Assembly: GCA_903826205.1 (NCBI GenBank)
Contig: CAIKDP010000073.1
Span: 1 to 64,000, forward strand
Source: Akkermansiaceae bacterium
GTDB lineage: Bacteria > Verrucomicrobiota > Verrucomicrobiia > Verrucomicrobiales > Akkermansiaceae
Direction of reading: 5' to 3'
DNA: 64,000 bases
Part shown: positions 1-64,000 of the stretch, piece after piece
How the letters are laid out: each line of letters starts with the position of its first letter
Position numbering within the stretch: position 1 is the stretch's first letter
Position numbers and translations under genes: made by a program
The notes under the pieces: model-generated
Database searches by the model: none
What the model was told of the DNA's origin: nothing
What the model saw: only the letters and a program-made list of their open reading frames with translations

Positions 1-504
1 AGTTGAGGATTTTGTCGCGGACGTTTTCAGGGATGTTGGTATCGCCGGCGGGTTGGACGTCGCGGCCGTAGATGCCAAATGCGGGCAGGCCTTTCTGGGT
101 GTGGCCGGCCAGCACTGCGGCCAGATAGACCGCACCCGGGCGCTCGGTGCCATTGAACCCCCACACCGCTTTGGGCAGCAACGGGTCCATATCCATGGTT
201 TCTGAGCCGTAGCACCAGCAAGGGGTGACCGTGAGCGAGACACCGACGTTTTCGCGGGCGAATTTTTCCGCGCAGGCACTGGCTTCAGGCAGGCCGCCGA
301 TGCAGGTGTCGGAGATCACACAAACGACGGGCGAGCCATCCGGATAACGCAATGAGGAGGAAATAAGGGCGGCTGCGGAGCGGGCCATTTCCATGGTCTG
401 GTCTTCGAGCGATTCGCGGACGCCGCCGTAGCGGCCGTCGATGGCCGGACGGATGCCGATTTTCGGGAAGGAGGTAAACACGCTGAGATTTTTGTTAGTC
501 ATGG
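1..504 (-). CDS. fucI: L-fucose isomerase, 3' part missing at the window edge
   Basis: Minus-strand translation from ATG at 504 reads [46 protein letters not shown]...[91 protein letters not shown], matching FucI motifs. Not in the supplied ORF list because it runs off the edge. Confidence 0.95.
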
Positions 505-582
505 CCCCTTGAGTGTGGGGCGGAGCGGCCCGCCTAGCCACTACAATTTTACGAAAGTTGCAGCATTTTCACTCAAACGACG

Positions 583-652
583 CCCCCCCGCGCTGTCACC
601 AGCGCGCCAACGAAGAGTGCGGCCGCTCGTGGGCGCGTTCGTGAGAACGCGG
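583..652. repeat. interspersed paired-hairpin element, copy a
   Basis: GCGCTG-TCAC-CAGCGC (590-605) and GCGTTC-GTGA-GAACGC (635-650). Confidence 0.8.
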
Positions 653-689
653 TCTTGGCAAGTGTCGCTTCCCGCGTGTAGGGTGTGGC

Positions 690-1595
690 ATGCAAAACGA
701 CCCACGTGCGGCCATTCTCGGGGTGACCGGCTTTGTCGGGCACGGCTTGCCCGCATTGCTGGCGGCGCACGGGATGTCGGTCACCGGGGTGAGTCGCGCG
801 GGTGCCGGCCGCTTGCCCGGGGTGGATCGCTGGCAACCCCCGACCCATCTGGATTTTTCGGGACACCGTGCGGTGATCAATCTTGCCGGCGAGTCGGTGG
901 CCCAACGCTGGAACCCGGACGCCCGCCGCCGCTTGTATGCCAGCCGGGTGGAGGTGACCCGCAGCGTGGTGGCGGCCATCGGCCGCTTGCCGGCGGGGGC
1001 GCGGCCCGAGGTGTTGGTGAATGCCTCGGCCGTCGGGTACTATGGTGATGGCGGCGACGCGGTTCTAACGGAAGAGTCGGCGCCGGGAAACGGGTTTCTG
1101 GCAGACTTGTGCCGCGCTTGGGAAGCCGCCGCGCTGGAGGCGGAGGCGCTCGGCGTACGGGTGGTGTGCCTGCGCCTGGGTATGGTGTTAGGGTGTGGGG
1201 GGCTGGCGTTTGAGCGCTTGCGGCGCGTGTTCACATGGGGGTTGGGTGGACGCCTGGGTACGGGCCGGCAATGGCAATCATGGATTCATCTGGACGACCT
1301 GAGGGCGACCATCGTGCATGCGGTGAACTCGCCAAGCCTGCGGGGGGCGGTCAATGCCACCGCGCCCGGACCTGTGCGCAATGTGGATTTCACCCGGCAG
1401 TTGGCGGCTGTGCTGCAGCGTCCGGCGGTGCTGCCGGTTCCGGCCTTCGCGCTCAAGCTCGCCCTTGGGGGCTTCGCCAGTGTGCTCTTGGAGGGCCAGC
1501 GGGCCATGCCTAACGCGCTCGTCGCCGATGGCTTCGGCTTTAAATTCCCTAACATGGAGGCTGCCTTGGCGGACTTGTGTCATCCAGCGGGCTAA
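690..1595 (+). CDS. NAD-dependent epimerase/dehydratase, TIGR01777/YfcH family
   Basis: ORF with GVTGFVGHGL nucleotide-binding motif, VLVNASAVGYYGDGGD, SWIHLDDL and NATAPGPVRN motifs typical of YfcH-like SDRs. Confidence 0.88.
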   Translation: MQNDPRAAILGVTGFVGHGLPALLAAHGMSVTGVSRAGAGRLPGVDRWQPPTHLDFSGHRAVINLAGESVAQRWNPDARRRLYASRVEVTRSVVAAIGRLPAGARPEVLVNASAVGYYGDGGDAVLTEESAPGNGFLADLCRAWEAAALEAEALGVRVVCLRLGMVLGCGGLAFERLRRVFTWGLGGRLGTGRQWQSWIHLDDLRATIVHAVNSPSLRGAVNATAPGPVRNVDFTRQLAAVLQRPAVLPVPAFALKLALGGFASVLLEGQRAMPNALVADGFGFKFPNMEAALADLCHPAG

Positions 1596-1604
1596 CGGCT
1601 CGCC

Positions 1605-2201
1605 TCAATAGTTCCGCCAGAAGGCCAGGGCGCAGACGAGGGTGGCGATGCCGTAGCCGAGGCCGGCCATGGCCAGGACATTCCAGCGCTGTGGCTTGGC
1701 GGTGGCCCAGGTCACGGCGTCCCGGAACAAATAGGGCATGCCAACCCAGAACATCGACGCGGTGAGCAGCGCGTAGGCGAAAACCGGCACTAACAAGCGG
1801 GAGTCCGGGTCCTTGAGGAAGGCCGCCTCCAGCAGTGGCGAGGCCACCATCAGGCCGAGCAAGCCCAAGGCGCGGACGGCGAGGAAATCGCGCACGCTGA
1901 GGGTTACCAAAATGAGGGCGATGGGTGTGAGCAAGCGCAGGATGGGCTTGGCCTTGTCGAATTCACCCAAGTTCATGGTCAGCGCGCTGAGTGTGCCAAA
2001 GCCATCGGGTGCGATGAGCAGCCAGAACCAGGCCAGGCCGATGCCGAGGATGATTTGCCCGAGCAATTGGTTGCGCGGGAATTTTTGCAAAAACCCCTGC
2101 ACCATGGCTGGCTTGACGAGCATCAGCAGGTGGAAGCCGATCAACCAGGCTGCCAGCACCAGACCGGCATCAAATAACGGGATGTGTTTGTAGATATACA
2201 T
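1605..2201 (-). CDS. hypothetical integral membrane protein
   Basis: 198 aa ORF with several hydrophobic segments; no family recognised. Confidence 0.65.
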   Translation of the reverse strand: MYIYKHIPLFDAGLVLAAWLIGFHLLMLVKPAMVQGFLQKFPRNQLLGQIILGIGLAWFWLLIAPDGFGTLSALTMNLGEFDKAKPILRLLTPIALILVTLSVRDFLAVRALGLLGLMVASPLLEAAFLKDPDSRLLVPVFAYALLTASMFWVGMPYLFRDAVTWATAKPQRWNVLAMAGLGYGIATLVCALAFWRNY

Positions 2202-2252
2202 TGGGCGGCCCCCAAGCTAGGAGCCCGCCGCGGAACATCAAGCCTCAACTTC

Positions 2253-3440
2253 TCAGCCTCCGGCCGCCACCAGATGGGCCCCTTGGGCCGGGCGGGAGGC
2301 GAAAATTTGCGGGCTGATGCCGGTGGCCTTGGTATAATCCGCCGCCAGTGTGGCGGCAATGTCCGCCGCTTTGCTCGACTCGCAAAGGGTGACGGTAGAG
2401 CCGCCAAAACCACCGCCCGTCATGCGCGAGCCAATGACGCCCCCGGCGCGACCGATCTTGCGGGCGATGTCCACCATGATGTCGAGCTCGGTGCAGGAGA
2501 CCTCAAAGTCGTCGCGCAGCGAATCATGGCTGGCGGCCATCAACGGTCCGAGGGTATCGAAGTCATTTCTTGCCAGGGCGGCCGCCGCGGCAGTGGTGCG
2601 GGCGATCTCACCGACGACGTGCCGGGACCGGCGGTTGACCGGATCGCCAAGTTGATCCCAAGCGGCGGTCACATCGGCCTCCGTGACCTCGCGCCATGAC
2701 GCCTTGCCGAGAATGGCCAGTCCGTCCTCGGTGTGCTTGCGGCGTGCCGCGTAGCCGCCGTCGGACAGTTCGTGATGGACCATCGTGTTAGAGATGAGCA
2801 CGGTGAGGTCCGGGTTTTCAAACGGCACGAGTTCGGGCTCGCCGGACTGGCAATCGATGAGGATGAGGCGGTTGGGTTTGCCGAAGGCCGAGGCAAACTG
2901 GTCCATGATGCCGCAGGGGACCTTGGCGAACTCATGTTCGGCTTTTTGGCACAGCAGGGCTTTTTCGCGGGTGTCCAACACGGTGTCCAGCAAGCCTTCG
3001 AGGAAGGTGGCCGTGGCACATTCGAGGGCGGCGGACGAGGACAGGCCGGCACCCCCGGGAATCGAGGATACGATGAAAGCGTCGAAGCCGGGGATGTGAT
3101 GGCCCCGGTCCTGAAACCCCTGGATCACCCCGCGCAGGTAGTTGCTCCATTTGGGCGCGCCGATTTGTTGCGCTTGCGACACATCGAAAACCGCAATTTC
3201 CTTGTCCTGCCAGTCGGCGATGCGGGCTTGCGAGGTGCCGTTGGCGCAGCCGGCGATGACGATGTAGCGGTCGATGGCAAAGGGCATGACAAAGCCGTCG
3301 CAGTAATCGATGTGTTCGCCGATGAGATTGACGCGGCCGGGGGCGGCGGCGGTGATGGTGGCAGCCATCTGGAATTGCTGCCGCAGGCCGGCGGCGGCAT
3401 CGGCGACGAGATCGGTGAGGTTGGGATTGAGTTGGAGCAT
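2253..3440 (-). CDS. galK: galactokinase
   Basis: PGRVNLIGEHIDYCDGFVMPFAI, GGAGLSSSAALE and GRAGGVIGSRMTGGGFGG motifs (GHMP kinase, galactokinase signature). Start chosen at MLQLNPN. Confidence 0.95.
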   Translation of the reverse strand: MLQLNPNLTDLVADAAAGLRQQFQMAATITAAAPGRVNLIGEHIDYCDGFVMPFAIDRYIVIAGCANGTSQARIADWQDKEIAVFDVSQAQQIGAPKWSNYLRGVIQGFQDRGHHIPGFDAFIVSSIPGGAGLSSSAALECATATFLEGLLDTVLDTREKALLCQKAEHEFAKVPCGIMDQFASAFGKPNRLILIDCQSGEPELVPFENPDLTVLISNTMVHHELSDGGYAARRKHTEDGLAILGKASWREVTEADVTAAWDQLGDPVNRRSRHVVGEIARTTAAAAALARNDFDTLGPLMAASHDSLRDDFEVSCTELDIMVDIARKIGRAGGVIGSRMTGGGFGGSTVTLCESSKAADIAATLAADYTKATGISPQIFASRPAQGAHLVAAGG

Positions 3441-3501
3441 GGCGCGGTGAGGAACAATGGAGTGAATTGGCGCTGAAGTAAAGGGGTAAAAAACGATTTT
3501 G

Positions 3502-4152
3502 TTAGACGGGGGGTGCGGCCCGGGTGAACTGGTGCAGCGCCTCAGGTTCAAGGAAATCCTGGTGGTAAATCAGGTGTGCCAGCAGGGGGACGCCGGCGAC
3601 TTGTTCGATCACGCCCTTGTTGGTGATCATGGCGGTATCCATTTCGTCCTCCAACTGGTTGAGGATGATGCCCACACAGGTCAGGCCGCGGGTGCGAATG
3701 GCATCGACCGTGAGGCGCACGTGATTGAGGCAACCGAGGCGGTTGGCGGCGACCACCAGCACCGGCAAGGCCAGCGCGGCCGCCAGATCGGAAACCTGCA
3801 AGCCGGGTGCCAGCGGCACTTCCCAGCCGCCCACGCCCTCCACCAGGACCGTCGTGTGACGCTCGGCAAGCTGCTGATAGCCTTGCACCAATTCAGCGAG
3901 GGTCAGCGTCCGGTTTTCCAATATGCCGGCGACCAGCGGCGCGAGGGCCGGCTTGAGAAACACCGGATTGACTTCATCCCGCGCCAGATTGCCGGAGGCG
4001 GCGGCGAGTCGCGTGGCATCCGCCCGGTCGCCGCAGGCCACGGGTTTGTAGCCGACGGCGTCGATGCCCTGGCCGCGCAGGGCTTCAAGGATCAAGCAGG
4101 TGACGTAGGTCTTGCCCACGCCGGTATCAGTGCCGGTAATGAAAACGCTCAC
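3502..4152 (-). CDS. bioD: dethiobiotin synthetase
   Basis: VFITGTDTGVGKTYVT P-loop, KPVACG, VEGVGGWEVPL motifs. GTG start inferred; the longer ORF start is unlikely. Confidence 0.92.
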   Translation of the reverse strand: MSVFITGTDTGVGKTYVTCLILEALRGQGIDAVGYKPVACGDRADATRLAAASGNLARDEVNPVFLKPALAPLVAGILENRTLTLAELVQGYQQLAERHTTVLVEGVGGWEVPLAPGLQVSDLAAALALPVLVVAANRLGCLNHVRLTVDAIRTRGLTCVGIILNQLEDEMDTAMITNKGVIEQVAGVPLLAHLIYHQDFLEPEALHQFTRAAPPV

Positions 4153-4223
4153 CCCCAAGGGGTGGCTTAGACTCGTCCCGGGGTCAAGCCGCGTGAGATG
4201 AAAAAGACCGCCCGCAGGTTTTC

Positions 4224-4318
4224 TTGCGTAGGCGAATTCGTTAGAATGCGGGGGGATGATCCCGTTTTTTCTGCACCGACACTCGCCCCCCGCGTTCTCA
4301 CGAACGCGCCTACGAAGC
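4224..4318. repeat. interspersed paired-hairpin element, copy b
   Basis: GTAGGCGAATTCGTTAGAATGCGGGGGG ... CCCCCCGCGTTCTCACGAACGCGCCTACGAAG. Confidence 0.85.
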
Positions 4319-4330
4319 GCCACCGTCCGT

Positions 4331-5236
4331 TCAAAAAAACGCCCGCACGAGCAAGGCATAGACGCGGCGGCGCGGGACTTTGACGCGGGCTGCGAGGGTC
4401 TCCCAGGTGGCCCCACGCAGCAGTCCGAGCGTCTCCGCGGCGAGCAATGCCGGCAGTTGGGTGGAAGCCCGCAAGCGCCGCGACGGCAGGCTGCGGGCGT
4501 AGCTCCGGCCTTGCTCAAGCCATGCCGCCGCACGCTCGAGCCATCGCGCATGGGTCGCCAGCAACGCCGCGTGATCGCCAGGGTCGGCCACCGGCAGGTA
4601 ACATCGCCCAACCGCCAGATCCGCGGGCAGATCGCGTAAAATGTTGACCAGTTGCAAGCCCTGGCCATAGGCCCGGCCTTGATCTAACAAAACTTCCCGG
4701 GCGCTGCGGGAAAATCCGCCGCCGAGGGTGAGGAGCCCGAGCCGGGTCCAGAATTCCCCGACGCAGCCCGCGACGCGCCACGCGTAGTCTTCCAAGGCGG
4801 CCGCATCCGGCAGGGCGATGGGCCGTTGTGGTGTGGCATCCGCGAAGCGTTCCATATCGAGTTGCTGACCGCTGATGATGGTGGCCACCACTTCTCGCAC
4901 CAGGGCGGCCTCGCCCGCCGGCATGGCCCGCAACCAGCCCACGAGGCCTTGCGCGTTCTCTAACAACCGGCGTTCGCGCGCATCGCCGACCTGATCGAGC
5001 AAGTCGTCCGGCCAGCGGGGCAGGGGGGCCGGCGTGGCCACGGCCCGGGCGAAGCCGTGCAAGGCCTCCTGCCGCCAGGCGGGCGGGGCGGCGGTATCAG
5101 CCAGCGTGTCGCTGGTGCGGGCCAGCAGGTACGCGAGGCTGGCCGCGTCGCGCATCGGGGCGGGCAGCAGTCGCAAGCTGAGATAAAACGAGCGGGAAAC
5201 GCCTTTGAGGATTTGGGTTTCAGCAGCGTCACTCAC
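4331..5236 (-). CDS. squalene/phytoene synthase family protein
   Basis: SRSFYLSLRLLPAPMRDAASLAYLLARTSDTLADT, YGQGLQLVNILRDLPADLAVGRCYLP motifs. Start codon GTG. Confidence 0.88.
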   Translation of the reverse strand: MSDAAETQILKGVSRSFYLSLRLLPAPMRDAASLAYLLARTSDTLADTAAPPAWRQEALHGFARAVATPAPLPRWPDDLLDQVGDARERRLLENAQGLVGWLRAMPAGEAALVREVVATIISGQQLDMERFADATPQRPIALPDAAALEDYAWRVAGCVGEFWTRLGLLTLGGGFSRSAREVLLDQGRAYGQGLQLVNILRDLPADLAVGRCYLPVADPGDHAALLATHARWLERAAAWLEQGRSYARSLPSRRLRASTQLPALLAAETLGLLRGATWETLAARVKVPRRRVYALLVRAFF

Positions 5237-5498
5237 GGCCAGTCATCTAGCAGGCGGCCGCGCGTCCCGCAAGCTCGGACTTCCTGAGCCAGGCATTGAA
5301 TTGGCGAGGAATGGGCGATGAACTCCGGAACATGACTTGGCACTTTTCTTGAGGGTTTGGCCGGGATTCAACCAAACGCAGCGCGCTGGGGTCGCGGAGA
5401 TTTTGCTGGAGATTGGCACCGGGTCGTGAGTCCCCAGAGCCGCATTGATGCCCACCGAAAGTGACTCTGCGATTTCCTCTGCAGGCTCGTCATGGGTG

Positions 5499-5626
5499 GG
5501 AGCAACGACATTCTTGTCGTTTAAGGAGCAACGACATTCCTGTCGTTTAAGGAGTAACGACATTCTTGTCGTTTAAGGAGCAACGACATTCTTGTCGTTT
5601 AAGGAGCAACGACATTCCTGTCGTTT
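5499..5626. repeat. tandem array of five copies of a 26-bp hairpin-forming unit (GGAGCAACGACATTCTTGTCGTTTAA)
   Basis: Copies at 5499-5524, 5525-5550, 5551-5576, 5577-5602 and 5603-5626 (last truncated). Each contains AACGACA-TTCY-TGTCGTT. Confidence 0.97.
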
Positions 5627-5790
5627 CTTGAAACCCTGCGGGACAAAGAGCAGGCGAGGACAAGAATGTCCCCGCTCCTTATAGCCGGCAAACCATCCGC
5701 GTTTATTGCCAGCCGCGTGCAAGAGGCCTTCAGTCCCGATTTCCCGTGGTTGACCTGCTGGCGGGGAGTGGCTAGCGTTCGCGCCCCGTC

Positions 5791-8541
5791 ATGAGCGCAG
5801 CCCCGAATTACAAAGACACCCTGACCCTACCGCAGACGAGCTTCCCGATGCGGGGAGATCTTGTGGCTAACGAGCCCAAACGCCTCGCGCACTGGGAAAA
5901 TGGCGGGCTTTACGAAATCATTATTGCCCACCGCCGAGCGCACAATGCCCCGGAGTTCATCCTGCACGACGGTCCGCCCTTCGCCAACGGCGACGTGCAC
6001 ATGGGCACCGCCCTCAACAAGGTGCTCAAGGATCTGGTGGTGAAATCCAAGACCATGGCCGGTTTCACCGTGCCCTTCATTCCCGGTTGGGACTGCCACG
6101 GCCTGCCCATCGAGTTTAAAGTCGTGAAGGAAGCCGCCGGGTTGGAACCGGGCGAAATCCGCCGCCGCTGCGCGGAGTTTGCGAAAAAATTCATCGACAT
6201 CCAGCGGGCGTCGTTCCGCCGGCTCGGAGTTTTCGGTGATTGGGACAACCCCTATCTGACCATGGCCCCGGGTTACGAGGCGAGCGTGCTGCGCGTCTTT
6301 GCCAAGCTGGTGGAGAACGGCACGGTCTATCAGGCGAAGAAACCCGTCCAATGGTCGTACGGCGCGCAAACCGCCCTGGCCGAGGCCGAGGTCGAGTATC
6401 ACGACAAGGAGAGCCCCGCGGTGTATGTTCGATTCCCGCTGATCGAGAGCCGGTATCAGCCTGCCGGATTTCCCACCGCCTTGCATGGTGCGGCGATGGT
6501 CATCTGGACGACCACGCCGTGGACGCTGCCGGCCAACCTCGGCATCGCGGTGCACCCGGACTTCACCTATGTGGTGGGCCGCTTCCACAACGCCGGCCGC
6601 GAGGAAACACTTGTGGTGTTACGCGAACTCGTCGCGGATTTCACCGCCAAGACCGGGTTTGAGCTCACCGAAAAGCTGGCCGAGATCAAGGGCCGCGAAC
6701 TGGAAGGCGGCGCGGCGCAACATCCGTTTCTGGACCGCACGTCCAAGTTGATTCTGGCCGGCTTTGTCACCACCGACACCGGCACGGGCGCCGTGCATAT
6801 CGCCCCCGGCCATGGGGCGGACGACTATGTGGCCGGCCAGCAGAACGGCCTCGACGTGCTCTCACCCGTGGATAATGAGGGGAAATTCACCGCTGAGGTC
6901 GGCATGGCCGAACTGGTCGGCGTGCACGTATTCAAAGCCAACGGCCGCATCATAGAGATCCTCGCGGAGCACGGCCAATTGTTAGGCCAGGAAACCATCC
7001 GCCATTCCTATCCGCATTGCTGGCGCTCCAAGACGCCGGTCATTTTCCGCGCCGTCGAGCAATTCTTCATCTCGCTGGAAACGCTGCGCGGCCAGGCGCT
7101 GGAGCAAATCGACAAGGTCGAATGGCTGCCGGCATGGGGCCGCAACCGGATCTACAGCACGGTGGAAACGCGCCCGGATTGGTGCATCTCGCGGCAACGC
7201 ACCTGGGGTGTGCCGCTGCCGGTGTTTTACGCGGTCGACGGGGCGGCCATCCTGTCCGCGGAGTTGGCCCACAATGTGGCGGATTTGGTGGAAACCGAAG
7301 GCACCAATTTTTGGTTCGACCACAGTGATGCGGAGATCGCGGCCCGTCTCGGGTTGCCTGAAGGTGTTAGGAAATGCCGCGACACGCTGGATGTGTGGAT
7401 TGACTCGGGCTGCTCGCATGTCGCCGTGTTGGATGCGCACCCGCAACTGCACACGCCCTGCGATCTCTATCTGGAAGCCACCGACCAGCATCGCGGCTGG
7501 TTCCAAAGCTCGCTCATGCTCAGCGTCGCCTACCGCGGCCGCGCCCCCTACAAAGCCGTCATGACCCACGGGTTTGTCGTCGACAAGGACAAGAAAAAAC
7601 TCTCCAAGTCCGAGGCGGAAAAGGCCGGCAAGCCGATTGATGCCGCGCACTTCTACAACCAATACGGCGCCGACATCGTCCGCTTGTGGGTCAGCAGCGT
7701 GGACTGGCAGAACGAGGTGCCCTTCAGCGAGGACCTGTTCAAACAAGTCGCCGAGCCTTATCGCCGACTGCGCAACACCCTGCGTATTTTGTTAGGCAAC
7801 CTCGATGGCTTCAAGGAGAGTGGGCATCCTGCCCACACTGAGTACACCCTGCTGGACCGCTGGATTCTCGAACGGCTCCACGAAGTGACCGCCGAGTGCC
7901 TTAAAGCCTATCAGGCATTTGAGTTCCGCAAGGTGTTCAACGCGCTCAATCAATTCTGCACCACCGATCTATCCGCCATCTACATCGATGCCACCAAGGA
8001 CCGGATGTATTGCGACGCGCCGGACTCGCCGCGGCGCCGCGCGTCGCAGGCGGCGATGCATGAGATTTTCACCGCCATTGCCAAGCTGCTGGCGCCGATT
8101 CTGGCGTTCACGGCGGACGAGGCCTGGGAGCATGCCGCGTTCACCAGTGGCTCGGTTCACGAACAAGACTTCCCGGTGCCGAATCCCGTGTTCAAACCGA
8201 GTAGGGTCACCCTGCAGGCCGAGCGCTTGTTTGAAATCAAATACGTCATCCAGACCGCCATCGAAGCCTGCATCCAAGCCAGGGAGTTCACCCGCAACAA
8301 CGAGGCGGATGTCACTCTAACCATTCCGGAGAAGGACGCCGCCTTGTTGCCGCTGCTCAACGACCGCGACTTTGCCACCGAGTTCTTCATCATTGCCGGC
8401 CTCAGCGCCACCCAGGGCGAGGCCCTCGCCGCCACCGCCCGCAAGACCGATTATTGCCTCTGCCCGCGCTGCCGCAAGCATGAGCCGCTGGTGGCCAGCG
8501 GCCTGTGTGAGAGGTGTGATAGTGTGGTCATTGGTCAATAG
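5791..8541 (+). CDS. ileS: isoleucyl-tRNA synthetase
   Basis: FILHDGPPFANGDVHMGTALNKVLKD (HIGH region), WDCHGLPIE, KKLSKS (KMSKS-like), C-terminal zinc finger CLCPRCRKHE...GLCERC. Confidence 0.98.
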   Translation: MSAAPNYKDTLTLPQTSFPMRGDLVANEPKRLAHWENGGLYEIIIAHRRAHNAPEFILHDGPPFANGDVHMGTALNKVLKDLVVKSKTMAGFTVPFIPGWDCHGLPIEFKVVKEAAGLEPGEIRRRCAEFAKKFIDIQRASFRRLGVFGDWDNPYLTMAPGYEASVLRVFAKLVENGTVYQAKKPVQWSYGAQTALAEAEVEYHDKESPAVYVRFPLIESRYQPAGFPTALHGAAMVIWTTTPWTLPANLGIAVHPDFTYVVGRFHNAGREETLVVLRELVADFTAKTGFELTEKLAEIKGRELEGGAAQHPFLDRTSKLILAGFVTTDTGTGAVHIAPGHGADDYVAGQQNGLDVLSPVDNEGKFTAEVGMAELVGVHVFKANGRIIEILAEHGQLLGQETIRHSYPHCWRSKTPVIFRAVEQFFISLETLRGQALEQIDKVEWLPAWGRNRIYSTVETRPDWCISRQRTWGVPLPVFYAVDGAAILSAELAHNVADLVETEGTNFWFDHSDAEIAARLGLPEGVRKCRDTLDVWIDSGCSHVAVLDAHPQLHTPCDLYLEATDQHRGWFQSSLMLSVAYRGRAPYKAVMTHGFVVDKDKKKLSKSEAEKAGKPIDAAHFYNQYGADIVRLWVSSVDWQNEVPFSEDLFKQVAEPYRRLRNTLRILLGNLDGFKESGHPAHTEYTLLDRWILERLHEVTAECLKAYQAFEFRKVFNALNQFCTTDLSAIYIDATKDRMYCDAPDSPRRRASQAAMHEIFTAIAKLLAPILAFTADEAWEHAAFTSGSVHEQDFPVPNPVFKPSRVTLQAERLFEIKYVIQTAIEACIQAREFTRNNEADVTLTIPEKDAALLPLLNDRDFATEFFIIAGLSATQGEALAATARKTDYCLCPRCRKHEPLVASGLCERCDSVVIGQ

Positions 8542-8564
8542 TCATTAGGAAAGAATATGACGCA

Positions 8565-8637
8565 GACCAGTGACCAGTGACCAGTGACCAGTGACCAGTG
8601 ACCAGTGACCAGTGACCAGTGACCAGTGACCAGTGAC
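8565..8637. repeat. 7-bp tandem repeat (GACCAGT), about ten copies, ending at the lspA start codon
   Basis: Uninterrupted GACCAGTGACCAGT... run directly readable between ileS stop and lspA ATG (8640). Confidence 0.97.
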
Positions 8638-8639
8638 CC

Positions 8640-9212
8640 ATGACCTTTCCCCGCCTCCTCCTTTTCCTCACCCTGCCGCTCTATCTGCTTGATCAGGCGA
8701 CCAAGTATTGGACGGTGAAATGTTTTCCGCCACCGTGGGCGGAAAATGTCCACGATTTGCCGGTCATTCCCGACTTTTTCCATCTGTGCCGGGTGCACAA
8801 CCAGGGGGTGGCCTTTGGCTTTGGCAATGGCTCGGCATGGGCCCCTGTGGTGTTTTTGCTGCTGCCGTTGCTGGCGCTGGTGCTCATCCGGGTGTTCTGG
8901 CTCAAAGGGGTGTTTCATAACCTCATGTCAAGAACGGCCTTGGCCTTGTTGTTGTGCGGGATTGCCGGCAATCTAACCGACAGGCTGATCCAGGGGTTCC
9001 TGCTGGTGGAGCGTCTGGGCGAGCCGTTTTGGAGCCGGCTCTCCGCCGGCTATGTGGTGGATTTCATCGCCATCAAGCTGCCGTTTTACGACAAGCTGGT
9101 GCCGCGCAGTGGCGGTTGGTGGCCGGCCTTCAACGTGGCGGACTCCTGCATTTGCGTGGCCGCCTGCCTGTTGTTCATCGGCGGCTTGCGGGAGGAGAAG
9201 CAGGCGGGGTAG
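8640..9212 (+). CDS. lspA: prolipoprotein signal peptidase (signal peptidase II)
   Basis: LYLLDQATKYWTV, RVHNQGVAFG, GIAGNLTDRL, GYVVDFI and FNVADSCI motifs. Confidence 0.95.
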   Translation: MTFPRLLLFLTLPLYLLDQATKYWTVKCFPPPWAENVHDLPVIPDFFHLCRVHNQGVAFGFGNGSAWAPVVFLLLPLLALVLIRVFWLKGVFHNLMSRTALALLLCGIAGNLTDRLIQGFLLVERLGEPFWSRLSAGYVVDFIAIKLPFYDKLVPRSGGWWPAFNVADSCICVAACLLFIGGLREEKQAG

Positions 9213-9243
9213 GGTGGCATGGCCGTTGGCACCTACCGCACCG

Positions 9244-9278
9244 TCGGACAGGTCGGACAGGTCGGACAGGTCGGACAA
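9244..9278. repeat. 9-bp tandem repeat (GTCGGACAG), four copies, in the lspA-pheS gap
   Basis: gtcggacaggtcggacaggtcggacaggtcggaca read directly. Confidence 0.95.
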
Positions 9279-9357
9279 TGGGGAGCACGATTTCGCGTTC
9301 CTGGCTTACTTGGCTTTGACCTGCGGCGCATTTCCGGCTATGCCCATCGCCTTTCCC

Positions 9358-10374
9358 ATGAAGGAGCACCTCGGATCCATCGAAACTGAAGCCCTCGCCC
9401 AAATTGCCGCCGCCACCCACGAGCGGGCGCTCGATGACGCCCGCGTCGCCGTGCTGGGCAAAAAGGGCTCCCTCACCCTGGCCGCCGCCGGCATCAAGGA
9501 CGTGCCCAAAGAGGACAAGGCCGCCATCGGCCAACTCCTCAATGCCGCCCGCGCCGCCATCACCGCCGCCCTCGAGGCGAAGCAGGCGGCGTTGCGTGAG
9601 ATCGCCGACCGCGCGGCACTTGCCGGCATTGATGCCACGTTGCCGGCCCGCGGGCTGCCGGTCGGATCGCTCCATCCGCTCACGCAGATCCGCGACCAGG
9701 CGATCGGCATCTTGCGCCGGATGGGCTTTGTGTTGGCGGAAGGACCGGAGATCGAGGACGAATTCCATTGTTTTGATGCCCTCAACACGCCTGCCGACCA
9801 CCCGGCCCGCAACGAAAAGGACACGTTTTATTTTGATTCCGGCAAGTTGTTGCGCACCCACACCTCGAGCGTGCAAATCCGCACCATGGAGGCGCAGGCG
9901 CCGCCGATCCGCATCATCGCGCCGGGGTCGGCCTATCGCCGTGATGAGATTGATGCCACCCATCTATCGGTTTTCAACCAGCTTGAGGGACTTTATGTCG
10001 GCCGCGATGTTTCCTTGCCCGACCTCAAGGGGACCCTCGAATATTTCTTCCGCGAATTGTTTGGCACCCGCACCGAGGTGCGTTTCCGGCCGCACTTTTT
10101 CCCGTTCACCGAGCCGAGTTTCGAGATCGATGTGAAACTCCAGATCCAGGGGCAGGCGCCGCGCTGGATTGAGGTCGCCGGTTGCGGCATGGTCGATCCT
10201 GCGGTGTTTGACGCCATCAACAAGTCACGCAAGGACCAAGCCTTTGATCCGCAAACCACCACTGGCTTCGCCTTTGGCATGGGGCTCGACCGCCTCGCCA
10301 TGATCCGCTGGGGCATCAAGGACATCCGCTTGCTCATTGAAAATGATGTGCGCTTCCTCAAGCAGTTCGCTTGA
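9358..10374 (+). CDS. pheS: phenylalanyl-tRNA synthetase alpha subunit
   Basis: HPLTQIRDQAIGILRRMGF, TFYF, LLRTHTSSVQIRTM, YRRDEIDATH, FGMGLDRLAMIRWGIKDIR motifs. Start at 9358 (MKEHLGS) or 9340 (MPIAFPM). Confidence 0.96.
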   Translation: MKEHLGSIETEALAQIAAATHERALDDARVAVLGKKGSLTLAAAGIKDVPKEDKAAIGQLLNAARAAITAALEAKQAALREIADRAALAGIDATLPARGLPVGSLHPLTQIRDQAIGILRRMGFVLAEGPEIEDEFHCFDALNTPADHPARNEKDTFYFDSGKLLRTHTSSVQIRTMEAQAPPIRIIAPGSAYRRDEIDATHLSVFNQLEGLYVGRDVSLPDLKGTLEYFFRELFGTRTEVRFRPHFFPFTEPSFEIDVKLQIQGQAPRWIEVAGCGMVDPAVFDAINKSRKDQAFDPQTTTGFAFGMGLDRLAMIRWGIKDIRLLIENDVRFLKQFA

Positions 10375-10409
10375 GCGTCTATCTTCGATCTCCAATCCGC
10401 TATCTCCCC

Positions 10410-12794
10410 ATGAACATTTCACTCAACTGGCTGGCCACCCATCTCGACCTTGCCGGCAAATCCATCAAGGAAATTGACGACCTTTTCACCTTTGCCGGGG
10501 TGGAGGTCGAAGGCATCGTCGTCGAGGGCATCACCTCGGAGAAAATTGTCGTGGCGCAGGTGATGGAAGCGGTGCAGCACCCGCACGCGGACCGCCTCAA
10601 GGTCACCCATGTGGATGCCGGCGAAGGCAGCCTGCGCCAGATCGTGTGCGGCGCGCAAAACTACAAGGTGGGCGACAAAGTCCCCTGCGCGCTGCCGGGT
10701 ACGGCCTTGCCCGGGGGCTTCACCATCAGCGAGACGGTGATGCGCAAAGTGGAGTCCAGAGGCATGCTCTGCTCTGCAGCCGAGCTCGGCCTGCCGGCGG
10801 GGGAAGACGGCTTGCTCATTTTGCCTGCGGATGCCAAGGTTGGCACGCCTTTGAAACAGATGTATGAATCGGATGTTTTGTTGGAATTGGAAGTCACGCC
10901 GAACCGTCCGGATCTCTTGAGTCACCGGGGGATGGCGCGGGAGTTGGCGACCTTGCTCAAGACGCCGCTCAAGCCGTTGGAAATCCCCTCAAGGAGCGTG
11001 GGCGTCGCGCCCACGGCATCCATCCAGATCGAGGCGCCCGCCGCCTGTCCGCTTTACACGGCGGTACGCCTCTCCGGTGTGACCGTGAAAGACAGCCCGG
11101 CATGGCTCAAGCAACGGCTGGAAGCCATCGGCCAGCGGCCGATCAACAACATCGTCGATGTCACCAACTACGTGCTGCACGAGCTCGGCCAGCCGCTGCA
11201 TGCCTTCGATGCGGCCAAACTCACAGGCGGCATCGTCGTGCGCCACGCGGCGGAGGGCGAGGTGTTCCTCGCGCTGGATGAATCCCGCCATGGTCTAACG
11301 CCTGATGATCTGCTCATCTCGGATGCCTCCGGCCGCGCGCTGGCGCTGGGCGGCGTGATGGGCGGCGCCGATAGCGGCGTGACCGGGGAAACCACGGAAA
11401 TTTTGTTGGAATCGGCGTATTTCACGCCCTCCAACATCCGCCGCACGGCGCGGCGCACCGCGTTGTCCTCGGATTCATCGTACCGCTTCGAGCGCGGCGT
11501 CGATCCCGCGGGAGTGCTGGCCGCTTCGGCGCTGGCGGTCAAACTCATTGTGGAAACCGCCGGCGGCACGGCCGCTGCCACCACGCTGGTGGCGGGCGCG
11601 GCCCCGGTGCTCACCCGGCCGGTCGCCCTCGATGCCGCCAAACTCGACCAACTCATGGGCGGCGCGATCGCCCTGGCGGAAGCCGAGGCCATCCTCACCC
11701 GGCTCGGTCTAACCAAACGGTCCGACGCCACATGGGAGGTGCCGTCGTTCCGTGCCGACCTCCAGCGCCACATCGACCTGGTGGAGGAAATCGCCCGCGT
11801 GCATGGTCTGGACAACGTGCCGTCGCGCTTGCAGGGCTGCTTTGTGCCGGCCAGCGCGAGCGATGCGGCGTATGATGCGGACATGGTGCTGCGGCGGCGT
11901 TTGGCGGCGCTTGGCTTGCACGAGTGCCAGACGATCAAGCTCATAGCCGCCCAGCAACTGGCTGACGCGCTGCTGTCGCGGCCGTTGCTGGAAGGCGACG
12001 TCATCCGGGTGAAGCTGCCGTTGAGCGAGGATCATGCGGTGATGCGCCCGAGCCTGGTGCCGGGCTTGATTGCCTCTGCCGTTAGAAATGTCAGCCAGCA
12101 GGTGAAGTCGCTGCGGTTTTTTGAAATGGGGCGGGTGTTCCGCAATGCCGGCGGCGGCAAGGCGAAGGACCAGGAGAGCGACGCGCTGGCGATTCTGCTC
12201 GCCGGTCCCGGCGCACCCTTCGGTTGGGCCCGGAGCGAGCGCAACGCCGATCTGTACGACCTCAAAGGGTTGCTAAGCTCCCTGCTCGGCGGCCGCGAGG
12301 TGCGCTTTGCGCCCAAGGAGCGTCCGGGCTTTGTGCTTGCCTGCGACATCAAGGCGGACGCCCAGGTGATCGGGGTTTTCGCGCGGCTTGCTCCCGCCCG
12401 TGAACGTGAACTCGACTGCACCGCACCGGTGTATGTGGCCGAGCTCGATCTAACCAAAGTGCGCAAGTTGTTAGTTGGTATCAATCACGTGGCCGACCTG
12501 CCGCAGTTCCCGGGTTCCTCGCGTGATGCGGCGATGGAGTTGCCGCTGGCCACCGCCAACGCGCAGCTGGAGAACGTCATCGACAAATGTGCCGAGCCGT
12601 TGCTGACGGCCTATGAATGCTTTGATGTGTTCACCGATTCCACCGGCGCCAGGCTGCCGGTGGACCGGAAATCCGTGGCCTATCGCTTCCACTACCGCGC
12701 CGCCGACCGCACCCTCAAGTCCGATGAGGTCGATGCCGCCCATCAGCGGGTGCTCGGGGCACTGGGCAAGGATCTCGGCGTGAAATTCCGTTAG
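10410..12794 (+). CDS. pheT: phenylalanyl-tRNA synthetase beta subunit
   Basis: MNISLNWLATHLDL, tRNA-binding domain HPHADRLKVTHVDAGE, VDVTNYVLHELGQPLHAFD, VTPNRPDLLSHRGMARELA. Confidence 0.97.
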   Translation: MNISLNWLATHLDLAGKSIKEIDDLFTFAGVEVEGIVVEGITSEKIVVAQVMEAVQHPHADRLKVTHVDAGEGSLRQIVCGAQNYKVGDKVPCALPGTALPGGFTISETVMRKVESRGMLCSAAELGLPAGEDGLLILPADAKVGTPLKQMYESDVLLELEVTPNRPDLLSHRGMARELATLLKTPLKPLEIPSRSVGVAPTASIQIEAPAACPLYTAVRLSGVTVKDSPAWLKQRLEAIGQRPINNIVDVTNYVLHELGQPLHAFDAAKLTGGIVVRHAAEGEVFLALDESRHGLTPDDLLISDASGRALALGGVMGGADSGVTGETTEILLESAYFTPSNIRRTARRTALSSDSSYRFERGVDPAGVLAASALAVKLIVETAGGTAAATTLVAGAAPVLTRPVALDAAKLDQLMGGAIALAEAEAILTRLGLTKRSDATWEVPSFRADLQRHIDLVEEIARVHGLDNVPSRLQGCFVPASASDAAYDADMVLRRRLAALGLHECQTIKLIAAQQLADALLSRPLLEGDVIRVKLPLSEDHAVMRPSLVPGLIASAVRNVSQQVKSLRFFEMGRVFRNAGGGKAKDQESDALAILLAGPGAPFGWARSERNADLYDLKGLLSSLLGGREVRFAPKERPGFVLACDIKADAQVIGVFARLAPARERELDCTAPVYVAELDLTKVRKLLVGINHVADLPQFPGSSRDAAMELPLATANAQLENVIDKCAEPLLTAYECFDVFTDSTGARLPVDRKSVAYRFHYRAADRTLKSDEVDAAHQRVLGALGKDLGVKFR

Positions 12795-12846
12795 GCGTGG
12801 AATTGCCTTGGCGGATGGAGGGGGGCGGGCTAATACTGCCGCGCCC

Positions 12847-13809
12847 ATGCCGACCGACGCGATCCTCTCCACGGCCCGCCAATTTCTTGGTGTCCATCCG
12901 ACCGTATCCGTGACCCTGGAGCCGATCAAGCGCGGCGCCTCGGGGCGGACGATATTGCGGGTCAAGACCCAAGGGCACGAGCCGTTCATTGGCATCCATT
13001 GGACGGATGAGCGGGAGGACAACGAGCAATATATCCCGGTGGGGCATTTTCTCAAAAAGTGCCGGCTGCGGGTGCCGGCGATCCTGCATGAAAATCCGAA
13101 GCGGCATGTGGTGCTTGTCGAGGATCTGGGCGATGTGGATTTGCTGTCGCTCAAGGCCCAGCCCTTCGAGGCGCGTTTGCCGCTCTACCGGTCGGCGTTG
13201 GAGCAGGTGGACCGCTTGTTTTATGCCAAGCCGGACAAGGACATGGTGTTGATGCCGCCGTTTGATGCCGCGTTGTATCGCTGGGAGCAGGAGTATTTCT
13301 TTGAGTTTTTGGTGGAGGACCATCTGGGGCTCGATGCGGGTCCGTTGCGCAAAAACCCGGTGTTTGCCGATCTGGCCGAGCGTCTGGGCAAGGTGTCCAG
13401 ACATCTGGTGCACCGCGATTTTCAATCGCAGAACCTGCTGGTGAAGGACGGCCAGGTGTGGCTCATCGATTTTCAGGGATTGCGCCGCGGACGGCAGGAA
13501 TACGACATAGCGTCGTTGGTTTACGACCCCTACATGAACCACACGGCCGCCGAACGCGAGGCCTTGTTAGGCTTGTGGGAGGAAATTTCCGATGAGCGCC
13601 CGGAGCCCCGCTTGTTTCATGAATGTGCCAGCCAACGCCTGATGCAGGCGCTGGGGGCCTACGCCAATATTGTGCACCGGCGCGGTGACGAATGGTACCG
13701 ACCGCACATCGCCACCGCCGGCCGCCTGCTCAAGGGGGTGACGGACGGGACGGCCTTGGAAGCACCGCTGGCGCGCGTTTTCAAGGCGTTAGACGCAGTA
13801 TCGCCGTGA
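12847..13809 (+). CDS. aminoglycoside phosphotransferase-family kinase, resembling cell-wall amino-sugar kinase AmgK
   Basis: HLVHRDFQSQNLLVKDGQVWLIDFQGLRRGRQEYDIASLVYDPY is the APH catalytic region as in AmgK-like kinases. Confidence 0.8.
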   Translation: MPTDAILSTARQFLGVHPTVSVTLEPIKRGASGRTILRVKTQGHEPFIGIHWTDEREDNEQYIPVGHFLKKCRLRVPAILHENPKRHVVLVEDLGDVDLLSLKAQPFEARLPLYRSALEQVDRLFYAKPDKDMVLMPPFDAALYRWEQEYFFEFLVEDHLGLDAGPLRKNPVFADLAERLGKVSRHLVHRDFQSQNLLVKDGQVWLIDFQGLRRGRQEYDIASLVYDPYMNHTAAEREALLGLWEEISDERPEPRLFHECASQRLMQALGAYANIVHRRGDEWYRPHIATAGRLLKGVTDGTALEAPLARVFKALDAVSP

Positions 13810-15443
13810 CTGGTTCTCTCCATCGTCGTGGGTTGGTGTTTGTTTCAGCGGCACTTGCCGGGGTGGCCTGCTGGGGATGGGTGGCGGGCACGGGAGCGGA
13901 GCGGTTGGCCTTTACCGGGGTGCTGCGAGGCTTTGCCAATCCGCCGTTTTTCATTGAGGGCAAGGGCACGCGCGAGGTCCCGTGGGTGCTGCGCACGCAT
14001 GCGCTCAAGGTCCAGATGGACGCCCGCAAGGCCCCTGTTGTGGTGTCCATGGGCGACGATCCGGATGGCGTGTTTCAATCATCGCCGCCATCGCCCGTCG
14101 ATTTGGCCGTGGTGCTCAGGAATCTGCAGCGCTTGGGCACGCAGCAGGCCGCGATTGCCATGGTGTTGGCCTGGGACAATCCGGATGCCGTGGCGCTCAA
14201 AGGGCTCGAGCTCGTGCTCAATGACTTCCAACAGGTCATCCATGCGGTGCCGCTCGCGCGCGGCAGTGCCGGCCAGGCGATGCCGCCGGCCCTGCGCCGC
14301 GCGTCGTTGCCGTTGGATTCGATGCATGGGGACAGCTCGATGCTGCCGCTGGTCAACCGGGTGGCGGTGGCCGATGTGATCTTCGGTGGCGAGAGTGCCA
14401 GCGCGGGATTCAGCGGCTTGGACGCGGTGGAAACCGGCCGTGACAGGTTGCCGTTGTTAGCCCGCTGGGAGGATGATGAGCGGGTGGTGCTGGCTTTCCC
14501 GTTGCTCGCGGTGCTGGCCCGCGAGCAACTGCCGCTGGCGGGGGTTCAAGTGAAGCTTGGCGAATCCATCCAACTCGGTCCGTCAGGACCGGTGGTGCCG
14601 ATCGATCAGGCCGGATGCATGGCACTGCCCCGCAAGGCCGCGGCCTCACCCGCGGCGATTCCCGCGGTGGCGCTGATTGATGGCACGCCGGAGGTGCTTG
14701 CGGCCGCCTCCGGCCTGCTGGTGTTGCGCGACGATCAAAGCGCCGCGCCACGTGCCACCAGGGAATTTTCGGCATCCCTGGCGACGGCGATGGCCGTCAT
14801 CGGTTCGGATTCCGGGCTGGGGCCGCCTGAGAGTTACCGCCGCTTGTCCAAGGCATGGGAGGTGTCGTTGATTCTGTTAGTGGGTGGGCTGCTAACCGTG
14901 ATGGCCGGCCGGCCCCGGTTTCAAGGGCGCCTTGGCCTTGGCATCCTGGCGGCGCTGACTCTAACTTCACAATGGCTGGCCGTGGGCATGGCGCAGGTTT
15001 GGCTGCCGGGTATTCCGTTGCTGGCGGCGCTGCTTGCCGGAGGGCTGGCCGCACTATTGTCAGGCAAGGGTCCCGCGCCGGCCCGTGCGGCGGTGGTGGT
15101 GGCCGCCGCATCGCCACGGGTCACGCCGGCGTCCGGCCTCCCTGCCGCGCGCAGGGTTTTCCGTTCCGTCACGATGCGGCGCGGGCCGGATGGAATCCAT
15201 GAGGTGACGCGCAGGGAGCCAAAGGTATGGCCCACGCAGTCGGCTGTGGGTGAAGCAGCCGCGGCTGTGGAGATAATATCACCGGTTGCGGAGGATGCAG
15301 CACCGGCTGTGGCGGAAGTGACTCCGGCTGTGGAAGAAGTGGCACCGGTAGGGAGCGAAGATTCACCGGATGTGGAGGCCGCCAAAGCCAGCAAGGCACA
15401 GCGAAAATCCGCCACCAAGACTGTTAGGAAAAAGCGTCGCTGA
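13806..15443 (+). CDS. membrane protein with a CHASE2-like extracellular segment and Ala/Pro/Glu/Val-rich tail
   Basis: In-frame GTG at 13806 overlaps the previous stop (GTGA). N-terminal TM, large extracytoplasmic segment, three C-terminal hydrophobic helices, then PVAEDAAPAVAEVTPAVEEVAPV tail and a KKRR end. CHASE2 call is only a resemblance. Confidence 0.6.
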   Translation: MTGSLHRRGLVFVSAALAGVACWGWVAGTGAERLAFTGVLRGFANPPFFIEGKGTREVPWVLRTHALKVQMDARKAPVVVSMGDDPDGVFQSSPPSPVDLAVVLRNLQRLGTQQAAIAMVLAWDNPDAVALKGLELVLNDFQQVIHAVPLARGSAGQAMPPALRRASLPLDSMHGDSSMLPLVNRVAVADVIFGGESASAGFSGLDAVETGRDRLPLLARWEDDERVVLAFPLLAVLAREQLPLAGVQVKLGESIQLGPSGPVVPIDQAGCMALPRKAAASPAAIPAVALIDGTPEVLAAASGLLVLRDDQSAAPRATREFSASLATAMAVIGSDSGLGPPESYRRLSKAWEVSLILLVGGLLTVMAGRPRFQGRLGLGILAALTLTSQWLAVGMAQVWLPGIPLLAALLAGGLAALLSGKGPAPARAAVVVAAASPRVTPASGLPAARRVFRSVTMRRGPDGIHEVTRREPKVWPTQSAVGEAAAAVEIISPVAEDAAPAVAEVTPAVEEVAPVGSEDSPDVEAAKASKAQRKSATKTVRKKRR

Positions 15444-15474
15444 CCCATAACTCATACCAACCAACCATCCTTCG

Positions 15475-16344
15475 ATGAATCCGATTGAAAAAGCCGATGC
15501 GCTCATTGAGGCGTTGCCCTATCTTCAAGCCTTTCGCGGCAAGACCTTTCTGATCAAGATGGGCGGCGCGGCGATGGAAGACCCCGCGCTGGTGGCGATG
15601 GTCATGCGCGACGTGGTGTTTCTCGAAGTGGCCGGCATCAATCCCATCGTGGTGCACGGGGGTGGCAAGGCGATTTCAGCGGCGATGGCGGCGGCCGGGC
15701 TGGAGGCGAGATTTGTCGGCGGGCTGCGTGTGACCACGGACGAGGCCATCGCGATTGTCGCCCGCGTGTTGTCGGATGAGATCAACCCGGGCTTGGTGCG
15801 GATGATGCGCGGGTTTGGCGGCAAGGCGCTGGGTATTGCCGGGCACGAGGTGTTTGTCGGGGAGAAAACCACGGGCACCGATGCGCAGGGCAAGTGTGTC
15901 GATTTGGGGCGGGTGGGGGAAGTGGTGGGCTGCCGCCTGGAGCCCTTGGCCGCGGCGCTGGCCGCGGGCGAGGTGCCGGTCATTTCGCCGCTGGCAGCCG
16001 AGCCTGGCAGCAGCTTGCCGCTCAACATCAACGCGGATCTGGCGGCGGCCGCGCTGGCCAAGGCCCTGTGCGTGGCCAAGCTGGTTTATCTATCCGATGT
16101 GCCGGGATTGTTGGCTGATGCCACCGATCCGGCATCCTTGATCCAATCGGTGACCTGCAGCGAGGCGGAGGCCCTCATCGCCGATGGCACCATTTCCGGC
16201 GGCATGATTCCCAAGATGCGCAGCGCCATGGACGCGCTCAACGCCGGGGTGCGCAAGGTGCACTTCGTCGACGGTCGTCAGCCCCACGCGCTTTTGTTGG
16301 AAATATTCACCGATGGCGGCATCGGCACCGAGGTGGTGCGGTAG
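15475..16344 (+). CDS. argB: acetylglutamate kinase
   Basis: FLIKMGGAAMEDP, IVVHGGGKAISAAM, NINADLAAAALAKAL, GMIPKMRSAMDAL motifs. Confidence 0.96.
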   Translation: MNPIEKADALIEALPYLQAFRGKTFLIKMGGAAMEDPALVAMVMRDVVFLEVAGINPIVVHGGGKAISAAMAAAGLEARFVGGLRVTTDEAIAIVARVLSDEINPGLVRMMRGFGGKALGIAGHEVFVGEKTTGTDAQGKCVDLGRVGEVVGCRLEPLAAALAAGEVPVISPLAAEPGSSLPLNINADLAAAALAKALCVAKLVYLSDVPGLLADATDPASLIQSVTCSEAEALIADGTISGGMIPKMRSAMDALNAGVRKVHFVDGRQPHALLLEIFTDGGIGTEVVR

Positions 16345-16351
16345 GGGCGGC

Positions 16352-17383
16352 CTACGCCACGGTCCAGGTGGAGTTGCCGTGGAGCAGTTCCTGCCAGGTG
16401 CCGGGGCCGCGCTTGGCGGTGGCCTGGGCGATTTGCTCGTGGACGAGGGTTTCGTAGGTGGGCTTTTCGATTTGGCGGATGACGCCCATGGGGGTGGGAA
16501 AATCCGGTTGGCCCATGGTGGCGAGCAGATGTGAATAGAGCGGGGAGGTCTGTCCGGGTTGGTGGGTGAGGATCTCGCCGGGAGGGGTGGTGGCGGCATC
16601 GACGACTTCCGGAGTGAGGCCGTTGAGGCGGATGGCCTTGCTCTTGTCCTTGCCGAAGAGCAGGGGTTTGCCGGTTTCAAGGAAGAGCATTTGCTCGTCG
16701 CGGTTGTCCTTGCCGTAGATCGAGTCCCAGGTGGAATCGTTGAAAATAACGCAGTTTTGGAAAATTTCGACGAAAGAAATCCCTTGGTGCGCATGGGCCG
16801 CCTTGAACGTCTCGACCATGTGCTTCGGGTTGGTGTCCAAGGTGCGGGCGACAAAGGTGGCCTCCGCACCCAGGGCGAAGAGGGCCGGGTTGAGTGGGTT
16901 TTCCAAGGAGCCGGTGGGCGAGGTTTTGGTCTTGGTGCCGACCGGCGAGGTGGGGCTGTACTGGCCTTTGGTCAAACCGTAGATACGGTTGTTGAAGAGC
17001 AGGACGTTGACGTTGATGTTGCGGCGCAGCAGGTGGAGCAGGTGGTTGCCGCCGATGCTCAGGCCGTCGCCATCCCCGGTGATGATCCACACCGAGAGGT
17101 CGGGGTTGGCCACTTTGACGCCGGTGGCGACGCTGGGGGCGCGGCCGTGGATGGTGTGAAACCCGTAGGTGTTCATGTAGAACGGGAAGCGGCTGGAACA
17201 ACCGATGCCACTGACGAGCACAAAATTCTCGCGGGGCACGCCGAGCTCGGGGAAGGCGCGTTGCAGCGAGTTGAGGATGGCGTAATCGCCGCAGCCGGGG
17301 CACCAGCGGACTTCGTTAGAGGGGACGAAGTCCTTGCGGCTCAGTTCCGGGACGGCGGGGAGGTTTGGGGTAGCGGTGGCCAT
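16352..17383 (-). CDS. korB: 2-oxoacid:ferredoxin oxidoreductase beta subunit (2-oxoglutarate type)
   Basis: VRWCPGCGDYAILNSLQ, SGIGCSSRFP, HGRAPSVATGVK, WIITGDGDGLSIGGNHLLHLLRRNINV (TPP-binding) motifs. Confidence 0.92.
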   Translation of the reverse strand: MATATPNLPAVPELSRKDFVPSNEVRWCPGCGDYAILNSLQRAFPELGVPRENFVLVSGIGCSSRFPFYMNTYGFHTIHGRAPSVATGVKVANPDLSVWIITGDGDGLSIGGNHLLHLLRRNINVNVLLFNNRIYGLTKGQYSPTSPVGTKTKTSPTGSLENPLNPALFALGAEATFVARTLDTNPKHMVETFKAAHAHQGISFVEIFQNCVIFNDSTWDSIYGKDNRDEQMLFLETGKPLLFGKDKSKAIRLNGLTPEVVDAATTPPGEILTHQPGQTSPLYSHLLATMGQPDFPTPMGVIRQIEKPTYETLVHEQIAQATAKRGPGTWQELLHGNSTWTVA

Positions 17384-17388
17384 GGCGG

Positions 17389-19233
17389 TTAGGCGTTGAG
17401 GAGTTCGAGGATGCGTTCGCGGATTTCGCTGATCTTGAAGGGTTGGCCTTTGATCTTGCCCATGGATAGGGTGTCGACCAGATACTTGGCGCGGATGATG
17501 ATGCTGAGCTGGCCGTTGTTGAGTTCCGGAATGAGAACCTGCTCAAAGCCTTGGATGAGTGCGCCGAGGTCGGCGGGCAGGGGATTGAGGTGGCGCAGGG
17601 TGGTGCTGCTCACCGCGTGGCCTTCGCTGCGGAGGGCGGTCACCGCCGAGGTGATGGCACCATGGGTGCCGCCCCAGCCGAGGACCAGCAGCTTGCCACT
17701 GCGGTCACCATTGACTTCCAGTGGCGGCAGACTGTTGGCAATGCCGGCGACTTTGGCGGCGCGCAGGCGGGTCATCAGGCTGTGGACTTCCGGGTCGTAG
17801 CTGATGGCGCCTTTTTCATTTTTCTCGATTCCGCCGATGCGGTGTTCGAGGCCGGGTTGGCCGGGGATGGCGTGGGTGCGGGCGAGGGTTTGCGGGTCGC
17901 GGGCGAAGGCGACGTAGGGTAGGGACTCATCCGCAAAGGGCTTGGAAATGTCCGGCAGCGTCGCTTCATCGGGCACCAGCCATGGCTCGGAGCCGTTGGC
18001 CAGGTATCCATCCGTGAGCAGGATGACGGGCGTTGAGTATTGAATGGCAATGCGTGCCGCCTCAAAGGCCGCGCTGAAACAATCGGATGGGGAGTTGGCG
18101 GCTATGACCGGCAGCGGGCTTTCCCCGTGGCGGCCGTAAAGCGCCTGAAGGAGGTCGGATTGCTCGGTCTTGGTCGGCAGGCCGGTGCTGGGGCCGCCGC
18201 GCTGGACGTTGATAATGACCAGTGGCAATTCGGTGGTCACGGCCAAGCCCATGAACTCGCTCTTCAGGCACATGCCGGGGCCGCTGGTGGCGGTGGCCCC
18301 GAGCTTGCCGGCATAGCTGCCGCCTAGGGCGACGCCGATGGCGGCGATTTCATCCTCGGCCTGAACGGTGGTGACGCCGAAGTGCTTGTAGCCGGCGAGG
18401 GCCTCGAGCACGGAGGTGGCCGGAGTGATCGGATAGCCGGAGAACAACAACGGGCGGCCGCAGCGTTGGGAGGCGGCGATGAGACCCAGCGCGGTCGCTT
18501 CATTGCCGGAGATTTTCCGATAGATGCCGGGGGCCACATCGGCCCGCGCCACCCGGTAACGCTCGATGGTGAGCTCGGAGGTTTCCCCAACAAAATAGCC
18601 GGCCTTGACCACGGCAATGTTAGCCGCGGCCAGCGCGGGGAGCTTTTTCTCCCATTTGGCGGTGATGTAATCGAGGGTCGGCTCGATCGGCCGGCTGTAG
18701 ACCCAATACATGAAGCCGAGGGCGAGGAAGTTTTTGCAACGGAGTTTTTCGCGGTTGGTCAGTGTCGATTCCTTGAGGGCATCGAGCGCCAGACCGGTGA
18801 TGTCGAGGGCGATGAGGATGTATTTTTCCGCCAGGCTCGGGTCATCCAGCGGATTGCTGGTGAAGCCGGCCATCTTCAGGTTGTCCTCGGTGAAGGCGGC
18901 GGTGTTGACCACCAACAGGCCGCCGGTGACCAGATCCGGCAGGTGGACGGCGAGGGCGGCCGGGTTCATGGCCACCAACGCGTCAGGGGCATCGCCGGAA
19001 GTCAGGACCTTGGTGCTGCCGAAGTGGACTTGAAAGGCGGAAACCCCGCCGATGGTGCCGACTGGGGCGCGGATCTCAGAGGGATAGTCCGGGAACGTGG
19101 CGATCGAGTTGGGAATGGTGACGCTGGTGTCGGTAAAGCGCTCGCCAACGATTTGCATGCCGTCGCCTGAATCTCCGGCGAATCGGACAACCACTGATTT
19201 CATCTCACGAAAGCCGGGGGTGGGATCGGACAT
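17389..19233 (-). CDS. korA: 2-oxoacid:ferredoxin oxidoreductase alpha subunit with fused N-terminal gamma domain
   Basis: VVVRFAGDSGDGMQIVGERFT N-terminal gamma domain; YPITPATSVLEALA, VQAEDEIAAIGVALGGSYAGKLGATATSGPGMCLKSEFMGLA. Start placed at MSDPTPGFREMK. Confidence 0.92.
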   Translation of the reverse strand: MSDPTPGFREMKSVVVRFAGDSGDGMQIVGERFTDTSVTIPNSIATFPDYPSEIRAPVGTIGGVSAFQVHFGSTKVLTSGDAPDALVAMNPAALAVHLPDLVTGGLLVVNTAAFTEDNLKMAGFTSNPLDDPSLAEKYILIALDITGLALDALKESTLTNREKLRCKNFLALGFMYWVYSRPIEPTLDYITAKWEKKLPALAAANIAVVKAGYFVGETSELTIERYRVARADVAPGIYRKISGNEATALGLIAASQRCGRPLLFSGYPITPATSVLEALAGYKHFGVTTVQAEDEIAAIGVALGGSYAGKLGATATSGPGMCLKSEFMGLAVTTELPLVIINVQRGGPSTGLPTKTEQSDLLQALYGRHGESPLPVIAANSPSDCFSAAFEAARIAIQYSTPVILLTDGYLANGSEPWLVPDEATLPDISKPFADESLPYVAFARDPQTLARTHAIPGQPGLEHRIGGIEKNEKGAISYDPEVHSLMTRLRAAKVAGIANSLPPLEVNGDRSGKLLVLGWGGTHGAITSAVTALRSEGHAVSSTTLRHLNPLPADLGALIQGFEQVLIPELNNGQLSIIIRAKYLVDTLSMGKIKGQPFKISEIRERILELLNA

Positions 19234-19405
19234 AGGGGTGTGTTTTGCTTGCTCGCGCGCAACTTGGTGGGAGATGCTGGCACTGTCAACCTTGGCGACG
19301 ATTTTGGAAGAAGTTTTTTTCATGTAGCGGGGCACGGCGGCTAACGGAAACGACCGGTTTGCACATTGCCATTGCCACACGGGGCAAATCAGGCATTTTC
19401 CCGCC

Positions 19406-19888
19406 ATGCATCGCACTCGTCAGGCCTTGAAGTTCTGGTTGCCGCCATTGCTTTGGATGATCGTGATTTTTTCCGCGTCCGGGGATGCCCAGTCGGCGCA
19501 CCATTCCTCGCGCATTTTTGAGCCCCTGATGCACTGGCTGTTTCCGCAGATGTCGCCATTGCGTATCGGGGAGATTCATTATCTGTTCCGCAAGTGCATG
19601 CATTTGTCAGAATTCGCGGTGCTGGCCGGGCTGCTGTGGTGGGCGTTGCGCCACACCAGGGGCGTCGCCGCCGGCCCATGGCAGTGGTCGGATGCCGCCA
19701 AGGCGCTGGCGCTGGTGGTGTTGTATGCGGCCAGCGATGAAATCCATCAGGCGTTCATTCCCTCGCGCAGCGGACGGGTTTCCGACGTGCTGGTGGACAC
19801 CGCCGGTGGGGCCATCGGGTTGGGGTGGCTCTGGCTGTGGGCCAAAATGTGCAAAATGAGGATTGCCCGCCGTGGTGGAATGGCGTGA
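19406..19888 (+). CDS. VanZ-like family protein
   Basis: RKCMHLSEFAVLAGLL, YAASDEIHQAFIPSRSGRVSDVLVDTAGGAIG, characteristic of VanZ-like proteins. Confidence 0.88.
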   Translation: MHRTRQALKFWLPPLLWMIVIFSASGDAQSAHHSSRIFEPLMHWLFPQMSPLRIGEIHYLFRKCMHLSEFAVLAGLLWWALRHTRGVAAGPWQWSDAAKALALVVLYAASDEIHQAFIPSRSGRVSDVLVDTAGGAIGLGWLWLWAKMCKMRIARRGGMA

Positions 19889-19889
19889 A

Positions 19890-21200
19890 ATGCGCGCCGT
19901 GCGTTACGAACCTATCGATCCCCAGTTTTTCATCCGCAATCGCGAGCGCTTGCGCGGCTTGCTCAAGCCTAACAGCATTGTGATCCTCTGTGCCAACGAC
20001 ATCATGCCGACCAATGCCGATGGCACGATGGCTTTCAAACAAAACAGCGACCTCTACTACCTGACCGGGGTGGATCAGGAGGAAACCGTGCTGGTGCTGA
20101 TGCCGGATGCCGTGGATCCGAAAGACCGGGAGTGGCTCTTTGTCAAGGAAACCAGCGAGCTGATCGCCATCTGGGAAGGCGACAAGCTGACCAAGGAGGC
20201 GGCCCGTGCGGCCACCGGCATCGAGCGGGTGGAGTGGACCAGTCTGTTCGAATCGTCCCTGCACCGGCTCGTGCCGCAGGCGGATCACATCTATCTGTTC
20301 ACTAACGAGCACTTGCGCGCCAGCGTGGCGGTGGAAACCGCCAATGACCGCCTTGTCAAGGACTGCCAGCGCCGCTACCCGTTGCATCGCTACCAACGGC
20401 TGGCCCAGCTGATGAACCGCCTGCGCATCATCAAGGAGCCGTTGGAAATCCAGATCATCCAGCAAGCCTGCGATATCACCGAAGCCGGCTTCCGCAGGGT
20501 GCTCGGCTTTATCAAACCCGGTGTGGGCGAGTGGGAAATCGAGGCGGAGTTCATTCACGAATTCCTCCGCCGCGGGTCGCGCGGGTTTGCCTACGGGCCG
20601 ATCATCGGCTCCGGCAAGGGCGCCTGCGTGCTCCATTATGTGGAAAACGACAAGATCTGTCAGGATGGTGAGATGGTGCTCATGGATGTGGCAGCCGAGT
20701 ATGCCGGATGGAATTCGGATCTGACCCGCACGGTGCCGGTCAACGGTCGCTTCAGCCCGCGTCAACGGCAGGTTTACGATGCGGTGTTGCGCGTCGTGCG
20801 CGGCGCCAATGCCATCCTGCGTCCCGGCATCCGGATCTTGGATTACCAAAAGCAAGTCATTGAGATGATGGAAGGCGAGTTGATCGGGCTGGGCTTGATC
20901 GATGCCAAGGCCGCCAAGGCGCAAGGGCCGGACAAACCGTTGGTGAAGAAATACTTCATGCACGGCACCTCGCACCATCTCGGCGTGGATGTGCACGATG
21001 TGTTTCCGCCGCACGAACCGGTGGCCGAAGGCATGGTCTTCACCATCGAACCGGGGATCTATATCCGTGAGGAAAACCTCGGCGTGCGCTTGGAAAACGA
21101 TGTGCTCATCGGCAAGGACTCGAATCTCGACCTCATGGCCGGCATCCCCATTGAAGCCGACGAGATCGAGGAGCTCATGGCCAAACGATCCGCCGGATAG
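19890..21200 (+). CDS. pepP: Xaa-Pro aminopeptidase (aminopeptidase P)
   Basis: SDLYYLTGVDQEE, metal-binding LMDVAAEYAGWNSDLTRTVPVNGRFSPRQ, HGTSHHLGVDVHD, EPGIYI. Confidence 0.95.
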   Translation: MRAVRYEPIDPQFFIRNRERLRGLLKPNSIVILCANDIMPTNADGTMAFKQNSDLYYLTGVDQEETVLVLMPDAVDPKDREWLFVKETSELIAIWEGDKLTKEAARAATGIERVEWTSLFESSLHRLVPQADHIYLFTNEHLRASVAVETANDRLVKDCQRRYPLHRYQRLAQLMNRLRIIKEPLEIQIIQQACDITEAGFRRVLGFIKPGVGEWEIEAEFIHEFLRRGSRGFAYGPIIGSGKGACVLHYVENDKICQDGEMVLMDVAAEYAGWNSDLTRTVPVNGRFSPRQRQVYDAVLRVVRGANAILRPGIRILDYQKQVIEMMEGELIGLGLIDAKAAKAQGPDKPLVKKYFMHGTSHHLGVDVHDVFPPHEPVAEGMVFTIEPGIYIREENLGVRLENDVLIGKDSNLDLMAGIPIEADEIEELMAKRSAG

Positions 21201-21211
21201 GGTGATAACCG

Positions 21212-21973
21212 ATGTCTGGACCACTGACCGGTATTGTGTTAGGTTCTGGCCTTGGCGTGCTGGCGGAGGTCGTGGAAATCCATCGTGAAGTGGCGTTTGG
21301 CGAGGCCGGGCTGCCCGCCGCCGCGGTGCCGGGACATGCCGGCAAATTCGTCTTTGGCACGCTCGGCGGCTCCCCCGTGGTGCTCATGCAAGGGCGTTTG
21401 CATCTTTACGAAGGCCACAGCCCGCAGCAGGTGGCCGCCGGCGTCAGGTGGCTGGCGCGGCAGGGGGTTGAGCGGCTTGTTCTAACAAACGCCGCCGGAA
21501 CGCTCAACCCGCACTTTGCGCCGGGCGCTTGGATGATGCTTGCGGACCATCTCAATTTGACCGCCGCCTCGCCGCTGCAGGGCGCGGAGTTCATCGATCT
21601 AACATCAGCGTATGACCCGCAATGGCGGGCCGCGTTCCGTGCCGCCGCCATGGTCCAAGGGATGACGCTGCACGAAGGGGTGTATGCCGGGTTGCGCGGC
21701 CCGCAGTATGAAACCCCGGCGGAAATCCGCATGCTGCGCACCCTGGGTGCGGATGCCGTGGGCATGAGCACCGTGCTGGAAACCATCCAGGCCCGCGCGC
21801 TGGGCCTGCGGGTGGCGGCCTTTTCCTGTCTCACCAACTGGGCGGCGGGGATGTCGCCCGCGGCGCTCGACCATCACGAGGTGCTGGCGGCCGGCCGCCA
21901 GGCCGCGCAGGCCATGGTCAGGTTGTTAGGTAATGGATTGCGGGAAAGCGATGCGCCCGCTGGTTCTTCGTAG
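21212..21973 (+). CDS. purine nucleoside phosphorylase, trimeric type
   Basis: GIVLGSGLG, GRLHLYEGHSPQQV, LVLTNAAGTLNP, GVYAGLRGPQYETPAEIRMLRTLGADAVGMSTVLE. Confidence 0.95.
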   Translation: MSGPLTGIVLGSGLGVLAEVVEIHREVAFGEAGLPAAAVPGHAGKFVFGTLGGSPVVLMQGRLHLYEGHSPQQVAAGVRWLARQGVERLVLTNAAGTLNPHFAPGAWMMLADHLNLTAASPLQGAEFIDLTSAYDPQWRAAFRAAAMVQGMTLHEGVYAGLRGPQYETPAEIRMLRTLGADAVGMSTVLETIQARALGLRVAAFSCLTNWAAGMSPAALDHHEVLAAGRQAAQAMVRLLGNGLRESDAPAGSS

Positions 21974-22060
21974 GCGCGTTGGTGACAACGCGGAGGGGCG
22001 ATGGCGAGGCATCCGGGGATGCGGATTTTGCCGCCCTCATTCTCACGAATGCGCCTCCGG
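21966..22060. repeat. interspersed paired-hairpin element, copy c
   Basis: TTCGTAGGCGCGTTGGTGACAACGCGGAGGG ... CCCTCATTCTCACGAATGCGCCTCCGG. Confidence 0.85.
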
Positions 22061-22134
22061 CGGGAAGTCGTGGATTTCCTGATTGCATAGGCGGATCCTC
22101 CTGACTTACCCTCGCCGCACACCCAGCCAACCCC

Positions 22135-23289
22135 ATGTCTAACCCCATCCACCCGGCACAAACAAAGGATTTGCAGGTCCAGCAACTGGTGGCCGGCATA
22201 GGCAACCAGTTTGCCGTGCAGGGGGAGTTTGTTAGCGGCGAGGAAATCGACAGCGGTCACATCAACTCCACCTACTGTGGCACCTTCCGTCAGGCGGATG
22301 GCTCCCTGCGGCGCTATATCTTCCAGTCGATCAACCGCAATGTGTTCAAGGATCCCTACGCGGTGATGCGCAACGTCGAGTGTGTGACGCGCCACATCAA
22401 CGACAAGGTGCTGCGCGTGAAAAAGGATCTCGGTGGCCAAACCCTCAACCTGTTTCCCGCCCGCAGCGGCGGCGCCTGGGTGGAAGATCCCGCCGGCGGC
22501 GTCTGGCGCTGTTATAATTTCATCGAGGGCTGCGTCACTTACGATGTGGTCGAAAACACCCGTCAGGCCTATCAGGCCGCCCGCGCCTTCGGTTCCTTCC
22601 AGGACCTGGTCAGCGACCTGGATGCCACCTCCATCCGCGAAACCATTCCGGATTTCCACCACACCCGCAAGCGCTTCCAACGCCTGCTGGAGGTGGCCGC
22701 CGCAGACCCCTGCGGACGCCTCGCCGCCGTCCGTCCCGAGTTCGATTTCGTTTGCCAGCGCGAATCTCTAACAGGAATGCTGCTCGCTGGCATCGCGGCG
22801 GGAGCCATCCCGCTGCGCGTCACCCACAACGACACCAAAATCAACAACGTGATGATCGACGCGGAAACCGACGAGGCGGTGTGCGTGATCGATCTGGACA
22901 CCGTGATGCCCGGCCTGGCGCTTTACGACTTCGGCGACCTGGTGCGCAGTGCCACCAGCCCCGCGGCGGAGGACGAGACGGACCTGTCCAAGGTGCAAAT
23001 GCAGATGCCGATGTTCGAGGCACTGGTGGAAGGCTATCTGGATTCCGCCAGCGCCTTCATCAACGACACGGAAATCGAGCACCTCGCGTTTGCCGGCAAG
23101 TTGATGAGCTTGGAAGTGGGGATCCGCTTTCTAACCGACCACATCGAGGGCGACGTCTATTTCAAGACCCACCGGCCCGGCCACAATCTCGACCGCTGCC
23201 GCACCCAGCTCAAGCTCGTGGAACGCATTGAGGCCGGTGAGAACAAGATGAACGACTTCGTCCGCAAGGTCCGCAGGGGCAAGCGATAG
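22135..23289 (+). CDS. phosphotransferase-family kinase resembling N-acetylhexosamine 1-kinase (NahK)
   Basis: IDSGHINSTYCGTF, RVTHNDTKINNVMID, VCVIDLDTVMPGLALYDFGDLVRSAT. Confidence 0.82.
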   Translation: MSNPIHPAQTKDLQVQQLVAGIGNQFAVQGEFVSGEEIDSGHINSTYCGTFRQADGSLRRYIFQSINRNVFKDPYAVMRNVECVTRHINDKVLRVKKDLGGQTLNLFPARSGGAWVEDPAGGVWRCYNFIEGCVTYDVVENTRQAYQAARAFGSFQDLVSDLDATSIRETIPDFHHTRKRFQRLLEVAAADPCGRLAAVRPEFDFVCQRESLTGMLLAGIAAGAIPLRVTHNDTKINNVMIDAETDEAVCVIDLDTVMPGLALYDFGDLVRSATSPAAEDETDLSKVQMQMPMFEALVEGYLDSASAFINDTEIEHLAFAGKLMSLEVGIRFLTDHIEGDVYFKTHRPGHNLDRCRTQLKLVERIEAGENKMNDFVRKVRRGKR

Positions 23290-23296
23290 GAAAAGC

Positions 23297-23683
23297 TCAG
23301 GATTTCCGCTTGGGGAAGTATTTCACGTTGGGCAGGTGTTGGAAAGCGTCGTCCTGCGTCCACAGGGTGGCGTTGTGGCTGAGGGCGGTGGCATAGATGA
23401 GGCTGTCGGCCATGGCGATTTTGTGCTGGAGGCTGAGGGCGGCCGCTTGGATGGCGAGGGCCGGGTCAACGTCAACCACCACCCCCTGTTGCATGGCCTC
23501 GATGAGGCGTTGCGCGCGGTGCTCATCCGCATGTTGCGCGGTGTACTTCCACACTTCATAGAGCGAGATGGTGGAGACAATGACACTGGCCGGATCTCCA
23601 AGGGCTTTGAGAAAGACTTTCGTGTTGGCGCCATTGTGAAATATCTCAATCCATGCGGAGCTGTCGAGACAGGGACGGGTCAT
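23297..23683 (-). CDS. PIN-domain toxin (VapC-like)
   Basis: CLDSSAWIEIF, STISLYEVWK, KIAMADSLIYATALSHNATLWTQDDAF. Confidence 0.9.
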   Translation of the reverse strand: MTRPCLDSSAWIEIFHNGANTKVFLKALGDPASVIVSTISLYEVWKYTAQHADEHRAQRLIEAMQQGVVVDVDPALAIQAAALSLQHKIAMADSLIYATALSHNATLWTQDDAFQHLPNVKYFPKRKS

Positions 23684-23895
23684 GGCAGCTTGCGGTCGGC
23701 TTCACGTTTGAATTCAATCTGACGGCAATCGGCGAGGAAACCGACAAGTTGTTGCGGTGTGAGGATGGGGTGCAGTTCGATGTGGTCGCCATTGCGGGTG
23801 ACGTTGAGCTTTTGGCCGGGTTTGAGATTGAGGGTTTGGCGAATCTCTTTCGGGATTACAATTTGGTATTTGGGTGATAGAAGTGAGGACGTCAT
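23680..23895 (-). CDS. AbrB/SpoVT-like antitoxin
   Basis: MTSSLLSPKYQIVIPKEIRQTLNLKPGQKLNVTRNGDHIELHP; stop overlaps the toxin start by 4 bp. Confidence 0.88.
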   Translation of the reverse strand: MTSSLLSPKYQIVIPKEIRQTLNLKPGQKLNVTRNGDHIELHPILTPQQLVGFLADCRQIEFKREADRKLP

Positions 23896-23997
23896 ACGAA
23901 AATGAATATGGGTGAATATTTCCAGATGGCAAGTCCGAATTTGACAGGCTGAAACGCCGGCGTTGACACGCCAGCATTCCAGTATCACGCTGGCGCC

Positions 23998-24552
23998 GTG
24001 AAAAAACTGCTGCTTGCGATGGTGTTGGGATGGCCGCTGGCGGGACTGGCCGCGGACAATCAGACGGGCGCCGAGACCGTGAAGACGGTGGCCAAGGCCG
24101 CGATTGTTGATGTTAGAAAAATCCCCGACTGGCAGGGGGCGGCGGTGGGCAACGTGGAGGTGACGTATGCCGACGGCACTCGCGACCGCTGGACAACGCT
24201 GGCCACGGCGCAGCAACCGCAGGTGGCGCCCGATGGCGTGGTCGGCTGGGTGGATTGCTCGAAGGAGGAAGCCGGCAAGAAGCAGTTGGACATTTACAAG
24301 GGGGTGCCGGTGGGATCGCGCCTGGTGTTGTGTGCAAGCGGCAAGGTCACCGCGCGGATCAATGCGGGCAAACCGTTCATCGAGCAATGGGGGTTTGCCG
24401 CCGACGGGCGGCATGTGGTTATCAAGTCCCGCGCCGCGCACGGTCCGGCGCTCATCGAGCGTTTCATTCGTCCCGATGGCAAACCTATCGGCTCGGTCGC
24501 GGGTTTTGCCGAGGACGCACCGGATTGGGCGAAGGCCTATCTGGACAAGTGA
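23998..24552 (+). CDS. hypothetical secreted protein
   Basis: Signal peptide MKKLLLAMVLGWPLAGLAAD (GTG start); no recognised domain. Confidence 0.65.
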   Translation: MKKLLLAMVLGWPLAGLAADNQTGAETVKTVAKAAIVDVRKIPDWQGAAVGNVEVTYADGTRDRWTTLATAQQPQVAPDGVVGWVDCSKEEAGKKQLDIYKGVPVGSRLVLCASGKVTARINAGKPFIEQWGFAADGRHVVIKSRAAHGPALIERFIRPDGKPIGSVAGFAEDAPDWAKAYLDK

Positions 24553-24562
24553 GCGGGGTGGT

Positions 24563-24584
24563 CCGCACAGTGCCTCCTGTGCGG
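24563..24584. terminator. possible hairpin terminator between convergent genes
   Basis: CCGCACAG-TGCCTC-CTGTGCGG directly after the stop of the secreted-protein gene and before the end of the convergent PIN gene; no T-tract. Confidence 0.4.
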
Positions 24585-24589
24585 TGGTG

Positions 24590-25003
24590 TCACAGGAACG
24601 GGTTGATGGCGCGGACGCTGCCGTAGTTCTGGCCGTGGTTGAGATCTTCGGTGAGAAGCTCGCGGGCGCCACAGGTTTGGGCTGCGGCGAGGATCATGGC
24701 ATCCCACAGGGAGAGTTGCCAGCGGGATTGGAGGGAAAGTCCGAGGCGGAAGAGGGCGAGGGTGTTGTCGATGACCGGCCACAAGGAGAAGTCCCCGGTG
24801 AGCGTGGCGGCCTCGCTGGCGGGGTGGCCGCGGCGGGTGAAGTTGACGTGGAACTCCTGCAGAACCTGCACGCTGATGGCGGTGCGTCCAAGGAGGTGCC
24901 AGCCATCCTCAATCAACGCCAGTGCAATGCCGCGTTTGGCCACCGCGTCCAGATCGTAACCGTAGAGGAGAATGTTGGTGTCGAGGAAGCGTTCAATGAC
25001 CAT
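24590..25003 (-). CDS. PIN-domain toxin (VapC-like), second copy
   Basis: MVIERFLDTNILLYGYD, VQVLQEFHVNF, LSLWDAMILAAAQTCGARELLTEDLNHGQ. Confidence 0.88.
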   Translation of the reverse strand: MVIERFLDTNILLYGYDLDAVAKRGIALALIEDGWHLLGRTAISVQVLQEFHVNFTRRGHPASEAATLTGDFSLWPVIDNTLALFRLGLSLQSRWQLSLWDAMILAAAQTCGARELLTEDLNHGQNYGSVRAINPFL

Positions 25004-25214
25004 GGACTTGATCCCGGGTGAGAGGCTGGCCGCCAAGGTGGTAGCCGTGGCGCAGACGGGCCAGCGCGGCGGCGGGTGGGGCGGGTGGGGCTTCCTCCCG
25101 CAGCACGGTCTCCAACCCCTCAATGACCAGATTCTTGATCGAGCAGCGGCGGCGTGCCGACGCAATCTTGGTCCGCTCAAGAAGGTTGTCGGGCAGATCA
25201 ATGGTGGTTTTCAT
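24993..25214 (-). CDS. ribbon-helix-helix-like antitoxin
   Basis: MKTTIDLPDNLLERTKIASARRRCSIKNLVIEGLE; overlaps the PIN gene start. Confidence 0.82.
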   Translation of the reverse strand: MKTTIDLPDNLLERTKIASARRRCSIKNLVIEGLETVLREEAPPAPPAAALARLRHGYHLGGQPLTRDQVHGH

Positions 25215-25274
25215 ACGGCCATAAATACGTGAATATTGCCAGCTGTCAAGAAACGAGGGAAATTTTCTCAGGTT

Positions 25275-25305
25275 TCCCTCCGCGGTCTCACCCACGCGCC
25301 TACCC
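25275..25305. repeat. interspersed paired-hairpin element, degenerate half copy d
   Basis: CCCTCCGCGGTCTCACCCACGCGCCTACCCA resembles the right half of copies b and c. Confidence 0.55.
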
Positions 25306-25315
25306 AGACCGGGCG

Positions 25316-27895
25316 TCAGCGTGGCGCCAGGGTTTCCAACAGGAGCACCGGGGTGCGGGTGAGGTCGGATTTCTCCAGGTCGAGGGTGAGGAAAACCGCC
25401 CAGTCATTGAGGTCGTCGGGGTCAATCAGGGATTGCTCGACGGGCAGGAACTTTTGCGAGTCGGATGGCTTGGGCAGCGGTGGCAGGTGGGTGTGGCGGG
25501 CGTTGCGCGCCTCCGGATCGAGACGGATGTGGTGGCGGGCGGCGTGGTAGGCGTCCAACAGTTTGAGCAGGCGCTCGGGCGTCCACGGCTTGCCGGCGGC
25601 ATCCGCCTGTTCTAACAATCCTAGCGCGGTCTCGGTTTGATAGCGCGAGAGCGCGGTGACGAGGGTGAGCAGGTGGTTGCGCAAGTGGCGGCTGAAGGCG
25701 GCACGGTCGCGGGTGAACGGCGGGACCGGAATTTGGGATTTGAGATTTGAAATTTCAGATTTGAGATTTGAAATTCCAGATGGGGCGTCTGTCAGGCCGA
25801 TGCTCTGCCACTCATCGAGCATGCTGGAGTCGGTGTGGCGGACGATGAGTTCGAGGAACGCTTCCGCCTCGTGGACGGCTTCGTTTTTGGCGGCGTCCGG
25901 CACGGTCTGGGACAGGACTTTGTACACCTCGTTGAGGTGGCGCAACAGGACCGCCTCGGAGCGTTCGAGTTTGTAGGTTTTGATGTAGTCTTCGAACGAC
26001 TGATAGTTCTCCAACATCTCCCTGGCGATCGACTTGGGCCGGACGTTCTCGCTGCCCAGATACGGGTGGCGCAGCTTGAAGGCGTTGAAGGTGGTGTAGA
26101 TGAAATCCTTGCCGGGCATCGGCCACTCGACTTCCTCAAGCCGGGCGATGCGCGCGTCATACTCGACGCCCTCGTCCTTGAGGCGGGCCATCAGCTCGGA
26201 TTTGAGCAGATCGACTTGTTTGCGCAGCACCACATCCGGGTTTTCCAGGATCGCCTCGATCAGGGAGATCAGGTTGGGCGCGTAGTCGTCGGCGGCCGGA
26301 TCAAGTTGCGGGATCGCGTCCAACAACCACAGGCTCAGCGCGTGGTTGATCGAAAAATCCTCGGGCAGCGACACATCCACGATAACTTTGTTAGGTCCGC
26401 TGCGGGCGGCGACCGGCAGGATGTGCAGGATCTTGGAACCGACCAAGCCGCGGAAGAGTTGCCAGGCCCGCTTGGATAGGTCGGCACGCTTGGAGGCAGG
26501 CTCGTGGCAGCGCTGGATGAGGTCCTTGAGGGCGGCGCAGCCGTCCTCGGTGGTGCGCGAGAGCACGTTGAGCAGCGTGTGGTGGGCGATGGCAAAGCTG
26601 GAGGTGAGCGGCTCGGGCGGCGCCGCGCGGAGTTTGTCGAAGGTGGTCTCGTCCCAGTGGACGAAGTTGTGCTCTGGCGGCTTGCGTTTGACGAGGCTGC
26701 GCTTCTTGTTAGGATTGCCGGCGGCCTTGGCTTCGAGTTTGAGGTTCTCGATGACATGTTCGGGCGCTTGGGCAACCACATAGCCAATGGCATCGAAGCC
26801 GCGGCGGCCGGCGCGGCCGCAGATCTGGCGGAAGTCCCGGGCGCTCAGAATCCTGGTGCCACGGCCGTCGTATTTGCACAGCCCGGTGAACATCACCGTG
26901 CGGATCGGCACGTTGACGCCGACGCCCAGTGTGTCGGTGCCGCAAACCACCTTGAGCAGGCCCGCCCCGGTCAGCTTTTCTATCAAGAGCCGGTATTTCG
27001 GCAAGAGTCCCGCGTGGTGGATGCCGATGCCGTGGCGCAGGATCTTGGCCAGTTCGCGGCCGTAGGGGCTGCGGAAATCGGCGTCGTGAAGGGCGCGGGC
27101 GATGGCGGCCTTTTCCTCCTTGCTGCAATAGTTGGTGGACAGCAGGTCGCGCGCGGTCTCGGCGCATGCGTTCTGGGTGAAGTGGACCAGATAGATCGGT
27201 GCCCGGCCGGCCTCCACGAGTTCGGCCACCTTGTCCTGCAACAGGGTGGTGGAGTAGGAAAATTCCAGCGGCACCGGGCGCTGGTCGGAGTGGACGAGGG
27301 CGGTCGGCGCTTTGGTTAGAGTGGTGAGTTGCCTGGCAAACAACGAGGCGTCGCCGAGGGTGGCTGACATCAGCAGGAAGCGGGCGCGCGGCAGGGTGAG
27401 CAGCGGGATTTGCCAGGCGGAGCCGCGCGCGGCATCGGCGTAGTAGTGGAACTCGTCCATGATGATGTCATCGACGGGTGCGGCGGCCCCATCGCGCAAA
27501 GCCATGTTGGCGAGGATCTCCGCGGTGCAGCAGATGACCGGGGCGGCGTGGTTGACGGTGGCATCGCCAGTGAGCATGCCGACGTGTTGCGGTCCGAAGA
27601 TCCGGCAGAGGGCGAGGAATTTCTCGTTGGCGAGGGCTTTGATAGGGACGGTGTAAAACGAGCGGCGGTCCTGGCAGAGGGATTTGAACTGCATGGCCAG
27701 CGCCACCAGCGTCTTGCCGGAACCGGTGGGGGTGTCAAGGATGACGTTCTTGTCCTGGAAGATTTCCAGGATCGCTTCTTCCTGATGTGCATACGGCTCG
27801 ATGCCGGCGCTGGTCAGATAGTCGAGGAAGACATTGAGGATGTCATCAGCCGCGGCCCCGCGCGGGAGCAGGGCGGGGTTGAGCGGATAGGACAT
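25316..27895 (-). CDS. DEAD/DEAH-box helicase, Ski2-like, with DUF3516-type C-terminus
   Basis: DTPTGSGKTLVALA, IMDEFHYYAD, LLMSATLGDAS, TDTLGVGVNVPIRTV, QICGRAGRRGFD. Confidence 0.92.
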   Translation of the reverse strand: MSYPLNPALLPRGAAADDILNVFLDYLTSAGIEPYAHQEEAILEIFQDKNVILDTPTGSGKTLVALAMQFKSLCQDRRSFYTVPIKALANEKFLALCRIFGPQHVGMLTGDATVNHAAPVICCTAEILANMALRDGAAAPVDDIIMDEFHYYADAARGSAWQIPLLTLPRARFLLMSATLGDASLFARQLTTLTKAPTALVHSDQRPVPLEFSYSTTLLQDKVAELVEAGRAPIYLVHFTQNACAETARDLLSTNYCSKEEKAAIARALHDADFRSPYGRELAKILRHGIGIHHAGLLPKYRLLIEKLTGAGLLKVVCGTDTLGVGVNVPIRTVMFTGLCKYDGRGTRILSARDFRQICGRAGRRGFDAIGYVVAQAPEHVIENLKLEAKAAGNPNKKRSLVKRKPPEHNFVHWDETTFDKLRAAPPEPLTSSFAIAHHTLLNVLSRTTEDGCAALKDLIQRCHEPASKRADLSKRAWQLFRGLVGSKILHILPVAARSGPNKVIVDVSLPEDFSINHALSLWLLDAIPQLDPAADDYAPNLISLIEAILENPDVVLRKQVDLLKSELMARLKDEGVEYDARIARLEEVEWPMPGKDFIYTTFNAFKLRHPYLGSENVRPKSIAREMLENYQSFEDYIKTYKLERSEAVLLRHLNEVYKVLSQTVPDAAKNEAVHEAEAFLELIVRHTDSSMLDEWQSIGLTDAPSGISNLKSEISNLKSQIPVPPFTRDRAAFSRHLRNHLLTLVTALSRYQTETALGLLEQADAAGKPWTPERLLKLLDAYHAARHHIRLDPEARNARHTHLPPLPKPSDSQKFLPVEQSLIDPDDLNDWAVFLTLDLEKSDLTRTPVLLLETLAPR
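25730..25779. repeat. AAATCTC-type repeat embedded in-frame in the helicase CDS
   Basis: aatttgggatttgagatttgaaatttcagatttgagatttgaaattccag; encodes GISNLKSEISNLKSQIP on the minus strand. Confidence 0.9.
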
Positions 27896-28043
27896 GGCCT
27901 AGAGAAGTCCGGGATTGGCGGCAGTGCAAGCGTTTCAGCAGATCGAGACACCGGCTCGCAGATGGAAAAGGGTTGATCGGTGCGAAAAATTTCCAAGAAA
28001 TTGCTTGGTAATACGGGCCGGATGCCTATTTTCACTTCCGACC

Positions 28044-29711
28044 ATGAAACCATCAAACAGTCTTTTTCGCACTGCCGACGGTAAGAACTACGCGTTCGTG
28101 TTTGCACTTGTTTGCAGTTTGTTCCTGCTGTGGGGATTTGCCCACGCTCTGCTGGATGTCCTCAACAAGCATTTTCAAAACTCGCTGGTGGTGACCAAGG
28201 CGCAGTCCGGTTGTGTGCAGGCGGCGGTGTATGGCGGCTACTTCCTGATGGCGTTGCCCGCGGGCATGATTGCGCGGCGCTTCGGCTACAAGGGTGGCAT
28301 CCTCTTCGGTTTGTTCCTCTTCGCGGTTGGCGCGTTCTGGTTTGTGCCGGCCACCAAGGCCGACAAATGGAGCGGGGTCAGTGGCTGGGTGGCGGAAAAA
28401 TTCAACATGGAAGTGGTCAGCTCGCCCGAGGCCAAGGCCAAGCTGATGGATGTGCGGGTCAACCTGGAACGCGCGGCGAAGGCGGTCGAACTTCCGTTAG
28501 ATCCCGGGAAGCTGGCCGCCTTTGACAAGGTGGCCGCCGAGGCCAAGGCCGCCACCGATCTGGCCGCCGCGGGTGCGGCGCTGGAAGATGCCGCCGTGTT
28601 GTTGCCCGCCTCCAAATGTCTGCCCAAGGTCCGCGTGGCACTCACCGCCCTTGCGCCCACCTTGCCGGAAAAAGAGTTTGGCAAACAGTTCAACGCCACC
28701 AAGCAGGCTCTGGTCGCCGTTGATCAAGGCACGCAGGTGACGGCGTTTGCCGCATTCCTGTTAGGTCTGTTCGTCATTGCGTTAGGGCTTACCTGTTTGG
28801 AAACCATCGCCAACCCCTACACGACGGTGCTCGGCCCGCCGGAAACCGGTGCCAGCCGCATCAATCTTGCCCAGACCAACAATGCCATCGGCTGGATTCT
28901 GGGGCCCTTCATTGGCGGCCTGATGATCTTCTCCTCGACGGGCGAGGTCAATATCAGCAACGCGCAACTGGCCATGCCATATCTAGGGCTTGGCGTGGTG
29001 GTGACGCTGGTTTTCATCATGTTTGCGTTCAGCACGATTCCCGACGTGCACACCACGGAGCACGCCAAGGCCGACGGGACGCACAAGGACCGGACGACGG
29101 GCGAGCGCTCGCTGTGGTCGCAGCCGCACTTTGTGTTCGCTGTGGTGGTCCAATTCCTTTATGTCGCCGCACAAACCGGCATTAACAGCTTTTTCATCAA
29201 CTACGTGGTGGAAGTCAACAAGTGGTCGGAACAGAAGGCTGCGATGTGGCTCTCGCTCGGCGGCATGGTGTTGTTCATGGTCGGCCGCTTCTCCGGCAGC
29301 TTCCTGATGACCAAGATGAAACCGCATTTGGCGCTGGCGGTCTATGGCCTGGCCAATGTCCTTTGCATGGGGTTGGTGGTGGCGGGCCTTGGTATTGTTT
29401 CCGCGGCGGCGTTGATCATCAGTTACTTCTTCATGTCGGTGATGTTTCCGACCATCTTTGCGCTCGGCATCCGCGGCCTTGGTGAAAACACCAAGAAGGG
29501 CGCTTCCTTCATCGTCATGGCCATCGTCGGCGGCGCCATCGCCCCCGCACTCATGGGTGCCATTGCCGACAAGAGCGGCATGCAGGCCGGCTTCGCCATC
29601 CCCTTGGTGTGCTTCATCGGCATCGCCATCTACGGCGCGGTTTGGCAGAAGCTCGTCGCCAAGGAAGGCATCACCTCAGACGCCGGAGCCGAGGCATACA
29701 GCGGCCATTGA
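28044..29711 (+). CDS. MFS sugar transporter of the FucP (L-fucose:H+ symporter) family with a large loop insertion
   Basis: SLFLLWGFAHALLDVLNKHFQ, LGLTCLETIANPYTTVLGPPETGASRINLAQTNNAIGWI, FFMSVMFPTIFALGIRGLGENTKKGASFIVMAIVGGAIAPALMG match FucP. Confidence 0.9.
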   Translation: MKPSNSLFRTADGKNYAFVFALVCSLFLLWGFAHALLDVLNKHFQNSLVVTKAQSGCVQAAVYGGYFLMALPAGMIARRFGYKGGILFGLFLFAVGAFWFVPATKADKWSGVSGWVAEKFNMEVVSSPEAKAKLMDVRVNLERAAKAVELPLDPGKLAAFDKVAAEAKAATDLAAAGAALEDAAVLLPASKCLPKVRVALTALAPTLPEKEFGKQFNATKQALVAVDQGTQVTAFAAFLLGLFVIALGLTCLETIANPYTTVLGPPETGASRINLAQTNNAIGWILGPFIGGLMIFSSTGEVNISNAQLAMPYLGLGVVVTLVFIMFAFSTIPDVHTTEHAKADGTHKDRTTGERSLWSQPHFVFAVVVQFLYVAAQTGINSFFINYVVEVNKWSEQKAAMWLSLGGMVLFMVGRFSGSFLMTKMKPHLALAVYGLANVLCMGLVVAGLGIVSAAALIISYFFMSVMFPTIFALGIRGLGENTKKGASFIVMAIVGGAIAPALMGAIADKSGMQAGFAIPLVCFIGIAIYGAVWQKLVAKEGITSDAGAEAYSGH

Positions 29712-29724
29712 GTTCATCGCGGCA

Positions 29725-30402
29725 TCACTCGAAGGCCTTGCCTTTTCTAGCAAGCCAAATCGGCTGGAGCCGGGTTTTCTTGGCATTCGGGGTGACCGGG
29801 ACCAGGTGTTCGGCCACGGCAAAGCCACAGCGTTGCAGGCGGCGGGTGAGGGTGGGTTCCGGGCGTGACGCGGCGATGGCGAGCAGGCCACCGGCTTGCA
29901 GCGCCTCATAGGCGGCGGCCAGCCAGCGCCGGTCATCGACCCACGGGCGGTTGCGCTCGCCGGTGGGGGCGGCATCCAGATGGATGATGATGGAGTGGAG
30001 GCTGCCGGCGTGTCGGGCCAGGCCGGCGGGTCCTGGATCTAACACCAGGGTGACGCGCGGGTCGTTGTTGAACAGGCTGCCAGGCAGGTGCGCGCGATGC
30101 CACAGCGGAAGCTCGGCCAGCGGCTCGGCCACGACAAAGTTGGCGCGTTTTTGCGGCAGTGCTTCGGCCACCGCCGCCAGCGTGTGGCCGAGGGCGAGCC
30201 CAACAAGAAAGATCTTGGGTTGGCGGGCGGGACGGAATGGGGCACAGGCGAGGCGGGCGAGTTCCTCCTCCGCGCCTTGGGTGGCGGGCCCGGCGATTTG
30301 TTGGCCTTGGACAAGCAGATAGTGGCGGCCGTCGTGTTCCTGCAGGACGAGCGGCGTGCCGTCGGGAAGTTGGGTGGTGGCGAGGGTGGTACGCGGTTTC
30401 AT
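29725..30402 (-). CDS. spermidine synthase-like methyltransferase-fold protein
   Basis: KIFLVGLALGHTLAAVAEALPQKRANFVVAEP, DDRRWLAAAYEALQAGGLLAIAASRPEP; weak family resemblance only. Confidence 0.6.
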   Translation of the reverse strand: MKPRTTLATTQLPDGTPLVLQEHDGRHYLLVQGQQIAGPATQGAEEELARLACAPFRPARQPKIFLVGLALGHTLAAVAEALPQKRANFVVAEPLAELPLWHRAHLPGSLFNNDPRVTLVLDPGPAGLARHAGSLHSIIIHLDAAPTGERNRPWVDDRRWLAAAYEALQAGGLLAIAASRPEPTLTRRLQRCGFAVAEHLVPVTPNAKKTRLQPIWLARKGKAFE

Positions 30403-30493
30403 GGGGCGGTTGGCGGGGTGGGGCGGGCGGGTCTTACGGTAAAAGTCACGGCATGTCCACACAACCCGCAGCGACCGCCGGCCGCATATACGG

Positions 30494-30521
30494 AAAACCC
30501 CGGCGCTTGGGCCGGGGTTTT
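30494..30521. terminator. bidirectional intrinsic terminator between convergent-like gene ends
   Basis: AAAACCCCGGCGCTTGGGCCGGGGTTTT: perfect GC stem flanked by A- and T-tracts, downstream of hup. Confidence 0.85.
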
Positions 30522-30564
30522 CATCAGTTCGGGATTAAAGCGCAGGGTGAATGCGTCAGGGGAG

Positions 30565-30840
30565 TTACAGGCTGCCCTTGAGCACCGATGATGGCTTGAA
30601 TCCGACGGACTTGGAGGCACCGATCTTCATCGATTCGCCGGTCTTCGGGTTGCGACCCATGCGAGCGGCGCGCTTCTTCACTTCAAAAGTGCCGAAGCCA
30701 ATGATCTGGACCTTCTTGTCTTTTTTGATGCCCTTGGCGATCGAGTCAAAAACGGCTTCGACGGCTTCGTCAGCGGCGCGTTTGGTGGTGTCTTTACCGA
30801 GGGCTTTCTGGACGGCTTCAATAAGTTCTGCTTTGTTCAT
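30565..30840 (-). CDS. hup: HU-family DNA-binding protein
   Basis: MNKAELIEAVQKAL...VQIIGFGTFEVKKRAARMGRNPKTGESMKI. Confidence 0.96.
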   Translation of the reverse strand: MNKAELIEAVQKALGKDTTKRAADEAVEAVFDSIAKGIKKDKKVQIIGFGTFEVKKRAARMGRNPKTGESMKIGASKSVGFKPSSVLKGSL

Positions 30841-31083
30841 GGCAGCGGCGTTTATGCGAACAGGGGGGGTGGGTGACAAGGAAAAACCTGAGGAAATATC
30901 ATATTTTTTTCTCAGTGAGTTCTTGACTTTTAGCCCCGCTGCGTGTGCAAGCGGCCTGCCTGCTGGGAAAACGGCGGGTGTGGGCCGCCGCATGACTTGA
31001 TTGTTAGAAAATGTTAGTCAGGTGGCGGAAGGGATTGGGGCCGGAGCCTGAGGAAGGAATTGACGGGGTGGCCGGGTTGCTGC

Positions 31084-32445
31084 ATGGCTGGCCGGGTGGT
31101 TGGAAACTCTCAGGCTAACGGCATCGCCGTCACGCGCGGAATCGCCGCGGTGTTGGCGGTGGCCGGGGCCTTGCCGGAAGCATCCGACATGCGGCAGGAT
31201 CTGGCGAGCGTGGCGGCGGCTTTGGCGCGCGGGTATTTTCTGCCGGACGAGGACGAGTCGGTGCGCCACCGCTATGCGGGATATCTGGCGGCGCGGGCAG
31301 CATTGTTAGAAACGCTGGAGGAATTGGCGGCGGTGGCGGGGCGTGGGACCCTCGAGTGGCAACAGCGTCTGCCGGTGTTTGCGACGGCCTTTGCCGCCGC
31401 CTGTGTGTTGATGCGGGCCAACCGCTATGTGATTGATTTGGCGGGCGAGCAACCGCTGCTATGGAAAAAGCTGGATGAGGCGGATGTGGTGGCGGGCATT
31501 CCGCGCAAGACCTTCACGACGGTGTTCAAGGCGGCGACCCATCCGGCGACCCTGCGGCGCTTGCTGGCGGCGACGGACTTTTATTTTGCGCAGCATGCGG
31601 CCATCCGCGGGCTGGCGGCTGACCCGCAATTGCGGCCGGTGGTGGAATTGTTAGCGGCGGAGCAGCCGCTGATGGAGCGGCGGCGGCGCGATGCGCTCAA
31701 GCGTGTGTTTGCGTATCGCTGGTTTGCGTTGTGGCGGCGGCAGCGCTCGGCATGGCGACAGGTGATGTTTGGAATCTTCGAGGTGTCCGGGCGGGCGATT
31801 TCCGAGTTGCGCCAGCCGGGGGCAAGATCTGGCGGCGCGCCCAAGCGGATCACCGATGCGATACGGGTGGCGGTGGTGGAGTATCTGCAGCCGGGCGATG
31901 TGTTTGTCACCCGCCATGAGGATGCGCTGAGCAATTGGTTTTTGCCCGGCTTCTGGCCGCATACCGCACTCTATCTCGGCTCGCGGGAGGAGTGCCTGCG
32001 GCTGGGGCTGGAATTGCCGTTAGATGTTGGCCACCGGCATTGGTTTTTGGAGGCGAAAAAGGACGGGGTGCGGGTGCGTCCCCTCGGGGAGACCCTGCAG
32101 GTGGATGCTTTTTGCGTGCTGCGTTCGCCGCTGGCCGGGGCAGATCTGGCAATGGCCCTCAAGCGGGCGCTGGGGCATGCCGGCAAGCCTTACGATTTTC
32201 TGTTCGACTTCCGCAGCGCCGATTGCCTGGCATGCAGTGAGGTGGTCTATCGGGGGTTCCACGGCATCGGTGCGCTACGGTTCCAATTGCAGGAGGTGGG
32301 CGGGCGCTTGTGCCTGCCCACCGAGGCCTTGGTCGCGCAAGCCCTGGCCTGCGGCTTCCAGATTCTAATCACCGCGGGCCTCGGCGGCGAGGGGCTCAGA
32401 CTCGGCTCCGCAGCGGCGGCGGCCTACACCGCATCGAGGGAATAG
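31084..32445 (+). CDS. YiiX/YebB-like permuted papain-fold cysteine peptidase
   Basis: LQPGDVFVTRHEDALSNWFLPGFWPHTALYLG (His region) followed later by FRSADCLACSEVVYRGFHG (Cys region), the permuted order of the YiiX/NlpC-P60 superfamily. Confidence 0.72.
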   Translation: MAGRVVGNSQANGIAVTRGIAAVLAVAGALPEASDMRQDLASVAAALARGYFLPDEDESVRHRYAGYLAARAALLETLEELAAVAGRGTLEWQQRLPVFATAFAAACVLMRANRYVIDLAGEQPLLWKKLDEADVVAGIPRKTFTTVFKAATHPATLRRLLAATDFYFAQHAAIRGLAADPQLRPVVELLAAEQPLMERRRRDALKRVFAYRWFALWRRQRSAWRQVMFGIFEVSGRAISELRQPGARSGGAPKRITDAIRVAVVEYLQPGDVFVTRHEDALSNWFLPGFWPHTALYLGSREECLRLGLELPLDVGHRHWFLEAKKDGVRVRPLGETLQVDAFCVLRSPLAGADLAMALKRALGHAGKPYDFLFDFRSADCLACSEVVYRGFHGIGALRFQLQEVGGRLCLPTEALVAQALACGFQILITAGLGGEGLRLGSAAAAAYTASRE

Positions 32446-32560
32446 GGAAATAAAGATGAGTAAGTCATTAGAAATCAATGAGTGCACAGTAAATGTGAAA
32501 ATTTGCGGGAAAAATACTTGCGGATTCAAGGGGCTGTAATAGGCTCGCGCCTCCCGATTC

Positions 32561-33406
32561 ATGCGTTTGATTCTTCCCACGACGGCCCTTTGGTTGCTAA
32601 CTCCCCTGCTTGCTCGTGCAGCGGAGGAGGGTGGATTGGCGGTGCAAGCGGAACCGCTTTGGCCGGGGTTGCCGATCACCAACTCGATGTTGATGGTGTG
32701 GATTTCGGTCGCCATCATCACCGTGTTTTGTCGGGCTGCCACCAAGCAGATGGCACTGGTGCCCGCGGGATTTCAAAATTTTGCGGAGTGGGTGGTGGAG
32801 GGGCTTTATGATTTCATCGGCAGCATTTTGGGGCCCCGTCTGGTGCAGAAGACTTTCTGGTTTTTCGCCACGATTTTCCTGTTCATATTAGTGACCAACT
32901 GGGTAGGGCTGATTCCGGGGGTGGGCACCATCGGTCGTTACAATGCGCATGGCGAGATTGTGGGGTTTCTGCGCGGGGGCAATGCCGATTTGAACATGAC
33001 CCTGGCGATGGCTTTCATCTTCAACCTGCTGTGGCTGTATTGGGCACTCGCCGAGAACGGCGTGCGCGGGTTTCTCGCGCACATCTTCGCGCCCAAGGGG
33101 CAGTTTCACGGGCTCATGCGCCTGTTCATGGTGGTGATGTTTCTCGCCGTTGGCGTGTTGGAGATCATTTCCATCTGCATCCGTCCGGTGGCGCTCACCT
33201 TCCGCTTGTTTGGCAATATCTATGGCGGCGAGCAGACGATGGAAAAGCTGATGGGTCTGGTGCCCAAGAGCCTGGCGTTTCTGCCGGCGTTGCCATTTTT
33301 ATTCATGGAGTTGTTCGTGGGCTTCGTGCAGGCGCTGGTATTCATGTTGCTCACTGTCGTCTTCCTGCGCCTCATCTGCGAACACACCGGGCACGACGCC
33401 CACTGA
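32561..33406 (+). CDS. atpB: F0F1 ATP synthase subunit a
   Basis: NSMLMVWISVAIITVF, ISICIRPVALTFRLFGNIYGGEQTM, ELFVGFVQALVFMLLTVVFL. Confidence 0.95.
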   Translation: MRLILPTTALWLLTPLLARAAEEGGLAVQAEPLWPGLPITNSMLMVWISVAIITVFCRAATKQMALVPAGFQNFAEWVVEGLYDFIGSILGPRLVQKTFWFFATIFLFILVTNWVGLIPGVGTIGRYNAHGEIVGFLRGGNADLNMTLAMAFIFNLLWLYWALAENGVRGFLAHIFAPKGQFHGLMRLFMVVMFLAVGVLEIISICIRPVALTFRLFGNIYGGEQTMEKLMGLVPKSLAFLPALPFLFMELFVGFVQALVFMLLTVVFLRLICEHTGHDAH

Positions 33407-33479
33407 CCCTCTCGGTGCCTGGACCATGCTGGATCGTGGGAGGCGCCCGAAACCAACACACAACCAACCAACTGACATC

Positions 33480-33707
33480 ATGACCCTAATCCCCATGCTT
33501 GCTGAAGCCGCTTCCGGAATGGTCGGCAACATCCACATCGCCGGTGCCGCGCTCGGTGCCGGCCTTGGCATCGGCATCCTCGGCTCCAAGGCCGCTGAAG
33601 CCACCGGCCGCAATCCGGGGGCGTCCACCCCGATTCTCGTCAATGCGATTATTTTCGCCGCATTGGCCGAAGGGGTGTTCATCCTCGCAGCCTTTGCCAT
33701 CAAGTAA
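33480..33707 (+). CDS. atpE: F0F1 ATP synthase subunit c
   Basis: AGAALGAGLGIGILGSKAAEATGRNPGAS...FAALAEGVFILAAFAIK, two-helix hairpin with conserved Glu. Confidence 0.95.
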   Translation: MTLIPMLAEAASGMVGNIHIAGAALGAGLGIGILGSKAAEATGRNPGASTPILVNAIIFAALAEGVFILAAFAIK

Positions 33708-33801
33708 AGGCAGCGGCGATTCTCAGCGCCGGGGGGTGGCGTGACAGCCCGGCCCCCCGCGCATCACGCCTGGTTTTTTCCATTTCACAAGCCTCTCCGC
33801 C

Positions 33802-34347
33802 ATGTTCACGCTCCTTGCTCTAGCCGCCGAGTCCCAGGACTCCGTCGTTTCCGAATTGTTCGGGAAATTCGGCGTCAATTGGCCGTATTTCATTGCCAGT
33901 TGTGTCAACTTCCTGGTGGTCGTCTTCGTCCTCAAGAGGTATGCCTTCGGCCCGATCCAGGCCATGCTCGAACAGCGCCGCGAACGCATCGCCGAGGGCG
34001 AGGAAAAACTCAAGCTCATCGAACAACAACTCGCCGAATCCGAGCAGACAACCGCGGCCGCCATCGCCAAGGCCCACGCCGAAGCCGTGCGCATGATCAA
34101 TGATGCGAAGCTGGGGGCCGCCGCATTCACCGAGCAAAAAGCCCAGGAGGCCATCGCCCAAGCCCAACAGATTCTGGTCAAGGCGGATGCCGCCGCCAAG
34201 GCCGACCGCGAGCGGCTCGGCCTTGAGTTGAAGCGCGAATTCGGCCGGCTCGTGGCAGCGACCACCGCGCAGGTTGCCGGCAAGGTTCTAACACCTGAAG
34301 ACCAGCGCCGTCTCAACGAAGCCGCGCTGACCGAAGTGGAAGCCTGA
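33802..34347 (+). CDS. atpF: F0F1 ATP synthase subunit b
   Basis: N-terminal TM NWPYFIASCVNFLVVVFVLKRYAFGPIQAMLEQRRERIAEGEEKL plus long coiled coil; operon position. Confidence 0.93.
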   Translation: MFTLLALAAESQDSVVSELFGKFGVNWPYFIASCVNFLVVVFVLKRYAFGPIQAMLEQRRERIAEGEEKLKLIEQQLAESEQTTAAAIAKAHAEAVRMINDAKLGAAAFTEQKAQEAIAQAQQILVKADAAAKADRERLGLELKREFGRLVAATTAQVAGKVLTPEDQRRLNEAALTEVEA

Positions 34348-34373
34348 TTGTCCGTTAGTCCAGCCCTGTTGTC

Positions 34374-34766
34374 ATGAAGATCTCAAAACTCGCCACCGCC
34401 AGCGCCCGCCGCCTGTTTGGGCTATGCCAGACCGACGGGCGGCTCGACGAGGCGAAGTTGCGCCTGGTGGTGGCGCGCTTGGTCGAGGCCAAGCCGCGCG
34501 ATTACGCCGCCATCCTCAGCGCCTTGCTCCGCCTGACGCGCCTCGCCTACGAAAGCCGCAAGGGGGTCGTGGAGAGTGCCGTGGAGCTGGATGCCGCCAG
34601 TCAACAGCGGGTACTCGCCAGTCTAACTGAAAAATACGGGCCGGGTCTGGTGCTCCAATACCAAATCAGCCCCGCCCTGCTCGGCGGCCTGCGCATCCGG
34701 GTGGGCAACGATGTGATCGACGGTTCCATACGGGGCCGTCTCGACCGTTTCGCCAACGCGCTGTGA
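34374..34766 (+). CDS. atpH: F0F1 ATP synthase subunit delta (short)
   Basis: Operon position and C-terminal ISPALLGGLRIRVGNDVIDGSIRGRLDRF. Confidence 0.88.
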   Translation: MKISKLATASARRLFGLCQTDGRLDEAKLRLVVARLVEAKPRDYAAILSALLRLTRLAYESRKGVVESAVELDAASQQRVLASLTEKYGPGLVLQYQISPALLGGLRIRVGNDVIDGSIRGRLDRFANAL

Positions 34767-34820
34767 CGCTTCCTTCCACCCGCCGCCAACCGCATCCTTT
34801 CCCCCTAGCCAACTTCACTT

Positions 34821-36362
34821 ATGAGCAGCATCCTCCAGGAACTCGAACAACAGATCGCGGGCATCACCACGTCCGTCGAAAAATCCAACGTCGGCATTGT
34901 CCGTCAGGTGGGCGATGGCGTCGCCAAGGTCGAAGGCCTCTCCGACGTGATGCTCAATGAAATGATCGAGTTTGGTGGCGGGGTCACCGGCATGGCCCTC
35001 AACCTCGAGGAAAACGAGGTCGGGGTGGTTTTGCTCGGCAACTATGCGGCCGTCAAACAGGGCCACGAATGCCGCACCACCGGCAAGCTGCTCTCCGTCC
35101 CTGTCGGTGAGGCACTGCTCGGCCGCGTCGTCAATGCCTTGGGCGAGCCGATCGATGGCAAGGGCGCCATCGCCGCGGCCGCCTACTATCCGATGGAAAA
35201 AATCGCGCCCGGTATCATCAAGCGCAAATCGGTATCGGTGCCGGTGCAGACCGGCATCATGTCCATTGACGCGATGATTCCGATTGGCCGCGGCCAGCGC
35301 GAACTCATCATTGGCGACCGCTCCACGGGCAAGACGACCATCGCGGTGGACACCATCATATCCCAAGCCCAGCAAAACAAGGCCGCGGAGCAGGGCAAGC
35401 TGCAGAACCACAAGCCGCTGTATTGCATTTATGTGGCCATCGGCCAGAAGCTCTCCAACGTTGCCCGCACCCAGAAGATTCTCGAAGACGCCGGTGCGAT
35501 GGAATACACCACCATCGTTTCCGCCTCGGCTTCGGACGCCGCCGCCATGCAGTATCTTGCGCCCTATGCGGGATGCGCCATTGCCGAGTATCTCATGGAC
35601 AAGGGTCAGGACTGCCTGATTGTGTTCGATGACCTGTCCAAGCATGCGGTGGCCTACCGCCAGGTGTCGCTGATTCTGCGCCGTCCCTCCGGCCGCGAGG
35701 CCTATCCGGGCGATGTGTTCTATCTGCATTCCCGCCTCCTCGAGCGCTCCGCCCGCCTGTCCAAGGCCGCTGGCGACGGCTCGCTCACCGCGTTGCCCAT
35801 CATCGAGACGCAGGCTGGTGACGTGTCCGCCTATATTCCCACCAACGTCATTTCCATCACCGACGGCCAGATTTTCCTCGAGACCGACCTGTTCTATCAA
35901 GGTATCCGGCCGGCCATCTCGGTGGGCCTTTCGGTGTCGCGCGTGGGATCCGCCGCGCAAACCAAAACCATCAAGTCGGTCGCCGGCACCACCAAGCTCG
36001 ACCTCGCGCAATTCCGCGAACTGCAGGCCTTCGCCCAGTTCGGGTCCGATCTGGATGCCTCCACCAAGAAGAAGCTCGACCGCGGCGCGCGCATCGTCGA
36101 GCTCTTCAAACAAAACCAATACAGCCCGCTGGCCATGGAGATGGAATCCATCTATCTCTTTGCCATGCAAAACGGTTACTTCGACGACGTCCGCGTGGCC
36201 GATGTGCGCCGCTTCCAGGCCGGCCTCGGGGAATTCTTCAACACCCGCAAGTCAGAGTTGTTGGATCGCATCCGCAATGAAAAGCCGGACCTCAAGAAGG
36301 ACGCCGCCATGATCGAGTTGGTCAGGCAGGGCGTCGAGGACTTCAAACTCGGGTGGAAATGA
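34821..36362 (+). CDS. atpA: F0F1 ATP synthase subunit alpha
   Basis: [41 protein letters not shown]. Confidence 0.98.
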
Positions 36363-36473
36363 TCTTGGATGTTAGATGTTATTTGTTAAAGGTTATTAGA
36401 TGAAGACCCGGCACCTGTAACCAGCTTGTTACCAATAACATATAACCCATAACCCTTAACTCCTCCCCAAAAA

Positions 36474-38896
<2,423 letters not shown>

Positions 38897-38897
38897 G

Positions 38898-38935
38898 AAT
38901 CTCAAATCTCAAATCTCAAATCTCAAATTTCAATT
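38898..38935. repeat. AAATCTC-type AT-rich leader repeat upstream of atpC
   Basis: aatctcaaatctcaaatctcaaatctcaaatttcaatt. Confidence 0.9.
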
Positions 38936-38942
38936 CCCTCCC

Positions 38943-39356
38943 ATGCCACTGCTTCTCGATATTGTCACTCCTGAGAGAAAGGTTTTTTCGGACTCGGTGG
39001 ACAACGTCTATTTGCCGGGGGCGGACGGGGAGTTGGGGGTGTTGCCGCAGCATGCCGGGCTGGTCACCGCGCTGCAACCCGGCGAGCTGCGTTATCTCCT
39101 CAACGGCAAGGTGGTCACCCTGGCCATTGGTTCCGGCTTCGCGGAAATCACCCAAACCCATGTTGTTGTTCTAACCGACATGGCGCTGGGCGAGGCTGAG
39201 ATCGACATCGCCCAGGCCGAGACCGCCATCCAGCGGGCCCGGGAGGAATTGCACGGCGTGGATCACAGCATGGATGCCGAGGAAGTCGCCTTCCTCCAAG
39301 GCGTCATCGCCAAATCCACCGTCGCCATCAACTTCAAGCGCAAGAGCCAGTCGTAG
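38943..39356 (+). CDS. atpC: F0F1 ATP synthase subunit epsilon
   Basis: LDIVTPERKVFSDSVDNVYLPGADGELGVLPQHAGLVTALQPGELRY. Confidence 0.95.
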   Translation: MPLLLDIVTPERKVFSDSVDNVYLPGADGELGVLPQHAGLVTALQPGELRYLLNGKVVTLAIGSGFAEITQTHVVVLTDMALGEAEIDIAQAETAIQRAREELHGVDHSMDAEEVAFLQGVIAKSTVAINFKRKSQS

Positions 39357-39375
39357 CTGCGGCTGCCAGCCGCAG
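39357..39375. terminator. perfect 9-bp stem hairpin directly after the atpC stop; possible transcription end
   Basis: CTGCGGCTG-C-CAGCCGCAG directly abuts the TAG stop at 39354-39356; no U-tract, so terminator role is uncertain. Confidence 0.4.
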
Positions 39376-39449
39376 GGATCACTGATCATGGCAGATCAAA
39401 GAGGGAAGACGGGGCCCATGTCCGGCACCTTATCCATGATCCTCTTCAA

Positions 39450-39489
39450 TTTTCCTGCCCAACATTTTCCTGCCCAACATTTTCCTGCC
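39450..39489. repeat. 15-bp tandem repeat (TTTTCCTGCCCAACA), about 2.7 copies
   Basis: ttttcctgcccaacattttcctgcccaacattttcctgcc. Confidence 0.95.
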
Positions 39490-39510
39490 GCGTTTCTTGG
39501 GCTGGAAACT

Positions 39511-39568
39511 GCGGCTGGAAGCCGCAGCTACGGACGCAGCTACGGACGCAGCTACGGACGCAGCTACG
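39511..39568. repeat. GCGGCTGGAAGCCGC hairpin followed by 12-bp tandem repeat (GCAGCTACGGAC)
   Basis: gcggctggaagccgcagctacggacgcagctacggacgcagctacggacgcagctacg. Confidence 0.95.
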
Positions 39569-39569
39569 C

Positions 39570-42014
39570 TCAGGCGGAGCGCTCGTTGGCGAGGGGCTTG
39601 CGGATTTTGGGCGGGGCGGGCGGCGTGTCAGGGAGGACTTTTTCAAGGGCGGCGGCCGGGACCCAGCCGCGGGTCTTGCTGGCAAACGCGATGTAGGCCC
39701 AATCACCGCTCAGACGGATGATTTCGCACAGCGACCCCGGTGGGGCGTCGATGACTTCCGGTGAGGTGCGGGAGGCATCGCTGTGGAGCACCACCTTGTC
39801 CGCGATGATGACCGCTTGCGCGGCAAACGGCGCAAACTGGGAATCGTCCGGGTAATAGCGCCAGCCAAGCAGGCCGGTGGCGGCCAGCAGTGGGGCCACG
39901 ACGAGGGCACAGATGGCGGCAATGCGGATGGGCGCGCCACTGCGGGTGGCGGGAAATACTAACAAGGCGAGGGCGCCCAGCCAGGCACCCGACCAGACGG
40001 CGCCTTGCCAGAAGCTGAGGGGGAAGCGGGCGAGGGCGTATTGATATTCGGGGCGTTGCACGCTGAGGGCACCGCATTTGCGCTCGATGAAGCGGAGGTT
40101 TTGGCGGGACTCTTCATGGCCGGGGTCGCGGGCGAGGGCGCGGCGGTAGTAGAGGGCGGCATGGCCGGGGGAGCCCAGACGGTAACAGGCGTTGCCGATG
40201 TTATAAAGGATGGCGGGCGAGAGCTGGGCATAGTCGCCGGCCGCCAGCCAGTGTTGGATGGCTTCGTCGTATTTGGCCGCATCATAGGCGGCGAGTGCCT
40301 TATTGACGGCGTTTTCCGCCGCACTGGCGCGTGACAGACCGGACAGGGAAAGGGTGGCCAGCAGGATGCAGGCGGTGATTGCCTTGTGCAGTTGCCTGAG
40401 GATTTCCCTGCGGCGTTTGCCAAGGTTGGCTTTGGGTTGTTCCGCGACAAAGCAGAGGTTGTCGCGTTCCGTTAGAATGACCTGCAGCTCGGGACGGGGC
40501 TGTCCGCCGAGCCAGCGTTCGATGAAGGCGCCGGCATTTTTAAGGAACAGGGTGTCGTCGTCGGCTGGCGTGCGGGACAGTTCCTTGAGGGCGCACAATT
40601 CCGCCGCGCGCAGCGGGTCCTTGCGCAGGCGGGGGCGGACGTGCAGCCACAGGGCTTTGGCAATCAGGCCGAGGGCCAGCAATGCGCCGAGGGCGTGGCC
40701 CGCCCATGGCGGCAGTGCCGGATTGTTAGGCAGGAGCCATTCGGCGGGCCGCAGGATGGCCAGAATATCGGTCATGCGCTCGACGGGCACGGGCAACATT
40801 TGTGGCGGGCCGGGCGGGCCGGCGCTTGTGGCTTGGGCGGGCAGGATCTTCAACGGGATGGGCGCGGTGGTGACGCTGCGGTACTGGTTGAGCGCGGGAT
40901 CAAAGAAGGCAAGTTGGAAGGGCGGGATGGACGTTTGCAGGTCGAGCGGCTTGATCAATTGTTGGAAAATAACCGATCCGGACAGGCGCCGGCGCTCGTC
41001 GCCGCGTTGGGTGGCCGTCGCTTCGTAGACTTTCCAGCCCTTGGGATCCTGGAGGCGCGGGGCATGCAGGGTGTCGAGATTGCCGCTGCCGGTGACGATG
41101 ATGTCCACGGAGACGGGATCGCCTTCGCGCACATCCGTTTCGCTGGCGTTGGCCAGCAGGGCGAAGCTGCCGATGGCGTTATCAAAATCGGCGGGCGCGC
41201 CGGGCGGCAGCGGCGTGGTCTCAAATTCAAGTTTTGGAATGGTTAGAAAGGTTTCTTCAGTGACGCGCTGGAGGCTGCCGTCGACGATGAGCTGGGTGGA
41301 GGTGAGGCGCACTTTGGCGGGGCCGATGCCGACCCTGCCGCTGCGCGTGGGAGTGAGGGTGCTGGGATAGGCGAGGGTGACGTAGGGTTTGCCTAACACA
41401 TTGAGCTGGCCCTTCATGTCGCTGGGTTCCAAGCGCCAGCAGGCGATGCCATCGCGCTCGAATTCCGGGATGCCCCAATCTTCCACGTTGATGGCGAGTT
41501 CCCTGGGGATGAAGATCTTGATTTCCGTGGGAACCGCCTCGCCCTCATACGGGTGGTCCTTGAGGATATGGAAGCCGGCGGCGTAGCGCAGGGTGCGTCC
41601 GGCCACACGGATCTCGCTCCACTGCAACTCATCGGGATTGAAGACGCTGAACTCGATCGGCTCGGTGCGCGACTTGAGGCCGTTGGCGATGACTTCCACG
41701 GCGGGGATGGTGTGGCGGCCCACCGCGTAACTTTCGATCAGGTATTGATAGAAATACTCGATCCGCCGGCCCGGTGCCTGCCGCGGGATGGCGGAAGGCA
41801 GCGCCGCCTTGATGGAAACATTGGGAATGTTAGGGATCACCGGCATGGTGTCCGGCGGGCGTCCGGGCAGGGTGATTTCCAGATAGGCTTGTTCGCCCCG
41901 GGCGAGGTGGCGGGTGGTGAGTTGCGCCGAGAGTTGGGCGGCCGCGGGTTGGGCACCGCACAAGCCGAGCGCAAGGGTGGCGAAAATGGCAATCCGATGT
42001 TTCCAAGCTGTCAT
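39570..42014 (-). CDS. BatD-like protein with fused TPR and SH3-like (BatE-like) C-terminal part
   Basis: N-terminal BatD (signal peptide, QLSAQLTTRHLARGEQAYLEITLPG), middle TM, then TPR (NKALAAYDAAKYDEAIQHWLAAGDY...YNIGNACYRLGSPGHAALYYRRAL) and SH3-like VVLHSDASRTSPEVIDAPPGSLCEIIRLSGDWAYIAF. Confidence 0.82.
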   Translation of the reverse strand: MTAWKHRIAIFATLALGLCGAQPAAAQLSAQLTTRHLARGEQAYLEITLPGRPPDTMPVIPNIPNVSIKAALPSAIPRQAPGRRIEYFYQYLIESYAVGRHTIPAVEVIANGLKSRTEPIEFSVFNPDELQWSEIRVAGRTLRYAAGFHILKDHPYEGEAVPTEIKIFIPRELAINVEDWGIPEFERDGIACWRLEPSDMKGQLNVLGKPYVTLAYPSTLTPTRSGRVGIGPAKVRLTSTQLIVDGSLQRVTEETFLTIPKLEFETTPLPPGAPADFDNAIGSFALLANASETDVREGDPVSVDIIVTGSGNLDTLHAPRLQDPKGWKVYEATATQRGDERRRLSGSVIFQQLIKPLDLQTSIPPFQLAFFDPALNQYRSVTTAPIPLKILPAQATSAGPPGPPQMLPVPVERMTDILAILRPAEWLLPNNPALPPWAGHALGALLALGLIAKALWLHVRPRLRKDPLRAAELCALKELSRTPADDDTLFLKNAGAFIERWLGGQPRPELQVILTERDNLCFVAEQPKANLGKRRREILRQLHKAITACILLATLSLSGLSRASAAENAVNKALAAYDAAKYDEAIQHWLAAGDYAQLSPAILYNIGNACYRLGSPGHAALYYRRALARDPGHEESRQNLRFIERKCGALSVQRPEYQYALARFPLSFWQGAVWSGAWLGALALLVFPATRSGAPIRIAAICALVVAPLLAATGLLGWRYYPDDSQFAPFAAQAVIIADKVVLHSDASRTSPEVIDAPPGSLCEIIRLSGDWAYIAFASKTRGWVPAAALEKVLPDTPPAPPKIRKPLANERSA

Positions 42015-42018
42015 GATG

Positions 42019-44001
42019 TTACCAATCTTTTTCCGGGTTGTTGTATTCGATGCGTCCGGGGCGCAGCGGGCCTTTTTCCAAGTCGGCATTGTCACCGAGG
42101 ATCCGCCGGGCGTGTTCTTCCGGTGTTTCATCGGGCTTGGCGGCGTCAGGGTCGTCTGGCGGATTGTCCTCAGCCTTCGGGGCGCCTTGCTTGCCATTTT
42201 TCCCGGGATCACCGCTGGCGTCGTCACCGGACTTGTCCTTGGGTGGCTTGCCCGTGTCGCCCTGCGCGCCGGGATCCTTGGGCTTGTCTGAAGCCTTGTC
42301 CTTGTCGTCTGGCTTGGGCTCCCCGGTGCCGTCGGATTCCCCGGGGTTTCCCGGCTGCGGGCTGGGTTGGGGTTCCGGGATCGCCTGTTGGGTTTGCTCG
42401 CGCTCCTTGTCTAACAATTCCCTGAGCCGCCGCAGATAGGTGAGGGTGGTCTCGTGGTTGTGGCGGATATCCTGTTGGGTTGGATCATTGGCGAGGGCGG
42501 ATTCATAGTGCGTGGCGGCATCCGCCCAGTTGATGATAAGGGATTCGAGTGCGGCGAGGCCTTGGGTGTCGCCATCGCTTGGGGCATCGGCCTTGAGCAC
42601 TTGGGCGAGGCGGGTTTGGACCAGGGTGTCGAAGCGGGCGAGGTCCGGGATGGGCTTGGGAGCGGTGGGGTAGACTTCCGCGGTGAGGGTGAGCCAGCCG
42701 AGTTGGAACAGGCTGTTGGCAAGGCCGAAGTGGGCGCTGGCAATGACGGCGGGGTCGTGCGAGAGGAGAGCGCCGCTGAATGCCTGACGTGCGCCGGGGA
42801 AGTCCTGTGCGCGGTAAGCGGCAGTGCCTTCGCCGAGTCGGTAGCGGGCGGCACGCTCGGGGGATTTGGTATCACCGGCGAGTTGGCGAAACGCCTCCCT
42901 GGCGGGTGCGTAGCGGCCTGCGGCGAGGTCCTTGGCGGCGGCGGAATCGTCCGCACAGGCATCGGTGGGCAGGGCGCTCAGGGAGATGGCCAGCACGGTC
43001 ATGGCCTTGATGCCGCGCCAGCGCGTGCCGGCGACGACCGCGACGAGGAGAAAGAGAATGGCCGGCAGGACCAGCCACTGGTAAAACTCAATGGCGAGAC
43101 GACGTTCGCGGCCCTGCATCTCGAAGGCATCCAAGTCCCGGGCGGCGAGTTTGACCATGGCGGGAATATCCGTGCCACTGCCGGCCAGCGCGTAGCGGCC
43201 GTTGGTGTCGGTGGCGAGTTTGCGCAGGATTTCGGGTTGCAGGCTGCTGAGGACCACCTTGCCCTTGCGATCCACCATGTTGCTGTTAGGGAAATCCGGG
43301 TTGGGCACATAGGCCCCGTCTTCGGTGCCGACGCCGATGGCGAAGATATAGACGCCGGATTTTTTGGCTTCGTCGATCACGGCGTTGAGGTTGCCATCGT
43401 GTTTTTCGCCGTCGCTCAGGAGGATGAGGGCGTTGTTTTTCTGGCCGGTTTCCTTGAGGGTGCCGATGGCCAGCCGGATGGCGGCGCTCAGATTGGAGCC
43501 GCCAAGGGGAACCCATGTCTCATCGATTTGTTCGATGGTTTCGCGGACCGCCGCGTGGTCGATGGTCAAGGGCGCAAACACATTCGGACTGCCGGCAAAT
43601 CCGATGAGGCCGATGCGTTCGTTAGGCAGGGCTTCCATCAATTCGTAGATGACAACTTTGGCTTGGGCCAGACGGTCGGGTTTGACGTCCTTGACGCGCA
43701 TGCTGCGGGATAGATCGAGGGCGATGAGGACGTTGCGGCCGATGGACTTTTCGGTTTTTGTGTCGACTCCGCCCTGGGGGCTGGCCATCGCCACAATGAG
43801 GGTGGCACACGCGGCGAACAAAAAGCCGAGCGCAAACCAACGCGGCAGGGCACTGGCGCGGCGCAGCAACATGTCGCGCAGACGCGCCGCGACAAACTCG
43901 CCCCATTGCTTGTGCCGCAGCCGCCCCACGAGCAGCGCGCCCGCTCCCAGCAAGGGCAGCAGGGCCAGCAGCATGAGCCAGGCGGGTTGGGCAAGATGCA
44001 T
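42019..44001 (-). CDS. BatB-like VWA protein fused to BatC-like TPR and acidic Pro-rich tail
   Basis: ALDLSRSMRVKDVKPDRLAQAKVVI (VWA MIDAS), ILLSDGEKHDG, then TPR-like repeats and a PEPQPSPQPGNPGESDGTGEPKPDDKDK tail. Confidence 0.85.
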   Translation of the reverse strand: MHLAQPAWLMLLALLPLLGAGALLVGRLRHKQWGEFVAARLRDMLLRRASALPRWFALGFLFAACATLIVAMASPQGGVDTKTEKSIGRNVLIALDLSRSMRVKDVKPDRLAQAKVVIYELMEALPNERIGLIGFAGSPNVFAPLTIDHAAVRETIEQIDETWVPLGGSNLSAAIRLAIGTLKETGQKNNALILLSDGEKHDGNLNAVIDEAKKSGVYIFAIGVGTEDGAYVPNPDFPNSNMVDRKGKVVLSSLQPEILRKLATDTNGRYALAGSGTDIPAMVKLAARDLDAFEMQGRERRLAIEFYQWLVLPAILFLLVAVVAGTRWRGIKAMTVLAISLSALPTDACADDSAAAKDLAAGRYAPAREAFRQLAGDTKSPERAARYRLGEGTAAYRAQDFPGARQAFSGALLSHDPAVIASAHFGLANSLFQLGWLTLTAEVYPTAPKPIPDLARFDTLVQTRLAQVLKADAPSDGDTQGLAALESLIINWADAATHYESALANDPTQQDIRHNHETTLTYLRRLRELLDKEREQTQQAIPEPQPSPQPGNPGESDGTGEPKPDDKDKASDKPKDPGAQGDTGKPPKDKSGDDASGDPGKNGKQGAPKAEDNPPDDPDAAKPDETPEEHARRILGDNADLEKGPLRPGRIEYNNPEKDW

Positions 44002-44006
44002 GAACG

Positions 44007-45023
44007 TCAGGGTGAGGGGGCGGGATTCAAGGCCATGATGCCTGCGGCGGCCAGCGCGGCCAAAATGGCCGCTCCAACAAACCATGGAAACAGCTCGTTG
44101 TCATCCATGACGGCATGACTTTGGGTGTCGCTTTTTTCCAGCCGGTCAATGGTGTGGAATGTGGATTCCAAGGCTTCGAGTTGTTGCGCCCAAAAATGTT
44201 CGGCACCGGTGAGGCGGGCGATTTCGCGCAGGGTGGGCAAATCGAACTCCTGGCGGGGAAACGCCTGGATGCTGCCGGGAACGCGACCTTCCTCGGTGCC
44301 GATGGCGACGGTGTAGATTCGGATGCCGAGGGTCTTGGCATGGGCGGCGGCTTCAAGGGGGGAGATTTTTCCGGAGTTGCTGGCCCCATCGGTGATGAGG
44401 ACGATGATCTTGCTCTTGGATTTACGGGAGTCCAAACGCAGCGCGGCGGCAGAGAGGGCCGAGCCGATGGCGGTGCCGGATTCCTTGACAGTGCCGAGGT
44501 TGCGACGGTCATTGAGGCGCAGTTCCTTGAGACTGTTGCGCAGCCATTGGTGGTCCAGCGTGATGGGACTGGCCGAGACCGGCCGGCCCGCAAAGGCGAC
44601 CAACCCGATGCGATCATCGGGCCGGCGGCTGATGAAATCATCGACCACCTGCTTGGCCGCGTCAATCCGGCTGATGGTCCCGCCCTTGAAGTTGAAGTCG
44701 TCAATCGCCATCGAGAGCGAGGTGTCGAAGGCGATCATGATATCAATGCCGCTGGCGTTGCGGCTTTGGTATTGATTGCGCCATACCGGGCGGGCCATGG
44801 CGAGGATGGCCGTGACCAGTGCCAGATAGGCGAGCGGCAGCCCGAAATTCCACGCACTCTGGCGCACCTGGCGGCCGAGACTGACCAGCACCGAGAGATT
44901 GGGGAAAACCACGGCGGCGGCGGCCCCGCGGCCACGGCGCAACACAATGAGCATGAGCGCCGGTAGCAGCAGCAGCAGCCAGCCGGGTTGGGCAAATCGG
45001 AAATGGACGAGGAAGGCTTGCAT
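44007..45023 (-). CDS. BatA-like VWA domain protein
   Basis: IDIMIAFDTSLSMAIDDFNFKGGTISRIDAAKQVVDDFI, IVLITDGASNSG, membrane helices at both ends. Confidence 0.87.
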   Translation of the reverse strand: MQAFLVHFRFAQPGWLLLLLPALMLIVLRRGRGAAAAVVFPNLSVLVSLGRQVRQSAWNFGLPLAYLALVTAILAMARPVWRNQYQSRNASGIDIMIAFDTSLSMAIDDFNFKGGTISRIDAAKQVVDDFISRRPDDRIGLVAFAGRPVSASPITLDHQWLRNSLKELRLNDRRNLGTVKESGTAIGSALSAAALRLDSRKSKSKIIVLITDGASNSGKISPLEAAAHAKTLGIRIYTVAIGTEEGRVPGSIQAFPRQEFDLPTLREIARLTGAEHFWAQQLEALESTFHTIDRLEKSDTQSHAVMDDNELFPWFVGAAILAALAAAGIMALNPAPSP

Positions 45024-45024
45024 T

Positions 45025-45534
45025 TCAATCGTGGAAGCCGTGATGCAGTTTATCTAACAATCCGCGCGCGGTGCTGACGACCGCGGTGGCTGCCATGTCC
45101 GGGTCTTGCGGGGCATACTTGAGCGCGGCGAGTTGCGCGAAGCCGGTGGCGCAGGCGGCGCGCGCGGATTCGCTCAGGGCCTTGAGCGCGTCCTGTCTGG
45201 AGATGAATTCCTCATGGGTCTCAAACAGCGCCGGGTCATGGGCGGCGAGCGCGAGATACTGGCGCAGAATCAGCGACGCTTGCACGGCGGCCTCACGGGC
45301 CTGCACCGCCGTGATTTTCTCCAGCGCGCAGGTGGCTTCTTGGTAGGCGAGAAGGCGCACATCACGCGGGTGGCCGGGGGTGCGCCGCCGCCGCCGCCAG
45401 ACGAGCCATGCGCTGACCAGCACAAGAGTTAGAAACGCCGCCGCGAACCATCCTGCCACGGAATATTCATGCGGCAGCAGTGGCTCCGGGCTTGCCGGTT
45501 CCTTGAGTTCATAGGTGGCGTGGGCTTCTCCCAT
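45025..45534 (-). CDS. DUF4381-like membrane protein of the Bat operon
   Basis: Single N-terminal TM FAAAFLTLVLVSAWLVWRRRRR followed by helical domain; operon position. Confidence 0.6.
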   Translation of the reverse strand: MGEAHATYELKEPASPEPLLPHEYSVAGWFAAAFLTLVLVSAWLVWRRRRRTPGHPRDVRLLAYQEATCALEKITAVQAREAAVQASLILRQYLALAAHDPALFETHEEFISRQDALKALSESARAACATGFAQLAALKYAPQDPDMAATAVVSTARGLLDKLHHGFHD

Positions 45535-45570
45535 GTGTGGCTCAGAAATTGACCCGCTGGCTGGATGTTC

Positions 45571-46464
45571 TCATCTCGGTTTGTGGTGACCGTGGCGTTT
45601 GAGGAGTTGATGCAGGGCTGGCAGCGGATCGCGGGTGGTGCTGAGCCTGGCGGAATCGATGGCATGCTTCTTCAGGATCATGGCCACGCCCTCGCGGTGC
45701 CGCTGCGTGAGTTTTTCATAGCCCATGCGCAGGTTGGCATTGGACGTGTGGACGCAGGTTTCATAGCCGGTTTCCGGGTCCACCATGATGACCTTGCCGG
45801 CGTTGGGCAGCCGGCTTTCAAGGGGATCGGCCACGTCCAGCGCGATGGTTTCATGCTTGCGGGCAAGTTTGCCCAGGGGGCGGTCGAGCGGGTCGGAGTG
45901 GAAATCTGATAGCAGGAAAACCAATGCGCGGCGGCGCAGCGTGCGGACCAGAAAATCGCAGGCGTCCTTGATGGAAGTGCCAGGCCGTGTCGGGTTGGCG
46001 GTTAGAATCTCGCGCACCAAGCGCAGCAGATGGCGCGATCCCTTGGCGGGTGGCACATACAGCAGCGGGACATCGGCAAACGCGAGGAGTCCGACCTTGT
46101 CGCCGTTTTGCAGGGCGCTGAAACCGAGGATGGCCGCGGCTTCCGCCGCCACTTCGCGCTTGCTGAGGCTGTGGCTGCCATAGTCGGTGGAGCCTGAGAC
46201 ATCCACGGCGAGGATGACCGAGAGTTCGCGCTCCTCGCGGAACACCCTGACAAAAGCCTGGTTCATGCGGGCGGTGACATTCCAATCGATGAAGCGGACT
46301 TCATCGCCGTGCTGGTATTCCCGGAAGTCCTCGAAGTCGAGCCCCTGGCCGCGAAACGACGCGCGGTATTCACCGGAAAACGATTCGCGCACCAAGCGCC
46401 GGGCCCTGAGTTCGAGCTTGCGCACGCGGGCCATCATTTCCTCGATTTGTTCTTCAGTGAGCAT
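45571..46464 (-). CDS. DUF58 domain protein
   Basis: FSGEYRASFRGQGLDFEDFREYQHGDEVRFIDWNVTARMNQAFVRVFREERELSVILAVDVSGSTDYG is the DUF58 signature. Start set to MLTEEQIEEMM; the longer ORF reads into the leader repeat. Confidence 0.93.
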   Translation of the reverse strand: MLTEEQIEEMMARVRKLELRARRLVRESFSGEYRASFRGQGLDFEDFREYQHGDEVRFIDWNVTARMNQAFVRVFREERELSVILAVDVSGSTDYGSHSLSKREVAAEAAAILGFSALQNGDKVGLLAFADVPLLYVPPAKGSRHLLRLVREILTANPTRPGTSIKDACDFLVRTLRRRALVFLLSDFHSDPLDRPLGKLARKHETIALDVADPLESRLPNAGKVIMVDPETGYETCVHTSNANLRMGYEKLTQRHREGVAMILKKHAIDSARLSTTRDPLPALHQLLKRHGHHKPR

Positions 46465-46474
46465 GGGGGAAGGA

Positions 46475-46505
46475 ATTTGAGATTTCAAATTTGAAATTTC
46501 AAATG
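46475..46505. repeat. AAATCTC-type AT-rich leader repeat between the MoxR and DUF58 genes
   Basis: atttgagatttcaaatttgaaatttcaaatg; minus strand reads ...TTTCAAATTTGAAATCTCAAATTCCTTCCCCCATG. Confidence 0.9.
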
Positions 46506-46507
46506 GC

Positions 46508-47515
46508 TCACGGCACGGAGATTTTGCTGAGGATGCGGCTGATGATGGCATCCGTGGTGATTTCCTCGGCCTCCGCTTCGTAGGTGAGGAGGATGCGGTG
46601 GCGCAGCACGTCATGGGCCATGTCCTTGACATCCTGTGGGGTGACAAAGGCGCGGCCCTGCATGAAGGCCCGGGCGCGGGCGGTGAGCGCGAGGTTGATG
46701 GTGCCTCGCGGTGAGGCCCCGGCGCGGATCAGGTTTTTCATCGGGATATCCACTTTGGCAGGGAAGCGGGTGGTGTGGATGAGTTGCACGATGTATTGGC
46801 GCACCGCGGGGTCGATGTAGATCTGGTTGACCAGCTCACGCGAGGCGGCCACCTGCTCGGGGGTGGCGACGTGTTGTGTCTGATAGGGCGGGGCCGAAGT
46901 CGCCATGCGGTCGAGGATCGTCAGTTCTTCATCCTTGCTGGGATAGCCGACGCTGACTTTGAGCAGGAAGCGGTCGAGTTGGGCTTCGGGGAGTTGATAG
47001 GTGCCTTCCTGATCGATCGGGTTCTGGGTGGCGAGCACGAGGAACGGTTGGGGCAGGGGATAGGAGCGGTCCCCGAGGGTCACCTGGCGCTCCTGCATCG
47101 CCTCCAGCAATGCGGATTGGACTTTGGCCGGCGCGCGATTGATTTCATCGGCAAGGATCAGATTGTTGAAAATCGGGCCGAGTTTGGGTTCGAAGCGGGT
47201 CCCCTGGGGATGATAGACCATGGTGCCCACCAAGTCGGCCGGCAGCAAATCCGGGGTGAATTGGAAGCGCGCGAAGGTGGCATGAATCGACCCGGAAAGG
47301 GCTTTGACGGCGAGCGTCTTGGCCAGACCCGGCATGCCTTCCAGCAGGATGTGGCCGTTGCAGAGCAGACCGATGAGCAAGCGGTCCACCAACTCGGCCT
47401 GCCCCACCAGGACCTGGGCCATTTCGTTTTTCACGTCCTGAATCCAACCGCTGGTGGCGGCGATGTGTTGTTGCAAGGTTTCGGTTGTCATCGGGTTGCT
47501 GGCAGAGCTTGACAT
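46508..47515 (-). CDS. MoxR-family AAA+ ATPase
   Basis: GHILLEGMPGLAKTLAVKAL, LADEINRAPAKVQSALLEAMQERQVT, PFLVLATQNPIDQEGTYQLPEAQLDRFLLK. Confidence 0.95.
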   Translation of the reverse strand: MSSSASNPMTTETLQQHIAATSGWIQDVKNEMAQVLVGQAELVDRLLIGLLCNGHILLEGMPGLAKTLAVKALSGSIHATFARFQFTPDLLPADLVGTMVYHPQGTRFEPKLGPIFNNLILADEINRAPAKVQSALLEAMQERQVTLGDRSYPLPQPFLVLATQNPIDQEGTYQLPEAQLDRFLLKVSVGYPSKDEELTILDRMATSAPPYQTQHVATPEQVAASRELVNQIYIDPAVRQYIVQLIHTTRFPAKVDIPMKNLIRAGASPRGTINLALTARARAFMQGRAFVTPQDVKDMAHDVLRHRILLTYEAEAEEITTDAIISRILSKISVP

Positions 47516-47650
47516 GAGAATGGCGCAGTGCAAACGCCAAAGCGCATGATAACCACGAGAAATCCGCGGTTTCCCCCGTTGGCACAAGGGCGCACGCGTG
47601 CCATGTCGGGAACGGGCAAACCTTGCAAGCCGCTGGCAGGAGGGGCCGGA

Positions 47651-47971
47651 TCAGCCGCCGATGTCGGTGCGACCGGAGAGCTGGGCTCCTTCCTCCATCG
47701 AAAACACCTTGGATTTGATGTCGCCGTTGACGCGGGATTTATCCCGCAGTTCACAACGCTGGGAGGTGATTTTACCTTCGACTTTGCCGTAAACCTTCAC
47801 TTCGCCGGCCGTGATGTCGCCCGCAATCGCGGCGTTTTCGCCGATGGTCACACGACCTTTGTCAGACATGATTTCACCGGTGATCTTGCCATCGATGATC
47901 ATGTCATTGGTGAAGCGGATGGAACCGGTGATTTCGATTCCGTTGGAGAGGACGTTGGTCGGGTTGGCCAT
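47651..47971 (-). CDS. bactofilin-family protein
   Basis: GIEITGSIRFTNDMIIDGKITGEIMSDKGRVTIGENAAIAGDITAGEVKVYGKVEGKI beta-helical repeat. Confidence 0.92.
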   Translation of the reverse strand: MANPTNVLSNGIEITGSIRFTNDMIIDGKITGEIMSDKGRVTIGENAAIAGDITAGEVKVYGKVEGKITSQRCELRDKSRVNGDIKSKVFSMEEGAQLSGRTDIGG

Positions 47972-48090
47972 GACGGGGGAAATTGAGCAGAACGACCGCA
48001 GGCTGGCAATGCAAAAGAGATTTTACCCGAATTTGCGTGATTTTATTTGCCACCGCGCTACAACTCGCCACAGATCATCAGCTTACGACC

Positions 48091-48816
48091 ATGCCACGCG
48101 TCACCATCACCGCACCCAGCAAGACTCCGCAACCTTATCGGTTCCAGCTCGATCGCCAGGTGGTGCTGATCGGCCGCGGCAGCGAGAATGACATTGCGGT
48201 GGATTGCAGCTCCATGTCCGTGCGGCATGCCGAGATGTTGCGCGTCGAGGGCGGCTACAAGTTGCGCGACCATGGATCGACCAATGGCATCAAGCTGGAT
48301 GGCAAACGCTGCGAGGAGGTGGTCCTGCGCGATGGCCTCAGCGTGAAGCTGGGCGATGTGCTGTTTGATTTCCAATTGAGCGAGGAGGAACGCGAGGCGC
48401 TGGCCCGCGAAAAAGTGTTGGACGAGGCGCCCGTCTTCAAGGAGGAGCCAAAGCCGGTGACCGACGTAGAGTCATCCGAGTCGTCGGAGGAGCCGAAGAA
48501 GAAGACCGCCGGTTCGGCCTCGGGCGGGGGGCGTGGGTTCATGATCTTTGTGGGGCTGTTGCTGTTTGCCTTGCTGGCCTTTATCTGCGGCCTGTCCCTC
48601 CGTCATTATATGCAAACCGGGGGCTCCTTGTTAGGCGCCATTCAGTCCAAGACCAAAACCCTCAAAGCCAACCGGGAGGCCCAAGGCGCACCCGCTCCGC
48701 TGGCTCCCGCACCGGATGCCTCAGTGCCGGTGAATCCCGCCCCCGCAGTACCCGTCGAGCCCGCCCCCGCGGCACCCGTCGAGCCCGCGGCGAATGCGAA
48801 TTCCCCAACTTCGTGA
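48091..48816 (+). CDS. FHA domain membrane protein with Ala/Pro-rich C-terminus
   Basis: VVLIGRGSENDIAVDCSSMSVRHAEMLRVEGGYKLRDHGSTNGIKLDGKR (FHA); single TM; PAPAVPVEPAPAAPVEP tail. Confidence 0.92.
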   Translation: MPRVTITAPSKTPQPYRFQLDRQVVLIGRGSENDIAVDCSSMSVRHAEMLRVEGGYKLRDHGSTNGIKLDGKRCEEVVLRDGLSVKLGDVLFDFQLSEEEREALAREKVLDEAPVFKEEPKPVTDVESSESSEEPKKKTAGSASGGGRGFMIFVGLLLFALLAFICGLSLRHYMQTGGSLLGAIQSKTKTLKANREAQGAPAPLAPAPDASVPVNPAPAVPVEPAPAAPVEPAANANSPTS

Positions 48817-48851
48817 TTTCCATCAGCGGGTAAATCCGCCATGCTGCGGCC

Positions 48852-51344
48852 ATGTCCGTGCCTGCCCCCACCCCGATGATGGCCCAATACCAGGCCATGC
48901 GGAAGTCCCTGCCCGCGGACGTGCTGCTGCTGTACCGGCTCGGGGATTTTTACGAGATGTTTTTCGAGGACGCCAAGACCGCCTCGCCCATTCTCAATGT
49001 GGCGCTCACCCGCCGCAATGGCGTGCCCATGTGCGGCGTGCCCTATCATGCCGCCCAAGGTTACCTCGCCCGCCTGCTCAAGGCCGGCAAGCGCGTGGCC
49101 ATCGCCGAACAAACGTCCGACCCCAAGCCGGGCAAACTCGTCGAGCGCGAGATTGCCCGCATCCTCACGGCCGGCTCGATCGACGATCTGACCCTCCTCG
49201 ATGACCAACGCCCGAACTATCTGGCCGCCGTCTGCCGGCATGGGAAAACCGTCGGGCTGGCCTGCGTGGACCACACCACCGGCGAGTTCACCATCGCCGA
49301 GTTTGCCGATCTCGGCCAGCTCGAGGATGAATTGTCCCGCATCTGCCCGTCCGAGTTGTTAGTGCCGGACCATCAGACCGCGGAATTCGGCCTACTGCGC
49401 CACAGTCTCGCCTACGAAGGTTATGCCTTTCTGCCCGAGCACGCGAGCCAACTGCTGCGCGACCACTTCAACGTCCATTCGCTCGATGGCTTCGGCTGCT
49501 CGCAACTCCACGCCGCCAGCGGCGCAGCCGGCGCCGTCCTGCATTACCTGACCCATCAGTTGCGCCGCCCCTGCGGCCATATCCACCCGCCGCACGTGCG
49601 CGCCAGCAGCGACCACGTTCTCATTGATGCCGCGTCCCAACGCAATCTCGACCTGGTGGAATCCCGCTCCGGCAAGGCCCATACTTTGTTAGGTGTGCTT
49701 GACCGCACCGCCACCCCGATGGGCGCGCGCCTGCTGCGGGATTGGATCCTGCATCCGTTGCGGGATATCGCGACCCTGACCTCCCGGCAGGACCTCATCG
49801 CCGACTTGCTGGCGGAGCCGTTTCTTCTATCAAAATGCCGCGAGGCGCTAAAAGGCATTCGCGACATCGAGCGCACCACCTCGCGCCTCTCGCAGGGCAG
49901 CGGTAATGCCCGCGACCTCCAGTCGCTCGCCATCTCGCTCTCCCACATCCCGGCGCTCAAGGAGGATCTTGCCACGCTCGGAACCTCGCAGGCCTCGCTT
50001 TCCGCCACGCTCACCTCCCGCCTCCATGACTTTTCCGATCTGACAAAAATGCTGGCCGCCGCGCTGGCCGACGAACCGCCAGCCCACCTGCGCGACGGTG
50101 GCATCATCCGCGACGGATGGTCGCCGGAACTCGATGAGTTGCGCAGCGCCGCCCGCGGCGGCAAGGATTGGATCGCCCGCCTGCAAGCCGACGAACGCAA
50201 GCGCACCGGCATCGACTCGCTCAAGATCAAGTTCAACAACATCTTCGGCTACTTCATCGAAATCACCTCGTCGCACCTGGCGAAAGTCCCCGACGATTAC
50301 ACCCGCAAGCAAACCATGTCCAATGCCGAGCGCTACATCACGCCCGCGCTCAAGGCAATGGAAAACAAGGTGTTAGGCGCCGAGGAGCGCTCCAAGCAAC
50401 TTGAAGGCGAATTGTTTGTGGAGCTGCGCGGCCGCACCATCGCCCACCTTCCCGCGTTGCAGGAAACCGCCGCCGCCATCGCCGAAACCGATGTGCTCTG
50501 CGCGCTGGCGGAAGTCGCCCAGTATCACCGCCATTGCCGGCCGGTGCTCGAGGAGTCCCGCCGCTTCCTCATCACCAACGGCCGCCACCCGGTGCTCGAA
50601 CAAACCCTAACCGAAATCAAGTTTGTCCCCAACGACACCGAACTCGACCCGGATTGCGCCCGCCTGCAGATCCTCACCGGACCTAACATGGCCGGCAAAT
50701 CCACCTACATCCGGCAGATCGCGCTCATCGCGGTGATGGCGCAAATCGGCGCCTTTGTCCCGGCGGATGCCGTCACCCTTGGCATTGTGGACCGGATTTT
50801 CTGCCGGGTGGGCGCCTCCGACGACCTCTCGCGCGGCCAATCCACCTTCATGGTTGAGATGAGTGAGACCGCCCTCATCCTCAACCATGCCAGCGACCGC
50901 TCGCTGGTCATTTTGGATGAAATCGGCCGTGGCACCGCCACCTTTGACGGACTCTCGATCGCCTGGGCGGTGGCCGAGCATATCCACGATGCGATTGGTT
51001 GCCGCACCTTGTTTGCCACCCACTATCATGAACTCACCGATCTGGTGAACACCCGCGCCGCAGTGGCCAACTACAACGTCGCGGTCCGCGAGTGGAACGA
51101 TGAAATCATCTTCCTCCATAAAATCCTGCCCGGTGCCGCCGACAAATCCTATGGCATCCAGGTCGCCCGCCTCGCCGGTCTGCCCAAGCCGGTGGTCGAG
51201 CGCGCCAAGTCAATCCTCTCGCACCTCGAACTCCATTCACTCAAGCCCGAGGCCAGAACCCAGGGCCCCAAGGCCAAGAACACCGTCCAGGACACCCTGC
51301 CCAAGGCCAACGCCGCACAGATGGATCTGTTCGGCGGGTTCTAA
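48852..51344 (+). CDS. mutS: DNA mismatch repair protein MutS
   Basis: TPMMAQYQAMRKSLPADVLLLYRLGDFYEMF, LTGPNMAGKSTYIRQIALIAVMAQIG, LVILDEIGRGTATFDGLSIAWAVAEHI. Confidence 0.98.
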   Translation: MSVPAPTPMMAQYQAMRKSLPADVLLLYRLGDFYEMFFEDAKTASPILNVALTRRNGVPMCGVPYHAAQGYLARLLKAGKRVAIAEQTSDPKPGKLVEREIARILTAGSIDDLTLLDDQRPNYLAAVCRHGKTVGLACVDHTTGEFTIAEFADLGQLEDELSRICPSELLVPDHQTAEFGLLRHSLAYEGYAFLPEHASQLLRDHFNVHSLDGFGCSQLHAASGAAGAVLHYLTHQLRRPCGHIHPPHVRASSDHVLIDAASQRNLDLVESRSGKAHTLLGVLDRTATPMGARLLRDWILHPLRDIATLTSRQDLIADLLAEPFLLSKCREALKGIRDIERTTSRLSQGSGNARDLQSLAISLSHIPALKEDLATLGTSQASLSATLTSRLHDFSDLTKMLAAALADEPPAHLRDGGIIRDGWSPELDELRSAARGGKDWIARLQADERKRTGIDSLKIKFNNIFGYFIEITSSHLAKVPDDYTRKQTMSNAERYITPALKAMENKVLGAEERSKQLEGELFVELRGRTIAHLPALQETAAAIAETDVLCALAEVAQYHRHCRPVLEESRRFLITNGRHPVLEQTLTEIKFVPNDTELDPDCARLQILTGPNMAGKSTYIRQIALIAVMAQIGAFVPADAVTLGIVDRIFCRVGASDDLSRGQSTFMVEMSETALILNHASDRSLVILDEIGRGTATFDGLSIAWAVAEHIHDAIGCRTLFATHYHELTDLVNTRAAVANYNVAVREWNDEIIFLHKILPGAADKSYGIQVARLAGLPKPVVERAKSILSHLELHSLKPEARTQGPKAKNTVQDTLPKANAAQMDLFGGF

Positions 51345-51469
51345 GCGCCAGCTGCCGCGCAGTGGCCGGCTTGCGCAAAGGAGATGCCCCTCACGCTGCC
51401 CGGCCAGCCCGGGCCATGACTCACAGGCCCTGAATGATGGCTTCTAACAGCCAGGAAAAAAATCCACCA

Positions 51470-51521
51470 CCGGCCCATGCAATATTTTGGGACGACCGTC
51501 CAAAAATATCGCATGGCCGGG
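51470..51521. repeat. long imperfect inverted repeat (about 24-bp arms) downstream of mutS
   Basis: ccggcccatgcaatattttgggacg-ac-cgtccaaaaatatcgcatggccggg. Confidence 0.85.
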
Positions 51522-51561
51522 CAGCGCAGGGTTGTGTGGCCAGTCTTTACTTCAGCGCCTG

Positions 51562-51617
51562 CCGCGGTGAAATCCGCGGTGAAATCGGCTTGACAGGAAA
51601 TGCGCGGTTATTAGATT
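51562..51617 (+). promoter_or_regulatory. candidate promoter with 12-bp tandem direct repeat operator upstream of the sensor kinase gene
   Basis: CCGCGGTGAAAT x2 (51562-51573, 51574-51585), then TTGACA (51590-51595), 16-nt spacer, TAGATT (51612-51617); gene starts at 51645. Confidence 0.5.
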
Positions 51618-51644
51618 TGAAAATACTGAAAATCTGTCACGCCC

Positions 51645-52982
51645 ATGAAATCGACCACGCAAGCTGCGCTGCTGTCTGAAAATGCAGAATTGCGCATGCG
51701 CTTGGAGGCCGCGGAGGCCGCTTTATACGCTTTGCGCAACGGCGAGGGTGGCGCGCCCGTCACCGAGGTTGCCAGCGCTCCGCAGGTGTTGTCCCTGCAG
51801 GGGTTGGCCACCGCATCGAACCCTTCGTGCGGCGAACTCCTCACCCGGGATGCCGAGGTGCGGCAGTTGCTGGAGGCCGTTCATATTGTTAGGGATCGCT
51901 TGGCGGCATTGGTGGGCAGTATCAACGACGAGGCCAGGCGCGGGGAATTGGCGCTGCGCGAAAACGCGGAACTGTTGAACCAGGCTCAGGAAATCGCCCA
52001 CCTCGGCAGTTGGGAACTCGACTTGCGCACCAACCAGTTGACATGGTCTGACGAGGTTTACCGGATTTTTGGTTTCAAGCCCCAGGAGTTTGCCGCGACC
52101 TACGAGGCGTTTTTGGACCGGGTGCATCCCGACGATCGCGCGAAGGTCGATGCCGCCTACTTCGGCTCGGTCCGCGAAGGGCGCGACACCTACGAAGTTG
52201 AGCACCGGGTCGTGCGCAAGCCTACCGGCGAGGTTCGCGTCGTTTATGAGAGGTGCCGGCATTTCCGCGATGCCACCGGCAACGTCGTCCGCTCCTGCGG
52301 TATGGTGCAAGACATCACCGAGCGCAAGCAGGCCGAGGAGCAGATCAAGGGGGCGCTGGCAGAGAAAGAAGTCATGTTGCGGGAAATTCATCACCGGGTG
52401 AAAAACAACCTGCAGGTCATTTCGAGCCTGGTCAGTTTGCAGTCCGATACCGTGACCGATGCGCAGGTGCGCGAGGTGCTAGGCGACGTGCGTGACCGCG
52501 TGCGGGCGATGGCGTTGGTCCACGAGAAGCTCTATCAGACAGGCGATCTGGCGCGGTTGAACTTTGCCGACTACGCGGCGAGCCTGTTGCAGTATCTTTG
52601 GCGTTCCCATGGCGCGTTCGCCGAAAAGGTGCGCTTGCAACTGGCGGTCTCGTCCGTGGCGTTGCCGATCGAGGCCGCGGTGCCTTGCGGCTTGATCCTC
52701 AATGAATTGGTCGGCAACGCCCTCAAACATGCCTTTCCCGACGGCGGTGGTGGCGAAGTGAGGGTGGTCTTGGAACTCGATCCCGCTGATGCAGTTGTCA
52801 GCCTGCGGGTGGGCGACAATGGCTGCGGTCTGCCGCCGGGGCAGGACTGGCGGCAGTCCAGTTCGCTCGGTCTGCGTCTGGTGCAAATGCTGGTCAGTCA
52901 GTTGCGCGGCACCGTGACGACGGGAACCGGCCCCGGCACCGAATTCCGGGTCACCTTTTCCTTGAAACGGCCTCATTCATGA
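51645..52982 (+). CDS. PAS-domain sensor histidine kinase, HisKA_2/HWE-like type
   Basis: PAS region GSWELDLRTNQLTWSDEVYRIFGFKPQEF; MLREIHHRVKNNLQVISSLVSLQ H-box; LNELVGNALKHAFP N-box. Confidence 0.92.
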   Translation: MKSTTQAALLSENAELRMRLEAAEAALYALRNGEGGAPVTEVASAPQVLSLQGLATASNPSCGELLTRDAEVRQLLEAVHIVRDRLAALVGSINDEARRGELALRENAELLNQAQEIAHLGSWELDLRTNQLTWSDEVYRIFGFKPQEFAATYEAFLDRVHPDDRAKVDAAYFGSVREGRDTYEVEHRVVRKPTGEVRVVYERCRHFRDATGNVVRSCGMVQDITERKQAEEQIKGALAEKEVMLREIHHRVKNNLQVISSLVSLQSDTVTDAQVREVLGDVRDRVRAMALVHEKLYQTGDLARLNFADYAASLLQYLWRSHGAFAEKVRLQLAVSSVALPIEAAVPCGLILNELVGNALKHAFPDGGGGEVRVVLELDPADAVVSLRVGDNGCGLPPGQDWRQSSSLGLRLVQMLVSQLRGTVTTGTGPGTEFRVTFSLKRPHS

Positions 52983-54505
52983 GCAGCCACTCCATCTTGA
53001 TTGTCGAGGACGAAGCCATTGTCGCCGAAGATCTCGCCAGGAAAATCCGGCAACTGGGTTACGAAGTGGCCGGCATGAGCGCCACCGGCGAGGAAGCCAT
53101 CACATTAGCCCGCCGTTATCGTCCGGCGCTGGTGTTGATGGATATCCGGCTGGCCGGCGCGATGGACGGCATCGCAGCGGCCGAGTTGATCCATCGCGAG
53201 TGCCATCTGCCAGTGTTGTTTCTAACGGCGCACTCCGACGCGGGGACGCTCGCGCGCGCGCGAAAGGCGGATGCGCTCGGATACGTTCTCAAGCCGTTCG
53301 ACGAGCGCGATCTGCGCATTCAGATCGAGATGGCACTCTACAAACACGCCGCAGAGCAACGATTGCGCGAGAGCGCGGCGCGCTTTCGCAGTATCTTCCA
53401 CCATTCCGCCACCCCGATGGCAGTGAAGCTGCCCGACGGGCGATTCCAGGAAGTCAACCAGGCGTATTGCGAGATGTTGGGGTACACGGAGGCGGAGATG
53501 CTGCGCGCCACGGAGGAAGATTTCGCCTGCCCGGATGACACACACGCCGCGGAAGCCATGCGCCAGTTGCTGGCGGGAGAAATCACCGTGCTCAGAACCG
53601 CGAGACGTTATCTCCACAAGCACGGCCACCCGGTATGGTGCGATACGAGCCTGTCCGTGGTGCCCAACGCCAATGGCCAGGGGGTCTACGTGATCGTGCA
53701 GGCGCATGACATCACCGCCCGCAAGGAAGCCGAGGAACAAGTCCGCAAGCTCAACTTGCAACTGGAATCCCTCGTGCTTGAACGCACCGGCAAGTTGCGC
53801 GAAACGGTCAAATCGCTCAAAACCGAAATCACCCAGCGGCAGCGCCTGGAGCGCGAAATTCTGGAAATCAGCGAGCGTGAACAACACCGCTTCGGGCAGG
53901 ATTTGCACGATGGTCTTGGCCAGGAATTGGCAGGCATTGCGATGCTCGGCGATGTGCACGCAAGACAACTTCAAGCGGAGGGGCACCCATTGGCTGCTGC
54001 CGCCGCCCAAATCGCCACCTACATCCGCGCCTCCATCGATTCCTCGCGGCGGCTGGCCAAAGGTCTCTATCCGATAGAACTCGACCGCTACGGCCTGCTC
54101 TTTGCGCTCAAGGATCTCGCCGCCCAAACCAGCCAGCGTTCCGGCATCAGTTGTGAGTTGCAGCAATGCGAGGCTCCCCCGCACCTGGAAAAATCCGCCG
54201 AGATTCACATCTATCGGATTGTGCAGGAATGTATTGCCAATGCCGTAAAACACGCCAAGCCGTGCCACATCAGCATCGAGTCTGTGGCCCGCGACGACAT
54301 GCATGTTTTCACCGTCACCGATGACGGCATCGGGTTTGACAAGGCGACGGTTGTCTGCGGCATGGGCCTCCATCTCATCGAATACCGCGCCCGCGTGATC
54401 GGCGCGCAAATCAGCATCGAACGACCTGCAGAAGGCGGTTGCCGGGTCACCTGTCGCCTGTTGGCAGGGCGGCTGCGGCACGACCTGAGCCTATCCCCCA
54501 TGTGA
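52979..54505 (+). CDS. hybrid REC-PAS-histidine kinase with HisKA_3 (NarX-like) transmitter
   Basis: SILIVEDEAIVAEDLARKIRQLGYEVAG...VLMDIRLAGAMDG (REC), PAS, EREQHRFGQDLHDGLGQELAGIAML (HisKA_3), VQECIANAVKHAKP. Confidence 0.92.
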   Translation: MSSHSILIVEDEAIVAEDLARKIRQLGYEVAGMSATGEEAITLARRYRPALVLMDIRLAGAMDGIAAAELIHRECHLPVLFLTAHSDAGTLARARKADALGYVLKPFDERDLRIQIEMALYKHAAEQRLRESAARFRSIFHHSATPMAVKLPDGRFQEVNQAYCEMLGYTEAEMLRATEEDFACPDDTHAAEAMRQLLAGEITVLRTARRYLHKHGHPVWCDTSLSVVPNANGQGVYVIVQAHDITARKEAEEQVRKLNLQLESLVLERTGKLRETVKSLKTEITQRQRLEREILEISEREQHRFGQDLHDGLGQELAGIAMLGDVHARQLQAEGHPLAAAAAQIATYIRASIDSSRRLAKGLYPIELDRYGLLFALKDLAAQTSQRSGISCELQQCEAPPHLEKSAEIHIYRIVQECIANAVKHAKPCHISIESVARDDMHVFTVTDDGIGFDKATVVCGMGLHLIEYRARVIGAQISIERPAEGGCRVTCRLLAGRLRHDLSLSPM

Positions 54506-54546
54506 CCCTTGCGGACACCCGGATGAAGTTTCTCCGGTGCCCCTGG

Positions 54547-55209
54547 CTAGCGGCGGATCATGCCCGCTTCGACCCAGCGGATGGCGTGGCGGGTGAGGGC
54601 GCTGCCATCGCTGATGCCGAGCTTCTCGCGGATATGGGCGCGGTGGACGTCCACGGTTCGCGGGCTGATGCCGAGTTGCTCGGCGATTTCCTGATTGCCC
54701 TTGGCCAAGCCGATCAATTCAAAGACCTCGATTTCGCGGTCGGTCAGGCGTTCCAACGGGAAACTCAGCTTGGTGGGACTCTTGCCAGGCACCAGCGCCT
54801 GGAGAAAATGGTTGGTGACGGCCGGGCTGGCGTACACCCCGCCGCCGAGCACGCAGCGGATGGCCTGCAGCAGGCGCTCGGTCGGCGCGTCTTTGGTGAC
54901 GTAGCCACGCCCCCCGGCCCGCAGCACGCGTTCCGCATACAGCAACTCGTCGTGCATCGACAGGACGATGACCGGAAGGTCCGGATAGGTGGTGCCAAGG
55001 TCCTTGATGAGTTCCAAACCACTGCGTCCCGGCAGTGTGAGATCCGTGATGACCAGATCCGGCGCTTCGGATTCCACCCGCGCGAGCGCCTCCTGCACCG
55101 AGCCCGCCGTGGCACAAATGCTCAGCCCGGGTTGCGATCCTAACAGCTGCCGGAGTCCTTCGGTGATCAAAGGATGGTCATCCACCAGAAGAATCTTGGT
55201 CACCTTCAT
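54547..55209 (-). CDS. LuxR/NarL-family response regulator
   Basis: KILLVDDHPLITEGLRQLL, VITDLTLPGRSGLELI, LTDREIEVFELIGLAKGNQEIAEQLGISPRTVDVHRAHIREKLGI. Confidence 0.95.
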   Translation of the reverse strand: MKVTKILLVDDHPLITEGLRQLLGSQPGLSICATAGSVQEALARVESEAPDLVITDLTLPGRSGLELIKDLGTTYPDLPVIVLSMHDELLYAERVLRAGGRGYVTKDAPTERLLQAIRCVLGGGVYASPAVTNHFLQALVPGKSPTKLSFPLERLTDREIEVFELIGLAKGNQEIAEQLGISPRTVDVHRAHIREKLGISDGSALTRHAIRWVEAGMIRR

Positions 55210-55460
55210 TGAAGGGTAGTATCTACGCGGTTTTCCACCCAAGGCAAGATATTCCGCCGCGAGGGAAACCATTTTCCTTGCCAAGTCCGCTCCCTCGCCT
55301 AGCTTTCCGGCCAAACCTCCAAGGACCGCCCGGCTGAGTCTCTCATGTTCCGGATGGATCCGTGCTTGTGTTCCGCATTCAACCGGCGGATGACTCGCCG
55401 CCTTGAACGGTATCGCCGCTTGAGCGCGCCACGCCCACCTATTGATCCCCCAATCCTCTT

Positions 55461-57167
55461 ATGGAAACGCCTCCCTTCGCCGAACTCGGGCTGCCCGCCG
55501 CCCTGCTTGCCGCCATTGAAACCCTCGGCTATGAACGCCCGTCGCCGATCCAGGCGATGAGTATCCCCACCGCCCTTAAAGGTCGCGATATCGTCGGCCT
55601 CTCGGAAACCGGTTCGGGTAAAACCGCCGCTTTCGTGCTGCCGGCCCTCACCTTGCTGGATGTCACCGCCCAATATCCCCAAGTCCTGATCCTGTGCCCG
55701 ACTCGCGAACTCGCCGTGCAGGTGTGCGAAGAAGTCCACCGCCTCGGCGCCAAACTCACCGGGCTGCATGCCACCCCGGTCTATGGCGGCGCCCCGATGG
55801 ATCGCCAGTTGCGCGCCCTGCGCAGCGGCGCCCAATTGATTGTCGGCACTCCCGGTCGCCTGCTCGACCACCTCCGCCGCGGCAGCTTCGATGCCTCCCG
55901 CATCAAGCTGGCCATTCTGGATGAGGCCGACCGCATGCTGGACATGGGGTTTCGTGATGAAATGGACGAGTTGTTGGCCGCCCTGCCTGCGGAGCGCCAG
56001 ACCTTGTTTTTCTCGGCCACGATGAACCCGGGCGTCTCGCGGCTGATCCAGCGCTTCGGCAAAGCCCCGGAAATCATCGAGGTCCAACAAAAGGCCCGCA
56101 CCGTCTCCACCGTCGACCAATCGTACTTCGAAGTGCGCCAACGCTCGAAGGTTGAAGTGCTCTCCCGCCTGCTCGATATGAGCCCGCCGCGGCTGGCCCT
56201 CATCTTTTGCAACACCAAACGCTCGGTGGACGAATGCACCGAAGACCTCGTCAATCGCGGCTATGCCGCCGACCGACTCCATGGCGACATGACCCAACAA
56301 ATGCGCGAGCGCGTCCTCAAGCGCTTCCGCGAAGGGTCCGTCGAATTGCTCGTCGCCACCGACGTCGCCGCCCGCGGACTCGATATCGATGAAATCGACA
56401 TCGTTTTCAACTACGACCTGCCCACCGACCCCGAGGACTACGTGCACCGGATCGGGCGCACCGGTCGTGCCGGGCGTTCGGGACGGGCGGTGAGCTTCGT
56501 GTTCGGCCGCGAGATCTATCGGATTCAATCGATCGAACGCTACACCCGTTCGGTCATCCGCCGCGAACGCATCCCGTCCCAGGAACAAGTCGAGGGCCGC
56601 CGCGCCGACCTCATCTTTGATTCCTTGAAGGAGCGCCTCGAAACCGGCAAATTCGATGCCTATCAGGATAATATCGACCGGTTGTTAGAACAAGGCCACA
56701 CCCCGACCGACATCGCCGGCGCGCTGGTCACCCTGCTGCGTGAATCCAGCGGCCGGGAAGGCTCCGCCATCGAGGAAGATCGCGAGCCGGAACGCCGGGA
56801 CCCGCGCGACTCCAAAGGACCGAAATCCCCCAAGGACGCCAAGTTCCAACGCGAAGGCGGCCCCAAGGCGCGTCCCGAGCGCGGCGGGCCGCGGGACGCC
56901 CACAGCGCCGAGCACGGCATGGCCCACATGTTCTTGTCCCTCGGCAAAACCCACGGCGTCATGGCCAAGGAAATCGTCGGCATGCTCTATCGGGAGGCCG
57001 GCTTGCCCGACGGTTGTCTGGGCCGCATCACCTTGTTTCCAAAGCACTCGCTCGTCGATGTGCCCGAGGAATTCGTCCACCAAGTCATCGACCGCACCCG
57101 CAACGCCCGCTTGCGTGGCCGCCCGTTCCGCATCGATCGCGACCGCGGCCCCCAGGACCGCCCTTGA
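55461..57167 (+). CDS. DEAD-box ATP-dependent RNA helicase with DbpA-like RNA-binding C-terminus
   Basis: [53 protein letters not shown]-terminal [49 protein letters not shown]. Confidence 0.94.
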
Positions 57168-57248
57168 AATTTTTTACACAAAAAAGCGCTGCGGCATCGT
57201 TACGAAAACACGACTCAGGTAATACCACCTTCATTCCACCTACCGCTC

Positions 57249-57977
57249 ATGATCGAAGTTGAAAGTCTAACCAAACAGTTCGGGACCAAAACCGCCGTGG
57301 ACCATCTGACGTTTTCGGTGAAAAAAGGCGAGGTCCTGGGTTTCCTCGGGCCTAACGGTGCCGGCAAATCCACCACCATGCGCATGATCACCGGGTTTTT
57401 CCCGCCCACCTCCGGCGATGCCAAGGTGTGCGGCATCTCCATTGTGGACCGCCCCGCGGAGGCCAAAACCAAAATCGGTTACCTGCCGGAGTCCGCGCCG
57501 CTCTACCGGGACATGACCGTGCTCGGCTTCCTGCGCTTCTGCGCCGCCATCCGCGGGCTGACCGGCTCAGCGAAGAAATCCGCCGTGGAGCGCGCCATCG
57601 ACCTTTGCTCCCTCGCCTCGGTCGCCTCGCAGTCCATCGACACCCTCTCCAAAGGCTATCGCCACCGGACCTGCCTCGCCCAGGCCCTGCTGCACGATCC
57701 GGAGGTGCTCATTCTTGACGAGCCCACCGATGGTCTCGACCCTAACCAGAAACACGAGGTCCGCCAGCTCATCAAGCGGCTTGGCGAAACCAAGGCCATC
57801 CTCTTCTCCACCCACATTTTGGAAGAAGTCGAAGCCGCCTGCACCCGCGCCGTCATCGTCGATCGCGGCATGATCGTCGCCGATGGCACGCCGGCGCAAC
57901 TCCTCGCCCAATCCGCCACGGGGTCGCTCACCGACCTGTTCCGCGCCGTCACCTCGCGTGACACGGAAACGGCCTGA
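57249..57977 (+). CDS. ABC transporter ATP-binding protein (GldA-like)
   Basis: FLGPNGAGKSTTMRMITGFFPPTSG, LSKGYRHRTCLAQALLHDPEVLILDEPTDGLDP. Confidence 0.94.
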   Translation: MIEVESLTKQFGTKTAVDHLTFSVKKGEVLGFLGPNGAGKSTTMRMITGFFPPTSGDAKVCGISIVDRPAEAKTKIGYLPESAPLYRDMTVLGFLRFCAAIRGLTGSAKKSAVERAIDLCSLASVASQSIDTLSKGYRHRTCLAQALLHDPEVLILDEPTDGLDPNQKHEVRQLIKRLGETKAILFSTHILEEVEAACTRAVIVDRGMIVADGTPAQLLAQSATGSLTDLFRAVTSRDTETA

Positions 57978-58003
57978 TAACTTCTAACTCATAACTCTCC
58001 CCC

Positions 58004-58807
58004 ATGCGCACCCTAACCATCTACAAACGCGAGCTGGGCAGCTACTTCTCGCAGCCCACCGCCTACGCGATCATCGTGATCTTTCTCCTGCTCTCAATGG
58101 GACTCGCCTTCACCTTCGGCAGTTTCATCAAGGCCGGGGATGCCTCCCTCGAGTGGCCGTTTTTCTTCTGGCACCCGTGGATATTCATGTTGCTGGCACC
58201 GGCCGTCGCCATGAAACTCTGGTCTGACGAGCAACGCAACGGCACCATCGAACTCCTCGGCACCTTCCCCGTCTCCACCCGCAGCGCCATCATCGGCAAA
58301 TTCCTCGCCGCCGCCACCGTCTGGCTGGTGGCCCTGGCCTGCACTTTCCCCATCGTCGTCACTGTCAACTACCTCGGCGCCCCCGACAACGGCGTGATCC
58401 TCTCCGGCTACATTGGCAGTTTTCTGGTGTGTTGTTCGTTTGTCGCCGTTACCATGCTCGTCTCCGCCTGCACGCGGGATCAGGTGGTGTGCCTCATCGT
58501 GTCAGTCTTCGTGTGCTTCCTGGCGGTGGTCATCGGCTACGACCCGGTGGCCCGCGCGCTCGACAGCTTCGTCACCCCGCCCGCCGCGGAGGCGGCCGCC
58601 GTCACCGGCCTGTGGGCACGGCTGGCCCTCTGGTGGCATCAGGGGGTCGCCCAAGTGGTGGAAGTCTCCACCTCGTTTGGTGTCTGGAACCACTTCGCCT
58701 CCCTCAACCGGGGACTCTTGCGCTTGCAGGACTTGGTGTGGTTTGGTTCCACCATCCTGGTCTCCTTGTTAGGGACCAGCGCCATCCTCTCGGCCAAACG
58801 TTCCTGA
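58004..58807 (+). CDS. ABC transporter permease (GldF-like)
   Basis: MRTLTIYKRELGSYFSQPTAYAIIVIFLLLSMG, LAPAVAMKLWSDEQRNGTIELLGTFPVS. Confidence 0.88.
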   Translation: MRTLTIYKRELGSYFSQPTAYAIIVIFLLLSMGLAFTFGSFIKAGDASLEWPFFFWHPWIFMLLAPAVAMKLWSDEQRNGTIELLGTFPVSTRSAIIGKFLAAATVWLVALACTFPIVVTVNYLGAPDNGVILSGYIGSFLVCCSFVAVTMLVSACTRDQVVCLIVSVFVCFLAVVIGYDPVARALDSFVTPPAAEAAAVTGLWARLALWWHQGVAQVVEVSTSFGVWNHFASLNRGLLRLQDLVWFGSTILVSLLGTSAILSAKRS

Positions 58808-58850
58808 ACTTCAAATTTCAAATCTCAGATTTCAAATCTAAAATCTAACA
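58808..58850. repeat. AAATCTC-type AT-rich leader repeat
   Basis: acttcaaatttcaaatctcagatttcaaatctaaaatctaaca, followed by cccctctcccATG. Confidence 0.9.
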
Positions 58851-58860
58851 CCCCTCTCCC

Positions 58861-60804
58861 ATGGCCCACAAACCAACCCACCCTGTCACCCGTGCCGCCT
58901 TTGGTGTCGGCGCGCTGGTCGCCATCGCGGTCCTAGCCAACTGGCTCGTGTCCATCACCCCGGCCGGCAACCGCGGCCAGGACTTCACTGAAAACAAGAT
59001 CCACACTCTCTCGGAAGGCACCCGCGGCATCCTCGCCGAACTGGACACTCCGGTGGTCATCCGCTACTACGCATCTCGTAATACCGCCTACATGCCGGAG
59101 GTGCTCAAGCTCCACATGCGGCGCGTGGATGATCTGCTCAAGGAGTACGGCGCGCTGTCCAAGGGTAAACTCCGTATCGATGAACTCGATCCCCAACCGG
59201 ATACCGACGCCGAGGACTCCGCCAATCTCGATGGCATCAATGGCCAGCGCATGGACGACCAGAATCTCTTCTTCGGCCTGGCTGTCACCTGTCTGGACCG
59301 CACCAGTGTCATTCCATTCCTCGATCCTAACGACGAGACCATGTTGGAATACCACCTGTCCAAAGCCATTGCCGAGGTGGCCACGCCCGCCAAACCGGTG
59401 ATCGGCGTCATGTCCGCCCTGGAGTTGGCAGGCAGCCCCGCGCAGATGCCCGGCCAGCGGCCCACGCCGGGCTGGGTCTTCTATCAGCAATTGAAACAAT
59501 CCTTCGAGGTCAGGGACCTTGGCATGACTCCGACCGTGATTGATCCCAAGGAGATCAAGGTGCTGCTGCTGTTCCATCCCGCGGGCATCACTCCGGCGGC
59601 CGAGTTTGCCGTGGACCAATACCTGCTCGGCGGCGGTACCGTCGTGGCCTGCCTCGATGCCTTCTCGGTGGTCGCCCAAATGACCAGCGGCGGCAATCCG
59701 ATGATGGGCGGTGGCGGCACTCCCACCACCTCCACATTGCCCACTTTGTTAGGGGCCTGGGGCATGAGTTTTGAGTCCGGCCAGGCCCTGGCCGACCCGA
59801 CTTACCTGACTCCCATGCGGACAAAAACGGGTGAGACCGATGCCATGGCCATCCTGACCCTGCCGCAGGAAGCGATGCCACAAAAGGACAACGTCATCAC
59901 CAAGGATCTCAAATCCATCATGCTGTTGATACCCGGAGCCTTCACCCAGACCGGGGGTGCGGGCGTGGCTGCCAATACCTTGGTGCGATCCTCGCTGCGC
60001 GCCGGTTTGGTGGATTCCATGAAAGCCTCGCGCCTCGATCCGTCCCTGGCCACTTCCCTTAAATCCAAGGGTGTTGCCTATGACCTCGTCACCCACCTGA
60101 GCGGTACCTTCAAGAGCGCCTTCCCTAACGGAAAACCGGGCGAACCGCCGCCCGCGCCCAAGGCGGAGGAACCCAAGAAGGAAATCGGCCAGTTGCCCGC
60201 AGAGGTGAAAAAAGAAGCTCCCAAGCCGCAATGGCTCAAGGAAGGGAGCGCGGCTGGCAATGTGTTCCTGATTGCCGACATCGACGCGTTTTACGACCAA
60301 TTTGCCTATAAAGTCCAAAATTTCGGTGGCATGCAGATGGCGTCGCCGGCCAACGGCAACTCCTCGCTGCTCTTCAATCTGTTGGATCAGGCCACCGGTT
60401 CGAAACACCTCATTGGATCGCGTTCACGTGCCGCGGTGCGCCGGCCGTTCACCGTGATTCAGGCCATGGAGGCAACCTTCAATAAGGAGGTCGGCCAGGA
60501 AATCGCCAACTTCCAAGCCAAACAAGAAGAGGCCCAGCGCAAACTCAGCGACCTCCAGGCGAAGAAATCCCAAGGCTCGGATCTCCATCTCTCGCCGGAA
60601 CAGGAAGCCGAGATCCGCAAGTGGCGCCACGAAAGCGTGGAATACTCCCGCCAGATCCGCGAAAAGGAAAAAGACCTGCGCCGCCAAAAAGACAAACTCG
60701 CCGGCAATATCACCTTGCTCAACGTCGCCGTCATGCCCGCCATCGTCATCCTCTTTGGTTTCGCACTCTTCCTCAAACGCCGTTCCTCCACCCGCGCCCG
60801 CTGA
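58861..60804 (+). CDS. GldG-like ABC-associated auxiliary protein
   Basis: RGQDFTENKIHTLSEGTRGILAELDTPVVIRYYASR, DQYLLGGGTVVACLDAFSVV, C-terminal coiled coil and TM. Confidence 0.87.
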   Translation: MAHKPTHPVTRAAFGVGALVAIAVLANWLVSITPAGNRGQDFTENKIHTLSEGTRGILAELDTPVVIRYYASRNTAYMPEVLKLHMRRVDDLLKEYGALSKGKLRIDELDPQPDTDAEDSANLDGINGQRMDDQNLFFGLAVTCLDRTSVIPFLDPNDETMLEYHLSKAIAEVATPAKPVIGVMSALELAGSPAQMPGQRPTPGWVFYQQLKQSFEVRDLGMTPTVIDPKEIKVLLLFHPAGITPAAEFAVDQYLLGGGTVVACLDAFSVVAQMTSGGNPMMGGGGTPTTSTLPTLLGAWGMSFESGQALADPTYLTPMRTKTGETDAMAILTLPQEAMPQKDNVITKDLKSIMLLIPGAFTQTGGAGVAANTLVRSSLRAGLVDSMKASRLDPSLATSLKSKGVAYDLVTHLSGTFKSAFPNGKPGEPPPAPKAEEPKKEIGQLPAEVKKEAPKPQWLKEGSAAGNVFLIADIDAFYDQFAYKVQNFGGMQMASPANGNSSLLFNLLDQATGSKHLIGSRSRAAVRRPFTVIQAMEATFNKEVGQEIANFQAKQEEAQRKLSDLQAKKSQGSDLHLSPEQEAEIRKWRHESVEYSRQIREKEKDLRRQKDKLAGNITLLNVAVMPAIVILFGFALFLKRRSSTRAR

Positions 60805-60812
60805 GCTGGAGG

Positions 60813-60849
60813 CTCAAATCTCAGATTTCAAATCTCAAATTTCAAATCC
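60813..60849. repeat. AAATCTC-type AT-rich leader repeat
   Basis: ctcaaatctcagatttcaaatctcaaatttcaaatcc, followed by cctccctccATG. Confidence 0.9.
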
Positions 60850-60858
60850 CCTCCCTCC

Positions 60859-62190
60859 ATGAACAAACGCCAAGTGATCTTCCTCTGGCTCATTGCCATC
60901 GCCCTCGGCGGCGCCGTCGCCTACGTCAAGTGCGGCCAGAAACAAGCCACCGCTACCACCACCGCCCGCAGCGCCGGACAAACGTTGTTCGTAGCCTTCC
61001 CCGCGACCGAGGTCGCCGGTATCGATATCCAAGGCATCGGCAATGTCACCAACCTCGTCAAAAAGGACGGCCTATGGATCGTCACCCAGCGCGATGACTA
61101 TCCAGCCAACGTCAACATGGTCAATGAATTCATCCGCACGCTCGAGGACCTCAAGGTCACTCAGGGAATCCAAGCCGGCCCCTCGTTTGCCCCGCGCTTT
61201 GGCCTCGATGAAGCCGCCACCACCGCGGAAAAACGCGGCCTGACAGCCGTGTTCAAAAATGCCAAGGGCGATGAACTCGCCAAGGTTTCCATCGACCGCC
61301 GTGTCGCCGCCGAAAACGCCGCATCCCCCTACGGTGGCGCACCTAACGGACGCTTCATCCGCAACCACAAGGACAGCAACAGCATCTATCGCGTCAATGA
61401 AGGATTCGCCTCCCTCAGCGACGATCCCAAACGCTGGCTCGCCGAGGGCTTCACCCAGGTCGAAAAAATCAAGTCCGTCGCCGTCACCCAGCCGGACAAG
61501 ACCGACCTCGCTTGGAAACTCACCCGCGACACCGAAGACGGCCCCTTTGCTCTTGTGGCTGCCGCCGCCGGCGAAACCCTCGATACCGCCGCCACCGACC
61601 CGCTCAAATCCTTGTTCTCCTACGCCCGCTTTGACGACGTGATTTCCGCCGCCAGCACTGCCGAACGCCTCCAACCCACCGGCAAGCGCATCGCCACCAT
61701 CGAGACCATCGAAGGGTTCACCTACACTCTAACATTCACACCGCTCAAGCCCGCGACCACGCCGCCGCCGGCTCCCAACCCGGCCAGCCCAACCCCGCCT
61801 GCCACCGACAATTACGCGCTCACCGTGGCTGTGACCGCGGAGTTGCCGAAGGAGCGCAAGAAAGCCGAAGGCGAGAAATCCGAGGACGCCAAGACCAAGG
61901 ACAGCGCCTTCACCGACCGTCTCAAGATCCTCACCCAGCGCTTGGATAAGGAAAAAGCCCTCGCCGGCCGCACCTTCGAAGTCAGCAAATTCACCGTCGA
62001 CGCCTTGCTCAAGGAGCGCTCCGCCTTGCTCAAGAAAGACGCCCCTGTCACCCCCCCGCCTGCCACTGGCATGCCCCAGCCCGGCGCTCCGCCCGCCGCC
62101 ACCAAGCCCATCGAAACCTTCACTCCTCCCATCGCCATCCCCCCGATGCCCGTGGAAGACAAGCCCGCCGACAAGCCCGCCGGTGAGTAA
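60859..62190 (+). CDS. DUF4340-like protein
   Basis: Single N-terminal TM; LFVAFPATEVAGIDIQGIGNVTNLVKKDGLWIVTQRDDYPANVNMVNEFIRTLEDLKV typical of DUF4340; adjacent to Gld-like genes. Confidence 0.8.
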   Translation: MNKRQVIFLWLIAIALGGAVAYVKCGQKQATATTTARSAGQTLFVAFPATEVAGIDIQGIGNVTNLVKKDGLWIVTQRDDYPANVNMVNEFIRTLEDLKVTQGIQAGPSFAPRFGLDEAATTAEKRGLTAVFKNAKGDELAKVSIDRRVAAENAASPYGGAPNGRFIRNHKDSNSIYRVNEGFASLSDDPKRWLAEGFTQVEKIKSVAVTQPDKTDLAWKLTRDTEDGPFALVAAAAGETLDTAATDPLKSLFSYARFDDVISAASTAERLQPTGKRIATIETIEGFTYTLTFTPLKPATTPPPAPNPASPTPPATDNYALTVAVTAELPKERKKAEGEKSEDAKTKDSAFTDRLKILTQRLDKEKALAGRTFEVSKFTVDALLKERSALLKKDAPVTPPPATGMPQPGAPPAATKPIETFTPPIAIPPMPVEDKPADKPAGE

Positions 62191-62262
62191 GGCCCAACTG
62201 GAATAGAGGTCAGGGCCGGGACCTTTTTCCACTCCGTCCGAGGACGCAGAGTGATATTGCCA

Positions 62263-62297
62263 GTTCAACATATAATGCCAGACATTATATTGTTGAC
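62263..62297. promoter_or_regulatory. AT-rich imperfect palindrome upstream of mutL; candidate promoter/operator
   Basis: gttcaacatataatg-ccaga-cattatattgttgac; includes TTCAAC-N16-TATATT. Confidence 0.4.
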
Positions 62298-62344
62298 GGA
62301 TTGGGGTTGGAAAACTGGCGGGAGGAGGCTAGGTTGGCGGGGCG

Positions 62345-64000
62345 ATGTCGAAAATCCGGGTGCTCTCTGACATTCTGGCCAGCCAAGTGGCGGCCGGGGA
62401 GGTGGTGGAACGTCCGGCCTCGGTGGTCAAGGAGTTGGTGGAAAACAGCATTGATGCCGGCGCCGGCGAAATCCGCGTCGACGTCGATCGCGGCGGGTCG
62501 GCCCTGATCCGCGTGAGCGACGATGGCTGCGGCATGTCGCGCGAAGACGCGCTGCTTTCGTTGGAGCGTCACGCGACCAGCAAACTGCGCAACGCCGGGG
62601 ATTTGGCAGCGATCCGCACCCTGGGATTTCGCGGGGAAGCCGTGCCGAGCATTGCGAGCGTGTCGAGGTTTCGAATGGTCACGCGGGAGGCGGTGGCGGT
62701 GGCGGGGACGGAAATTTTGGTGGAGGGCGGGAAATTCTGCGATGTGAGGGAAGCGGGTTGCGCGCCGGGCACGGTGATCGAAGCCAAGGCGTTGTTTTTC
62801 AACATGCCGGCCCGCCGCAAATTCATGCGCGCGGAATCGACGGAGGCGGCGCACGTCGAGCACCAGTTGCGTTTGCATGCGCTGGGGGCGCCGCACATTC
62901 GCTTCCGCCTGCGGCGGGACGACCGGGAGGTGTTTGATCTGGCGCCGGTGGCACGGGCCGTGGACCGGGTGCGGCAGTTGTTAGGTCCGGAGTTGGCCAG
63001 GGAATTGATCACCTTGCCGGTCACCCATGGCAACGGCATCTCGGTGGAGGGTTTTGTTTTGCCCGCAGCCCATGCCCGCAAGGGACGGCGTCATCAAATC
63101 GTGATTTTGAACGGCCGGCCAGTGGAAGATGCCGTGATTTCGCGGGCCTTGGCCGAGGGGTTTCGCGGGGCGTTGGCCGACGGGATGTTTCCTGCGGCCT
63201 GGCTGTGGATCGATCTGGAGCCGGCGCTGGTGGATGTGAATGTGCACCCGGCCAAACGCGAGGTGCGCTTTCACCGGCCGATCGAAGTGCGGGAAACCAT
63301 CTTGGAGGCGGTGCTAGCCGGGCTGAAGCCACCCGCGCCGCCGCCGGTCAAAAGGGTGGTGCCAACGCGGGATGTTCTAACGGGTGAGTCACCAGACGGT
63401 GGTCACAGACCGCCGCCACAAGGCGAAGGGCCGCCGCCATTCCAGAGTCGGGCGGTGCAGCCAGGCCTGTCACGGCGGCCGGAAATTTCAAGCGACGAGA
63501 CAGGTGCGGGCGGGGTGGCAGTGGAAGCGATTCCGCTGGTGGGTCGGCAGCCGGTGTTTCGGATCATGGGCATGTTGCACCAACGCCTGGTGGTGATGGA
63601 GAGTGAGGATGGCTTGGTGGTGTTTGATCCGAAGGCGGGGCGGGAGCGGGTGTATTATGAACAACTGCTGCGGCAGCATTCCGGCGGGCTGGAAACGCAA
63701 AGCCTGCTGGTGCCTGTGTTGCTAGAGCTGGATCCGCGGGATTTGGACCTGGTGTTGCGGGAGCGGCTGGCGCTGGCGGAGGCCGGGATCGAGGTGGAGG
63801 CATTTGGCGGCAATACCCTGCAAGTGCGGTGTCTGCCGGCGTGCCTGCCGGTCGATGATCCGCGGCCATTTCTGGGTGCCTTGATGGACGAATTGCTGCA
63901 TGAATCCGCGCCGGGTGCCCGCTTTGCCTTTGAGCGGCTGGCGCGTTTGTTAGCCAAACGTGCGGCGGCTCTGGTATCGCCCAAGCAGGCGGAATGCGAG
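62345..64000 (+). CDS. mutL: DNA mismatch repair protein MutL, truncated at the window edge
   Basis: IRVLSDILASQVAAGEVVERPASVVKELVENSIDAGAGEIRVDV, VSDDGCGM, RHATSKL, LGFRGEA, VNVHPAKREVRF. Not in the supplied ORF list because it runs off the edge. Confidence 0.96.
   Translation, partial: MSKIRVLSDILASQVAAGEVVERPASVVKELVENSIDAGAGEIRVDVDRGGSALIRVSDDGCGMSREDALLSLERHATSKLRNAGDLAAIRTLGFRGEAVPSIASVSRFRMVTREAVAVAGTEILVEGGKFCDVREAGCAPGTVIEAKALFFNMPARRKFMRAESTEAAHVEHQLRLHALGAPHIRFRLRRDDREVFDLAPVARAVDRVRQLLGPELARELITLPVTHGNGISVEGFVLPAAHARKGRRHQIVILNGRPVEDAVISRALAEGFRGALADGMFPAAWLWIDLEPALVDVNVHPAKREVRFHRPIEVRETILEAVLAGLKPPAPPPVKRVVPTRDVLTGESPDGGHRPPPQGEGPPPFQSRAVQPGLSRRPEISSDETGAGGVAVEAIPLVGRQPVFRIMGMLHQRLVVMESEDGLVVFDPKAGRERVYYEQLLRQHSGGLETQSLLVPVLLELDPRDLDLVLRERLALAEAGIEVEAFGGNTLQVRCLPACLPVDDPRPFLGALMDELLHESAPGARFAFERLARLLAKRAAALVSPKQAECE

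Follow-up and report, generated by a model that had tools for sequence, protein, structure and literature searches.

Why does the pentamer GTTAG, or its complement CTAAC, recur along the whole 64,000-nucleotide stretch of bacterial DNA analysed here (the window, contig C73 in our numbering)? The window has the gene content of an ordinary chromosome (ileS, pheS, pheT, mutS, mutL and the ATP synthase operon, together with a MoxR/VWA/BatD cluster, helicases and signalling genes), and the 51 genes predicted by a simple mechanical caller of our own cover 94% of it. The GC content is 0.60-0.64 all along the window, and an island effect was therefore ruled out. The host genome (5.57 Mb, 469 contigs) is 97.7% complete; the sequence examined from it amounts to about 0.5 Mb, and the genomes compared with it are mostly metagenome-assembled. 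Comparison of MutS placed the host in Verrucomicrobiota, with Haloferula luteola as the nearest named relative in the searched collection (72% identity) and more distant Verrucomicrobia, Akkermansia among them, beyond it. From such sequence comparison the host is assigned to the Haloferula/Akkermansia group of the Verrucomicrobiota. The core word is distributed as follows.

1..64000, both strands: core word GTTAG/CTAAC, 56 GTTAG on the forward strand and 53 CTAAC, in genes and between them, one copy per 588 bp on average

When synonymous codons were swapped within each gene, with the protein and the codon usage kept, GTTAG/CTAAC was observed 99 times in the window genes against 19.1 expected (z = 17.3), ranking first among 512 pentamers. 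The recurrence described in an earlier note on this DNA is thus real and stronger than that note held, the counts being far from equal under the codon-preserving shuffle that it had suggested as a check. Its caveat that the raw count might not exceed what composition predicts was wrong, as the pentamer was also top-ranked under a maximal-order Markov model of the window (109 vs 62.7); 29 of the 30 coordinates tested were exact, and that at 58767 was off by 1. The excess was found in all four codon phases that stop codons leave open to the word, namely NNG-TTA-G (38 vs 7.1), CTA-AC (28 vs 4.1), NCT-AAC (25 vs 5.0) and GTT-AG (8 vs 2.9), each in the window against the synonymous shuffle. TTA codons were flanked by G on both sides in 38 of 47 cases in the window, compared with 389 of 2194 for all Leu codons (p = 1.7e-21); the proposed restriction of TTA to this context holds, although nine TTA codons in our own gene calls, rather than three, lie outside it. 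The preferences for CCT-AAC in Pro-Asn and for CTA-AC in Leu-Thr were borne out in the window (CCT preceding AAC, odds ratio 18, p = 3e-11; CTA preceding AC, odds ratio 17, p = 6e-20). The association of AGA and AGG with a preceding GTT was also real there (odds ratio 33, p = 7e-7), but "many" of these codons had been said to follow GTT, and 7 of 97 do.

The enrichment extends over the host genome. In 258 kb of coding sequence, 393 copies were found against 109 expected from the codon shuffle, and in 35 kb of intergenic DNA 60 copies against 24 expected from a trinucleotide Markov model, which again made it the first-ranked pentamer. The sense (174 vs 49) and antisense (219 vs 65) orientations were similarly enriched, the two orientations were balanced inside most single contigs, including the window (56:53), and no replichore polarity was seen in these within-contig counts. 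Because the enrichment is genome-wide, top-ranked between genes, equal in sense and antisense and without replichore polarity, GTTAG/CTAAC is a DNA-level word. This agrees with the earlier proposal that the pressure lies on DNA and not on translation, which the presence of the word in every permitted phase also supports.

The pentamer proved to be the core of a longer, graded and non-palindromic word. The true word is the asymmetric YTGTTAGR, which was 15-fold over the codon shuffle, and TTGTTAGA was 27-fold over it; in the 258 kb of host coding sequence, TTGTTAG occurred 122 times against 7.2 expected and TTGTTAGA 37 times against 1.4. Around GTTAG, Y/T was preferred upstream and R downstream. 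In a table of one-mismatch forms, both G bases and the A of the core were essential and the outer Y, T and R soft, and the second core position tolerated A and partly C. The word is an essential core G-N-T-A-G with soft flanks and graded specificity. In the whole genome, YTGTTAGR occurred 2004 times against 839 for the reversed control, which corrects for base composition and not for dinucleotides (AGATTGTT, for example, is the reversed form of TTGTTAGA). The near-consensus copies in the window are listed below.

3499..3506, forward strand, near-consensus YTGTTAGR copy, sequence match
6979..6986, forward strand, near-consensus YTGTTAGR copy, in ileS
7789..7796, forward strand, near-consensus YTGTTAGR copy, in ileS
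13564..13571, forward strand, near-consensus YTGTTAGR copy, sequence match
15421..15428, forward strand, near-consensus YTGTTAGR copy, sequence match
21923..21930, forward strand, near-consensus YTGTTAGR copy, sequence match
26388..26395, forward strand, near-consensus YTGTTAGR copy, sequence match
26706..26713, forward strand, near-consensus YTGTTAGR copy, sequence match
28758..28765, forward strand, near-consensus YTGTTAGR copy, sequence match
31001..31008, forward strand, near-consensus YTGTTAGR copy, between called genes
31303..31310, forward strand, near-consensus YTGTTAGR copy, sequence match
38297..38304, forward strand, near-consensus YTGTTAGR copy, in an ATP synthase subunit gene
40723..40730, forward strand, near-consensus YTGTTAGR copy, sequence match
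43283..43290, forward strand, near-consensus YTGTTAGR copy, sequence match
48628..48635, forward strand, near-consensus YTGTTAGR copy, sequence match
49686..49693, forward strand, near-consensus YTGTTAGR copy, in mutS
51886..51893, forward strand, near-consensus YTGTTAGR copy, sequence match
56682..56689, forward strand, near-consensus YTGTTAGR copy, sequence match
58766..58773, forward strand, near-consensus YTGTTAGR copy, sequence match
59746..59753, forward strand, near-consensus YTGTTAGR copy, sequence match
62978..62985, forward strand, near-consensus YTGTTAGR copy, in mutL
4683..4690, reverse strand, near-consensus YTGTTAGR copy, sequence match
4959..4966, reverse strand, near-consensus YTGTTAGR copy, sequence match
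19968..19975, reverse strand, near-consensus YTGTTAGR copy, sequence match
21481..21488, reverse strand, near-consensus YTGTTAGR copy, sequence match
22767..22774, reverse strand, near-consensus YTGTTAGR copy, sequence match
25611..25618, reverse strand, near-consensus YTGTTAGR copy, sequence match
42410..42417, reverse strand, near-consensus YTGTTAGR copy, sequence match
45053..45060, reverse strand, near-consensus YTGTTAGR copy, sequence match
51443..51450, reverse strand, near-consensus YTGTTAGR copy, between called genes
55139..55146, reverse strand, near-consensus YTGTTAGR copy, sequence match

The copies avoid each other in the host genome. In 489 kb of it, pairs of GTTAG lying 20-200 bp apart numbered 167 against 225 under uniform placement. 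Because this statistic was picked after a hint of spacing had been seen, ranking against the other words gives a fairer test, and the ratio for GTTAG was the lowest of 283 similarly frequent pentamers, whose median was 1.12. Under a null with protein sequence and per-gene copy number fixed, as well as the realisation rate for each dipeptide, pairs at 20-200 bp within host coding sequence were again too few (96 vs 148, z = -5.1), and the avoidance reaches to about 200 bp. It is likely to operate in other word-bearing genomes as well: eight of them, none decisive singly, gave 177 pairs against 210 when pooled (z = -2.7), with a small effect under a freer null (177 vs 188). No excess of inverted close pairs, the form of DUS terminators, was found at distances up to 60 bp, where the pairs numbered 15, 11, 12 and 15 by orientation and their total was below expectation.

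Most of the phylum avoids the word. The host has the top ratio of YTGTTAGR to its reversed control among 214 phylum genomes surveyed, a survey that left out word-rich congeners such as G009, G014, G020 and G162, and within the genus this ratio ranges from 0.3 to 4.6. Across the order, GTTAGA stands mostly at about 0.05-0.3 of its control, and it is high in the host genus (up to 2.7) and, separately, in two further genera of that family, in genus g20 (family f2) and in part of genus g3 (family f3). In one congener, G008, the core is depleted (7 vs 27, about 0.2-fold). Other congeners use dialects, which are CTGTTAGA in G162 (34 vs 1.1), CTGTTAGG in G020, CGGTTAGR in G017 and CTGCTAGG in G012; G043, from another family, uses TTGTTAGA again, plus TGTCAG and TGCTAG. 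The species dialects share one G-N-T-A-G core, and its gain and loss are patchy. Individual sites turn over: 36% of them are conserved in the nearest congener, G018 (80% identical), close to the 32% of the median word, so that site conservation in a relative, which the earlier note had also proposed to compare, is uninformative either way and does not separate the explanations.

The explanation that we favour, with a probability of roughly 0.4, is that the word accumulated by biased uptake or recombination, working like the uptake sequences DUS of Neisseriaceae and USS of Pasteurellaceae. By this analogy, a cellular machine would read the non-palindromic ~YTGTTAGR (core GTTAG/CTAAC) in double-stranded DNA, and the word would have built up across the whole chromosome of the lineage. 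The machine may be a system of the DUS/USS type for recognising and taking up (or recombining) self-DNA. Fragments bearing the word would be preferentially taken up and recombined, and the genome would gain copies in this way; on one short fragment a second copy would add nothing, and the copies would thus stay uncrowded. The avoidance fits a machine that is satisfied by one copy per short stretch. Known uptake sequences have significantly even spacing, no palindromy and no orientation bias (PMC1939737), a second copy within 100 bp brings no gain (PMC7811141), and the dialects of DUS vary around an invariant core, with inverted close pairs in all the genomes that carry them (PMC3630211). Among known systems, uptake sequences share most features with the word, but inverted close pairs are not in excess, and we therefore say that the word works like them and do not class it with them.

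Several observations weigh against an uptake reading. DUS and USS are longer and stricter. The host has ComEC and DprA, a point in favour of uptake, but so has every one of the 30 panel genomes, whether rich or poor in the word, and these competence genes do not separate the two kinds. The sites turn over, and the spacing avoidance is clear in the host genome only, with modest pooled support. A limited literature search found no report of natural transformation of these bacteria.

It seems unlikely to us that the word is maintained as HIP sites may be, with a DNA methyltransferase or another modification recognising it, and with mismatch repair directed by the modification, or some function that depends on it, driving and keeping the word. 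For HIP sites, a drive through methylation-dependent mismatch repair has been proposed (PMC4390886), and it too would act against copies lying close together; the density of about one core per 600 bp and the lineage-specific alternates resemble HIP sites as well. However, the word is non-palindromic and its specificity graded, unlike those of typical methyltransferases, and no m5C methyltransferase was detectable in the host genome. The modification-enzyme target envisaged in the earlier note found no correlate, since PF01555 (absent from the word-rich G157), PF02384 (absent from the word-rich G126) and PF00145 (absent from the host) do not track the enrichment, these absences being weakened by the incompleteness of the genomes. 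The large N6 methyltransferases that are shared are HsdM-like, and enzymes of this kind have bipartite targets. An 890-aa HsdM-like enzyme of several word-rich genomes, promising at first, was rejected: it is type I-like, forms two groups about 40-50% identical, and was not listed in the strongest genome, G162.

We also think it rather improbable that the word serves chromosome architecture, being bound by an abundant nucleoid, topoisomerase or condensin-type protein (spanning about 100-200 bp) while selection spreads the copies. The reach of the avoidance, to about 200 bp, is the scale of a DNA-wrapping complex, and the copies are both genic and intergenic and have no polarity. An essential role is hard to square with close congeners that do without the word, such as G008, and a candidate protein was not identified.

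That a context-dependent mutation or repair bias makes GTTAG without any function, as had also been suggested, is doubtful. Soft graded flanks, turnover of sites and a strength that varies among species are typical of mutational contexts. However, such a bias fails to predict the avoidance within 200 bp, and a mutation-only reading is disfavoured because mutation has no reason to skip the neighbourhood of an existing copy. Moreover, GTTGG and GTTTG are enriched, the depletion of CGAAC does not follow the enrichment, no single precursor shows an enrichment-linked depletion, and an eight-base specificity at 15-27x is extreme for a mutational context.

Equal sense and antisense enrichment, balanced contigs and the first intergenic rank led us to set aside two further readings. 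An oriented recombination or segregation signal of the Chi or KOPS type, suggested by a short, asymmetric and over-represented word, is largely refuted, as signals of that type favour one strand on each replichore and most contigs show no skew. A codon-pair, tRNA or other translation-level bias, in line with the mostly genic copies and their rare codons TTA, CTA and CCT, is refuted by these same observations and by the use of several codon phases.

Returning to the uptake reading, we tentatively suggest, as a possibility less probable than that reading itself, an unrecognised language of self-DNA recognition in Verrucomicrobiales, its species dialects built on a G-N-T-A-G core. It would have come and gone within one genus, have arisen independently in other families and act through a receptor not related to the Neisseriaceae and Pasteurellaceae receptors. 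Should the word serve uptake, sequence-specific exchange of DNA would come to light in a phylum that has been little studied. One genus holds species with the word at 15-27x, species without it and dialects on the same core, which makes gain and loss traceable against gene content, and the short-range avoidance offers a quantitative test of drive or selection versus mere mutation.

To our knowledge, genome-wide iterated words have been known in few groups, namely two proteobacterial families, which have uptake sequences, and the cyanobacteria, with their HIPs; the origin of such words is still debated. No literature on the present word was found. GTTAGR fits the first six bases of the integron attC/attI core GTTRRRY, but an att core was rejected as an explanation, since Y is not preferred at position 7 of the word (0.45, null 0.43) and its copies are codon choices in genes, not att sites. 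With Chi and KOPS the word shares its shortness, asymmetry and over-representation, and differs in having no strand polarity. HIP1 and the alternative HIPs resemble it in octamer-scale iteration over whole genomes that shapes synonymous choice, and in related genomes that differ in word and abundance; the likeness to HIP1 drawn in the earlier note is therefore apt for an iterated genome-wide word, and does not extend to palindromy, to strict specificity or to a matching methyltransferase, none having been found, while avoidance between copies was measured here. Compared with DUS and USS, the word is less strict (8 bp, 15-27x), has no excess of inverted pairs, belongs to a different phylum and is known here from sequence alone. 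Like them, it is non-palindromic, occurs in both orientations in genic and intergenic DNA, combines soft flanks with an invariant core, has dialects among congeners, is spaced more evenly than random (clearly in the host, modestly elsewhere), and has a near-consensus copy roughly every 1.7-2.8 kb (YTGTTAGR, for G020 and the host).

Relative to codon-preserving shuffles, CCAGG/CCTGG (0.63-0.69x), runs of C or G and the tetramer GTAC were under-represented in the window (positions 1-64000) and in its source genome, G000. GGAAA/TTTCC occurred at about twice the codon-shuffle level in samples of the congeners G004, G008, G012, G015 and G017, whether or not GTTAG was enriched, and this excess in the genus is a bias separate from that of GTTAG and broader than it.

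At the 3-17761 region of another G000 contig (C90), a mechanical ORF call gave an adjacent pair of very long repetitive open frames of 2585 and 3395 amino acids, both with autotransporter/adhesin-like repeats, which contain 16 and 30 copies of CTAAC/GTTAG, respectively, mostly in one orientation. Both frames were excluded from the analysis of spacing between copies of the word. In the G000 sample, GTTAT/ATAAC was strongly clustered within 100 bp (93 pairs versus 20), which suggests that a tandem or CRISPR-like array lies within the contigs sampled. A tandem 8-bp repeat was observed in G315, a distant genome of the same phylum, where the 8-mer CTGTTAGR stands head-to-tail in six copies (C28:1188-1235).

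A 4 kb contig of G000 (C270) carries a CcrM-like N6 methyltransferase that looks different from the enzymes of the congeners; it may be a binning contaminant.

In G043, a word-rich genome from another family, CCTGACAT/ATGTCAGG was a second enriched word (17 versus 2.2) alongside TTGTTAGA, and TGCTAG was likewise enriched, as if two related words coexisted there. The variant enriched in G012 and G015 was CTGCTAGG/CCTAGCAG (9 versus 0.4 in G012). This dialect includes CTAG, a tetramer that bacteria usually avoid.
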